In this document: positions 1 to 64,000 of the stretch, piece by piece | How positions within the stretch are numbered: position 1 is the first letter of the stretch | Layout of the letters: each line of letters opens with the position of its first letter | Source of the DNA: Loxodes magnus | Taxonomy: Eukaryota > Ciliophora > Karyorelictea > Loxodida > Loxodidae | Direction: 5' to 3' | DNA: 64,000 nucleotides | Assembly (NCBI GenBank): GCA_946699065.1 | Contig: CAMPDV010000703.1 | Span: forward strand, 124,001 to 188,000 | Notes under the pieces: generated by a model | The model's database searches: none | Seen by the model: only the letters and a program-made list of their open reading frames with translations | Told to the model about the DNA's origin: nothing | Program-made: the position numbers and the translations under genes

Positions 1-887
1 CAAACACAAAATGAATCTCATAGAATAGACTTGGTGGGCTGAAATTACGAGTAAAAACCTACTGTATGCAAAAAGATTTTTATAATTATACAAAAAATTA
101 AGAATATGAAAGATTTAATCATTGAACAAAACTAAAAATAACTAAATAAGGCCATGAAATAAGGAAACAATTGGCTAAGAGCTAGTTATTGAGATGGATT
201 AAGAAAATAACGATATGATATGTTAGCATGCTTTAACAATTTAAAATAAACTTAATAAGAATCAAGATACAGAATAAAAATAACATTTTTGGAAGTCTTA
301 TGTGTATTCATTTTAATATTATATAAATATATAAATAGTATAAAAAATTAGTAATTTATTTATATATATTAATTAGCATTAAAGATATAAACTTAGTGTT
401 TTGGAATTTATTTTAAATGATAAGTTTAAAAATAAATTTAAAACTTGGCGCTCTTTTTTACTTATAAAATAAGTATAAATGGGGATAATAAGAAGTGAAT
501 TGTTATAATAATTTGCATATAAAAAGAATTAGATACATATAATGAAATTACAAATAAGATAATAAATGAAGAAATTATTATGATTCTTAGTATATTATAT
601 ATATCTGACAAGTTATACTTCTATGCCTTTTATTTGTTATTATACTTTTACTCTATTTGCATCTTATTCAATAAACCTTTAACTTCCTATTCCTTTACTC
701 ACAAATGCCTTATTTTATCCATTTACTAACTTTACTTAAAACTAACTTTACTCAGACGAAAGAACTAAACCTTCAACTTAAAGTAGCCCTGATCTTGTAT
801 ACTTTTTCTATAAATTCTGAATAAATAGCTAAAGGGTATTATAAATGATTAAATTCAGCTTTTTGTAAAGTTAATGTACATATTAAA

Positions 888-1377
888 GCCCTTGCTAAAT
901 CTGCAAGATTGATAATTATAAATTTAATTCCAAAGACAGGAAATTTGAATAGCTATTACTTAGGAAACAGTATAAAATAGTACAAAGTAGAAAAATAAAA
1001 GTCAGAGAAGTAAACATAACAAATATTCTAGAATAAAACCCTTAAGAAAGCGAAAGAATTGTAAATAAAAGCAAAGCAAGGAGCCTTTACCAATAAACTT
1101 TAAGTAAGAATAAATAATTTAATGCTGAAGAGATTTTTAAAGAAGCTTAGAAAAAGTAAAGAAAACTAAAGATATTAAAGAAAGAAAGACTCTAAAAGAT
1201 TGTAGGATTTATTTGGAGATATAGTTTGCTCCTGGTTAAATCCTTAAATAGAGCTTTAATTTCGAGAAAATATAATCTATACTGACCTATTTAAGACACT
1301 TTATAAAAGTGTAATAAGAAGTCATTAAATAGAATGAATACTAACCCACTCATTTTAAATGATAATAAAAGAATACT
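888..1377 (+). CDS. Unassigned coding-like tract
   Basis: One frame, with TAA and TAG read as Gln, gives about 160 residues rich in Lys, Gln, Leu and Glu that look like a basic helical protein. No family motif was recognised. Neither start nor end is visible. Because no codon is an absolute stop in this genome, openness is not evidence; the call rests on composition alone. It could be the edge of a decayed gene, since the only recognisable features nearby are a retroelement and a truncated kinase copy. Confidence 0.25.
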
Positions 1378-1867
1378 AGATAGTCCATAAAGAACTAACT
1401 TCATAATGATAATTATTTATAATAATAATAATAATTACTTGATCCTCACCATATCTAATTAGAATCTTGCTCATAACTTAATTCATAATATTTAAGTTTT
1501 CCTTTACATATTAAACTTTAACATATCTTAAGTTAATGAGAAGACTGACAAGATATAATATAAATATTAGATTAGTTTTCTTTAATTTTAATAAATATAA
1601 CTAAGTTCCTTTATTTAGATTTAAAATATTAACTTTATCCAATTTAGATTTTAATCATGCATCATTTAGTATTTAATTAATAGCTAGAGATTGAAAAGGT
1701 TCCTTTATCCTAGCGAATTAACTATTATTTAAATAATACTTTTGCTTCTATTTATTTATTTTACTTATAAAGAGTTTATTTAAACCAATATCTTCAATTT
1801 TACTTATTTTCTTTAATAATATTTCTTAGTACTAGGACACTTTCATTTTATATTCAATTAAAAAATC

Positions 1868-2287
1868 CATGTCGGCCATGGTCAGGAAAAATAGTAGGCA
1901 ATCAGTCAGGTTATATTATATTGCGAGTAATCTCGCACAGATGCCACAGTGGGAAGGATGGACTAGCTCAGAAGAGACAAATCTAACTTGCTCGAGGGTT
2001 CTCGCTAGCAGTATGAAAGTTTGATTGACGGGCATGCTAATGACAAATTACTAATTCTTATTTGGACTTTATTCAAAAAGACTGGAGCAATTGATTCAGG
2101 GTTTAAGAATAATTTTTAATAAGAAGATTCCCCATTTGAGAAGCTGAAGTGAACTATTGAACAAATAGAATGAAAACAAGAAGCATGAGAACTATTTTTT
2201 TAATATTTAATATTAATACTGAAAGAGCTATGCCCTAATGAGGTGCTACATGTTCAATAATCATCTTAATTTATTTTATTTATGTCA
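1868..2287 (+). mobile_element. SINE-like element, type E, copy 1
   Basis: A GC-richer block of about 390 bases is shared with 45944-46345. Conserved parts in order: ATGTCGGC near the 5' end; a perfect hairpin TGCGAG-TAAT-CTCGCA (1922-1937); a stretch resembling a tRNA A box (TAGCTCAGAAGAG, about 1963-1975); a B-box-like GAGGGTTCTCGCT about 25 bases later; and a 3' hairpin close to the GAGCTGCGCACC...GGTGC-type tail found in six other places. An AT-rich tail follows. The layout fits a tRNA-derived SINE transcribed by Pol III, which is inference. No exact TSD was found, so the copy is probably old. It abuts the broken 5' edge of the kinase-MORN copy at 2289. Confidence 0.55.
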
Positions 2288-2288
2288 T

Positions 2289-3609
2289 GAAATCCTTGAG
2301 TACTAAAAAATAGGTTGGAACAATAAGATGGATGGCGCCCGAGTTATTCGGAATGAGGCCGAGGTATAGTATCTATTCTGATATATATGCTTATGGAGTT
2401 GTTTTATGGGAGATAATGTCTAGAAAAATACCTTTTGAGGAAGTAGAGGAAGGAGAGTTGCGAGAAGGGATAAAGAGAGGTGAAAGAGAGGAACTATCTG
2501 AGAATTGTGTGATAGAGGAGATAATAAGGGAGAGTTGAAAATAAGAGGCTGACCAAAGAATGAGTTTAGAAACGTCATTGTAGAAGTTAGAGAAGATCAA
2601 GCAAGAAATGAGAGAGTAGGAGATAATATAGCAAGAAATGAGAGAGTTCGAAATAATAAAGAGTAATGTGGAGAAATTTGAAGGAGAAGAGTAAAAGGAA
2701 GTTGGAACAAATAAGAAAGCGAAAGTACAAGAAAACGAGGTAGGATATGTTGGAGAGAAGAGAAATGGAAAGATGCATGGTTATGGAATTTATAAGTATA
2801 ACGATGGAGATCGATATGAAGGTCAATATGTAGAAGATCTTAAGTAAGGAAAAGGAACTGCTTATTTTGCAAGTGGAGCAATATATGAGGGTGAGTGGTT
2901 CAAAGGGAAGAGTCATGGTTATGGAATTTATAAGTATAACGATGGAGATCGATATGAAGGTCAATATGTAGAAGATCTTAAGTAAGGAAAAGGAACTGCT
3001 TATTTTGCAAGTGGAGCAATATATGAGGGTGAGTGGTTCAAAGGGAAGAGTCATGGGTATGGGGTTTATAAGTATAAGGATGGAGATCGATATGAAGGTT
3101 AATTTGTAGAAGGTCTTAGTTAAGGAAAAGGAACTTACTACTATGCAAATGGAGAAATATATGAGGGTGAGTACTTCAAAGACAAGAAGCATGGTTATGG
3201 AGTTTATAAGTATAAAGATGGATCTCGATATGAAGGTCAATGAGTAGAAGATCTTAAGTAAGGAAAAGGAACTTACTACTATGCAAATGGAGAAATATAT
3301 GAGGGTGAGTTTTTCAAAGGGAAGAGTCATGGTTATGGAGTTGAAAAGTATAACGATGGATCTCGATATGAAGGTTAATTTGTAGAAGATCTTAAGTAAG
3401 GAAAAGGAACTTATTACTATGCAAGTGGAGAAACATATGAGGGTGAGTTTTCCAAAGACAAGAGACATGGTTATGGGGTTTATAAGTATAAGAGTGGATC
3501 TCGATATGAAGGTCAATGAGTAGAAGGTCTTTAGCAAGGAAAAGTAACTTACTACTATGTTGATGGAAGAAAAGAGGTGCAAAATTGGAATAATGGGAAA
3601 AAAATATAA
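2289..3609 (+). pseudogene. 5'-truncated protein kinase-MORN copy
   Basis: This copy is homologous to the intact gene at 8214-9743 (minus) but begins just before the activation segment, so the ATP-binding loop, catalytic Lys and HRD loop are missing. It keeps RWMAPEL, the [13 protein letters not shown] region, a charged linker and six 138-bp tandem units, each encoding two MORN motifs (YEGQ and YEGE types); the intact gene has four units. In-frame TGA occurs at 2536-2538 (the conserved Trp of kinase subdomain XI) and at 3241-3243 and 3517-3519 (the aromatic position of the MORN motif). It ends TAA TAA at 3607, where the intact gene has TGA TAA. The reading frame is otherwise undamaged, so truncation is recent. 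The left boundary coincides with a SINE-like element. Confidence 0.8.
2775..3570 (+). repeat. 138-bp tandem repeat encoding MORN motifs, six units
   Basis: Units start near HGYG codons at about 2775, 2915, 3050, 3190, 3330 and 3465. Neighbouring units are almost identical in places, which indicates ongoing unit duplication or conversion. The repeat is coding, inside the kinase-MORN copy. Confidence 0.85.
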
Positions 3610-4925
3610 TAACTTAATTTTTTTATTTAATTTTGATTTATTACATTACTAAATGCTTTATATATATAAATTATCACCTTAGAAATAGTTCACTTAAAAT
3701 TATTTTTCTAAATTTCAATATATTAGATTGATTGAGATTTACTTGTTACATACTAAGATTGAACTAGCTAATTTAAATTTTAATCAAATAAAAAGAAATT
3801 TAGATATTTATCAAATAATCAAAAGAGAATCAATTATGTGATGATTCCATAGAGGATAGGGTACACAGAAAAGAATTTTTTGTTAACCAAAAATTAAAAA
3901 TAAATTTTAATTTTAATGTTTTGATAAAACCTAACCAAATTTTTAATATATGATTGAGGGTGATTTCTACGGAAAAAATAATTAGGGGAAATTAATTAAT
4001 GTAATATAATTAATTTGCTTCAAAAAGAGTCAAATAAAGATTTGGAAGGGGCTTATATAAAAAGCAATACCAAAGGTAAAAATAGAATAAGCAAGCATCG
4101 ATGTTTATTCCAAAATCTGTACCAAAAGAAAGAATTGAGCGATTTCAATGATTTTTACGATACTTCAAGAGACTTTGTATAAACTAACACGTGACATGAC
4201 AAGTAATTAAAATAAAGGAGATTTCATATTAATAAAAAAGTTATAAATTAATTATATTTAAAGATGTTATGCTTATGAATTAATTATTAAATAAATTTTA
4301 AGTTTAAGAAGCTATTATAAATATTGATATAAACTAATTAAAATTAAAATATATTTTTCTTATATATTTTTATTTAATTTTATTTATAAGATTTTATATT
4401 TTAAAAGTTACTAAAAGTATTTATCTCTATTATTTAAAATATGTCTAATAGAGTTATTTTATATATAGTAATTTAAAATAATTTGTAGAAATTAAACTTT
4501 ATTACTAGCAATTAATTGAATTTGCTTATACTTTGCTAGTAGAAAATATATATTAATGCCAATGCTAATTTTTCTATATTAAAGATAGGTAAAATATTGA
4601 ATTAAAAAATTATTGTTTGATATTAAATAACTTATAAAATAGTTTAGTTTAAAAACGCTAAGAAATAAAATTCAAAAATTCAAAAATTTAAAGCTAGAAA
4701 TTATTTAGAAAAATAAAAAATTAAATATCTTGAAAAAAAGTAAATTTGAACACTCTGTTAAGACATAATATGCATGTAGTTATATAATTATATATTTTTA
4801 TTTTATAACTTACTGATTAGCTAGTGTATATGTTTTTTTTTTATCAGTAGCAAGAAATTTTGATTTCATACAAAAAAGGATATTTTGTATATTTTATTTT
4901 ATATATTTTTTAAGAATTAAATATT
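3610..4925. other. AT-rich stretch without recognised gene
   Basis: Very AT-rich with homopolymer runs and no protein motif on either strand. Nothing was supported here. Confidence 0.5.
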
Positions 4926-5160
4926 AAATGATACATAGGAAATAAAAGTCATTTCTAATAAAGTCTAATAAGTCTTAGAAGGATATAGCCAACGATTTTT
5001 ATCGTTCATTGATGGAAAAAAATGCTAATAAGACAATTAGTGAGCTTTATTAAAGAACTTATGATTTTAATAACACTATGGAATTTTAATATCTGATCAT
5101 ATAATTTTAAGATAGGAGTTATACTAAACCTGTTGTTATAGCAAATTTAAGGAAAAATTT
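4926..5160 (+). CDS. Weak coding-like tract
   Basis: One frame reads as a charged, acidic-basic mixed sequence of about 70 residues beginning KSQKDIANDFYRSLMEKNA. No motif was recognised, no start codon is decided, and the tract fades into hydrophobic low-complexity sequence after about 5160. The 5160-5890 interval beyond it holds nothing recognisable. Confidence 0.2.
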
Positions 5161-5890
5161 CATAAAATGACTAAAAATTAAGGTAAATTTAAAATTCTAG
5201 AAACCTTAAGCCAGAACAATCCTATGAAAAAGTAATTTAAATAGAAAATAAATCTCCAACATAAGAGATTAAAATATGATAGCGATATAATATTAAGAAA
5301 AGTGGTCAATTTTTAGTCTTATTCTATTGATACTGGCAGATAAAAAAGCCATTCATTTAGCAATCATATTTGTATATTCGAAAATAGACTTCCTAATTTT
5401 TTTTCTTCAATATTTAGCATTAAATTGTCTGTCAAACACTTCAAATTAAATTTTTTTTCTTCTAAAGGTTCCCTTCCATTATGTAAGTTATTTACATTAA
5501 ATTGATACGAGTTAAAGTAAAGAATCGTACCTAATAATGTAATATGATTTCTTACTGCTTATGAAAACTATCTACCGTGTTTGTGGCTTAATGAGTTTGT
5601 TTCAGCTGTTTTCTCGGGATTGAAAGTTGCTAAGTCTAAGATTTTAAGATAAAGTTCAGAAGTTTGAACTTTTTTAACTGTTTTAACAAAAAATAAGTTT
5701 TTTGGAAAAATAGAAACTCAAATAATTGCTTATTTTTTGAAAAAAATTATATAAAAGAAGCCATTTAAAATAGGCTACATTTTTTTGGTTAATGCGCAAT
5801 TTAAATTAAAAGTGAAAAAGCAGGTTTATTTGAGAAGAAAAATTATTCAAAAAACTCATTATTTTAAAGCATAAATGTTTTTAATAAAAA

Positions 5891-5978
5891 AATACAGCTT
5901 GAAAATACAGCTTGAAAATACAGCTTGAAAATACAGCTTGAAAATACAGCTTGAAAATACAGCTTGAAAATACAGCGT
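5891..5978 (+). repeat. 13-bp minisatellite, about seven units
   Basis: Head-to-tail copies of AAAATACAGCTTG run without interruption and end two bases before a second minisatellite of different sequence. Confidence 0.95.
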
Positions 5979-5980
5979 GG

Positions 5981-6092
5981 GATTATACCCGCCGGATTAT
6001 ACCCGCCGGATTATACCCGCCGGATTATACCCGCCGGATTATACCCGCCGGATTATACCCGCCGGATTATACCCGCCGGATTATACCCGCCT
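5981..6092 (+). repeat. 14-bp GC-rich minisatellite, eight units
   Basis: Eight identical copies of GATTATACCCGCCG, the last missing one base. The unit is markedly more GC-rich than the surroundings and directly follows the 13-bp array. A short C run (CCACCCCCCCC, about 6110-6120) lies just downstream. A standard-code ORF across it is an artefact of the repeat. Confidence 0.97.
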
Positions 6093-6929
6093 TTTTAAAT
6101 AATAGCTCTCCACCCCCCCCGCTCGCAAGTTAACAAAAAATTCTAAAACAATACTATTGCCAAAAAAAATCAAAAGTTTGTTTTGTATATGCTTTATTGT
6201 TAAAATCTTATTTTGCTTTTTCCTCAAATATACATTGTTTTTTTCTAAGCTTCTATTTAAGTTGAAGATATTTTGAATATGATATCTCTGATACGTGAAT
6301 TACATAATAGGACTTTCTTTTTTTTTAATATTTAAATTCAAAATAGAAACATGCTTAGAACTTACTGCTTATATTTAAAATTATATAATTATTAATTATA
6401 CTTCCGAAATGTTGTTTTTACGCTGTCAAGATATACTTTTTTTAAATACCTTTAAACATTAAATATTAAATAATAAAACATATATTTAAAATAACGAAAT
6501 AATATTATTTTCCCCGAATAAAGTATAAAAGTTTAACACTGTATTTAAATTACTAAATTTTGTACATTTTATACTTTTATGATAATTATATTAAAAAACA
6601 ATTTTTTTTAATAACATTATTTATTGATTTGTAATTGCAATTTTGTTCATTAATATAGATTTATTAAATTAACATTAGTTTTTAATAATTTATGACTATG
6701 ATTAAACTTTAAAATATACATTATTTCGCAGTGTTAAGGTTTTTAAGCTTTAATTTTATCACAATAAGAATATTTTTTTATAATTTTACCAACTTTAAAA
6801 TTAATTTAAATATTAAATTTAAATATTAAATTTAAATATTAAAATTAAGTTAAGTTAAAAAAATTATAAGTAAATACATTGGATTGTATAATGCCTAACA
6901 CTTTAGTTGATGTGCAAAACTTTAAATTA
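6093..6929. other. AT-rich stretch without recognised gene
   Basis: Low-complexity A/T tracts apart from the short C run noted above. No coding or RNA signal was recognised. Confidence 0.5.
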
Positions 6930-7199
6930 ATTTTATTTAAATTCAAAAAAATTACGCGTTTCTATCTTTTTTTTCTTTCTGTAGTACGTCCCTGTAAGTT
7001 TTTCTTCATAATCAGATGCTGTAATATGAAAATACTGGTACATTTCCCAGACCTATGATGAATACAGTTTCCTTAAGTCAAATATAACTCTCAAGTTTGT
7101 CACATCTTTTTCTTTATCTCCGATTTATCCTCAGTCTGTTCCTATTTAATAATCGCTTTGTGGCCTCCAAGTAACATATACTGTAACTGTTTCTCTTTT
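6930..7199 (-). CDS. Exon-like coding segment, unassigned
   Basis: The minus strand encodes about 88 protein-like residues, from RETVTVYVTWRPQSDY through a middle with TGA read as Trp (TDWGQIG) to a basic end (YYRKKKKIETRNFFEF). Base composition is clearly richer in G and C than the flanks, and the protein-like composition stops abruptly at both edges. That would suit an internal exon or a gene fragment. I do not recognise a family. Frame choice rests on composition. Confidence 0.4.
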
Positions 7200-8213
7200 A
7201 TTTAAAAATAATTTTTATAATTATTTAAAATTAAAATTAATTATTTTAAAAAAAATAATTTTAGTAAAAATAAAATGTAATTTAAGTAATCTTTAACATT
7301 TACAATTAATAACTTTGAAATAAATTGCATAATTAATTATTTAAATAATTATAACTTATTTTAAACTTATAATAGATTGTGATTTAGATATTTATTTACT
7401 TTTGTAAATGTATATAAAATACATTAAACTATTTTTGATATTTTTTAACTGTACAATATTATATATTGCTAAAATTTTACCAAATAATATTAAAAATAAA
7501 ATATTTTTATTTTCATTAAAATATTTTAAATATTTTAAATTAGTTATATAGTTAATATAATTTAATTTAATTATATTTTAGTTTTTTTATAATTTAATTA
7601 AATTTTTTAAGTAAACTAAGTTTTTAATAAACTAAATTTTTCTTTATCGTATTTAACTTAACAAACTACAATACTGATTTTACTAATAAATATTTAAAAA
7701 AATTATAAAGTATAATATTATTTTTAAAAATCTATATACTTAAATAATTATAATGTTACTTGAAAATTTTATATATTTTTGTATATATAAATTTATTTAG
7801 CTACTTTTAATAAATATTAATATTTGAAATTATAACATTTACTTCAATTATATATTCAAAATATATTTTAATATTTTGATATTTTAATCTGCCTTAAGTA
7901 ACTAATTTAAAATATTTTTTAATTAAAATACAAAATTTTTTAGTTGAATAAATATAAATTAAAATCATTAAATATATAAAATCTATGAAAACTACTATAA
8001 TGATAAAATTAATAAATTTACTATCTATTTGACTAAACTAAAATCAATTAAATTCTTAATTAATATAACTTTTAGAATTTACTTTAATATATATAATTAA
8101 AAACTAGTAATAAATATTTATATTATTTGCTTTATAAATATTTTTTTAAATCACTTAAATATATAATAAATATTATATAAAAAAAATAGAAATTAAATTA
8201 AAATATTAAGTTA
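7200..8213. other. AT-rich stretch without recognised gene
   Basis: About 1 kb of almost pure A/T downstream of the kinase-MORN gene. No motif or structured element was seen. Confidence 0.55.
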
Positions 8214-9743
8214 TCATATTTTTTTCCCATTATTCCAATTTTGCACTTCTTTTCTTCCATCAACATAGTAGTAAGTTCCTTTTCCTTACTAAAGACCTTC
8301 TACAAATTGGCCTTCATATCGAGATCCATCCTTATACTTATAAACTCCATAACCATGCATCTTGTCTTTGAAGTACTCACCCTCATATATTTCTCCACTT
8401 GCATAGTAGTAAGTTCCTTTTCCTTACTTAAGATCTTCTACTCATTGACCTTCATATCGAGATCCATCGTTATACTTTTCAACTCCATAACCATGACTCT
8501 TCCCTTTGAAAAACTCACCCTCATATATTGCTCCACTTGCATAGTAGTAAGTTCCTTTTCCTTACTTAAGATCTTCTACTCATTGACCTTCATATCGAGA
8601 TCCATCTTTATACTTATAAACCCCATAACCATGACTCTTCCCTTTGAAAAACTCACCCTCATATATTGCTCCACTTGCATAGTAGTAAGTTCCTTTCCCT
8701 TACTTAATACCTTCTACAAATTAACCTTCATATCGATCTCCATCCTTATACTTTTCAACTCCATAACCATGCATCTTTCCATTTCTCTTCTCTCCAACAT
8801 ATCCTACCTCGTTTTCTTGTACTTTCGCTTTCTTATTTGTTCCAACTTCCTTTTACTCTTCTCCTTCAAATTTCTCCACATTACTCTTTATTATTTCGAA
8901 CTCTCTCATTTCTTGTTATATTATCTCCTACTCTCTCATTTCTTGCTTGATCTTCTCTAACTTCTACAATGACGTTTCTAAACTCATTCTTTGGTCAGCC
9001 TCTTATTTTCAACTCTCCCTTATTATCTCCTCTATCACACAATTCTCAGATAGTTCCTCTCTTTCACCTCTCTTTATCCCTTCTCGCAACTCTCCTTCCT
9101 CTACTTCCTCAAAAGGTATTTTTCTAGACATTATCTCCCATAAAACAACTCCATAAGCATATATATCAGAATTGATACTATACCTCGGCCTCATTCCAAA
9201 TAACTCAGGCGCCATCCATCTTATTGTTCCAACCTATTTTTTAGTGCTTAAGGATTTCGATGCCAATTTTACTCTTGCTAATCCAAAATCGCATATTTTA
9301 GCATTTTTACTTTGATTTAAGAGTATATTCGCACTTTTTAAGTCCCTATGAATTATGTTGTTAGTGTGCAAATAAGATAATCCTGCTGCTATTTCCTGAG
9401 CTATTTCTAATTTCAGGTTTAAACTTATCTCTTATTTACTGTGAAGAAATTACATTAATGAGCATTACATCAATTCAACTATAATTCTTGTTGGCTCCAA
9501 ACTATAGCCATAAAATTAAATAATGTTAGGATGCTTTAAATTTTGCATAATTTAAATCTCTCTGCTGAACTCGCATTCGATATCTTCAGTTAGCATCCTT
9601 TGAAAAAATTCTTTTATTGCTACATTTGTGAATTTTTTCCATTTTCCTTTGTATACAGTACCGTAAGCTCCATGTCCAATTTCCTTTTCGATTTATAATT
9701 CTGATTAATCTATTTTGATATTTAGTTTTATACTACTTTCCAT
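8214..9743 (-). CDS. Protein kinase (TKL-like) with C-terminal MORN repeats
   Basis: An uninterrupted 1530-base frame runs from ATG at 9743 to TGA at 8214, 509 residues. Kinase landmarks: glycine loop GHGAYG (residues 23-28), VAIK with catalytic Lys44, [11 protein letters not shown] (132-142), DFG (152-154), RWMAPEL near 177 and [13 protein letters not shown]. The HRDLKSAN and RWMAPE forms point to the tyrosine-kinase-like group. TGA encodes residue 245, the conserved Trp of subdomain XI. A Glu/Lys-rich helical linker leads to about eight MORN motifs in four 46-residue units; two of them use TGA (8452-8454, 8580-8582) where paralogous units have Tyr or Phe. MORN repeats usually bind membranes or other proteins, so a membrane-linked signalling kinase is likely. 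All key catalytic residues are present. The ending ATA-TGA-TAA shows TGA also serving as a stop. Confidence 0.92.
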
Positions 9744-10254
9744 TCTAGTTATAATTAAAAATTTTATTTAATCTACATAAAAATAAATTATATTGAAAAT
9801 AAAATTGACAAATAAAATTTAATATTGTAAAATAAAATAACCATTAAATTAAAAAAGCAATATTCTATATAAATAATAATAAATTATAAACTAATTTTAT
9901 ATTTTTAAATATATTCAAAATTACCTTTAGAATATTTTTTTAACTACTTTCATATTTAAAATATAATGATATTTATTTTTTTATTAACAATTATTTTTTA
10001 AAAGTTCAATTCTAATTAGATTAAAATTTAGAAAAAAAGTTTATAAATAAAAGTATATATGCTAAGTTTAAAACAATAAATAAAAACATATGTAAATAGT
10101 TAAATTATTAAATTAAACAAAATATATATATATCAAATTAACTTGTAAATTCGTATTTTAAAAAATTAAAACAATTATTTGCAAAAAAATTGAAAATTCT
10201 AGTTATAAACATTCGATAACAAATATAATAATATTATATTGAAATAACATTAAT
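9744..10254. other. AT-rich upstream region of kinase-MORN gene
   Basis: A/T tracts only. It would hold the promoter of the minus-strand kinase gene, but no defined element can be pointed to. Confidence 0.4.
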
Positions 10255-10880
10255 TTTACTTGATTAATCATTTATGTGGGCTTGTAAACGATTTGATCTT
10301 AAAATGTATCATAATCAAATCATCTTCTTTCTCAATAACTAAAATTCTTTTAAGATTTTTATTTTTCCTCTTGTTAATGGATAAAACTCAAATAAATATT
10401 ATTATTTCTCAAATAATTTTTCCTTTTATAATTAATTATCTTCTAAATGTTTTTTAAAACTTTTTTATAACAAAATCTTCAGTTTTGCCTTCAAAAATCT
10501 TTAATAGGATGAAAATCTTTTTTCTGTTGCTAATCTAATTTTAATTAAAGTTTGTAGCAATTTATTATCTTAAGATCATATTTTTTGTAATATTAACTTT
10601 TAATTTTCCTTTTTAGTAAGCGAAGCCTGGGGTTGAAATATTTCCTCTTTTATTCTGTATAGAATCGTTATTTGATATAGATATAATCCAACTTATTAAT
10701 TTTTATGATTCTGAATTCATAAAATCCTTTCTACTGTGTTAAATTGCATTTCCAACCATAAGGAGAGAGGCTATAAGCTATTTTATTTTTTAAAGTTCTA
10801 TTAATCGATCGATTTGCTGAAAATAATAAAAGAGATAAAGATATTTATTTTGTTTTTTAATTGTCAATGAATATCATGCA
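10255..10880 (-). repeat. Dispersed coding-like repeat, copy 1
   Basis: About 400-600 bases match 22195-22640 in the same orientation, with scattered substitutions and small indels. Shared stretches include CCATAAGGAGAGAGGCTATA and ATTTCCTCTTTTATTCTG-like sequence. On the minus strand this copy reads without obvious damage; one frame contains KRGNISTPGFAYQK. The other copy needs a frame change at the same place. I infer a decaying multicopy gene or retroelement ORF of unknown function. Confidence 0.5.
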
Positions 10881-11519
10881 ATGATTATTTCTTAGGTCTG
10901 GATAATTATTTAATTTTTTGTATATTTCTATTATTTCTAAGGATTTATTTTATTATATATAATATTAATAAATGAAATCTATTGATGATATCTAGTAAGC
11001 AAACGTAACTATATTTAATAAAATTAATAAAAAATTAAGTGAGCAAGAGATATATATTCAAATAACCTTTTTATACAGTAAACAATCTAATAAATTAGAT
11101 TATTTTTATTTTGGATATATTTGGCATTTAAAGATGGATTCCAATAAAACAATCGAATGCTATCAATTTTATTTCCAGATTTTATTGTCAAATTTGTTCG
11201 AAATTCCAATTAAGCACTTTTTTATACGAAAATAGAATCCAAAATGTAAGTGCAGGTCTTTCCGTTATTTAATTAATTTTACCTTTTAAGCAGAAATCTT
11301 CAATTAAGATTTGTTCTAAGTAGATATCATTTGCTATTTAAGTATATTACTTTATCTTCTCTAAGTTTTTAAATATCCCAACAATCTTTGCTTAGTTAAA
11401 TAGAAAAATATATAAAAGTCTATTTTTTTTAATTTCCTTAATATAATTAAAAATAAAACTTCAAGCACTTCATAGTTATTTATTACTTAAAAGGTATTCA
11501 TTTCAAGTCTAAAAATAAT

Positions 11520-11985
11520 TAAAGGAGCAAAAGTAACTAATCAGCAAAATAAAGGACATAATAGAAAATTAATGTAAAATGCAACATTAAAATGATCATA
11601 AAGAACAACCATATGATGATATAAAAGGAAAATAAGATCCAAAAAGAATAAATAAGAAAAACTATTATTTTAAAATTATGAAGAAGATGTAAGTAATTTG
11701 ATAACTTTAAATATGAATGCTGGAAATTACAAAGATATAAATAAGAAAAAAAGAAGACATAGTAGATAATTAAATTAAGAAGATAGAAAAATAATTATGT
11801 GCTGTTCTAAATAAATTACAGGAAAAAATAAGTAAAGATAGAAAAACGGGAAATTTCAAGATTTATATGCAAGGAGTGAAAGCATAGAAGCATTTAAGCT
11901 TATTTTTTATATCAAAAGCAACATGGGAGATATCAGAAAAGAAAATTTTCCAAGAATACCAAACGTTTAAATATCAATTTAGATT
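11520..11985 (+). CDS. Lys/Gln-rich coding-like tract
   Basis: Composition and one short stretch (YECWKLQRYKQEKKK) resemble the region after the zinc knuckle in the retroelement ORFs described elsewhere in this window, so it may be a decayed relative. No complete zinc knuckle can be made out. Weak evidence. Confidence 0.2.
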
Positions 11986-12000
11986 AGATTAACTTAATAT

Positions 12001-12290
12001 GTTTCTAGTGACTAGAAACTTCTTTCCAGATAAACAATACATAGCACTCTCTTTAAGCACATGATATGGATATCCTTTTGCTTAATTCAATAAACTTTGG
12101 TAGGGAGTTCCCTAATTATGAGCCAACAGATTTCAAGTCTTCGCAAGAATGGATAGCCAAAAATATTTTATTCGTTTGTAGGAATCGATTCTAACCAAAG
12201 ACCTTCTCATTGGCTGGATCGGTGCTTGACCTTATTCAAAAAGCTAAAAAGTTTGATCAGACGATCAGCCTAAACCATTTTTAATCATTA
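12001..12290 (+). mobile_element. Structured SINE-like element, type A, divergent copy
   Basis: This is a third, older relative of the type-A elements at 12756 and 14132. It shares the order ACTCTCTTT ... GGATATCCT ... GTAGGGAGTTCC ... ATGAGCCA ... TTCAAG. It opens with a perfect hairpin GTTTCTAGT-G-ACTAGAAAC (12001-12019) at the place where the other copies have different hairpins. Its 3' part (CTTATTCAAAAAG) instead resembles type-E elements, so it may be a mosaic. No TSD was found. Confidence 0.5.
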
Positions 12291-12409
12291 ATTCTATTTT
12301 CAATCTATTTATTTTCTAAATAAAATTTGTCAAGTCTTTCTTTTTTCCTCATTTTTATTTATTGTATATAATTTAATTTGGAAGTTATACTAAATTTGAG
12401 GGTGAAGAG

Positions 12410-12680
12410 GAAAGGGACATCTTCATCGGAGAATGGATAAAGGTAGTATACATAATCTACTGTTGTCATCCTCTGGTTTGGTTAGACTTTGGACACATGC
12501 TTATTTAGTTACCGGTAATGGTGCTACTCCTTTTAATAACTTGACTCAGGTGTTTTTTATTATATTTTTCATCGGAGGTTGAGGAAATAGAATACCTATA
12601 ATAGATTTTTGTCTCCCTCTACTTTTGTTTTACGCTACGATGCAATATGTAATTGACCTGAAGATCTCAAGTAATATTTA
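12410..12680 (+). mobile_element. Dimeric structured element, type B, copy 1
   Basis: Two tandem units each begin TTCATCGGAG and each contain a short inverted repeat 35-45 bases apart: CGGAG (12427-12431) with CTCTG (12471-12475), and GGAGG (12574-12578) with CCTCT (12616-12620). A related dimer lies at 23640-23895 with CAGAGG/CCTCTG. The stem sequences differ but still pair, G.U included. The element is followed within 90 bases by the shared 3' hairpin. Confidence 0.5.
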
Positions 12681-12705
12681 TTTATATCAATGTTGAATAG
12701 TAAAA

Positions 12706-12738
12706 GAGCTGCGCACTATCGAAGTGCTCCGCGCTCTC
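12706..12738 (+). repeat. Shared 3' hairpin (type C)
   Basis: GAGCTGCGCAC-TATCGAA-GTGCTCCGCGCTC can fold into a bulged stem-loop. Near-identical hairpins occur at 2225, 21928, 22750 (minus), 23546, 24053 and 46305, each after a different body. The type-A element at 12756 was inserted immediately after this copy. Confidence 0.75.
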
Positions 12739-12755
12739 TAAACTAATTTTTAATT
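12739..12755 (+). repeat. 17-bp target-site duplication, left
   Basis: TAAACTAATTTTTAATT is repeated exactly at 13068-13084 and brackets the first type-A element. Confidence 0.85.
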
Positions 12756-13067
12756 AATTAATTTCAACTAAAAAAGTTTTTGGACCGGGAACTCCTTTCC
12801 GATTGCACGACCCGACGCTCTCTTTTTATGGAATAACGGGGATATCCTGTTGTGCTCCAGGCACAGCTGCTAGGGAGCTCCATCGCTATGAGCTGCCAGG
12901 CTTCAAGCCCCTAACAAGAGCGGATAATCTCAAAGACAGTGTTCCCTTCAGAAAATGACTCTGACCAGGGACTTTCTCAGCGACAGGAAAGGAACTTGTT
13001 CCTAGCCATAAAACCAGAAAGTGTTGTCACGAAGGCCATTCTCAGCTCCCACCATCTTTTCAATTAT
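12756..13067 (+). mobile_element. Structured SINE-like element, type A, copy 1
   Basis: A 312-bp GC-richer element bounded by an exact 17-bp TSD. It matches 14132-14441 across its length. Predicted hairpins: GGGAA/TTTCC (12787-12800), TGTGC/GCACA (12851-12865), GGCTT/AAGCC (12899-12909) and GGAAC/GTTCC (12991-13002). The first two have entirely different sequences in copy 2 yet still pair; the last two are invariant. It ends CTCCCACCATCTTTT. There is no ORF. It is a non-coding retroposed RNA gene family by inference; the parental RNA is not recognised. Confidence 0.8.
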
Positions 13068-13084
13068 TAAACTAATTTTTAATT
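13068..13084 (+). repeat. 17-bp target-site duplication, right
   Basis: Exact copy of 12739-12755. Confidence 0.85.
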
Positions 13085-13149
13085 TAAAATTGTCCGAAAG
13101 CAGTAAATTACTGCCATTTAAAATAAGTTTGAAAGTTTAAAATTTCTTG

Positions 13150-13859
13150 ATTGCAAAGGTCAATTTGTCTTCTCTTTGGTCCAATTACTTTTGGAATCTT
13201 GTAATCGTAAGTTTTCTGTAAATCTATTCATTCTTGCTACAATAAAGTTGTTCCCTCTTCTTTTATTATTAGATTCAATATTGTCTTTAAAAATTTTGGA
13301 ATTTCAGACAGTTCAGATGCAAGTGTCTTTCGCTATTGCAATAATATCATTTTTTCTTTATTCTTTTTCCTCAGGGCTTTCTGTGGCTCTTTTTCTTCAA
13401 TTTCCATAATATATATCTTTATTTTCGCTGACTGGATTCGCTTTTTTAACTTTGGAATCTCTTTTAGCTTTGTAAATAGTTTTAAATCTATTCATTTTAG
13501 TCCTAAATCTTTTGTGCTTGGAAGTTCATTTAGCTAAACTGTTCTTGCTAATATTTCAATAATGTATTGAGATACTCCTGATTATTACTTCTGAGATCTA
13601 AAGAGTCTTGAAGTCCATGCTGAATCAGTTCTGACAACTTTGAGTTCTCCATCCGTACTTCCTGGAGGTTTAGCGCTACTTTAACAAACTACTATATCTG
13701 ACCGGAAGGATTAAACTCTGAAACCTCTTAGAGCAGTACGGACTTTCAAAACTTCTCTTCCGATGTTGGTGTTTGAGTCACCTTCTGGATTTTTATTTAA
13801 CTTGTATTTTTGATACGTACCAGGCTCCTAGGAAAAAATCCCTTTCTGAAGTCCGCCAT
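13150..13859 (-). CDS. Zinc-knuckle retroelement ORF (gag/ORF1-like), degenerate
   Basis: From ATG at 13859 (MADFRKGF) the minus strand reads about 235 residues: a basic N-terminus, a Gln/Asn-rich helical middle, then a C-terminal CCHC-like motif in which the first Cys is TGA (13347-13349): x-Y-Y-C-N-S-E-R-H-L-H-L-N-C. The following residues (LKFQNFQRQ) resemble the sequence after the knuckle in the other copies. CX2CX4HX4C knuckles bind nucleic acid in Gag and LINE ORF1 proteins. TGC to TGA would remove a zinc ligand unless TGA were read as Cys here, so I regard it as a decayed copy. It sits between two type-A elements. Confidence 0.6.
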
Positions 13860-14115
13860 TATTTTTTCTGATTTTTATAAATAATAATTTTACTAATTTT
13901 CTTTTTAATAGAAGCAATTTAATCCATTATAAACTTAATTTTTATTTATTTTTTTGATTTTAATTATTTTTCTTTTTATAATAATTTTAGTAATTCTAAT
14001 TATTTATGTTTATTTCATCTTATAGTTTATTTCTGAGTCATATTTTTTACATTGGGTGTGTTTTTTTAATTTTGAAGTAGATTAAATTTTTGAATAAACT
14101 TAATATTTTAATTAA

Positions 14116-14131
14116 ATATTTAGCATATTTT
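14116..14131 (+). repeat. 16-bp target-site duplication, left
   Basis: ATATTTAGCATATTTT recurs exactly at 14442-14457, bracketing the second type-A element. Confidence 0.85.
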
Positions 14132-14441
14132 TTTTTAATTTCAACTTAAAGAGTTTTGGACTGCAACTTCTTGCAGTTTAACGACCCCAACACTCCCTTC
14201 ATGGGATAACGGGGATATCCTGTTGCTTTCGACAAGCAGCTGCCAGGGAGTTCCATCGCTATGGGCAGCCAGGCTTCAAGCCCCTACCAGGAGTGGATAA
14301 TCAAGAGGAAGGCATTCCCTTGCAAAGGTTGACTTTGACCAGGGACTTTCTCAGCGACAGGAAAGGAACTTGTTCCTAGCCATAAAACCAGAAAGTATGA
14401 TTCAGAAGGTCAATCTCAGCTCCCACCATCTTTTTAATTAT
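14132..14441 (+). mobile_element. Structured SINE-like element, type A, copy 2
   Basis: A 310-bp element with its own exact 16-bp TSD, so it is an insertion independent of copy 1. Hairpins: CTGCA/TGCAG (14161-14176) and TGCTT/AAGCA (14224-14238) replace the differently sequenced hairpins of copy 1. GGCTT/AAGCC (14272-14282) and GGAAC/GTTCC (14365-14376) are conserved. Long invariant stretches include CAGGGACTTTCTCAGCGACA. It ends CTCCCACCATCTTTTT. Confidence 0.8.
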
Positions 14442-14457
14442 ATATTTAGCATATTTT
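14442..14457 (+). repeat. 16-bp target-site duplication, right
   Basis: Exact copy of 14116-14131. Confidence 0.85.
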
Positions 14458-14565
14458 AATTTAGTTAAAATATAATAATTAATTTTACTTTTATTTTTTC
14501 AATTTTATTATTAAAAATTTTATTTTAATATTTTAATATTTTATTATTTTAAATAATTCTAAAAC

Positions 14566-14785
14566 TCTTAAACATATCTTAAACATATCTTAAACATATC
14601 TTAAACATATCTTAAACATATCTTAAACATATCTTAAACATATCTTAAACATATCTTAAACATATCTTAAACATATCTTAAACATATCTTAAACATATCT
14701 TAAACAAATCTTAAGCATACCTTAAATATACTCTTTAAATATCTTAAACATACCTTAAATATATCTTAAACAATCCTAAACACTT
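14566..14785 (+). repeat. 11-bp tandem repeat, about twelve perfect units plus decayed ones
   Basis: CTTAAACATAT is repeated perfectly to about 14700, then continues as degenerate copies (AAATC, GCATAC and AAATATA variants) to about 14785. Confidence 0.95.
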
Positions 14786-14962
14786 AATCTTGCAAAAAAG
14801 CAACTTAAAACGTAAAGCTTTTTAGATTAAATTACTTTGTAATTTATTTAAGTCTTATTCTTCTATAACTTAAATTTAATTTATTTTAGTTTACATTTTT
14901 ATTCTTAGTTTTCTGTCTTTTTAAGATAAAAAATTTAAAAATAAAGAAATAATTAGCAAAAT

Positions 14963-16990
14963 ATGGATTATTAAAAATAAGATAATTAGAATCAATATCA
15001 TTTTTTATTTAGATCAAAAGTTTAATTCTAATTATGCAAGTATAAGGGATCTTATTTCAGTCTAAATATAGGCATCATTCTAACTATAAATATCAAAATC
15101 ATTCCAAATATCAGTAGAGTTTAAGTCCCAGAGAAAAAGCTACGTTTTTAGTAGTAATAGAAACAACTATCTTGTATCCAAAATTCCATAATTTAATAAT
15201 ACTAATTCGTCATCAAATCTGAGCATTAACTACAAAATAAGAAAAAATCATCATGTAAAATACTATTACACAGCAAGAACTTGTGGGTCGTAATAATTAT
15301 AATTCAGATGGTAAATTACAAAGATAAGTAATTAATCCTATTTAACTTTAGCAGAGTTTACTTAAAGCAAGTATATCTAAAGTAAACAACTTCAATAAAT
15401 CAAGCTTTATGCTAACAGCTAAGTAAGAGGAATGTGATACTTTAAAAACTAATCTGATGATGAAATAGACAACAGAAAATAAAACATTAAACTAATCCAA
15501 ATCTAACTATATAAAAACCAGCTAAATAAGAACGTATAAAGTTATTTTGTAATAGTGAATTTCGTCTTTGCTAAAGACTAATATAGCTATAAGTAAGATA
15601 TAAGCAATTTTTAGAATTAAGATTAGAAGGAAGAATATAATCGTGAAAAAGAAGCCTGATATTTTAAGAACTATTCTGTATTTTCATATAAATGGTGATA
15701 ATATAACATTTTAAGTCTCGGTACTAAGAAAAAAGAAGAGTATGAAGCTTTAGAGAAGTTATAGAAATAAAATGTAAAATACTAGTCAATAGCAGTAGTT
15801 TGAAAGCAGAGACAAAGAAATATATAGAGCTTAATTTAGGCAAGCAAATGATATTCATCCACTATAATTAATTGACCTTATTCAGATTACTATTTAATAT
15901 ACAGGCAGGAGAAAGAAATTAAAATGAAGTTTTATTACATAAATGTAACTAAGAAATACCAAATTAGCTGAGGATAAGCAAATAAAGCATATAAATAGAA
16001 ATGATTCCTATAAACAAATGCACTTGCTATAGGTTTTAAATATAATTTAACGATTATAATGGCTATAAAAACTCCTTGAATAAACATTATTTTAAGAGAT
16101 TTTAGAAACTTTCTTTTCCTTCCCTGAAGTTGGCTTTAGAAACTTTTGTGTTTTTTCAACTGTTAATAGTAAATAAGACTAATCAGGTTTTACTTATGAA
16201 TGTAGGCAAGACAATTCTGTGCAAGAGAATAACTTATCAGTGATAGAGTAAATGACTTTAGAAAAGATTTAAGAACTTAATTCTGAAGTCTCTTTCTCAA
16301 TAATAAAATAAGTTACTCTCTAATTAATTTTAGACGATCCAAGTAAATAGCAGACTGAAAGCTTTGTAGATGAATTATAGACTAATTTCTTAATAATAAT
16401 TTAATATTTATCTGATAAATTATTTAGAGTGCTTTATGAAGGATAGCACTTTAAATCTTTGGAATAATAGAGTACTTAAAGCAGCAAAGCAAAAAATTAA
16501 TAAAGATTCAAAGATTACTGTTATAATGAGTAGCACAAGAGTATAGAGGAGGATAATAATAATAGACAATATTAAGAAGTTAAAATTTTATAAGAAAATA
16601 GCGTATAGATCTGTCATTTGGCAAATCAAATAAATTTACATAATATACGAGGCAGAGAATGCCGAAACATTTTAAAGTTATAGGAAAGCCAAAATACAGT
16701 AAAAGAATTAATTATAAGAAAACCCAAACAAAATCTAGAAATTTAATTTTGGAAAAGTTAAGAATGAAAATAAATTTAAGAACCAATTAATATGAATAGA
16801 GAAGATAATAGCATTTTATATGAAACCCATGTATTTGAAGACGCGAATTCATTTTAATTTAATCAAATAATAAATCATAAATTAAGTAAAAATAACATTA
16901 GAAAATATTAAGCCTAGACCTTTGTAAGTAAAATAAACAAAGCTGAAAAATAGAAAAATAAAGAAAGAAATAAAATAGTTAATATATTAT
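14963..16990 (+). CDS. Large unassigned gene, frame changes or introns
   Basis: A plausible start is ATG at 14963 (MDYQKQDNQNQYHF). Three long protein-like stretches follow in different frames: an Asn/Ser/Gln-rich region (about 15030-15540), a charged region with several TGA codons read as Trp (about 15570-16040, including KEEYEALEKLQKQ and SDYYLIYRQEKEIKMK), and a long acidic/Gln-rich C-terminal part (about 15950-16960, including LEKIQELNSEVSFSIIKQ and DELQTNFLIIIQYLSDKLF). Short introns or frameshifts must separate them; I could not place splice sites. No family was recognised. Its length and steady protein-like composition make it one of the better gene candidates in the window. Confidence 0.5.
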
Positions 16991-17924
16991 ATATCTATCT
17001 TTTAGAATAATAATTTTAAAGATTTATCTCTAACTAAAGACAAAAATAAATAATAATAATATAGATACATATACACAAGAGAGGATAAATTACTTAATTA
17101 AAAATCCAAACTGATATTTTAGAAATTACGAAACTTTTTTAAAATTTTACGATATAAATAATATTTATTTTCCTTGCTTATTTACATAAAATAAAAGTAT
17201 TTTATGATTTAATATCTTAATCAAGATTTTTTTTGGTATAAAATAAAATCAATTTCATATTAATAAAATTTTATTTTTAGTATTTTTTCTAGTTAAGAAA
17301 TATTAATTTTCAATCTTAAATATAATGCATTTATTTATTTTTAAATACTTATATTCTGATAAAAATATTTCAAATTTAAATAATCATAAAACAATAATTA
17401 AAAAATAAGCTAAACCTTTATGTTCAAAATAAACTCTTAGTTTTAAAATTTTAGCATTTTATTTTTTCTTAAAATTTAATCTGATTTTTATATTATTTTT
17501 CTAATATTTTTACTTTATTAGCCATATAATACTTTTTTAATATTTAGAAAATAATTTTTAATAAATAAAGTTTTTAATCTCATAATTAAAAAATTACATT
17601 ATATTAAATCAGCTTAAAAATAATGTAAATATTTTTAATTTATAAGTTTAATTTAATTCTAATAGATTGTTATTTTTAATTAATACATTACTTTATTTTT
17701 TCATATTTACTCTAATTATTTATTATTTAAAAATTAAATCTTTCAAAGCTATGTGTGATTTAAAAAAATATAAAGTTTCAATTACTGCATACATTTCTTA
17801 AACTTTATCTATATTTTAAAATGCTTTAATTTTTTTCTGTTTGAACTAGAAAAACTTTATTTAGATAAAAAAAGCAAATAGATATAATTTAACATCTTAC
17901 TAAGATGTTATGCTATTATTTTAT
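16991..17924. other. AT-rich stretch without recognised gene
   Basis: Mostly A/T runs. No motif or repeat of note. Confidence 0.5.
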
Positions 17925-18595
17925 GATACAGAGAGTTAGATAGTTCGCTATGAAGTACGTTTTACTTCTTATCAATTTTGGAAGGTTTCTCTTCTTCTGA
18001 CTTCTTTCGGTCCTGCACTCATTCTCTAAAGTTCATGTATAAGTTCTTGACGTCAAAAGGGCAGTTTATTCTCGTAATGGATTCTGCCATAGAGTGTAAT
18101 CAAATTCCTCTCTGTTAGCTCAATAAACATCAAATTTCTCTCGATTTATCTAATATTTACATATGAACGGGAGTGTCATCCCCTAACCTCAGTTCTAACT
18201 TGGAAGATGTGATCAGGTTGGCTAGTAAAAGAAGGCGTTGAAGGCCAGAAAGAATACAATGACTTAAAAAATAATAATTCGTTCTGGTTTTAGTTGAAGA
18301 GCTCGCTTTTGCTAAGACCTGGATATTCTATTTCCAATCTTACGATATGCATCCCTTAATTAGGGCGTACTGAGACTGTGATCCAGCACACATATCAGTT
18401 CTTTCTCTAGCTCTGTCTATAGCTCTTATAGTGTTAATATAGGAGGGTAGATTCTGCTAGATGTAGTTTCGTCTGAAATGGAAGGCGAAACTTCTCTTTC
18501 AGGTGTGCCTTCCGAGCAATGTCTACTCATCCAGATGTCGATTGGGACCTTTACTTAGGAGAAGATTGAGATTTATCTTCGTTCTAAGTTTATTT
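17925..18595 (-). CDS. GC-richer coding tract, unassigned
   Basis: About 220 residues read in one minus-strand frame with mixed codon use, clearly GC-richer than the flanks. Four TGA codons read as Trp (for example REIWCL and REWVQD). It contains RAIDRARERTDMCAGSQ and a Lys/Glu-rich end before SLYHK. I do not recognise the family. The abrupt composition edges suggest an exon or an inserted retroelement ORF. It could be the C-terminal part of a LINE ORF2, but no reverse-transcriptase motif is visible. Confidence 0.45.
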
Positions 18596-18789
18596 AGTTC
18601 CCAAACTTTTTCATTTGTTTAAATTTGTTACTGATAAGGTCCTTCTTTAACATCTTCCAAAAAACTTATTAAGTTTTTATATTAACAAATATTTTTCGTA
18701 TAGATAGTAGTAGAGAAAGTAAAGGCGTCAATTCTTCAGCCTATATCTACACTTTGATAATAAATATCTTTGCAGTTTAGTGTAAATAA

Positions 18790-19290
18790 ATTTAGAACAT
18801 AAAGATCAATCTTTGAAAGAGAAACAGATAAATATTATGAACAAATTTTCCTACACGACAAATATATCGTATTTATTGTAATTCCAATAGAAGCAACGTA
18901 GTTATTGTATTCAAGATTAAAAGAAAAAGAAACGTTAAGCATCTCGATTAAATAAAAGATATTACAGTTTGAACGTTCAATATATAAGATTTAAAGAGAT
19001 GCAACAAGTCCAAGGTTGGAAGCCAAAGTTAGTTAAACCTGGGCAAATTCAAGTTTCCAATCTTAGTAAAATTGAAAGCCCCAAAGTCTTTATTAAATAA
19101 CAGAGAGCAAGAATTACTGTCTTTTGAGAGGAATTGAGATTTCCTATAATAAAAAACTATAATTAATCTTATCTTAGATAGTAATACTTATTTGAAGACT
19201 TTATAGGATATTTAAGACATAAGTATAATAAATCATTTAAAATAGTAGAAAATTTTTGCGGTGAAAGAAAAACTTTTTATCATTAATAAA
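18790..19290 (+). CDS. Coding-like tract, frame ambiguous
   Basis: Two plus-strand frames both read as plausible protein here, one starting at ATG near 18837 (MNKFSYTTNISYLLQF) and one from about 18800 (IFERETDKYYEQIFLHDKY). The second is more amphipathic. Without stops neither can be excluded. No motif was recognised. Confidence 0.25.
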
Positions 19291-19829
19291 TTGCTTTAAT
19301 AATTTTTTATTTTGCATCAAGATAATTTTATGTTCCTTGATAATAATTTTCTGGTAATTTTTTAAGTTTATATTTTTCTTTTTATTATTTAGAAAATAAA
19401 CCATAATTTTCTAAAAATCTTAAATAATTTATATTAAATTTTAAATTAATTTTGATTAAATAGATTCCATATACTTATTTTCTACTTTTTAGATAACTTT
19501 CTTTTTAAAATTCAGGTATAGTTACTTTAAGAATCTCAACTAACTTACTTAGTTTTTTATTTAGCAATTTTATTTTTTAAGATAAAAAGTAATTTTAGAT
19601 ACTAAATTAAAGCAAAAAATATTAATAAATTTTAAACTTATTTAAGCTTTTTTCTCTAAATTATTTAGATAATTCTTAAATTAATATAATAAATAAAGAG
19701 TTAACTCTTTATTAAATTTAACTATTTTATAATTAAATTTTAGTATTATTATAAGTAAATAGTGTATGTTATAAACTTTAGTAAATGTTTTTAATATTTT
19801 TTAAATATAATCTTGGTTTCATTCAATTT

Positions 19830-20735
19830 TCAATTACTATTGTTATAGTCTCATCTTTTACTTCTTCCTCTTTGGTTTTTTATTTTCTAATAATTAAAAT
19901 CTTCGTGACTTAAGCTTCTTAGAAATATTTTTAGTTATAAATTTAAATGTCTGGAATAGATATTATTTGTTTCCTTCTTATATAAGAGGTTTGTGGAAAT
20001 TGTTGATGATTACCTAATTACTCAGTATTTATTTTATCTATTTTCATTTTCTTAAACTCTGAATAGCTGCATTATAGAAATAATATAGGTTTTTGTCTCT
20101 TATATATTTAGGAAAAGTTTTTAAACTAATATTATTTTTGGAATTCTGCAGGTCAATGCAATAAATATCTGATAATAGTTAACTTGACATAATATTGAAA
20201 TCCTTTTTCAAGTTGGTAATGAAAAGGGAGCCTATTGTCGATCTTGGAAAATTAGTAGTTTCTTATTTCATTTTATAATAGAATAAAAAAAACTTGTTTT
20301 CCATAATTTGCTTGTAAAATAGCCAGTTTAAATATATAAAAAATTACTCCTTAAAAGTTGAAATTGATGCTTAAATGTTATCTTTAAATAATTTTCATGC
20401 TTGATTCAAATATATTAAAACTCCAGTTATTCCTTTATGAATACTTCATATTACTATTTCTCCTCCATATTCTGCTTTAAGTAGTGTAAAAAGTCTGCAT
20501 AGAGTTTTAAAGTGTCAAGGAGTAACATTCTTTAATGGCAGAGAATATAGAAAAAGTTTATAAATTTCCATATTTTTAAATCTTCTACTAATAATGATAA
20601 ATTAAATTTGCTTTTTCATGCAGACAATTCCAAGGTATGTCCCATAGTTCCTTTGCTTGATATAGTAACCTTCTATTTTCAATTTTAATTCTATATTTAA
20701 GCTTTCTTTTTAATAAATTAGATGTATCATACTTA
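19830..20735 (-). CDS. Unknown protein family, copy 1 (likely decayed)
   Basis: The minus strand encodes a protein related to that at 29160-30075. Aligned pieces include LHEKANLIYHY here against LHEKGNLIYHC there, then KNVTPWHFKTLCRLF and KAEYGGEIVI against NVTLRFLNVLQ and DDYGGELVS. At least one frame change is needed between the LHEK part and the YGGE part. No family was recognised; it is not obviously a kinase although the GNL turn is reminiscent. Homology between two copies makes coding origin likely. Confidence 0.45.
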
Positions 20736-20989
20736 TTAGTGCTTATTTACACTAATCTACTAAAACACTTTGTTGTATTCATCTTTTTACTATTCAATTC
20801 TATGTAGATTAGGGAGAAATATTGAATCATATCAGCATAATCACTAACAAATTTCATATTTTGTAAATTGATATCTAATTGAATGCTTCTTTTCTATGTA
20901 CACAAATTATTATAAGCTTGTGATAAAGATCTAATAAAGTGTAGATAGGTAGAAGAAAAAACCACAGATAATGTAGTGGAAAATGATAA

Positions 20990-21006
20990 ATATATGTAAT
21001 TAATAA
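20990..21006 (+). repeat. 17-bp target-site duplication, left
   Basis: ATATATGTAATTAATAA recurs at 21848-21864 around the minus-strand zinc-knuckle element. The right end of this copy merges with the (AAT)n tail, so one or two bases are uncertain. Confidence 0.75.
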
Positions 21007-21847
21007 TAATAATAATAATAATATACTTAAAGTTAGTAGAGTTTTGCATTCTCTGGAATTGCAACCAGTTCCTGCGGACAGCTTTTTTAACGTGGGTGTG
21101 ATCCACGACCTTTTTATTAAGTGGAAGGTTACCACTGTAACCGTTCAAGTGGTCTTGCAAAAAGCTTTTATTTGTAGATCCCTGTTGGAGTTATTCATAG
21201 TTTATTGAGTTGTCTCCATGTTCTTTTCTGCTCTTATTCGTTTATTTTCTTTCACTATCAACAGTTTTTTAAAATATGTTGATTTGATTTGCAACATCAA
21301 CAAAGTTTGTATTATTGTCTTTATTTCGTTCTTTTTTATGATAATTTATTTTCTATATTTTCTAATCTTTTAATGAAACTTGTAGCAATCATTTCTTTTT
21401 CTGGATTCAATTCTGTTTTTAATTCTATTGGTATTTTTTCTATTTCCATTTTTGTGTCGTATTTAAAATTTTATTATGATTAAGTTCAGAGTTATTCTTC
21501 CGTTATTAATTTGCTACAAATAAGTTATCTTCTAAGTATTAGTAATTCGTTGTTCTAATCTTCTATATTACTCATTAGTTCCCGTATTTTTTCGCCTAAG
21601 TTGTAAGTTGTTTCTTCATAATTTGAGATTACTTTTTACATTTGGTCTAATTAAATTTAAAATTTTTGATTAGTTTCGTTTTTAGGTTAACTTATCTCTA
21701 TTTATCCTACCATAACTTTACCTTCTGAAGAAGAGCTTGACTCCTCCTATTGTTATTATTTTTTCTAAATTTCTTTTGCCGCTTTTCTCTTTAGGTTTCT
21801 AAGTTAATTTTTTGAGAGTCGAAGAGATTAATCCATTTTTTTTTTAT
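21007..21847 (-). mobile_element. Zinc-knuckle ORF retroelement, copy 1
   Basis: Nearly identical (I count only a handful of substitutions) to 45036-45873 in inverse orientation. It starts about ten A-rich bases before ATG 21836, carries one ORF, then two conserved hairpins (GTGG/CCAC and CGTGG/CCACG) and an (ATT)n tail. The 17-bp TSD differs from those of the other copies, so it is an independent insertion. The simple-repeat 3' tail and variable TSD point to target-primed reverse transcription. It encodes no reverse transcriptase, so it would depend on one in trans. Confidence 0.85.
21010..21836 (-). CDS. Zinc-knuckle (gag/ORF1-like) protein
   Basis: From ATG at 21836 (MDQSLRLSKNQLRNLKRKA): a basic N-terminal helix, a Gln run, an acidic-Ser patch, a coiled-coil region (NLGEKIRELMSNIEDQNNE), then a CX2CX4HX4C zinc knuckle with TGA at the second position. 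Six in-frame TGA codons all fall where Trp is suitable. Such proteins coat the element RNA and act as nucleic-acid chaperones. The ORF runs into the 3' hairpins and no clear stop is decided. The protein is essentially the same as that encoded at 45046. Confidence 0.75.
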
Positions 21848-21864
21848 ATATATGTAATTAATAA
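21848..21864 (+). repeat. 17-bp target-site duplication, right
   Basis: Copy of 20990-21006. Confidence 0.75.
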
Positions 21865-21927
21865 GAAAAACATTTCTATTGCCTGAAGACTTACTTTAAG
21901 TAACGGAAATATTTTGAAGTATGGAAA

Positions 21928-21966
21928 GAGTTGCGCACCAACGAGGTGCTACGCGCTCTATAATCA
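21928..21966 (+). repeat. Shared 3' hairpin (type C)
   Basis: GAGTTGCGCACC-AACGA-GGTGCTACGCGCTC followed by TATAATC and an A/T tail. The body before it (about 21865-21925) is short and has only a small TTACTTTAAGTAA palindrome, so this is probably a truncated element. Confidence 0.75.
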
Positions 21967-22194
21967 AATTAATTTATTAATTTAATATTTATTTATATAT
22001 TAACATAGCTTATTATATTATATTAAGAAGAATCAACCTTTATTTGGCTAGATTTTTTATAAATTTTTTATCATCAATAAGTTTCAAAATTGTAATATTC
22101 TAGTTTCTTTAATAGTAAATTCTTATAACTTTCTCCTCTTGTTAGTTATTGAAAATCAAAGCAGCACTATCATTTCTTGAATTGTCTCATAATC

Positions 22195-22640
22195 TTTGGT
22201 CTTCTAAATATGGGTAAAAAAATTTTATAATGAAATATTCAGTTTTGCATTTAGTAAATTTTTAATAGGATGAATATCCTTTTTCTGTTGCTAATCTAAT
22301 TTTAATCAATTTATTATCTTAAGATCATATTTTTTGCAATATAAGCTTTTATCTTTCTTTTTTAGTAAACGAAACCTGGGGATTAAATATTTCCTCTTTT
22401 GATTCTGGATCAATTTATTATTTGATATAGATACAATCCAATTTATTAATTTTTATGATTCTATATTGTTTAAAAATCCTTTCTATTGTGTTAAATTGCA
22501 TTTCCAACCATAAGGAGAGAGGCTATAAGTTAGTTTCTTATTTAAAGTTCCATTAATCGATCAATTTGTTGAAAATAATCAAAGAGAGTAAGATATTTAT
22601 TTTAGATAGTTTAAATTGTTTTGCTAGCTTCTAGTTATAA
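22195..22640 (-). repeat. Dispersed coding-like repeat, copy 2
   Basis: Homologous to 10255-10880. Frame-disrupting differences relative to that copy are visible around the KRGNI region. Function unknown. Confidence 0.5.
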
Positions 22641-22749
22641 AATCATTAATATAAAAGTTGTTATTAATTCTTGCTAATTTTTAAATTTTTTCGTAGGAGA
22701 TATTTATTTCTTCGAAGTCACATCTTTTTTAAAAAGGGAACTGAGATTA

Positions 22750-23055
22750 TAGAGAGCGTAGCCCTACGATACGAGCAGCTCTTTAATTAAAGTCTTTTAA
22801 AGTTTAAAAGCGTATTACGATAAATTCTTCCTTGTGCTCGCATCCCTTGGAAATTATTTTCTCCTATAGAGTTAGTGTCGGAGTGCTTCCCTAAAGATAC
22901 CTTAATCTCAGGTATCGCTCAACATATTGTTACTTGATGCCTTGGTCATGACATACTTGGCTCTAGCCAAGATTCTTGTTCATTTCTTCACAAAGAGTAC
23001 TTCCTAGTTACTGAGTTTCTTTCAATCATAGCAAGAGGATTTCTCCTCCCTATTT
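22750..23055 (-). mobile_element. Structured element, type D, with type-C 3' hairpin
   Basis: Read on the minus strand: a 5' hairpin GGAGGAG/TCCTC, then CTTGGC-TAGA-GCCAAG, then GATACCT-GAGATTA-AGGTATC, then the shared 3' hairpin ending CTCTATAATCTC at about 22745. The plus-strand element at 23280-23580 is related (both contain AGGCATCAAGTA and a GTAC-type hairpin). No ORF. Confidence 0.5.
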
Positions 23056-23279
23056 AAAATCAAATATATATAATAAAGATATGAGAGTAAAGGAATATTT
23101 GATCTAATTGCTAAGAATCTATATATCTTTTATCAAAAGACGAGAAAATATTAGATAAGATTTTGTTGAAATATTAAGTGCTATATTAAATCCCTTTTGA
23201 TTTTTACTATTCAAGAAGCTGAATAATTATTATACTCTTAAAAAATAGAGAGGAAATTATTATTATATTAAAATAAATA

Positions 23280-23580
23280 GGGAGGAACAATTCTCCTACT
23301 GAAACTGACTTAAACTCTGGTACAAGAAGTACCCCATAGGTGAAAAATCAGCTAAGAGAAGAGAAGAGAAGACAAGATCGAAGAGGCATCAAGTAGCATT
23401 AATAATGAAAGATGTCAGATACTAAGGTCTCTTAGGCTAGCATTCCGATTGTAGTTTTATAAAAGACAAAACTCACAAGAGAATGCTATCATTATGGAAG
23501 ATTTCAGCAAATAATTATTTTATCTTTAAAATTCTTAATTAAATAACTGCGCAGCGTTGAGGTGCTACGCGCTCTATAAT
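23280..23580 (+). mobile_element. Structured element, type D, copy 2
   Basis: Opens with GGAGGA-ACAAT-TCTCC, then GGTAC-AAGAA-GTACC, and shares AGGCATCAAGTA with the minus-strand relative. It closes with the type-C hairpin (GCGCAGCGTTGAGGTGCTACGC, 23549 on) and TCTATAATC. Stem sequences differ from the other copy while pairing is kept. Confidence 0.5.
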
Positions 23581-23639
23581 CTCATTTTATTATAAAATAT
23601 TTTTATTATATATTAAATAGTTGTTCGAAGGTGAGCAAC

Positions 23640-24092
23640 AAGGTCATCTTCATCAGAGGTTGGGGAAGTTAAGTACCCATAATCGACTTTATGTCTTCCT
23701 CTGCTTTGGTTTGGCTTTGAGACATAAGATTCTTAGACCTTCGGCACTGGCTTAGTTTAACTTTAAGTCTGGAACGAAAAAGAAATAATATTGCGAGCTT
23801 CATCAGAGGTGGGGAATTTAAGTACCTATAATTGACACATGTCTTCCTCTGCTTTGGTGATGCAATGAGACACAATCCTGCCATGTCCTTGGACCTCCAA
23901 CAAGTATTAAAATTACGAGTAATCTTAAATTATATCAGTATTGAACATTTTTATCAGTACTGAATAATTATACCAGTATTGAACAAGTTTACCAGTATCT
24001 GATAATTTTATCAGTAACAAACATTCTTGTCAGTATGAAACATTTTTTTTAAAGAGCTGCGCACCAATGAGAGTGGTACGCGCTCTATAATC
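23640..24092 (+). mobile_element. Dimeric element, type B, copy 2, with minisatellite and 3' hairpin
   Basis: Two tandem units contain TTCATCAGAGGT...TAAGTACC...GTCTTCCTCTGCTTTGG. Each has CAGAGG paired with CCTCTG (23654-23703 and 23804-23851). They are followed by a decayed 20-bp repeat (23931-24043) and the type-C hairpin at 24053-24086. A standard-code ORF on the minus strand at 23669-23884 is an artefact of the dimer. Confidence 0.55.
23931..24043 (+). repeat. Imperfect 20-bp tandem repeat, about six units
   Basis: Variants of TATCAGTATTGAACATTTT. The motif CAGTA recurs at roughly 20-base spacing. It lies between the type-B dimer and the terminal hairpin. Confidence 0.75.
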
Positions 24093-24329
24093 AAATTTAT
24101 TTATTTATCTTTTTAAATTCAATAATAAAAAGATTATCAAATGATGCATTACTAAAAAAATACTTTGCTCGCTTTATTTTGAAAAAATAATTAATACTGA
24201 ATGAATGAAGTTACTCGCTTAAAGTATTTTAGAAAATAATTTTGTTTTAAATTTAGTATAAACTAATTACTAAGCAGTCAATAATAATTAAAAAAATAGT
24301 AATCAAAAACTTAAAATTATATATCTTCT

Positions 24330-24712
24330 AACTATTAGCTTTCATATCAATCTTCATCGTTATACTTATAAACTCCATATCCACGCATCTTCCCTTTGAA
24401 CCACTCATCCTCATATATTCCTCCATCTGTATAGTAGCAAGTTCCTTTTCTTTGCTTAAGATATTTTTTTTACTCATTGACATTCATATCGAAATCCATT
24501 CTTATACTTATAAAATCCATATCCATGACTCTTCCCTTTGAAGTACTCACCCTCATATATTTCTCCATTTGCAAAATAAAAAGTTCTTTTTCCTTAACTG
24601 ATATCTTCTACAAATTGACCTTCATATCGAGATTCAACCTTATATCTATAAACTCCATAACCATTATTCTTTCCTTTGAAGTGCTCGCCCTCCTGCAATA
24701 TTTCACATATTA
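24330..24712 (-). pseudogene. MORN-repeat gene fragment
   Basis: The minus strand encodes about two and a half 46-residue MORN units like those of the kinase-MORN gene ([15 protein letters not shown] and YEGEYF are visible), with more substitutions, a Cys replacing a conserved Gly, and a frameshift in an A-rich run near 24460. No kinase domain accompanies it. A decayed fragment of the same family. Confidence 0.8.
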
Positions 24713-24834
24713 AATTTGAACTTCTTTATAACAAATCAAAAGCAAGAGGAAAATAAAAAAATAGTAGTAAAATAATAAGGATTTAATGAAGAATTATTTT
24801 GAATAAAAATTAATAATTGAAGCAAGGATTAATA

Positions 24835-26290
24835 ATGTTAGGCAAATAAGATTTTACATTAAATTTAGAATATAAAATGACTAATTAGAAAACTAAAGAT
24901 TTAGAAAATTAGCTGTTGCTTACTTCAGTTAAATGCAAGATTTTAGAGAAAATACAAGTAAGATAGAAGATTTTAATATCTACTAATAGATTTAGATTAT
25001 ATTACAAAATTAAAATAAATCTTAATGAAAAGTATTAAATAAATTATGTATCTAGGAAGTTTAAATAGAAACGTGTACATAAAATGAAACAAACGTTAAA
25101 ATGTTCGACTTTGGTATCTAATCTTAGAACAATGAAGTATTGAGCTAGTAATTTATAACTGAAGCAATTTTCTGTACAATTTCTTGTGAAAATATAATAA
25201 GTATTACGTATCAATAGCTTTATCTTTCTAAGAGTTATTAAATCTTAATATTATAATTATAAACTGTAAAATACATATAATACATTAAATATTTTAAATA
25301 ATTAGCTGATTAAGGATTATAAATGTGAAAATGAACTAAATCTGGATCTTTTTTGCTAGAAAATTAGAATTTAACACTAAAAGCATAAAATTATGGCTCA
25401 GTAAATTTTTAGATTTTATAAATAAAATTCTGCTACTTAGGCAGTTATGTTAAGTGAATTAGATGATAAGAAAAAAAATTATATCATATATAACTCAAAT
25501 TTTATTAAAAAAATGATTTAATTTTTCCTTTCGTTTTAAACTAATTCCATCAAGATAATATGGGAAGAGACACTGATTATTAGCATATTTAAATTAAAAA
25601 ACATTGAATTTAACTAGTTAAGATTCATAACTAGATAGTATTAATCCTGAAGATTTAGCAAAAAGTATAAGTTTAGAAGTGATACTTTTAATTGAAACGA
25701 TGATCAAATTGGAATCAATCTGCAACTATTGAAATAAATATTATAGGCTAAATCGTGCCCATTATGATGATAATTCAGTAGCAATTAAGATAATTTTATA
25801 ATTATTATAACAATATGTTTCTTTGATTTTGTTCATAATAATATGTTATTTAAACTCGAACGTTAAACTTCTCTAATACACTTCCAAATTTATAATAATC
25901 AAAGGATTCTTTGTCCTTTTGATACATAATTTAAAGGTGGAGAAAACCCAAAAAATTAAATTAATAAATTGCAAAACGAATTTCTAATTATGAATAAATA
26001 TTTTAAATATCAAAGTCTTAATTATTTAAGTAAATTTTCGTTTCGAATTTATCAAATTGTATCTTTGCTTCTTTTAAAAGGGCTAGTAATACCTTGAGCC
26101 CAAAAAATTTATTTAGTAGTTTGTAATCCAAAGCCTAATCAACTTATTTTATATTTTCTAACCTTTTTCTTTCTCAGTTTCTTAAATTAGATGTACTTAA
26201 GAAGCAGATATTTCAGAGAGTGATAGTTCCTACATTCTTTTTAGATTTTTACTTATTTGTCTTCTGTTTTTCCAGAGATTATAAATAAAC
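24835..26290 (+). CDS. Unassigned gene candidate(s)
   Basis: ATG at 24835 begins MLGKQDFTLNLEYKMTNQK, followed after a frame change by an acidic/Gln-rich stretch that includes NVKMFDFGIQSQ (about 25090-25130), then NPEDLAKSISLEVILLIETM and NRAHYDDNSVAIKI near 25650-25800, and later hydrophobic segments. A DFG-like triplet alone does not establish a kinase; no HRD loop is seen upstream. Probably one or two genes with short introns or frameshifts. Frames were chosen by composition. Confidence 0.35.
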
Positions 26291-26299
26291 GCTTAAAAT

Positions 26300-27590
26300 A
26301 TAAATAATTAAAAAAACTGAAAAAATGTTTAAATAAGCAAATAGAACATAAAGATATTAATAAGTGATTATTGTTAATAATATAGAAAATAATAAGATAA
26401 TGTTTAAATATTTTAAATCTAATTTATAATATAGGAAATTGAAAATAAGTAAAATTAGTTATATAAGACAAAGCTTAATAAAATAATTATATTAATTATT
26501 AGCAAATATTATACATTAATATAAATAATTTACTTAACTTACTTTTTGGATATAACGTATTAAGAAACTTATAACTAAATCTTTATTAGAAAGCAAAAAA
26601 GAATATATTTGAAAACTATTAAAATTGAACTATTATGAAGAAATATTTTATATAAGAATCTTTAATATTTTAATTATCTAAAATCTAAATAAAAATATTA
26701 AGCATTTAAATGTTTAGCTTAATGAATTTTAGATTTCTAAGTATTTTATTCATTGAATAAAGTATTTCTTTGTAAAGAGTAAAAGTAATTTATAATTTAT
26801 TTTTCTGTAAAATATATTTACATGTGAAATCCTTCATGAAGGTTAAATAAACATATCTAAGCTATTTTAATAAGTATTATTAAACTAAAAAAGTTAATAA
26901 ATTTAATGAACATAAATATTATCCTTGCATTATTTTTAGATTCTTAATTCTTATTGGGAATTTTAATTTTTGTAATTAAGAAATTTAATTAAATATGGTT
27001 AATTAAATTTTTTAATAACTAAAAATAAATTTTTACATATTTTAATAAATTTTATAGATTAAAAGCAAAAATTTTATTCCTATTTTTCGAATTTTTTCTT
27101 CTATGTCTATTTTTGGAACGAAGTTTAATTTTTCCGATCTATTTGGAGGTTTTTATGCATCAACCTGTACTTAACCTTTGAATTTGGAGCTTCTTTTAAT
27201 TATTTAAAGAAGAGTTACTATTTAGAATTAGTGAATTCTATATCTCATCCATTTTATATTGTCGATATATAAAAAATATTTCTTTTGATTATACTAACAC
27301 TTTCATCTATTGATGTATTTTAAGAATATTTAACTAAAATAAATTAAAATTATAGCCTGCAGGTTATATAAAGTAATTACAAGTTTTATTTTAGTGTATT
27401 GATATTTAGATATCATTGAATTTCCTTCTGAGATATCATTAAATAATTTAAATTTGATCTTTCATTATTGGCTATGCATTTAATGCTTATTTTTTAACAT
27501 TTTAGTATCAATATTTACTAATAAAATAAAAACTAAACTAGCATCTATTTGCTTTTATTACTAAAATAGAGGAAAACAAAATTATTAGTG
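26300..27590. other. AT-rich stretch without recognised gene
   Basis: No motif, repeat family or structured element was recognised. Confidence 0.45.
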
Positions 27591-27599
27591 CTTAATCTC

Positions 27600-28483
27600 T
27601 TTTATAAGCTATTATAATTACAGAGTTTTTATGCTTATTACTATTAACTAACTGAGTAAATCTAATATTAATTAGTGTGATTTAAATATAAGGGATATTT
27701 ATTTCTTTACTCTAAGATATTTTTAGACAAAGCTTTTTCATTCTTCAAAAACTAAAATTATATGATATTCTTAAATCATCTAATAAGAAGCTAAAGTTCC
27801 CTTTTGAGAAGTATAATACTTAAGCTGAGAGTATTTAAAAAGTAAAATAAAGTTATAAATACCAAGGAATAATATTTACGATTTTTTAAATATTTATATA
27901 TTATTATTGGTTAAATGATAATAAAGGGTAGCCAAACCATTAAAAGATAATGAAAAGATAAATTGATTAATACCTAATATATTTATTAAATAAAGGATCT
28001 TCATGGAAGTTATCAAAGTAATCTAATAATTTCTTAATTGTGCAGGCATCATATTAAGCATCTCCACTACTATCATAGTGAATAAATAAACTAAGTTTTA
28101 ATATTAATCATGCATTATTTCTATTTATATCTTCTCCTTTTCGCCTCTTCAATTGATAAATTTGACACAATAAAAGACAAAATATATCTACAATTTCCTT
28201 TTTTATCTTTTTAAAAAATCTTTCTTGCTTAAGTTTAGAATGAAGTACTCTCAAATTATTTTTTGGAATCTACAATATAAATACTTATAAAAATCTTGAT
28301 AGAGACTAATGTTTTTTGTTAAATCTTTAGAAATTTATGAGGCAATTCATTAGAAAATATAATAGCAGATCCTTCAAAATATTCTCTATTTTTGCCATCT
28401 AAATAGTTCTCATCTGCATAATTGGAATTAGGTACTTCTTGAGGTCTAAATACTACTTGATCAACAGTAAATTAATCTACCAT
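27600..28483 (-). CDS. Unassigned protein gene
   Basis: ATG at 28483 (MVDQFTVDQVVFRPQEVP) opens a convincing soluble N-terminus (NSNYADENYLDGKNREYF, then FEGSAIIFSNELPHKF). After about 28110 one frame change leads to HYDSSGDAQYDACTIKKLL and DYFDNFHEDPLFNKYI near 27960. Below 27950 the assignment fades. A short intron or a frameshift is needed near 28110. I do not recognise the family. Confidence 0.45.
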
Positions 28484-29159
28484 TATTTAATAAACTACTT
28501 CTATAAATATAATTTAATTTGATTTTTTTCTTGGTAATAGAAGTTTTATTAAAATTCTTCCAAAACATAAAGCATCTAACTTTATTCAAAAAGTAACTTA
28601 TATTAACTATTATAAAAATTAGCTAATATATATTTTATTAACTTTTTATATGAATATAATAAATTAATCCTTATTTTTACCTTTTTATTCCTTTTTACTA
28701 TCGTCAAATTTTATAGTTATTTAATATAAGTTAAATTAAAAAAATAAACTTAAAAGAATTCCATTTTTTTTAGTTTTATTCAATTTATTTTAAAGATTAT
28801 TGTATACTATTAAATATAAAAAATATAGAAACTTAGCATGAAATTTAAAATGCAATAAAATAAGTAGATTTATAATAATATATTAGTTTAGTTAAGATAA
28901 AAAAATGGGATTTTTTTAATTTGGATTGTATAATTATAATTAAATAATTTAAATACCCAAACAAGAGAAAAATATTAAGTTTAATTAATTTAAAGATTTT
29001 CTGACTATAAATTGTAAAAGTTTGATATGTAGAAAAATAATAATTTTAAAAATTTAAAACATGTAGAAATATCATAAAAATAGATAATTTCCTTTAATAA
29101 AAGAGTTATTGAATAAAGCTTCTGATTTATTTCAGATACTTCATTTAAATAAATTTAAG

Positions 29160-30075
29160 TTTATTAATGACAAACTTCTCTTACCATTTTTTTACATTTT
29201 CTTATTTTTCGTCATCGCTTCTAAAACTTTCTTTTTAATCAACTTAAGGCTCTGTTAGATTTTATATGATTTTTCTAAGAAGTAATTGTCTTTTACTTTA
29301 CCAATTCCTGTGCAAAATTTAAATTTGAAGATCTATTTCTGATTATTGATTTGAATAAAATGTAAGTTATGTAGATTTAGTTGCATTTTATTAGTATTTA
29401 CAAATTTTTACCAGGAAATGTCTGTGCACTGGGCATATCTCTAAAACATAAAGTTGCTTCTTAATAAAACTAGTTTCTTATCATCTCACCTATATCATTC
29501 TCAATCGAAAATTAGTTGAAAATCATGATTTGGTTGTCGTAATTTATCCATAAATTGTAATTTCTTTTTTACTTACTAAAGTATTATAATTATTAATTCC
29601 AATTGCAATTGAAGAATTTTCAATGTCAGATTCTGGATAATTTGTAGCTTCTTTTCGTATTTTTAAATAAATATGGAAAAAGTTTTTCGTCATATTATAT
29701 TCAAATTAAGTCAGGTTAAAGTTTATGTATTAAGATTCATTAAAAACGGAGATAGGTGACTGTAAAACCTTTCTTGCCATTATACGCATGCTCTTGTTTA
29801 TTTTTCCTTTCATATTCTATGAGTCTCTCATAGCAGTTGAAGACACTAGCTCACCTCCATAATCATCATAGGCAACATATACATACTACAAAACATTTAA
29901 AAATCGTAGAGTAACATTCAAATAACAGCTCAGAGCATAAATAAATTTTTAATCAACTCCAAATAGCTTTGAATTCTCTATTTAACAGTGATAAATCAAA
30001 TTTCCTTTTTCATGTAAGATTACTCCAAAGTATATAGTTTAATTCATTTACCCACCTTCATTTCAGAATAAATTC
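29160..30075 (-). CDS. Unknown protein family, copy 2
   Basis: Homologous to 19830-20735. This copy reads longer without a frame change: FGVILHEKGNLIYHC, then YVAYDDYGGELVSST, then ITTTKSWFS with TGA as Trp. Divergence is large, so the pair is an old duplication or two members of a gene family. Function unknown. Confidence 0.45.
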
Positions 30076-30629
30076 AAACTTTTAGCTTTTCTTTTTTTTA
30101 AGAAATTGGAAAGTTACATTTACTAGTAAATATTAAATAATAAATTAAGCTATAAAAAAGTAATTAAAATATGAGTTAACTTATCATATTAAGAAATCTA
30201 AATGATTCGCCTCAAAAAATTTAATAATTATTACTGGTTTATTAAGTCTAAAGATTAGAAACCTTTTTCATAATTAATAAAATTTTAAATATTATAATTC
30301 TTATATTATATTACAAATTATACCATTTTTATATAAAAGTAATGTCAATCACAAAAAGGGGAAATTTGTATTTCTAATAAATATTTATCTTATAATAAAT
30401 AAGAAAAGAATCACATTTATAACATTTTTTAGTTAATAAGTCTTTTGATAAAGAAAGCATTTTATTCAAAAATAATCTATGTATATGATAATTAATTATC
30501 CACAAAGGGTATTTCCATATTTATCTGTGTTGCTATTTGTTACGAGATAACTCGTAATGCAATCTACAATGCATCAGATTACTGAAAAGTTGACTTGAGT
30601 ATATCATTCTTTTTATATATAATATTATA

Positions 30630-30905
30630 ACAGAAAAGCCAATGTGCAGCTTTCCAGAAAATTAAGGAGAAATCTTGGAAGAGACAATCCAACAATCATT
30701 ATGGAGAAAGAAAAATTAAATCTGTTGTATTAAAAAAAGGGAAATCTACAGGAAAAAATCGAATCTCGAACCGGAAAATTTTGGAGAAGGAACTAGAACC
30801 AAATAAGAAGTAAGAAGAAAGTCAAGAGGAGCAAGATTCAAGAATTTTAAGACTAGATTCAATCAAGAAAATTCAAACTTAAAAGCTTCTTTTAAGTGGC
30901 GGCCT
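30630..30905 (+). CDS. Basic coding-like tract
   Basis: One frame gives NLGRDNPTIIMEKEKLNLL, then a Lys/Arg/Gln-rich sequence (KIESRTGKFWRRNQNQ), somewhat GC-richer than its flanks. No motif. Possibly part of another retroelement ORF. Confidence 0.25.
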
Positions 30906-30999
30906 TGATTGTCACTGCTAAACAATTTAAATTTAAATGAAGGATTTAATAAAGAAACCATATTAAATTAAATTAATTAAATAGTTAGGAATATTTGTT

Positions 31000-31285
31000 A
31001 AAAAACCTTTATATGACAGTTGTTGCTTTTCGGCGGGTTATCGGTTTTCTTCCGGTAAGTTATAATAGTCAAAGTGACTTGGATGTTTTGCGGGAGAAGG
31101 AGGGCTAGGTTAGGAATGCTCATTCTCTTCTAGTTCCATCATTTCAGCATCTATTATTTGATGTTATAACTATTTTTTGGCTTTTTCCGACTTCTCGAGA
31201 TGCTCCGTTAGCTATTATCTAAGGTCTTTCACTTCATCTCTAAGTCCCTGGACTTCCTTCTCAAAGCAGGCCTGGAGAAAGAAGC
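31000..31285 (-). CDS. Coiled-coil coding segment
   Basis: GC-richer than the surroundings. The minus strand encodes ACFEKEVQGLRDEVKDLRQQ, continuing as a clear heptad coiled coil, then EMMELEENEH, a Pro/Ser linker (PSPPSPAKHPSH) and FDYYNLPEENR. The 5' edge is preceded by CTTCTTTCTCCAG, which looks like a 3' splice site, so this may be an internal or last exon. Partner exons were not identified. Confidence 0.5.
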
Positions 31286-31299
31286 CATATAATTTAAAA

Positions 31300-34200
31300 T
31301 AGATTGCTTTATGTCGCAAAATGTATAAAATAATATAATTTCTCATTGGAATTATAAATAATGTTGATGGATGAATATATCAACTAGCAAGTAAACAATA
31401 TTGTTTTGAGACATATTAATAAAGAGTTATGAGCAAGCGGCAGATTAATTACTAAATATTCGAACAGAAAAAAGAGGATGGAGAATAAAAAAAATATACT
31501 ATTTAATTTGATTTAATATATTATAAAATGCTAGCTAATTATTAAATAATTAGTAGCATAATGTTTGACTCATTAAATGAGTCATTATATTTTTTCTGGA
31601 AAAGGAATTTCTGTTGATGTGAAGCAAAGATACATTTAAATAGATTTTAGAATGTACTTACAATTTGGATTTACTTAGAATCTTTTTATCCTTAAGTATT
31701 TTATTATTAATATGAACAATATAATTTATTTATCTATTTGCACTTAAAATATTTATCTACTACACTATCATTAAAAATTATATTAGTATCTTTATAATTA
31801 AATCTTTTGTACTTGATCTTCTTTTTAATTTCAACAAACTATTTTAATAAACAAATCGTAAATTTCTAATTTCTAAAGTTAAGTAAAGGTTGCTTAAAAT
31901 ATTTTAGTACAAAAATAGAATATTTTCAATAAATCTAAATTTCCTATAGTAAATAAGTTAAATCAATCAGAAAATATAATAAACTTTAATTATTTTATCA
32001 TTATTTAATTTCAAGCTTTACATAGTTTTTATTAGAATTTGAGAAATCATATCTAAGTAAAAAATGTTAATATAAAACTTATTTAAAAAATGTTAAGAAG
32101 TCATATTAATGGTAACAATAAGAAGAACATTAGAGTTTGATATAGTAAAAAATATAATCTGCTTAGTATGTAGCTATATTATATTCTTTTTATGGATGCT
32201 AGTGTAAATTAATATAAAATAAAATAGAATATTTTCTACAAAAGTACCAAAATAATTATTTACATTCAATAGAGCTTTTAATAGCATTTCTAAACATTTA
32301 TTTTCTATTATAAATTTTGATTTTGTACTATTAAGTAAAGCAGTAAAATAATAACTTGAAGAAATGCATAATATTAAAATGAAATAGATATTTAACTAAA
32401 TTCTAATAATATGAAATGTATTTTTTTATATTTTCTATTAGTGTTGATAATCTATTAATTTTAATTTTTAATTTTGAAAATTGATAGAAAAATTAAAAAA
32501 ATAACATAGTATAATAAAATAGAAGTGGAATAGTGTGATCATAAATTAACTAGTATAAATGATAATTTTAAATTATATGTATTTCAATATATTTATTTAA
32601 ATAAATAAAAAAGATCATTTTATATACCTTACCAAGTTAATAATTAACACTTTTAGTTAACTTTTTTGGAGTCACATTTTTTAATAAAAACATGCTTTAA
32701 GCTTACTAACACTCAGTTAGCAAAATTTACTAAAATTTACTTTTTTAAAAATATAAATTTGGTTAATTTACAAAAAACCATATTATTGCTTTCTTATAAT
32801 ATATAAGAAGAATACTATTAAATATTTTAGCTAGCTAAATTTTCCTATAAGAAATAAGCTAAAAATGATACTGAGATTATGTATTAAAAGTATGTAAATT
32901 AAAAAAGACCAAAAGATAAATTAATATATAGCTAATAAAAATAAGTATACGACATTATAATATTAATATTAAACATCAATTTTTAAATACTAATTATCTA
33001 AATTTTTAATTAGATTTTTATTATAAAATTATATAAAAATAACACTTAATTGAACATCATAAATTACATTATTATTTTATAGTATTAGATAAACTAAAAA
33101 TAGTTTCTTACTGCTAAACATATTCGCTTCTAATTAGGATATAGTATTTTAGACAACAAAATTAAATTAATATTTTGCTATACAATTTATTCTCTTTTGA
33201 CATTTTGAAATTTAAAATTTAAATTTATTAATTTAATATGCCATTTCAATTACAATCTCCAGTGCTACTCCTTAATTTTTATGACACTACAACTTTATGG
33301 TTTTGTTTTCGGTAAAATAATAAAAAACCTTAATCGAGTTTCAGAGTCAATATGTAGCAATCTCATCTAGTTTATTTATTTTCAGCGATAGAATGATTAG
33401 CGAATTTCCTTTCTTAGAGTAACTCAAATTGAAATGTTTAAAATTCAGACCAACATATAAAAGTAATTTGTTTAAGAACTCAACTTAAGTTTACCTTAAG
33501 AAGAAATGAAAGAAGATAAGCTTCAATTACAATTTCGAGAATTTTTGATTCATTTAGATAAAAAAACTAAATATTTAGGCTGGAGGAAGAAACAATTAAT
33601 GTTTAAAATAAAAATGGAAAATTGAAATAGATTTTTGTAATTAAAACGATTAAATGAATTTACATTTTTATATATTTAAAGCTATAAAAATAGAATTTAA
33701 ATTAGATGATATTTATTTAAAATTAAATAGGAAGTATAAATTTTCTATTTCATAATATATAAATTACTTTAAAATAATATCAGTTACTTTTTCTTTAATT
33801 TGTCTTTCTTGATATACATTAAGGATTTTAATGAATACATTTTTTAATTTATTACTGTAGAATTAGTTTATATTTTATAATATAACTTTAAGTATCTATA
33901 ACTTTTATAAATTAGATAATAAATTTAAATGGATCTTTTATATAAATCTATTTAACTAGAGATAAATTTAGATTCTTACATCTATAGGTTTCTAATACTA
34001 ATATACTAAGTAAGTTTGGTTTGTTAATAAATTAGATTTTTATATTTGATACAATATAATCTTAAATTACTTTTACTTATTTAAATTAATTTAAATTAAA
34101 AGAGACTATTTATTTACTAAAATATGCTATGTACTTTCTAATCCCAATAACTATAAATTTTAGCTTAATAAGAGCTTTATCTCTAAATAAAACTGTTCTA

Positions 34201-37200
34201 TTAACTTTATTTTGTAATTAAAGGAATTTAATATGCAAGCCTAGTTATAAATAGCTAAAATGATTGTATATAATTTACTTAATAAACTTATTTATTAAGT
34301 TTGAGTCTAATTTTAATTAGAAAGAAAGGAAATTATAATAAAAGACAACGCTTTTAAAATAAAAATTTATTAATGATAGAAAGTATTTACTGCTAAATAA
34401 AATGAATAGAGCATAATTAAATAACTATTAGTATACTAAAGATATTTATATAAGTAAAAGTAGTATTTTTATTTTATAGTCTTCTGAATAGGTTTATTAA
34501 GTCTTAAAAAAGATGGAAAAATAAAAATCAATATATTTATAGTAATGAAAGAGAGATTTAGAACGATTAATTTCATTATCTAATCTTATTTCATTAATAC
34601 TCTAAACTTGCTAATATAGAAGTATCAAAAGACTGAAGATATAGTTTCAGAATATGGAGCGAAATAGCTTAAATCTTATTAATTTTTTCTTTTATTCTGA
34701 AAAATAATCTTATAAAACTAGGTTCTAGCATAAATACTAGAAACTAATAATTATGCTAACTAATGTAAAAGTATTTGCACTTTGGAAAACTATAATAATA
34801 TAATAAAATTAATTAAAATAAGAAAAAGAGATAATTAAGAAGAATTAAAGAAAAACTATTTTTAATAATCAAAGATTATTAAAAATTATAAAATAAAAGT
34901 AAAAATATATTGGATTTTGAATGTTTATTCTAGAATAGATTATATAAAGCATATTAATTTATTTCATTTTTTGTTATTAGAGGAACAAAAAGGAATAATT
35001 GGGTTTTATTTTTACGTTAATTAAATAATTTATTATTAGATTATTTTATAAAATTTCATTTAAATATCCAAATTACTTTAACAAGCATAAATTAAAAAAT
35101 AAGAGATCGAATTGAAAAATCTGATAATTATGCTAATTTTATTTGTAGTTTTTTAGTTCTTATTGGTAAGATTATTATTTAATTTAAAGAAGATTAATTT
35201 TGTATGCTAGTTAATGATATTAAATGGTTTATGTAATCTTTTATATATTATCATAAAGTTTATAAATAAAAGAGTTTAGTTATAATCCTGTTCTTAATTG
35301 TTTTTTAATAAAATTAGTAATTAGTAATTAGAAGTGTCAGAGAATATAAATGTAGATAAATAGGGAATAATGATTATATATAGTATTAATTATTATTATT
35401 TTTATCTATTTACTAGTTTAGTTTTATTTAACTATTTTATACTTTTTAGTCTTCTACTATAAGAAATATTTCTGAGACAGTATATCTTGTTTTATTAAAT
35501 AGTGTCTAGACTATTATTTTTGACCTAATTCAAATTTGTAACTAACTAGTATTTAATCTAGACATAAAATAAAGCTATTACTTTCAATCTGCTTTATCTA
35601 TATTTAAATGTATTATCAATAAGCTATTAGTCAAAAATGAAAAGACTAATAAAGTATAAAGAAAATTAACTATAAGGTTATATTATAAACTTACTCTTAG
35701 TATAATATATAAAATATAAAATTGCTATATTTATAACTATATTTAAATAATCTGCTATTCAATAAATAGTATTAGTTTACATACAGAGTCATAATGCTAG
35801 ACAGAAGAAATAGATTAAGTTAAAAAGAATTTAATATATTTAACATTAGTTATAATATTTATGCTAGTTTAAATAATTTAAATATACTAGCTAATAAAAT
35901 CTAAGATTAAAGTATAATCATCAACTTTAAATTTTACTTTTTGATGCTAATCCTAGAAAGAAAATAAATATTTTCTTCAAATAATTAAAAAGTAAAAAAG
36001 AATATGCCTTTTAGATAGAATGCCTAACGGAAAATATTTAGTTATACTATTAAATATTTTTTAAGCTATTAGTTATAGTTAAAAATGGAAGTATAATAAA
36101 TAAAGCTATAGATTTAATATTCTAAGCATAAGTTTAAGAAAATTATTACCTAATAATTATGAGATGCTGTTAAAGAAGCAGAGCTAGGATAGTTAAAAAT
36201 AGTTAGACTGAAATTTTGAGAACTAATTTGTAACTTGCAGTTTACACTTAATGAGGTGGCTCTAATAATAAGTACGTTGAATATATAAAATATGCAATGA
36301 TTAAGGTTTATAAATGGTTAAGTTCAAAGACTGAGATATGATAATATTAGTACTTTATTAATTATGAAAGTTTTTACTAAAGAGAAAGTTAATTGAATAC
36401 ATAATAACTAACTAGAATTTATATAATAAAAGCTTAATAGAAATACAAATTAAAGAGTAGAAATCCTTAATAAAAAAATTATTTACTTCTAGTTAGAATC
36501 ATGAACCAACTCACATATCAGCTTCTAAATAAATTAAACACTCACTTAAATCTATTAACTTTGATAAAGCTATAAAAATAAACTTAACTTAGTAAAATTC
36601 AGCCTAAATTAATTCATGAATTCCAAATTATATTATTAACAAGCCTAAGTTTCTTTAACTATCTTAGCATCCTTTTTATAACAACTTTAGAACTGAAGTA
36701 GTCAATTTTCTGATCTTTTAAGATATTTTATAAATATTATCTGTTTTAAGGCAAACTTATCAAAATATTATGGAGCAAATCCTTCAAGATTGTAATAATC
36801 AGCATCGCTTATTGATAGAAGAATAATGCTGCTCAGATTAAAAAGTTTCTTTCATTAACATATAACTAAAATTTTAATATTATTGATTTAATTTATAGGT
36901 TCCTTAGTTTATTAATTAGAACTAAGTATATAGATACTCTTCATTTTACTATCATAATTAAAGCAACTAAAATTATTGTTAGAAATAGACCTGGTTGATT
37001 TAGTTTTAATACTGCTATTAATATATCTATAATTAAAGCTAAATTATTCCAATTTTATACTTTATGAAGTACTTTTTATTTTAATAGATAGATTAAATAA
37101 AACTTTTTTTAAATACTTTATTAAAGCATAACAAATTAAATATTCAAACTTAAATTATAAAAATGAATCATTTTAATTGCTTAGAATAAGAAAAAAACTT

Positions 37201-40200
37201 TATTAATTTATAAAAATAGTAGAATCTAGATCTATCAAAGTTTAAGTTGATTTAACTGATATTTTTAATAATTAACTACATAAATAAGAACTGTCTATTT
37301 AGAGTTTCTTGAATGCAATAAATACCAATATTTAAAATGTGAAAGTTTATAGGAATAAAGTAAAATATTCAATGAAGACTAAAGAAGTAATTTTATGCTT
37401 TATAAATATCTTGCATTTGGCCTATATTTTTCCTGATATTTATAATAGTAAAACTCCTAATCTCATTCTAATTTTCCTAAGTTAATTTATAATTTTTATA
37501 GTTTATATAATTTTACATAAATTTGGAAGTATCTTAAAGCTTTCATTTATTCAAATTACAATTAATTAAAGTCTTTATGTTATAATTCATTTTTGGAATA
37601 TTTGACAAATTTTCATCATAATGAAGCTTAAATTCTAATTTTAAGTTATTTAATTTTTGGTAAAACAATGTAAGATATTATTTCGGAGCAATTCGGAAGT
37701 TTCTTTAAAGAGTAAATGGTCATTTTTAAAACTCTTTATTATCCTTTATAAATTTTTTGTTTAACTTAACTTAAAATGTAAGAATCAAGAATAAATATTT
37801 TTAATTTTTGCTCGTTGTCAATAATAATTTTTTAGTTCATACTTTTCATTTATTCTAAATATAAAAAGGTTAAAACATTCTTTTTTATAACTCTAAAAGG
37901 TTTATATATATATTTATAATTATTATTGATTCATTAATTCCTTTTAAAATTTAAAGAATACACCATTTTTTATTATTTTTATTTTATTTGATTATCTTCT
38001 ATGTCATTAGGTATATAGTAAAAGTAATGTCTTTATAGTTTGGTAATGATATATAAACTAAAATATTTGTTAGTATATAATTAATAAAATTTGACACTTA
38101 TACTTATGTCTAAATGCTTTTTAACAGTTCCAAATGTTATAAATTTAGTTATTATTTACTTGCTTATTAAGCTCTAAATTTGAATGAAAAAATAATTTTC
38201 CTAATTTGATATTAAGTTCTGAGTTAGCATTTAGTATAGCTAAACTTAATTTATTTAGTAAACTTACAATCTTGTTTATTTATCTAGCCACACTATTACA
38301 CTTTTATCTATTCATACTGTATTCTAGATAACATTAAATCAATAGTTTTATATTAATAGCATAAAATTATTTATATTTACATTTCTAATTAAATTTGGCT
38401 TTAGTATATGAAATTTAAAAGCTAGCTTGCAATATAATTGTATTTTAAGATATTTTAATATCCCTTTTTCTTAAATTTTCATCTCTCTTACAATCTAAAA
38501 AAACCAAACATTTGCTGAATCATAATTCTTCTATCTACTATTTATTCTGATTAGATATTCGAAAAACTGTTTATTATGCTAAAAATTCTAAGAATAGATA
38601 AGGCAATAAAAGTGTGAGAGTCAAACAGATATATTCAATATTTATTTGACTGGTAAAGCACAGGGAAGTATCTTTAAGGATAACTAAAAATAAGCTTATA
38701 TCTAAGTACTAAGTAAAATATTCCTTACTTAATAATAATTAGATAGTCTAAATTTAAATAAAGGCTAATTTAGCTCAAATAAGTAAATAATCCAATCACC
38801 AACTAGATATTCCTATATTTAGTTAGCTCTATACATCCATTATTACAAGATAGCAAGATTACTACTTAAAAATTAAGAGCAAATATTAAAAGGGTTGGAT
38901 TGAGGTAAAGTAATTGAAATTAGAAAAGAAAGATAAAAAGGTTTTTAAAAAGGCTATCAAAAATTAAATTTTCAAAACTTGCTTTTTATTATATTTTAAG
39001 TTAAAAAAGGTATCTTTTCTTAAAGAATTAAGATAAAGAATTAATTAAGTAAGAATTTTAAATGATATTAATATACTAAATCCACAAACTTCCTTTTTTA
39101 TAAAATTATTAATAATAATAAGCAATTTATTCTATTGATGACATAATTAAAAATTAGATTTAGCAAAGTAAAAACTGATATAATAATTCACTGATTGAAA
39201 TACAAATTTAAACTTGTAGCAACTTATGCTTAGATCGTGTAAATAATAATATTGTTTTATCAATAGATGTATAAAGTAACTCTTAATGACTAGTAATGGT
39301 AAATGCTCTTAATTTAATTTCTGTTTATGTATTATATTTATATAATTAAAATCTTTGGATTTATGAATACTCCATTTTCAGCTAGTCATTATACATCTGT
39401 TTTTCATTTCACTTTCATGTTATTATGATAGCTATATTCATATTACGATTTTCTAAAATATTCATAATTTAAAACATTCAGTTCAAATTTTTCACGTCTT
39501 AGAACATATAAAATAATCACTCTAAAAAGTTAGTGCTAGTATTAATATCTTTAAATTTAGTTTCTTACTTTTGCTTTAATAAAGAATGTAAACTTAATTC
39601 TTGATATCTTAAGTATAGGAATTAAATGCTTATGAGCATGTACTCATTGCTAATATAATCTAAAAGCTAACTAATAGCATATGTATATTTATAAGTGTCT
39701 TTTAAAGAAATAAATCGTTTTGCCAGAACAATATCATAAGACAAGAAATTCGAATTTTTAACACTGTATCAGCAAATAGATACAGCTCTTACTTAATAGA
39801 ATTGCTCAAGCTATAAAAAAATTAAGATGTTCAAAATTTAGAAGACTTAATTGAAATGAAGAAATTGCAAGATAGAAAACTCCAAGAAAAGTGGAATACT
39901 TGTGAGCCTTACTAAGCTTTCATAAACCTTCATAAACTAGACTGTATTGCAAGAAGATAAACTGTTGTTTACAATTTTATTAATCTTAATATGAGAAAAA
40001 GGAAAAGCCATATGTTATCTATATGCTACATATCTTTGCAAAGTTTGCTTTGCTATAACTTCTGTCTGAGCTTTCAAAATCTAGGCAAACAAATTAGTTT
40101 TTCCTTGGATTAACTGAGAAAGCTTTATGCTATGTTGTCCCTCTCAAATTTTAACTATACTACTTGGCCTTTTCTTATAAACTTTAAGCATGTGAATAGT

Positions 40201-42020
40201 TCTTAAAATGGGATATATCCTTTTAAAATTTGGAACTGAAGGACAGAAGCATTAACTTTTAATTAATTAGATGAACCAGCAGCAGAAGCTTAAATAAAAG
40301 CACTTAACGATTAGACTATTGGCATACTACTCATTCAGAGCTTGAACCGCATTGAATACTTTTAAATTGGAATACAACTCTTAGCTTTGCTTTTAATTAA
40401 TTAAATTGCTTACTTTTAAAGATTTCATGGCTACTAGTTCCTTCGAAGCTTCTATTTTCTCTTTTACTATTTTTTAAGCTAGCTCAATTAAAATATTTTG
40501 ATATCCATTTTTATTTTTTGTATTGAGCTTAAAGGTTTTACAACTCCACTCCATATTTTCTTGTTTTTTTTCAAAATAAAAATCTTGAGATCTACTTTAA
40601 TTTCTTCTCTAGCTTTGCTTTTTTTACTGAATTAAGTTAATCAAGACTTATTATCTTAAAAGATTAAAATTGTAGCTAAAGAGTCTTTCATTTTTGAAAG
40701 CAAGGGAAGCTAAGTATATAAGAGTGACTTCTCAATAACTCTTTAATATAGATTCAAAATTTCTTAAGCTGTAAACAGTTTCTTAGTACGTTTCTTTAAA
40801 TTCAGATTTACTTACTTATTTTATTAATCTTCTATCTTTGCCTTCTAGAGGCAAAACTATCTCTTGCTTGTACTTTCGCTAATGAAAATGATGGTATACT
40901 AGGAGTAAAATTACACTCTCCTTACATATTTACTGATTAATTCTAGGAATATTCATTTCTTTCAGCTACAAGCCTTTATTAAATTCTACTGCTTTATAGA
41001 ACTATAATAAGTCTAAGGTTAAAAATGCTAGCAAGAATGTCTTCACATTTAAAAATTAACGCGCTACAAAAAGGTTAGATTTTGGAGAAATCTCATTACG
41101 CTTAGTGAAGCATTTTAGGCTAATTTTAGTTTAAGCCAAGATTGCCTCAATGTTAGTTCAATCAACTGCTTCTTCGTTTATAATAAGTCTACTTACACTT
41201 ATCTTACATCCTGTTCATACTCTATAATTCCTGGTTTAAGGAAAGGTTAATATCAATATCTTCTCATAACTCTTATTTACTGAGAGGTTCTAATTCTAAG
41301 AAAATAACTTTATATCTTATAAGAGTATAATTGGTGATTAGTATAATTAATCGAAAGCAGAAGTCTTATGCGAAAAACCATAGTTATTAAGTTCTTTTTA
41401 GCAAGAGCTCATTTTATTTAGACTTTGCTTTTATTCAATTTTAGGGTAGAAATACCAGTGCACTATATCTCGGGATCCTAGTTGTAGAAACATCTTAGTA
41501 GTTAAAATAATCTTCTTCAGTATCCTTTTTTTGCTTTTAAACATAGCTAAGCCTTAGATTCATAGTTAGCAAGTATTTTTGGGTTGCTAGAATTTTGGTA
41601 TTTTCCATTTTATTTAACTTATTTGATTTTTAACAAAAACGAAAGCAAAAGGATTAATTAAGTAAAATAGTAACTTACTTAATCGTAAAGTGGTAAATAT
41701 ATAAGGTAACTAGATATTTATAAAAAGTAGTCTAAAGTTTATTTTATATCTTTATCAGTTGAGAGTTATTAAATTTCTTGTCCATTTGCTCATACTGACA
41801 TTTATAGTTTATATTTTTATAATAAGATAAAAATGATTTCTCAATATAAGTTATAATTATAACTAGATCTATAACCTTCTATAGCTTAGACTAACTATAT
41901 AGTAATAAGTTTTTTACTTAATTAAAGAGATTTTAGTTAATTCTAATATAAATTAATTTAAATTTTTAATAAATATAATTAAAATAATTATAAAGGAATA
42001 TGACATTAAAATAGGCTAAA
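31300..42020. other. Long AT-rich region, largely featureless
   Basis: About 10.7 kb of AT-rich sequence. Occasional plausible peptides occur (for example after ATG near 33349, MQQSHLVYLFSAIEW; and near 40880-41230) but with no stops in this code such stretches are expected by chance. No structured elements, TSD-flanked insertions or known domains were found. Confidence 0.4.
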
Positions 42021-42029
42021 TGTAAGAAG

Positions 42030-42680
42030 TTTACTCATTTTCTGAGATTTGCAACCCATTTCCAAATAGTCGATTTTTATCAGTGATAGAACTACTTTAC
42101 TCTCTAATCTACTCTTTTCTACCGTTCTAATTCCCGATTAAGTGTCAATTTCTTCTTATATTCAATTCTCTAGGGATGGCAGAACATCTTCCTAAAATAT
42201 TATGATATTTTCTTTTCTAATCAGTATCTCTCTTCTCAATAAGTTCTACCTACTTAGAAAAATTAGGACTGTTGATAAAGGCGTTTTTCGCTTCTGCAAG
42301 AAATAGTATTTCTTCGAAATTAACTAAGATAATTTCTTGAGTGTGCAGGAGCATTATCTTGTTCCATCAATTTTATCCTCTATTTCCTGTTTTTATATTT
42401 GTCATTTTTTGAGTTTCAATTGTATTTTTGCCAATTTTTTTATACTTTTTCATGCCTATCTACCAGTTCTGTCAGCTTTTATTGCTAAATTTTAGATTGT
42501 TTGCTCTTGTTTTGTGATATGGTTCAAATGGGTATAGATCTCACTTTCAGACAGATATCTTTATTTTTTCTACTGTTATATTTAGTCTCTTCATTAACTT
42601 ATATGACTAAATAGCTTTTTTCTATTTTTATCTTTTTTGCCTCAACACCTTCTTTATTAATTCAAATGTCAAATTTGGCT
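42030..42680 (-). CDS. Coding-like tract, unassigned
   Basis: The minus strand gives EEILFLAEAKNAFINSPNFS and KRDTDQKRKYHNILGRC, with a Lys/Gln-rich upstream part. Moderately GC-richer than the flanks. It lies head to head with the degenerate zinc-knuckle ORF at 42750. No family recognised. Confidence 0.3.
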
Positions 42681-42749
42681 TTTTACATATTATTATGATT
42701 ACAGATATTTAAATGCTTGAACTTTGAAAAAATAATTAAAGGCTCTAAG

Positions 42750-43610
42750 AAAACAAGAGTTAACAACATATTAGAAAAACGAGGACCAGGGAAAGAGTTC
42801 TTAAAAGGTTGCCCATCAAATCGAGAATCCCATCACTGAAGCGAACCTAGAAAATAGGCTAAAAATAATATTCACTCGGGAGACTCGAATTTCATCACAG
42901 AACAGTAAATAAGATATGATTAACTGATAAAAGTGGAACTGGACTCCATGAAAGATAAAAAATCTGAAGAAGTACAATAAAAGACTATTGAAAAAACTTG
43001 AAATAGTAGAGGAGAAAGAATCGAGAGCTATGATTTAAGAAAGAAATCTTAAATCATCTTAAATATTTCACAAGAACAGAACAAGTAATCATAGAACTAG
43101 CAATAGAAGTAGAAAGAACTGAGCAAGTTATAGAAAAAATAGAATAAATCAACAAATATTGCATTGTTAAATGGAAATAGAGAAAAGTAAAATAAACCAA
43201 TGATAATCGAAGGTTAAAAACTAAAGTTATAAACCTAAACGAGAAATAAAAAGATATTACTACAACAACTCTAAAACGCGACTATGGAAAAGAAACTAGA
43301 AATTTTAAAACTTTAAATAAGAGTTCTGAAATACTAGAAGAATTTAGAGAAAAAAAGAAGAGAAATCATCAGAAAAACTTAAAAGATAATATATAAGACA
43401 ACAAATTCAGGAAAATGTACAAGAAAATAGGTACAAAGCACTATCTAGGCAAAAGATACCTAAAGGATAAAATACATATCAAGGAGAAGAGTTTGAGAGA
43501 TTTTCAAACTTTAGAAATTAGCCTTTAGGACAATCCAGAGGTGGATAAGAGGTTAAAATACCTCAAAAAAAGCCAAGTTTTTCAATTTTTTATTCATATT
43601 AGTAAGATAA
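42750..43610 (+). pseudogene. Zinc-knuckle retroelement ORF with zinc ligands lost
   Basis: A long protein-like frame runs through NPITEANLENRLKII, KKLEIVEEKESRAM and a Ser/Asn/Lys-rich part to GQNTYQGEEFERFSNFRNQ. At 43249-43320 the residues RYYYNNSKTRLWKRNQKFQN align with the knuckle of the 13.3-kb ORF (YYCNSERHLHLNCLKFQN), but none of the Cys and His ligands remains. It is therefore a decayed or functionally altered member of the family. No TSD was found. Confidence 0.45.
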
Positions 43611-43619
43611 TCCAATTTT

Positions 43620-45020
43620 ATATTTGCTTTCATTAAATTTCTGCTTTATGATTTTTATATCAAAATTTTATTTTTAGAGTTAAAAATTCAAATAATAAAG
43701 AAAAAAATTCTAGAATTAAAAAATTATTGAAAAATAGAAAGTATAACTACTATTAAAAATATAGAAATGAAGCAAGTAAAAATTAAAGAAAGTATAAGCA
43801 TTAAAAATTTTGAAATATAAAAAATTTAAATTTAAAAAAATAAAAAAATTTCAATATAAAAAATAGTAAAAATAAGTTTTAAAGTGAAAAACTTTCATTT
43901 AATTTAAAAAAAGTTTACTTTCAATTATAAAAATTTAACAAAATTATTGAAAGAAAAACAAAATAAAATAAAATCTAAAATAAAATAAAATGAAGAGAAA
44001 ATATTTTAAATCATAAAAATATAAAAATTTTCTTTCGATCAGATTTTTATTCAATAAGAACATTTTTTTTTAAATTAATTGGTCTATTCATAAAAGAATT
44101 GAAAGAATTAAAAGTGATAAATAATAGTAGAAAAATAATTTTACAATGAAGTGAATTATATTTTTTTCTCTGAATTTTTCATTATATAAATTATAAAAAA
44201 CAAGGATATATAATTTTGTTATTTTTTCTACAAGATACTAAAATCAAAGTTTTTAGATATGAAAATGTAAAATAAGAATATTAAATTATTTGGAAATTAT
44301 TCTAAAGTGATTTAATTAGATTTATGCATATATGCAAGTATTAATGAAGTAAATAGGATTAATAAACCTTAAGAAAAAACTAGATTAGTCGCAAAAATAA
44401 AATAGAGTGATATGAAAAAAATAGATGACAGACAGGTGTATTTTCATTATTAAGCATTTCTATTCTCTTAAACTATAGTTATTAAGCACTTATACATTAG
44501 CAGCTAATATTTAATATCCTTACTTTTCCATAAATGAATAGGAACATTATACTTTACTAAGTACTTGCTAAGGACAATCTAATTGTAAGCATTTATTACT
44601 CTTTTATTATGTATTATTATTAAAATAGACATAAAATATTATAAAAACTAGTAAATATCTATCACAGCAAGTATTTTATATATTAAATATAAGCATTTTA
44701 AATAAAATCTAGCAAAGCTTATAAATGAGAATTAGAGAACTAATAACAAAACTAGTTTCTATCTAAACAATAAAAGGATATTAACTTCTATTTTTAGATT
44801 TATTATCTGATAAATAAAAGAAGCTTTGATAATCTGCTATTAATATAAAAACTAAAAACAATACTTAATATAGACTTTATAACTAATTTAGGAATTTAAA
44901 TATAAATTAAGTATTCTTAGTAATATAATATTACTATAATATAAAGTTATTTAATCATAATATATAATTACTATTACTTAAATTCAATTTATTAAAAGTA
45001 GAATGTGTTTATTTAAAGTA
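43620..45020. other. AT-rich stretch without recognised gene
   Basis: Long A-rich runs. Nothing recognised. Confidence 0.5.
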
Positions 45021-45021
45021 A

Positions 45022-45035
45022 TATAAGATAAATAA
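45022..45035 (+). repeat. 14-bp target-site duplication, left
   Basis: TATAAGATAAATAA recurs exactly at 45874-45887. Confidence 0.88.
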
Positions 45036-45873
45036 GAATAAAAAAATGGATTAATCTCTTCGACTCTCAAAAAATTAACTTAGAAACCTAAAGAGAAAAG
45101 CGGCAAAAGAAATTTAGAAAAAATAATAACAATAGGAGGAGTCAAGCTCTTCTTCAGAAGGTAAAGTTATGGTAGGATAAATAGAGATAAGTTAACCTAA
45201 AAACGAAACTAATCAAAAACTTTAAATTTAATTAGACCAAATATAAAAATTAATCTCAAATTATGAAGAACCAACTTACAACTTAGGCGAAAAAATACGG
45301 GAACTAATGAGTAACATAGAAGATTAGAACAACGAATTACTAATACTTAGAAGATAACTTATTTGTAGCAAATTAATAACGGAAGAATAACTCTGAACTT
45401 AATCATAATAAAATTTTAAATACGACACAAAAATGGAAATAGAAAAAATACCAATAGAATTAAAAACAGAATTGAATCCAGAAAAAGAAATGATTGCTAC
45501 AAGTTTCATTAAAAGATTAGAAAATATAGAAAATAAATTATCATAAAAAAGAACGAAATAAAGACAATAATACAAACTTTGTTGATGTTGCAAATCAAAT
45601 TAACATATTTTAAAAAACTGTTGATAATGAAAGAAAATAAACGAATAAGAGCAGAAAAGAACATGGAGACAACTCAATAAACTATGAATAACTCCAACAG
45701 GGATCTACAAATAAAAGCTTTTTGCAAGACCACTTGAACGGCTACAGTGGTAACCTTCCACTTAATAAAAAGGTCGTGGATCACACCCACGTTAAAAAAA
45801 CTGTCCGCAGGAACTGGTTGCAATTCCAGAGAATGCAAAACTCTACTAACTTTAAGTATATTATTATTATTAT
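45036..45873 (+). mobile_element. Zinc-knuckle ORF retroelement, copy 2
   Basis: An 838-bp insertion bounded by an exact 14-bp TSD. It begins GAATAAAAAA-ATGG, encodes one ORF, then hairpins GTGG/CCAC and CGTGG/CCACG, and ends in (TTA)n. Nearly identical to the inverse copy at 21007-21847. Both 5' ends lie about ten bases before the ATG, suggesting that this is the natural 5' end of the element rather than truncation. Confidence 0.88.
45046..45870 (+). CDS. Zinc-knuckle (gag/ORF1-like) protein
   Basis: ATG 45046, MDQSLRLSKNQLRNL. Coiled coil NLGEKIRELMSNIEDQ, then knuckle C-[TGA]-C-C-K-S-N-Q-H-I-L-K-N-C (45580-45621), then QKRTWRQLNKL and a basic tail. Comparison with the ORF at 46870 puts TGA 45583-45585 opposite TGG 47398-47400, and TGG 45664-45666 opposite TGA 47479-47481. 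A further TGA (45394-45396, after EQL) is matched by TGA at 47212-47214. These alignments show that TGA is read as Trp. Predicted role: RNA-binding protein of a non-LTR element. Confidence 0.78.
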
Positions 45874-45887
45874 TATAAGATAAATAA
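45874..45887 (+). repeat. 14-bp target-site duplication, right
   Basis: Exact copy of 45022-45035. Confidence 0.88.
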
Positions 45888-45943
45888 AAAAAATTAGAAA
45901 ATAAGAAAGTTTAAACTAAAATTATTATATTATATATAAAATG

Positions 45944-46345
45944 CATGTCGGCTGCGTCAGTCAAACTAGTAGGTAATCTGGTGCAGTGTATACTGCATTG
46001 CGAGTAATCTCGCACTAGATGCCACCACGGGAAGGGTGGATAAGCTCTGTTGAGACGTACCTAACTTACCCCGAGGGTTCTCACTAGCAGTATGAAAGTT
46101 TGACTGACGGGCCTTCTAATTACCAACTTAATAACTATCTATTATTTGGATCTTATTCAAGAAGACTGAAGCATTTGATTCAAGATTTTAGAATAATTTT
46201 TAATAAGAAGGTTTCCCATTTGGAGAAGCTGACATGACTCATCGGACCTCTAGAATTTAACAAGAATCATGAGAACATTTTTAAATATTAAATATTAATA
46301 TTGAAAGAGCTGAGTGCCATCGAGGTGCTACGCGCTCTATAATCA
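45944..46345 (+). mobile_element. SINE-like element, type E, copy 2
   Basis: A relative of 1868-2287. Here GTCAGTCAAA (45956-45965) is perfectly complementary to TTTGACTGAC (46099-46108), closing a domain that contains TGCAGT-GTAT-ACTGCA, TGCGAG-TAAT-CTCGCA (45999-46014) and a CCACC/GGGTGG hairpin. It ends with the type-C hairpin (GAGCTGAGTGCC-ATCGA-GGTGCTACGCGCTC) and TATAATC. Non-coding. A highly structured tRNA-like or other small-RNA-derived SINE is inferred. Confidence 0.6.
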
Positions 46346-46508
46346 TTTTTATTTATTTATAAAAGTTTACTAAATGTAATCCCTAATATTTAGTATTCAA
46401 GGAAGAAAAAGTTTTAAGTATGTAACTTCATTAGGGTGGAATTGAAGAAAGTAAAGCAAGAACAATAAATTAAGAATAAAATTAAATAATAATCTAATTA
46501 TTTGAAGA

Positions 46509-46864
46509 ATGGATCGAAAAGCTAACAAAATTAAGAAAAGATAGCAAGAAAGTAGAAATCTAACAATTAGGAATTTATTTATTAAATACTATAATTTATT
46601 AAATTAATTATATCTCTTCTAACTACTAAAAGCAGATTTAGCAGCTTTATTGGAAAATAAATCCCAAAAAAATTAAATAAAGGAATTGAATGGGAAAAAA
46701 CTAAGGATCTTGCTATATAAAATGGTAAAGATACAGCAAGAAAATAACTAATTAAAAAGGAAATCAGCTGAAATAAAAAAATAAGAGACAAACATGCAAA
46801 TAAAATAAATAGAAGAGAAGTTTAATCAATTTTGTTTATAAACGGAATAATTATTCCAATAAAA
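46509..46864 (+). pseudogene. Older zinc-knuckle ORF, 5' part (interrupted)
   Basis: ATG 46509 begins MDRKANKIKKRQQESRNL, like the basic start of the other ORFs, followed after a frame change by a coiled coil (DLAALLENKSQKNQIKEL, then NQLKRKSAEIKKQETN). The frame is split at the TSD of the inserted element and resumes at 47706. Confidence 0.6.
46847..46864 (+). repeat. 18-bp target-site duplication, left
   Basis: ATAATTATTCCAATAAAA recurs exactly at 47688-47705. Confidence 0.9.
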
Positions 46865-47687
46865 AAAAGATGTTAAGCAAGCAGTAGAAAATTGAAGCAA
46901 AGAAAGCCAGAAAGCTTGCACAAAAGCAAATATAACATCAAATAAAAGAACTTACCGACCCTGACTCTCCTCCATCGGTAAAAAGAAAGCGCCTTGAAGG
47001 GAATACTAAGGAGCAGGAATCTGATACAATCGGATCATTAAGCAATCAAATTTGACTTATGAAGAAAAATTTCTAAAAGCAGGATGAGGTAATATTTAAT
47101 CTTGCGGAAAAGATAAGGGAACTCCTAAATACAATTGAAGAACTTAATTAGGAAACAAACTGTTTAAGGAATCAACTGATACAAAGTCAAGTAGTGACTA
47201 AAGAACAACTCTGACTATAATCCTAATCTAGATCTAACAAAGTTGACAGAATGGACATTGAATAAGAATAAAAAACATAGAACTAATAGAATTAATAAGA
47301 ATTGAAATAAGAATAGAATCTAATAGCTAGAATAGAAAAGATAGAGAGCCACTTATATCCAGAATTCAAGCCTTAAATCACCAAATATAGAAGATGCTGG
47401 TTCTGCCATTCAAATAACCATTTACTGAAGACTTGCCAAAGCTTTAAGTATCTAAAGAGAAAGGAAGATCAAAAGACGTGAAGATAACTTACAAGACTAT
47501 ACGTAACTCCATAAGGAGCATTCAAGAAGAAGATTTCCAACGGAACAAGAAGATTATCATAGTGGTTACCTCCCACTTAAAAAACTTGGTCGTGGTTTCC
47601 ACCACGTTAAAAAACTGGCAGCGAGAACCTGGTTTAGATTCCAAGGAACGTAAACTTTTCTTTACTTTTAGTTTACTATATATATAT
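46865..47687 (+). mobile_element. Zinc-knuckle ORF retroelement, copy 3 (nested, divergent)
   Basis: An 823-bp insertion with an exact 18-bp TSD inside an older relative. It has the same architecture as copies 1 and 2 (A-rich start, ORF, GTGG/CCCAC and CGTGG/CCACG hairpins) but the sequence is strongly diverged and the tail is (TA)n. It therefore represents a separate subfamily. Confidence 0.88.
46870..47680 (+). CDS. Zinc-knuckle (gag/ORF1-like) protein, second subfamily
   Basis: ATG 46870, MLSKQQKIEAKKARKLAQKQ: basic helix, Pro/Ser linker with a KRKR basic cluster, coiled coil (FNLAEKIRELLNTIEELNQE), Gln-rich spacer, then CWFCHSNNHLLKTC (47395-47436), a textbook CX2CX4HX4C knuckle, followed by KYLKRKEDQKT-[TGA]-RQL. 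Three in-frame TGA codons. A likely RNA-binding ORF1 protein, intact as far as can be judged. Confidence 0.78.
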
Positions 47688-47705
47688 ATAATTATTCCAA
47701 TAAAA
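47688..47705 (+). repeat. 18-bp target-site duplication, right
   Basis: Exact copy of 46847-46864. Confidence 0.9.
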
Positions 47706-48150
47706 CTAATCAAATGAAGACTCTATGGATATTAAGAAAGAGTAAAAGTTAGTTTACATTTATAATTAGAGACTTATATTAAGATGTTGATACTGTAAAA
47801 GGTTAGTATACGTGGCAAAAAAATCCCGATAAATTAAAAAATTCGATAATAGAAGAAAAAAAACAAGGGAGCAAACTGAGCTAAATATCACTCAGGATAA
47901 AATTAAATTTAAAGAAGAAAACTTCACTATGAAATGGATTTACATGAATCAAAGAGAAAAGCAAATAAGATACCAATGAAAAAAATGATAAAAAGAGTTA
48001 CGAGTAGAATATTCTAAAAAAGAGCTAGAAGTAGCTGAGCTAATTATAAAGAATAAAAAAAACAATCAACAATTCAGGAATCAACAAGATAAATTTATAA
48101 AAAACTAACTATCTAAACTTAACTAAAACTGTGATGATCCTATTAAGGGG
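47706..48150 (+). pseudogene. Older zinc-knuckle ORF, 3' part
   Basis: It continues the frame interrupted at 46864. DSMDIKKEQKL matches DRMDIEQEQK of copy 3, and C-[TGA]-Y-C (47785-47796) aligns with CWFC, so TGA again stands for Trp. The following His and last Cys of the knuckle are replaced (Tyr and Ser). A coiled coil follows (KKWQKELRVEYSKKELEVAE). Confidence 0.6.
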
Positions 48151-48159
48151 GAATCATAT

Positions 48160-51100
48160 AATTTTTATTATTATTATCCTTTATTAAATATTATGCTAAG
48201 AATTGTTTTACAATTACTAGCAAAAAGCATATTTATCAAAAAAATAAAATCTAAAATGAAATAAATAGCATTTCCAAAACATAAATAATACTAAATTAAA
48301 AAATTAAGAAAATTAAAAAGTAAAATTCTTCAACAAACAGATCAAACATAATATTTATTCTAGTAAAAAATTTTAATTTATTTAGAAATAAGATTAAATA
48401 AATTGAAAATGATGAATATTATTAATTAGTATAAAGATAGATAAAGTAACTGTTTAATTAAAACTTCATTACCACTGCATACATAATAAAAATCTAAATG
48501 ATTTAAATAATCAAAACTTCTTAATTCCTTAAGAATAAAAATCTTTCTTAGTTTTACTCTTTAATGATTCTTGACCTTTAATTTTTTAAATAGTTTAAAC
48601 TATAATAAATATTTATTAATTTTAGATAAGTTTAATAGATAACTATTATAAATTTTTAATTAAACGTATATTGCCTGGTGAACCAAAAATTAGCAATTTA
48701 GCATACTTTATAAAAAACCATATTAGATCTATTTTAATGAGATTTTCAACTTTAGAATAATGATAATATATTAATTTTAGTTATATTTGCTAGCTTTAGT
48801 TTTTATCTTAAAAATTTATAATTTTTTCTTTTTTTATTATTTTTCACTGTAATATAATCCTTTGAATTTAATATATCAATAATTTCTTTTTTAGTTATTA
48901 AAAAATATTATAGATTGACTATTTAAAAATGGAATTACTTTCCAAATATTTCTACTAGAAACCTTTAGAATGATAAAATTACTTTTTATATTGTCTTTAA
49001 GGCAAGTTTTCTTATTCGCCTTATGTAAAAAAGAGTATTTATGACTATAAAGAAAGACTAAACTTAATGGAATTTTTAAATATATTTAAATTTTTGTAAT
49101 TTAGCAAAAAAAGAATAGCCAAGTTATTAATAACTTAATTGGTATAATCTTCACTTTGATGCATTTTATTCTTAAGATTAAATATTTTTAATTATATTAA
49201 GTGTAGAGATCTTTTTTAAGTTAATTTACACAAAAATGAGAAATTAGCATTCTTATTAGTCAAAATTTTAGAAATTACAAAATTTATTGAAATGCTATCT
49301 ATCATCAACTGCTAATAAAAAGATATATTTAAAGTACCGTTCTAACTACAATTTTTACTCAATGGTGAACTTTAAAAGTTTCTTCATTCTTAAATTTCAT
49401 AGAAAATTCCTTAATAATGAAGCTATAAAAGAAATAAGTCATAAAACTAAGAAATTGAAATGTCATTCTTCCAATTGCTGAGTTATTACTTACTCTAAGT
49501 TCATTATTTAACTTTTTTATATTTAATTGAAAACTTCAAAAATACATTCAGAAAATTATTTTATTTTAATACATTGAAAATTATTTTTTATTTTTAAACC
49601 TTTAATTTAATATTTATTTAATAGTAACTAATATAGTAAAGTTTCTATTAATTCATTGCATGTAATAATAAAAATGATCAACTATAAGTTTTCAATTTAT
49701 ATTTTTGTATATTTTTGAAATAATTAAAAAATGCTTTTTATAATAAATATCAAAAAAATTTTTGATGATTTTGACATTTTTTAACCCCGTGTCCTTAAAT
49801 CTTTATTGCTTGAATTTTATTAAAAAAATTTTATCTTTTTTTCCAAAATTTAAGGGTTTTCCTAGTTCTTTTTATAATTAATTTTCATTCATATATATTC
49901 CTTTTTCCTATTGTCTTTTTAGGCCATTACATTAAAGCTTTTTATTTTCCTTATATTTTTTTCAAATTATATTATTTCTTTTATCAATTTTTTATTTATA
50001 ATTTTTTAAGGATAAATACTTATAGAATTTAACGTTATAGATTTTTCATCGAAAGCCCTAAATGAATTTTTCTTTCTTTTATTATTATAATTAAGATTTT
50101 CTATTTGCTTTCACCCATATATTTAGCTTCGACTGTAAAATAATAAGTTATTCCTTTTACAGCTTAACTATCTGGCCTATTTGTACATTTGCATATTCTC
50201 TTTCCTTAAAATAGATTTTAAATTGGTCTGTCTGGTTTTATTGCTAGTTTCGTGATTTATTTAAGTATCTTTTTTAGTTATAAATCTTGAGTCTGTTTCT
50301 TCCTATTTTGCAAGAATTTCATAATTATTTCTTATTTATCTACTGACAGATCTAGCTAATTTTTTCTTACTTGTGTTGAATAAATAGTTTCAGAAAGTTA
50401 TGATAAAATTTAAGAAAATAAAATTTGTATACAGGAAAGCTAAAGATTAACTTTTGAGGCACATGAGTTAGATGTCTAAATTCAATTTGAGAATTTAACT
50501 TTTTATCCTTGCCATTTTTAATCCTTTTATATAAAACGCTATTTCTTAAAGAAAAGCACTAATTTTAAATATTAAAATTTTAGAGAAAGTTAGTTCTTTA
50601 ATGATAATATAATGTTTATTTTAATTTAATATATATTTTAATTAATTTTTAAATAAATTTACTATATTGCAGTTTAATTTATTTTTACTTAAGTGTTTTA
50701 GTTATATATACAAATATTTTAATTACTCTCAACCTTAAATTATCTTTAATTTTCTTCTTTTCAGTTTGAGTTATTTTATATAATTATAGTCTAACTTTAT
50801 AATTCTTAATTAAATTTAAAATATTTACATCTAAATTTATTTATTATTTATATAATTTAACTGCTAATTTGTCCCCTTATTAATATATTTATTATCTTAT
50901 TTTTATTATTCTTTTTAATCTAATTTACATATTTTTTTACTATATATTAAATCTTTTTCTACTTTTAAAAAATTTTGATTATAAATAGCTTATTTAAATT
51001 TTTAATTTAATTTAATTAAACTGAAGTGAAGTGAAGTGAGATTTTTTGCTAAAAGGCGTTTCATGTCTATCTATATTTCGAAGAGCTTTTGTTTGGTTTG

Positions 51101-51900
51101 GTTTGCTTTTCTGTGGAATACTCTTAAAAACTGTTAATTTTTTAAACCTTCCGCTCGGGCGCAGAATGACCTGTACTCTCTCTTTTTTTTACGTTAATTT
51201 CCAGCAATTTTATAAAAATGCCGACTATATCTGTGATTCTAGCTTATAATGCAACCTCAAATATTCTAAAGTAGCAGCCATTACTCTATAAGATAGATAA
51301 GGTACTTGATCCAATGGACAGATAAAATACTAAAATCAGTTTTAAGTAAATTTTTCTTATTTTTTGACTGTAGATTAAAACAGCTTTGACTCATAATATA
51401 GTTTCACCATAACTTACTTTAGAATAATGCAATGAACACTATAGGAAGTCATATAAAATAATAATTACAATAAATTCCCTTAGGATATCATTATGAAATA
51501 TATAGCTGCGAAAATAGAAAATTAGGAGTGCAAGAGATTGCTATTTATGTAAGAAAGAATCAATTAAGTGTAATAGAAGTTTATTCTACAGCTATAAAAC
51601 TTAGAAACAAATGTATGTAATATTATTGGAAGTGGAAAAAGTTTCAGGCTAAAGGCAAATTTCTCAAACTCAATAAAAATATCGAAACAATTTTCTGTTA
51701 AGCAAAAAAAGATTATCAAGACTAAGTAAGAAACTAAATGAATTTTAAAAAGAAATCTAAGACTCATTTATTGAAATTGAGAAGCTTTTGTGTTAAAAAA
51801 CATAAACAAATTACAAGAAAAAAAGGAGTTCAGTAAGCAATAAATAGAGCTCATTTATAGAGATCCTTAATTTATCAAGTGCCCATCTTCACACTTATAA
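48160..51900. other. AT-rich stretch with no supported gene
   Basis: Standard-code ORFs at 49287 and 51046 show no protein family features. A short GAAGT tandem occurs near 51022-51040. From about 51540 the sequence becomes coding-like (Lys-rich helices) and may be the decayed upstream part of the LINE below. Confidence 0.4.
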
Positions 51901-51929
51901 AATTTTTAACTTTTCAAAATTTAAGAAAT

Positions 51930-52800
51930 TCAAGAAATTCAAGAAATTATTGAGTATATTCTAAACGGCAAGGCAGCTGACCAGATGAAATAAAGAGTAA
52001 ATTTATCAAGTGTGCTGGAGAAGAGATACAATTAATAATGCACTGTTTTATCAATAATATGTTAAACTCTAAAGAATTACATAAAATCTGAATACATCCA
52101 TCATTATCTCTATCTTAAAAAAAGGTAGTAAGAGTAGTTGAAAAAACTGAAGACCAATTTCGCTTATTAATACTATATTGAAGATCTTCTACAAGACTTT
52201 AACAGAAAGGATTTACAAAATTTTTTAGAACGTAACCTCATACTTCCTACTTAATTGGGATTCCTCAAAATGAAACAGCAGCATCTAAATATGATCATTG
52301 TAGCAGATTATTGACCTCTATTACAGAGGAGGAAAAGGCTCAACAAAGATGTTAGAGACTTTTATTTATGTCGAGAAGATGCTTGACAGCATTGAGAGAA
52401 GGACACTTTTTCAACATCTTAGGAGATTAAAACTACATCTGGGATTGATACTGGCGCTAGAGTCTTTCTACAATAACATTAATTCCTCTTTTCTCATAGA
52501 TTACAAGATTATCGCAGACTTCATTACAACAACGGAGTAATGCAAGGAAGACACATGGTCCTGTATTTTCACTCCTTTATTATGATATAGTAATCAGACA
52601 TTTGCAGAAAAAACACACAATTAGGCAACAATCTACATAATATAAGCTTCGTATGCAGAGCATGGGCAGATGACTTTATACTCCTTTCTTTTTCTGTTTA
52701 GAAGATGTAATAACTTATAGATTAATGCATCTGAATTTTTCGGTGGATTTTTCTATAAATAAACTCTAGTAAATGTGAATTATTCCAATTTGCTCAAAAA
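51930..52800 (+). pseudogene. Non-LTR (LINE) reverse transcriptase fragment, frameshifted
   Basis: Landmarks in order, in shifting frames: LNGKAADQMK (family form KNGKAAGPD, about 51970); FIKCAGEEIQL; KELHKI-[TGA]-I (52089-52091, normally the Trp of the P-x-x-W motif); IIISILKKGSK; N-[TGA]-RPISLINT (TGA 52148-52150, the NWRPISL motif); TERIYKI; DSIERRTLFQHLRRL; NNGVMQG; and the catalytic motif WADDFILLS (about 52665), followed by INSSKCELFQF. At least three frame changes make it non-functional. Endonuclease and RNase H were not seen. It shows that LINE machinery has existed in this genome and could mobilise the ORF-only elements. Confidence 0.8.
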
Positions 52801-53570
52801 ATAAAAACTAATAAATTGAATTGAATTTGAAACTGGAAGGTTAGTTGCTATAAACAATAATTTTGAGAAATAGGAAAAAGGATCTGGCAATCTTTAGCAT
52901 TGTAATAATATAAAAGGTAATGATTATAGTTGAGGAGCCTTGATAAAGAATAGACTTTGCTTTATAATAATTGATAATTAAAATATATTTGCTAGGGTTA
53001 GCTTAGCATCCTATGGTTCTTAAGGGAATGATGCAAAAGGTGATATGAGTCTCTCCAATGTCTTGCTAAAAAGAATTGAAATTGAATATTGATTTGCTTA
53101 GTTTGATTAGCTTAAAGCTGACTGAATGAGTTAATGTATTGAATGCATAAATAAATGGGAGATAGTATAAAGAAGAGTGTAAAGTGTATTTGGATATATT
53201 TAGAATATTAAAGACTTTTATGGTTGTATCATCATTGCTAAGAATTGAATAATTAGTATGTAAGAAATGAAGGTAATTAAAATAATGGAAGCTATATTCT
53301 AAAATATTAAGCTATTAAGGGACATGGAATACTTTTACTTAAGCAAACATTTTAGATAGTGCAAACAGATTAATAATTGATTTAGGTATAAATCTTAAGA
53401 GTCTTTAATTATTAAATAACTATATATATAAGTTTATGAAATTATAGATAGATATTTATACAATAGTAAGCAGCATGTTGCATGCTTTAACTTTATGTTC
53501 TACTCTAAATTAAATTTTGCAAAATCAGAAGAATAATAGCTATCTAGCAAGATTATATAATAATCAAACA
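52765..53570 (+). CDS. Unassigned gene candidate
   Basis: A single frame reads about 260 good residues: LINWIEFETGRLVAINNN, GNDYSWGALIKNRLCF, SLASYGSQGNDAKGD, then an alpha-helical C-terminal half (EYWFAQFDQLKADWMSQC). Glycine spacing in the N-terminal half is faintly like RCC1 repeats, but too little to assign. TGA is read as Trp several times. Start undecided; the frame overlaps the end of the LINE fragment. Confidence 0.4.
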
Positions 53571-55620
53571 TTTTAAGTTAAAATCTTTAAGATATTAGAG
53601 TAATAATATCTTAAAGTCAACAATTATACTTATAAGCAAGAATCTATAGAAACTAAAATGTTTTAAATGAAATCATTCAAACATTAAATAAGATTATTCT
53701 ATTCAAATTTACAACTTTACTAACACATTTTATCTTAGATTGCTTAATGAAATCTTAGTGCAATGGAATATATTAAAGTGGATATAAATGTTTTACTAAT
53801 TTTAATTAAATCTAAAACAGCTAAATCCTAAAAAATTGCTATGTAGTTCTATTCTATATTTGCATCTGTTATAATAGCTTTGATACCTTTAATATTTTTA
53901 TAAGATCTATCATAGATTATTTTAATGAAGCATAAGCTTTTAAATTATATTCAGAAGGTTTTTTAAGGAATACTTTATGAGTAAAAGTTTATTGAAATAA
54001 GCATTTAAAATAAATATTTAAAATGAGAAAGCTTTTATTCATATAAGTACTTTTAATAATTAAGCATACACTTAATTTTAAGTTTTTAAATCCCTTGAAA
54101 TAATTTATAATTATTCTTTTTCTTTATTACTTATATAGCATCTTAATAACTCTACTTTAATTATTTAAATTAGCTATTTCTATTCATTTGCGTAGTTATC
54201 TTTTATACTATTAGACTTTATACACTTGTATTATGAACTTTATATATCATCTTAAATGAACTCATGATTCAATTACCTATGTAAGTATAATTGCTCTAAG
54301 CTCTATAGTTAAATATACTTAATTTTGCTTATTTTATTGTCTATATCTTTAAATTCTTTATTCTTCATATTAAATCTATTAAATTCCTACTAGCTGCTAA
54401 TATTAATAAAGTGCTTCTATGCAAAATAAATAAAAGAATAAACCATTTAAAATTAAAAGATTTGAAGTATTTATGCTAATTAAATTTATGAAAACAGAAT
54501 TACCAATATTAATGTGATATCATTCTATTAATTAATAATCACTACCATTTGTAATACTCTAATCATGCAGTCCTTGTCTTCATATCCTTTTATTTTTCAA
54601 TTTATTATTTCATAGATTTTCGCTTTTAGAGTAACAACTTTCCATTATTTTTAGATTTAAGCTAACAAAATGATAGATATAGACTAGATTATCTTATACA
54701 ACTTTCTTAAAGAGAGAATTCTTCTTTGTATGTTCCACTAATTTTATTCGTATTGGATTTGAAAAATAAAGCTAAGGTAATTGTGATATGACTGAAATTA
54801 ATTAAATTCCTAAACTAAGTCTCTTCAGACACTTTTATTATTAGAATGTTTTTCATTTTTACTATTACAAACTTGATGATCATTGTTGTGAAATCTTCTA
54901 CTATCATAGTTGATTACTTGAATTTTCCATAATGCTCTGCCAATATTAATGATGCAAATCTATTTAAGTTTTATTCATAGAGTTTAAATGAATTTAGTCT
55001 TCAATTATTAATTTATTTTCCAGTATTCTGAGTTCCTCACATAATGTAAGCTTTAAAATTTGTATGAATTTAGCTAAATTAAATATCAATTTTGCTGGTA
55101 GATTATGCAAGATATTTAAATTTGTAAGTTGCAATTACTAAGCTATCTACAATGGGCAGATCTATTATACAATTTATGTTTATTGAGTATCTTGTTGTAG
55201 ATGAATTTGCTGATTCTTTTGTCCTCTATCTTAATCTATTATGGTTCTGATTTGTAAATTGAAATATTGGTTTGAAGTAGCTTGATTGTATTAATTGAGG
55301 AAGTATCTTTGATTATAAATATAATAAGTTTAAATAAGCAGTTCTTAAATATGAATGGATATAACTAGATGCTTATTATATTAAAAGCTTATTTAATCTT
55401 TACTATTTTAATAATTAGTTTCTTTGCTTATTTCTTTCTATTTATTACTAGTGCTAAGCATATTTATTTACTTCAATAGTTCAATCTACTTCTCTTTATT
55501 ATTCAATTCAACCTTTCTCTTTATATCTAATCTACCTTTTAACTTAAATAACATAGCTATATCTTAGTTCAAATTATTAACCTATTAATATGCTTAATAC
55601 CTAAATAACACAATATTATA
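53571..55620. other. AT-rich stretch without recognised gene
   Basis: No motif, element or repeat was recognised. Confidence 0.45.
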
Positions 55621-55627
55621 CAAACAA

Positions 55628-56010
55628 AAAGTAAGAATCAAGAATCAAGAGAAAAGATTAGAGAATGTGCCAACCTTTTCAACTGCTATATTGCTGTCTC
55701 CTATTTAAGAGTTTAGAAAATCTATTAACAGAAGATTTAGTTTCATATATCTAATCATAACAGATATAAACCAATCAAATCCAGAACCTACTATCGCCAG
55801 AGTTTAAGACTTTAAGATCAAAATATAACAGAAGACTTTCAATAAACTAATCTAGTCAAGTATCTAATGAGTAAATTTGATCTAATTAGTGTCTACAGTT
55901 GTTATCAAATGAACACCAAAGGTTTCTCATACGTAATTAATAAAATAATCAAAATTCCATCATTCATTTGATTTGATAAACTTATGTCTCTGTATAAATA
56001 ATAAATAGCT
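55628..56010 (+). CDS. Coding-like tract, frame ambiguous
   Basis: Two frames read well: one with SREKIRECANLFNCYIAV, one with EKRLENVPTFSTAILLSP and DINQSNPEPTIARVQDF. The second looks more natural. No motif. Included because composition differs from the flanks. Confidence 0.25.
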
Positions 56011-56639
56011 AAATAGCTTTGAATTTGATTTAAACTAAAGCTAATTAATAAGCCTTCATACCTTTAAACTAATTAGTAATTATACTATGAGACTATTTAA
56101 TTTCTAGTTGTTTGATTCTATTAAATTCATATTCATATATTCATTATATATGAAAATGAGTGACATAATCAACTTATAAGCTTAATCTTGAGATTTACCA
56201 TCACTTTATTACCTTTAAGTGTATCTCAGAATCAAACTTTGAAGACTTCTCTTTATTAAACTCAATCTTCTTCGAAAGAAGATACTCAGAGTGGAATAAT
56301 CGTAGACAAAGAATTGTTAAGACTTAAGATTACTCAACTCAAGTAAGTTTCTATCACTTAGTTACCTAATTTTCAACTACGATTAAGTAGTTGCTAGAAG
56401 TTTAAATAATATCAGTAGAAAGTATTATCACCTTTCGTTTTTATGTAATTGGTTAGCTGAAGAAAGAGTAGCATAGAACAAAGAATAGCTACAACTATTA
56501 TTCGCTAGAGATAAGAATTATACTTTAGCTTGTACAGATTTACAATCAATCTATTAAATATGCAGAGCCATTTTAATAATAAAAAAACCTTCAACTCGCA
56601 TATTTAGCTTAATATTACTATAAAATCCTCATCTTGCAG

Positions 56640-56960
56640 CTTCTCTCTGCAAAATTTAAAAAGATTAGACTAATTTAGAATCAAATAAAACTAAAGAAAC
56701 AATTTCCTAAAATAAGTAGAACAAAAGGCAAATTAAAAACAGTAGATGTAATAGCAGTAGCCTGAGTCATAAATGTAACTGCTAGATATCAAATAAAGAA
56801 TCCACATGCGATTACTACTTTGGAAGCGTCTACAAAAAAATGTTAATATTTTGCCTTTAATCTTGAGGTATACGAAGGAGATTAACATCAAGTTACTCAG
56901 TAAGAAAGAATTTCTTGATAATGTATTTTTAAAGAATTAAATTGGTAAGTTTCTATTTAA
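56640..56960 (+). CDS. Coding-like tract
   Basis: One frame gives QIKNPHAITTLEAS then FAFNLEVYEGDQHQVTQQ. The VYEGD stretch recalls the substrate-binding domain of Hsp70 but lacks its usual spacing. Treated as unassigned. Confidence 0.25.
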
Positions 56961-57119
56961 ATTTTGAATGATTATATAAATAAATAAACAAATGAAGGAA
57001 AAATTAAATGCTTCAGTAACATTTTCATAATTAATTTAATAATCTATCTGTGCTTCTTTATTATTTTCTTATTAATTTTAAGATTATTAAATTTAGATAT
57101 CTTAACTTATGATTTATTC

Positions 57120-57985
57120 TTAGTTTTTATATTCTTTTTCCTTTAGTTTGCTTTAATCTAATTTTATTTGCTATAAAGATTATAGAATTTCTTAAATATT
57201 AGGTATTTCTTTATAATTGTAACTTAAGCATTTCCTTAATAACTCTTCTAAATTTTTATTTTCTTTTATTTCATCTGAAAATTATGGAGTTTATCTCTAA
57301 TTTACTATCAAATTTCTTATTTATTCAGGTGTGCAATTTTAGAGTCATAGAAGAGATTCATTAAATATTTCTATAGCAATACAAGCTAATGATCAAATAT
57401 CGCTTTATTTATAAAGCTTAAATTAAAACTATTCAGGAGCCATTCACTGAACTGTTCCTCTACCTTGCTCTGTAAATTCAATTTTATCCTTTCTTGTTAA
57501 ACCTAAGTCAGCTATTTTAGGACTATCATTATCATTTAGAAGAATGCTATAAGATTTTAAATCTCTGTGTATTAAATTAGCATTATGAATGGCACTCACT
57601 CCTTCTGTAATTTATTATAAAAGTCTTAATTTCTTTTCAAATCTTTATTTTTTATCTTTAACCTCTTGAAAAAGTTTTTTACTTTATATGATATTGTATA
57701 AATTTCCTTTCTATTAGAAATTAGTAATGATACATAAAATAAGTTCTTATTCATGTTTTTCTACTACTACTCCTATAAGTCTAAGTACTCTTGTATCATT
57801 AACACTAAGAAGTGATTAACATTCTTGATAAAAGTCGATTAGAAATTATTGCTCATCAGTTCCTTTCTTTTGGATTATTACTTTTAAAGCATATTCTATA
57901 TTTTCTATTTCTATTTTATAGACAATAGCTTATCCTCCTCTTCCAATTACTTAAAGTTAGTTTAACACTTTATTATATAAAATAA
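57120..57985 (-). CDS. Protein kinase domain, 5' end missing or separated
   Basis: The minus strand carries an almost complete kinase domain of about 280 residues: glycine loop GRGGQAIVYK, YALKVI with the catalytic Lys, HRDLKSYSILL, DLG in place of DFG, GTVQ-[TGA]-MAPEQ (TGA 57444-57446 at the Trp of WMAPE) and KQSDI-[TGA]-SLA (57393-57395, Trp of SDIWS). The end, CLSYNYKEIPNIQEIL, is subdomain XI with the conserved Arg changed. HRDLKS is as in TKL-type kinases. No ATG precedes the domain: seven bases upstream lies the start of a plus-strand zinc-knuckle ORF. Either a 5' exon is missing or the gene was split by that insertion. Confidence 0.8.
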
Positions 57986-57991
57986 ATAAAA

Positions 57992-58830
57992 TGGCACCTA
58001 AGAAATAATAGACCTCTATTAACGAATACTTGAAAAAATAAGAATAACCTAATTTAATTGAAGAATAGCCTTAATAAGATAAAGATTAATAATCTAAGGA
58101 ATCCTTTGCATAATCAGTTCAGCAAAGGATATCAAATATCCAATATTACTTGAAAAAGCAAAGATAAAAAATAGAAAATTTAGAAAACTTAAAAATTAAT
58201 GGAATAATTAAACCTATAATTCCCATCCATAGATGAATCATTAAATAAAATCTAATCGTAAATAGTAATTAAATTGGAATAAATTGATAAATAATTTAAC
58301 GAAGTCCCTCAAATGTTCCAATTTCATTTTTCTTAAATTGAATATCAAATAAAGCAACTTTAAGAAAAACAAGAATAATAACAAGTAATAATTTAAAAAT
58401 TATAAGATTAATAAGATTAATAATCAAATATCCCAATGGAAATCGAATCGGAATTCTAATAATAAGAAATAAATAAGATCAATTATTATCGCAAAAAGAT
58501 TCGGTGCTATTTATGCTAGAAAAATCATTGCTGGAAAAAATGCTGGAAGAAACAAGAAATTGAAAAATTAACAAGTAATAAATATTAGACTAACTTTTCA
58601 GAATATGATCAACAAGAACAGGATAAGTATACAGAAAGAAATTCTACAACTCAAGAAACAAAGAGTTTTATAAAAATGGAAGAAGAAACTATAACGATAA
58701 TTAGTGGATGAGGGAGAGACAAGGATGGCGGACTAATGTAGTCCTACGCAGTCCTTTAGTTCAGGAAAGAGCAGGAACAAAAACAAGTGAACCCTGGAGC
58801 TCTTTTCTAAGACTATAAACTTAATTTTAT
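57992..58830 (+). CDS. Zinc-knuckle retroelement ORF, third type
   Basis: ATG 57992 after an A-rich leader, MAPKKQQTSINEYLKKQEQ. A coiled coil (IKLEQIDKQFNEVPQMFQF) follows one frame change in an A run near 58195, then RKKIRCYLCQKNHCWKKC (knuckle 58505-58543, CX2CX3HX4C) and an acidic tail with GWGRDKDGGLM (TGA as Trp). Same plan as the other ORF elements but unrelated in detail. The frame change may be a one-base indel or a programmed shift. No TSD was identified. Confidence 0.55.
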
Positions 58831-58836
58831 CCTTTT

Positions 58837-60333
58837 TTATTTTTTTTTATAAGGAATAAGATCTTTATATAACCATATTCTTATATAAGCTTAAGGTAAA
58901 GAATTAGCTCCATATTTCTCTAATAACTTCATCACATCTTCTAGAGTATATTTTTAACTTTAAATACCCTTTAATCTTAATTATGGTTGAATATTTACTT
59001 AGTTGATTTAATTATAATTAAAGTTTTACTACTATTAAAGTTAATATTTTCTATTATTCTATTAATTAATTTCTTATTCCTTTTTATTAATAATTTAGTT
59101 AAAAGCTGAAATTTTTAAATCACAATCTTTTAGTTTACCATTTAAATCATTTATTTAGTTTTTTAACTATGAAATGCTTTATTATTATTATAGTATCTAG
59201 TTTTCTTGATTCTGACTATTTTGTTAGTTTTTTTAAATTATTAAATTTAATTCATTTATTTGCTAGTTCAACTATTTAAACTAAGTCTCTTGAGACTAAT
59301 TTGTTTATTAGTTTTTTTAATATTATAAGATATATTATCTTAATTATTCTTCTTTAGATTTAAGATCAGATTTCATTTTTGTTTATTATGTCTCCACTTC
59401 TTTTAGCTATTAGGACAAACTTTATAATTATTAGTTTAATTAGTTATTATTATCTTCTGCTTAGTTTAACTATTTTTGTAATACTTATTTTTCTTAATTC
59501 TTAATTTAGTCAAAATCATTTATTTATTAAAGATATTACTTATTTTATGATTCTAAATTATTAATTTATGAATCTAAATTTTTATTTTTTCCTTTTAGTT
59601 CTTAAATTTCCTTGCTTTACTGTGAAAATTATTAAGATTATTAATCTTAATTTTCTTTTAATTATCTAATTAAATTCTAGTTTTGCTCTTCTAGTTGTAA
59701 TATCTTTTCTTACCTTTGATTAATAGATTTTTCTTAGTCTCTAATTTTTTAATTTAGATCATTTATTTATTAAGTTTAACTACTTATCTAACTAAGTACT
59801 TAGCTTAATTCACTATTTAGTTCTTAATTTTACTGTTTTAACTTATCTATTTAAGAATTTAAAATTTCACATTATACTTCTTAATTTACTAGAGAAATTT
59901 ACTAAAAAGGACTTTTAAATTATCGCGCTAAGTAATTTTATGGCTATTATTAGTTTATTATACGTTAGCTATTGATTATTTACTCAGCTTATTCCAAAAT
60001 CATTTAGCTATACTAAGAAAATGATTATTTTTATTTTTCTTAGTAATTAGAATTGTTAACTTAATTTTCCGTACTCGTTTGAGAGTTAAAAGATTATATG
60101 CTATCTAATTTAAATATGAGATCATACTACTTAAAAGCTTGATTATAAGCCTCTTCACTAATTCTTTAGTTGTCGAGTTATGTCTATTATAAAGTTTAGT
60201 TCGATGAATTTTAAACAATATGTTTTATGAAGTCTAGAAATTGCAAAGATTTCTCTTGAAGCGTGAGTATTTCTTGTCTTCCTTTTAAGATTATTTAATT
60301 CAGATATTGTAAATCATAATTGTTTTCATTCAT
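58837..60333 (-). CDS. Gln/Asn-rich coiled-coil protein
   Basis: ATG at 60333 (MNENNYDLQYLNQIILKGRQ) to TAA at 58837 is 1497 bases in one frame, 498 residues, needing TAA and TAG as Gln throughout and containing no TGA that I found. The N-terminal about 150 residues look globular (LQEKSLQFLDFIKHIVQ, EEAYNQAFKQYDLIFKL). A long heptad coiled coil follows (NDLNQKIRDQEKSINQ, then LESQNKQYLQQINDFDQIKN) and a short C-terminal module YTLEDVMKLLEKYGAN with IRIWLYKDLIPY. Probably a cytoskeletal or scaffold protein, by inference from coiled coil only. If TGA alone were a stop the frame would run on into low-quality sequence, so TAA is the likely terminator. Confidence 0.7.
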
Positions 60334-60339
60334 TTATTA

Positions 60340-63300
60340 ATCCTGGTTTTAATTTATAGTTAGATCAGGTAAATACTAGATGGAATTCGCCTGAGAAGCG
60401 AGAGTAGGAATAGATTGAGAAATGGTTTACCAAATTTCTAAGCTGTTGCTAAATAAAGAACCTTCTAAAATTTAGGCCACTTCGTTCTGAATGAAAGAAT
60501 GAGCCTATAATATTTGCTAGGATATATTGATTAAAATCTCTTTTATCTGACTTTCTGAGTTTATATAACTCATATCTTGAAACTGAAAACTGGAATTTTC
60601 TTTTAATATTTGTTCTTCTACGCTTTGCTCTTTAACATTGCTATTATATCCATATTAGTTGGCCTAACTTTTAAATGTCTAAGTCTCGTAAGAATCAATA
60701 TTATTCTAATTTGATTATGTGATTGTAGAATTCTAGCACATTTATAAATAATTTTAGATATCACGAAAATAAATTTATATCCAAATAAATTTTATTAGTT
60801 AAAGCAAAAAAATTATTTTATAAATGTTTTCATTGTTTTCAATATCTCATAATATTAAAACCCAAACATTTTATTTCTAGACTTAATAATAACGAAATAA
60901 TAAATTATTAGATAAATTAGATAGATACTTTTTAAGGAATTATAAGCATATCTACGAGAGAAGTTGAGGAATTAATTAGCTTCTTCTAATTTATTTAGAT
61001 GGAAGTAATAATATCTAAGATATAATATTTTTTATTACTCTTTTAATTTTTTCCTTTGGAATGTATCTTAAGAAAAAATCCAAACTTTTTAGCTATTTAA
61101 CATAGAAAGCTGATTTGGTAATAACCTAAAAGAATTTTAATTCAAGCATACAGTTGATAGTAATTTGCTCGAACTAAAGAGTAAAATAATGTAATATACA
61201 AAATCAAAGCAAAAAGAATTAAATCGAAATAAAAAATCAGAACAAGTCTAAAATATAGTAAATTTGATTATTTTACTTTGAACAATAATTAATTGCTAGG
61301 TTAACTAAAAAGATTACAATGCTCTTTAATTATTAACCTTAGAAAAAATTTATACTTAAATTCATTTTTGCTTAATTTGTTTTTATCCTGCTTAAAAAGA
61401 CACTAAAAAATAAAAATATTTTAAAAAGGAATACAAAATTCTTTAATTTACTTAAAAAAATCAAAAAATATATTAAAAGTTTAAAGAAAAAAATTATAAA
61501 ATAGACTTTAAAATAAGCAAAATAAAAGTAAAGTAGAAGTTTAAATTGAATAATTGAAAATTATTATATTGCTGTATATAAATTTTGATATGTCACATAC
61601 AATTTCTTTAATATTTTATTTTTATTATATTATAAAATTTTTTATTAGGAAGATTTACAATTTAAAAGAAATTGATGTAGGTATTGATAAATTAAAAAAT
61701 AATTACTGAGTAAACTTTATGATAATATTAATTGCTTAATTTTATATATTTATCTATTACAAAAGAACTAAACTTTAAGAACATTAAATTTTGTTTAAGA
61801 AAATCGCAAATTTTGTTATTAAGGCTATTTAAAACGAATATTTTTAAAATAAAAAATTGTTTTCTTAAAGGAATAATCTAAGTTTATTCTACTTTTATTA
61901 TTAATAAAACAGAGAATATATGCTAATAAATAAAGATTATAAAGAGTAATATAATTTCAAATCTCTATATTCTTTATTTGTATGCATATCGTTGTTGCAA
62001 AATTATTTTATAGAATTTTAGGTTTAATAAGTAAACTATTTCTTATTGATTATTTATTTTTCTTAATATTCATTTTTGAGCTCTTTTATTAAATTTAAAA
62101 ATAACTAGAATCAGAATTTGAACATCTAGTCTATTTAAACTTTAAAAATTTATCTTTCTGAATGATTTTACTAAAGATTTATTAGAATCTTTGAGGATTA
62201 AAATCTTGCTATACAAAGTTAAATGATTCCCTTTGATTCTTTAAAAGTGATTTAAAATTAAAATAATGGTGATTATTGCGGTCACATTATAAAGCCTTGG
62301 ATTTTATTTTTTGTATATTAATATTTAATTATAATCTTTCTTTATAATTACTCTTAAGTTTTAATTAAATTTTAGGTTTTAAAATTATAAACGTTCTCAT
62401 ATTTTAAAATTCTAAATTATGTATAAAACTTTTTTAATTTAAATCTTACATAAAAATGGATCTATCTAAAATAAATTAGATTTAAGCGGGATTTTAAACA
62501 TTTTATTAAAGCCTTCAAGGATTATTGCTAAAGTATAAAAAAAGAGGTTTGATTGAAAAATAATTGATAAATAAATATAAATAAAAAATTAAAATTTTAA
62601 TTAATTTAGTATATTTCTAACTAAGATAAACAATCCTATTTCCATTTTATCTTGATTTTCTAACAAGTTGAATATTATATCTAATAAATTTTAACTTTTA
62701 TTAACAAAATGTTTTTTTAATTTTCTTGTTATAAGTTTTAATATTTTAGTTTTATTTAGTTTTAATTTGTAATTTTTATACGTCACAATTCTCTCTTAAT
62801 AATTCTATATATTTATTTTTATCTTATTAATTAAAACTTTAGGTTAAGGAATAAAGCTTATTTGTTATATAATTTTACTATTATTAAGTTTAAATAATTT
62901 ATATAAAATTTACTATTATTTAAATAATGCAAAAGGATATTTCGATGCCTCCTTTTCTTTTGAAATAAGACAAATTTATTTATTTTCTTTAGATAGATAT
63001 TTAAATACAGGTATTAAAACTATCTTCAGTTTTTATTTATTTTTAAATCTAAAATTCTATTTTTCTTATAAAAAGATCCCTAAAAAATAACGAAAAAATC
63101 TATTTAAAAGCTTTTATAACTTAATGGTTGATACCATCTAAAGTATTTTATTTTATAAGTTTAGAAATTATTTAATTAATAACTCTTAGGTTTATAAGTT
63201 AAAATAAGCATATTATGAAAGAATGCTTATTTAATTTAGATTTAGTTTTTTATTGTAGATATAATATTCAATTAAAAGTAGGTATTTAGTTAAGAATAAT

Positions 63301-64000
63301 TTACCTAAAAGTTTAGATTTAAGACAATGTTTAAAAATTATATTCCTATTGCTAATTTATTTATTCTTAGTCATATCAATATTCAACTTGCAACTCTAAG
63401 TATAAATAAGTGTTGCTAGCATTCGAATAAACCTAATAAATTTGTATCTATTTTATAAAGAGAAACCAATAACTTCTCTGTAAAAATTTGATCTTTTAAG
63501 AAATAAAGTTTAGTTTAAGACTTTTAATATAAAAATACTTTTGAAATAAGAGAGATTTTTTAATTTTTTTGATATGATTCTTTTTTATATTTATTATAAA
63601 TGCTTAAGGATATAGAAATAATTAATGAATATTTCAAGGAGAGTTAATAATTAAAATTAGTTAGCTATTATTAATTTAAGATATGGTAATTTTATTTAAA
63701 TAGTTGTAAAATTATTTAATTTGTGTAGCTTTATAATTTCAACTTGTCTATTAAACAGATGTTTATATCATAATTTACAGTTTCTTGCTCCTTTCTTTTT
63801 ATCTTAATATAGTTCTTAATTATTGCTTTAAAGTTTTTTTATTAAATTAGTTTAATGATATAATCATACCTAATTTTTAAGACATTCAAAGCATTTTTAT
63901 CCTTAATAGAATTAATTATAGCTATTAAAATTATTTTCTAGCGTTATTCATTGCTAAGTTCTTATTTTTTAAATTTAACTATGTCTTTCAGTTTTTATCT
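60340..64000. other. AT-rich region to the window end
   Basis: Sequence upstream of the coiled-coil gene, then 3 kb of AT-rich DNA in which no domain, repeat family or structured element was recognised. Confidence 0.45.

Follow-up and report, generated by a model that had tools for sequence, protein, structure and literature searches.

Our analysis indicates that the window, by which we mean the whole 64,000-nucleotide stretch of DNA that was analysed, very probably comes from the nucleus of a karyorelict ciliate, in all likelihood from the Loxodes magnus macronuclear assembly, and that it carries the ambiguous genetic code of NCBI table 27. Within genes, TAA and TAG are Gln codons and TGA is a Trp codon, and TGA is also found at the gene ends. 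A code without dedicated stops is thus real here and ordinary for the group, and it has already been published for Loxodes magnus itself. A first-pass annotation had proposed the three sense assignments and a karyorelict-type ciliate as the source. The assignments were borne out in the kinases of the window, in 68 kinase domains of the genome and in eRF1, and the inferred source was supported as well. Codes in which every codon is potentially sense break the rule of dedicated stops and oblige gene finders to use context; what the present analysis offers is confirmation by independent routes, a warning for annotation, and a short list of TAA-ended genes that bear on the status of UAA as a sense codon.

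Table 1. Features of the window, with positions counted from its first nucleotide.
Feature	Position	Strand	Remarks
5'-truncated kinase-MORN copy	2289..3636	+	inverted repeat, 94% identical to the intact gene
Intact kinase-MORN gene	8214..9743	-	509 codons and stop TGA (8214-8216, then TAA)
Copy of the 45046 zinc-knuckle frame	21006..21845	-	99% identical
Third MORN fragment, frame-broken	24372..24704	-	MORN 25.1 bits (cut-off 22.5)
Zinc-knuckle frame, retroelement-ORF1-like	45046..45880 (end approximate)	+	TGA 45583, TGG 45664
Diverged zinc-knuckle paralogue	46870..47700 (end approximate)	+	TGG 47398, TGA 47479
Decayed LINE-type reverse transcriptase	52080..52680 (limits approximate)	+	N-TGA-RPISL at 52148; ADD in a different frame, near 52663
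Kinase B domain	57009..57944	-	Pfam 130.6 bits; domain limits, not gene ends
Gln-rich coiled-coil-like frame	58810..60807	-	666 codons; frame limits, not gene ends

All eleven coordinates cited in the first-pass annotation hold the codon it gave for them, namely TGA at 2536(+), 9009(-), 57444(-), 57393(-), 52089(+), 52148(+), 45583(+), 47479(+) and 47788(+), and TGG at 47398(+) and 45664(+), as both zinc-knuckle alternations require. The case is strong for kinase B, where PDB alignments placed the TGA codons at 57444 (GTVQ-W-MAPE) and 57393 (SDI-W-SL) on conserved Trp residues of the LCK and EGFR chains; a third TGA, at 57345, is at a position that is not conserved. When all 20 amino acids were scanned at TGA in this domain, Trp scored best (130.6 bits), followed by Tyr (123.9). 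The corresponding scan at TAA and TAG, which were given the same residue, ranked Gln first (130.6), followed by Lys (124.7), with Glu at 121.5.

The intact kinase-MORN gene, which scored 210.3 bits with the Pfam model PK_Tyr_Ser-Thr and 161.6 bits with the MORN model, contains 15 TAA, 4 TAG and 3 TGA codons in frame (the TGA codons at 9009, 8580 and 8442). Its TGA at 9009 lines up with a Trp of the Src-Abl ancestor and of EGFR, and with a Leu of B-Raf, and its assignment to a kinase Trp position is strong. The TGA at 2536 had been presented as the same position in a separate kinase, but it is the same residue in the 94% identical inverted copy of one gene and carries no independent weight. Counting against our reading, the TGA codons of this gene scored slightly higher on PF00069 as Leu (180.6), Tyr (180.3) or Cys (180.1) than as Trp (179.8). 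On the MORN model, TAA and TAG scored 163.0 as Glu versus 161.6 as Gln, and in a comparison of five kinase-MORN copies the sense codons opposite TAG most often encoded Glu (25 of 88 pair cells, with 8 for Gln), and those opposite TAA encoded Gln (48 of 373) only slightly more often than Glu (43). The kinase-MORN score led us to take seriously an assignment like that of Blastocrithidia or peritrichs, in which TGA is Trp and both TAA and TAG are Glu. It was rejected on kinase B and on the genome, where 68 kinases rank Gln first and Glu below the top three. Further points against Glu are TAA/CAA swaps at two fixed sites of the MORN repeats, a TAA codon for the glutamine of the eRF1 GGQ motif, and the presumably Gln-like bodies of tRNAs with anticodons UUA and CUA, so that we give this assignment practically no chance of being correct. 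Taken by itself, the kinase-MORN gene cannot distinguish Gln from Glu or Lys at TAA and TAG; the choice of Gln comes from kinase B and the genome. As to relatives, a single bacterial one, matching the MORN part, was found among the genome contigs (locus L001), viral contigs yielded none in three scans with proteins and one with an exact pattern, and phage records yielded distant kinases and nothing closer.

When Pfam was run on 20 segments of the window with curated cut-offs, only kinase and MORN models scored above cut-off. The coiled-coil-like frame, for which nothing passed, is indeed as dense in TAA and TAG as had been described, with 93 TAA, 26 TAG, 20 CAA, 8 CAG and no TGA among its 666 codons. 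The reported alternation of TGA with TGG between the zinc-knuckle paralogues is likewise real (C-TGA-CC versus C-TGG-FC, and TGG-R-CAA-L versus TGA-R-TAA-L), and the copy at 21006 differs from the 45046 frame by 9 codon changes, including one TAA/CAA and one TAA/TAG. Two other observations of the first-pass annotation are correct as to the codon and weaker as to its meaning: the TGA at 47788 in C-W-Y-C is without an aligned partner, and those at 52089 and 52148 prove little, since the reverse transcriptase is broken and the two sites do not share a frame; this element matched no Pfam model in the frames tried. No RNA gene was detected in the window by ARAGORN or Rfam.

Much of the window is decayed, with a broken reverse transcriptase, a truncated kinase copy and a broken MORN fragment, as might be expected if these were pseudogenes and decayed retroelements under an ordinary code in which stops had accrued by mutation. 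This explanation was rejected because reassigned codons also occur in eRF1 and histones. In addition, such codons were present in 68 of 68 kinase domains and sit on Gln and Trp columns, and selection is purifying: under a table 27-type code, the eRF1 pair has a dN/dS of 0.113 and the kinase-MORN pair one of 0.337, versus 0.74-1.78 in the other frames. Its probability is accordingly vanishingly small.

The assembly-wide codon-to-residue inference proposed in the first-pass annotation was run on kinase domains, with the best-scoring 68 of 136 matches taken from the same genome as the window, of 705,730,643 bases. In this homologue-free inference TGA was assigned to Trp (195 versus 23 bits), TAA to Gln (216 versus 91) and TAG to Gln (136 versus 56). 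A control that kept each sense codon out of its own profile was correct for 50 of 58 codons (ATG and TGG being outside its scope); the misses were AAA, AGA, ATT, CAA, CAG, GAA, GAT and TAT, and CAA and CAG themselves were thus not recovered. Eleven of the 68 kinases had a weak score for the motifs by which the strand was chosen and were retained, and 18 TGA codons in one Trp column were left unscored, since fewer than 20 sense codons remained in that column. With the standard code none of the 68 domains stays open, and an in-frame TGA occurs in 41. The latter rules out NCBI table 6 (Tetrahymena, Paramecium), in which TGA serves solely as a stop. The annotation warning issued earlier therefore holds, as the standard code would cut all 68 of the domains examined and table 6 would cut 41.

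The intact kinase-MORN gene, both eRF1 genes and 29 of 30 histone-fold loci have a TGA where the gene is expected to end, or close to it. For the codon counts before stops, a gene's end was taken as the first in-frame TGA after the match had passed codon 60 (for L125, the second), so that the genes counted end in TGA by construction, and the informative part of the test is the position of the TGA relative to the ends of family or sister genes, as judged by eye. The GC content of the intact kinase-MORN gene is 33.5% in the coding part and 6% in the next 100 nt. This termination role of TGA was missed in the first reading of the sequence, and it is the use of TGA as a stop too that makes the code table 27. 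Over the last 20 codons, with histone L111 excluded from the counts, TAA was depleted (5/640 versus 125/4686, p=0.002), and the depletion of TAG was not significant (p=0.18). In three copies TAA occupies the stop position. One is the truncated copy in the window, whose TAA at 3607-3609 corresponds to the stop TGA of the intact copy and whose frame next meets a TGA at 3634. The others are the kinase-MORN copy L153 and the H3 variant L111, in which TAA TAA TAA stands at the expected end and some 165 codons pass without a TGA. TAG was found at none of the 30 histone-fold, 2 eRF1 and 4 kinase-MORN expected ends.

These three TAA ends and the TAA depletion would also fit a Condylostoma-type code (table 28), with the same sense meanings and all three codons serving as stops near transcript ends. 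We nevertheless consider table 28 improbable, given the TGA at nearly all expected ends, the lack of significant TAG depletion, an eRF1 without Glu55 and Tyr125, and the published description of L. magnus as UGA-only (PMC11441545). As described for Condylostoma magnum (PMC4967479), termination there is likewise near transcript ends, but UAA and UAG are stops too, whereas here genes end in TGA with rare exceptions. Because of the same three copies, UAA may not be purely sense everywhere. The depletion of UAA, and not significantly of UAG, before gene ends, together with the TAA that L111, L153 and the window's truncated copy carry where their relatives stop with TGA, could point to a weak, position-dependent stop function of UAA retained in Loxodes, which would make the code ambiguous for two codons and place it between tables 27 and 28; we regard this as rather unlikely.

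The eRF1 changes that had been suggested as a check of the code were found, and they are at residues that sense UAR: relative to chain 1dt9_A they are E55A, T58R, S60Q and Y125F. Leu126 is retained, which counts against our reading, as position 126 is mostly Phe in the species with UAR=Gln covered by PMC4482090. Among the tRNAs, tRNA-Trp(CCA) is multicopy. ARAGORN drew a 4-bp anticodon stem for four genes in loci L133 and L135, and locus L134 has the same arm sequence; a fifth locus, L137, has 5 stem pairs, so the short stem is not universal. The genome also has tRNAs with the anticodons UUA and CUA, whose bodies we take to resemble those of Gln tRNAs. Of the 15 matches to a first tRNA-Trp pattern, none looked tRNA-like by eye, and two narrow patterns for tRNA-Trp(UCA) gave 1 match (by eye not tRNA-like) versus 6 in the reversed control and 0 versus 7. 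A generic tRNA search scored 63 of 42,786 candidates; 11 of its 30 loci were scanned and had tRNA-Lys(TTT) in each, two with an adjoining tRNA-Ala(TGC). On sequence grounds, UAA and UAG would be read by the Gln tRNAs with anticodons UUA and CUA, and UGA would be read as a near-cognate by tRNA-Trp(CCA) with 4 instead of 5 anticodon-stem pairs. An eRF1 without the residues that sense UAA and UAG would terminate at UGA near the mRNA 3' end. This predicted decoding set of tRNAs and eRF1 fits a table 27-type code.

The published account of Loxodes magnus (PMC11441545) describes a macronuclear assembly of 706 Mbp with a coding GC of 33.5%, which is also the value of the intact kinase-MORN gene, UGA as sole stop, and short 3'-UTRs, with UGA and UAA depleted shortly before stops. 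Our data resemble this account in TAA and TAG as Gln, in TGA as Trp or, usually, as the stop, in the depletion of UAA and not significantly of UAG before stops, and in LINE-type elements. No difference from it is established; the few TAA codons at stop positions here are a candidate. In Blastocrithidia nonstop, according to PMC13092985 and PMC12005148, TGA is likewise Trp and tRNA-Trp(CCA) has a 4-bp stem, but UAR is Glu and the stop is UAA. The statement in the first-pass annotation that only karyorelicts and Condylostoma have this combination is incomplete, although its karyorelict-type inference stands: Amoebophrya sp. ex Karlodinium veneficum is reported to have the same assignments with a UGA stop (PMC6394959), given as UGA alone in that 2019 paper and left open in 2025 (PMC12005148). 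These two reports describe cognate tRNAs for UAA and UAG, one tRNA-Trp(CCA) with a 4-bp stem and no UGA-cognate tRNA, in a dinoflagellate relative in which the code had its own origin. A syndinean source of this kind would account for the assignments, the UGA stop and the short-stem tRNA-Trp, but we consider it very improbable, as the coding GC agrees with the L. magnus macronuclear assembly.

The first-pass annotation had claimed that all three stop codons are sense codons in the window, with TAA and TAG read as Gln and TGA as Trp, and had placed the window in a ciliate of karyorelict or Condylostoma type. The codon reading proved true and well read, both in a kinase gene of the window (kinase B) and in kinases from the whole assembly that holds it (705,730,643 bases). 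The genome-level codon-to-residue inference that it had called for was run on the best-scoring 68 of 136 scored kinase matches (from 5,592 candidates), taking the residue from the sense codons of the other sequences in each column, with no outside homologue. TGA was assigned to Trp (195 bits, Phe next with 23; 48 of 66 TGA scored), TAA to Gln (216 bits, Lys next with 91; 328 of 330 scored) and TAG likewise to Gln (136 bits, Lys next with 56; 155 of 159 scored). Applied to sense codons as a control, the same method was correct for 50 of 58. Three Trp columns hold 49 of the 66 TGA codons, and only one of the 136 scored matches is without any stop-like codon. Under the standard code none of the 68 kinase domains is open, with in-frame TGA in 41, which bears out the warning about standard-code annotation. 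With the present code dN/dS was 0.113 for two eRF1 copies (L041 and L042) and 0.337 for a kinase-MORN pair; the other two same-strand frames gave 0.97 and 1.78, and 1.74 and 0.74, respectively. Outside the kinases, one more likely case of TGA as Trp was seen in two histone-fold loci (L124 and L125), which we liken to NF-YC and in which we place the TGA at what we take to be the conserved Trp preceding a KRRT motif. The observation is of a known code: the code, its use in Loxodes magnus and the likely tRNA mechanism are all already known, since they are described in the available parts of PMC11441545, PMC13092985, PMC12005148 and PMC4967479. The first of these, in the part available, reports a macronuclear assembly of 706 Mbp, use of table 27 with UGA as sole stop, LINE-type domains in thousands and a coding GC of 33.5%, the value also found for the kinase-MORN gene of the window.

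Read by script, all 11 cited codons were present at their coordinates. In kinase B (57009-57944, minus strand), the TGA codons at 57444 and 57393 indeed fall on invariant Trp, those of GTVQ-W-MAPE and SDI-W-SL, which are Trp in the aligned LCK and EGFR chains. When TGA was set to each of the 20 amino acids, the Pfam score was highest for Trp (130.6 bits), followed by Tyr (123.9), Phe (122.3) and His (120.7); with TAA and TAG set together, Gln (130.6) was followed by Lys (124.7), Arg (122.3) and Glu (121.5), and setting only TAG to Glu gave 129.9 bits. The same claim for a second kinase stood in part. The TGA at 9009 in the kinase-MORN gene (8214-9743, minus strand) aligns with Trp in EGFR and the Src-Abl ancestor and with Leu in B-Raf; that at 2536 adds no second witness, because it marks the same residue as 9009, in an inverted copy with 94% identity. 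Among ten amino acids scored for the TGA codons of this gene, Trp was top on PF07714 (210.3 bits; runner-up Tyr, 205.9) and on the MORN model (161.6; runner-up Phe, 159.5), and was marginally exceeded on PF00069 (179.8) by Leu (180.6), Tyr (180.3) and Cys (180.1). For TAA/TAG, where eight further joint assignments and two mixed ones were scanned, Gln and Lys tied on PF07714 (both 210.3) and Glu (163.0) exceeded Gln (161.6) on the MORN model. Judged from these profile scores, the kinase-MORN gene by itself does not decide the residue of TAA/TAG.

Across 12 MORN repeats (one frame-broken), one column holds CAA nine times and TAA three times, another TAA 11 times and CAA once, and an aromatic column TTT five times, TGA five times and TAT twice; in a contrary column, TAG stands among AAG (7), AGT (2) and TCT (1). 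Comparison of the gene with four further copies showed TGG in 7 of 19 internal columns holding TGA, the remaining columns setting TGA opposite Tyr, Phe, Arg, Leu, Lys, Cys or Asn. The partners of TGA in 116 pair cells were TGA (34), Trp (25), Tyr (22), Arg (9) and Phe (8), with any other partner rarer still; those of TAA in 373 cells included TAA (156), Gln (48) and Glu (43), and those of TAG in 88 cells Glu (25), TAG (20), Lys (14) and Gln (8). Because of these partners, the family backs TGA as Trp well and TAA/TAG as Gln only weakly. The alternation of TGA and TGG claimed for the two zinc-knuckle frames is real: both TGG/TGA and CAA/TAA are exchanged in a W-R-Q-L motif, and TGA/TGG in the knuckle itself. 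Across the two frames as a whole, which align poorly, TAA faces a mixture of sense partners (Lys 7, Ser 5, Glu 5, Gln 4, Ile 4, Leu 4, and others). Of the claim for a reverse transcriptase, the TGA codons at 52089 and 52148 were confirmed; they belong to separate frames of a copy that has decayed, and the frames tried gave no Pfam match.

Both eRF1 copies have a TAA codon for the glutamine of GGQ, and L042 holds 15 in-frame TAA and six TAG. The protein (436 codons) scored 530 bits against PDB chain 1dt9_A, which we take to be the human protein, and both copies end DEDFL-TGA near its C-terminus, with a further TGA three codons downstream. All five canonical H3 genes end GERT-TGA. Of 31 histone-fold matches, 30 loci were cut out; in 29 of these, as judged by eye, TGA is reached at or close to the place where the family or sister genes end, L108 included, where TAA is followed by TGA five codons on. 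The exception, an H3 variant (L111, G000:C327:221690 onwards), reads GEKHLTDM TAA TAA TAA, and about 165 codons then pass without an in-frame TGA; it is possibly a TAA-ended gene, an intron or indel case, or a decaying copy, and its sister L109 ends in TGA. Among the kinase-MORN sequences, the intact gene and copy L152 end in TGA; in L153 and in the window's truncated copy that position holds TAA. In 32 genes (29 histone-fold, two eRF1 and kinase-MORN), TAA was depleted in the final 20 codons before TGA (5/640 vs 125/4686 upstream, p=0.002), TAG was not significantly so (6/640 vs 81/4686, p=0.18) and CAA+CAG was flat (14 vs 110, p=0.89), these p-values being generous because the set contains close paralogues; the TGA count (0/640 vs 6/4686) is too small to judge and low by construction. 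The pattern is that published for L. magnus, where the available part of PMC11441545 has UGA and UAA depleted before stops and UAG not. Termination by proximity to the transcript end was proposed in PMC4967479, in the part available. With low probability, UAA may keep some stop function.

The tRNA-Trp(UCA) suggested in the first-pass annotation did not appear as a credible tRNA with two narrow patterns: one pattern gave a single match, not tRNA-like by eye, vs six in the reversed control, and the UCA form of the genome's own Trp anticodon arm gave none, with seven in the control. For tRNA-Trp(CCA) there were 127 pattern matches (control 0), and nearly all of the 100 listed are arrayed in tandem on contigs C67 and C148. 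ARAGORN gave a 4-bp anticodon stem in all four array genes of L133 and L135; L134 holds a gene with an identical arm, a diverged copy (L137) has five anticodon-stem pairs, and a scan of L136 found no tRNA. Gln-like arms were matched 92 times with CUA (control 0; tRNAs in 4/4 fetched) and 228 times with UUA (control 16; tRNAs in 4/5 fetched), with two additional UUA candidates, L138 and L139, the latter with one extra base in the loop. Rfam scored a tRNA in 11 of 12 loci tested. ARAGORN labels the UUA/CUA tRNAs 'Stop' or 'Pyl'; from the likeness of their bodies to those of Gln tRNAs we take them to be Gln tRNAs. Tandem tRNA genes or arms were seen on contigs C67, C148, C130, C214, C78 and C103, spaced about 187 and 241 nt for Trp(CCA), 588 nt for Gln-like CUA, about 275 nt for Gln-like UUA, and about 527 and 1753 nt for Lys(UUU)-type matches. 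As for the eRF1 changes also suggested, substitutions E55A, T58R, S60Q, L124F and Y125F are present in 1dt9_A numbering, with L126 retained; Y125F favours UGA. Paramecium likewise has other residues in place of Glu55 and Thr58, and its release factor reportedly reads UGA only (PMC5681627, part available). Position 126 is mostly Phe in UAR=Gln species according to the available part of PMC4482090, unlike here; UGA specificity, if reached by the present eRF1, therefore came without a change at this position. For Loxodes, the available parts of PMC13092985 and PMC12005148 cite a tRNA-Trp with the short stem. The word 'tRNA' is absent from the main text, as available, of the Loxodes genome paper (PMC11441545).

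A kinase-MORN gene with an inverted truncated copy beginning near residue 161, as in the window at 2289-9743, is a recurrent pair: 12 were seen among the matches listed, on contigs C703, C288, C668, C1414, C1328, C2136, C782 and C1056, with a spacing of 5-7 kb in 11 and about 14 kb in one. Full genes are spaced about 81-93 kb on C288 and about 75 kb on C703. From this recurrence and spacing, the window seems to belong to a very large duplicated unit. Further repeats are listed in the table. The direct repeats are perhaps the ends of a small element; some copies of the 62-nt element directly follow retroelement-like segments, and it may represent the 3' terminus of a LINE or SINE.

Repeats of the window and their positions
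Feature	Description	Positions
62-nt element	G+C-rich hairpin; six copies	2217-2278, 12698-12759, 21920-21981, 23536-23597, 24047-24108, 46299-46360
Tandem repeats	Perfect, 13 nt (6.8 copies) and 14 nt (8 copies); 11-nt array, about 20 copies	5889-6091 and 14566-14782
Direct repeats	79-91% identical, about 1.37 kb apart	12820-13067 and 14193-14441
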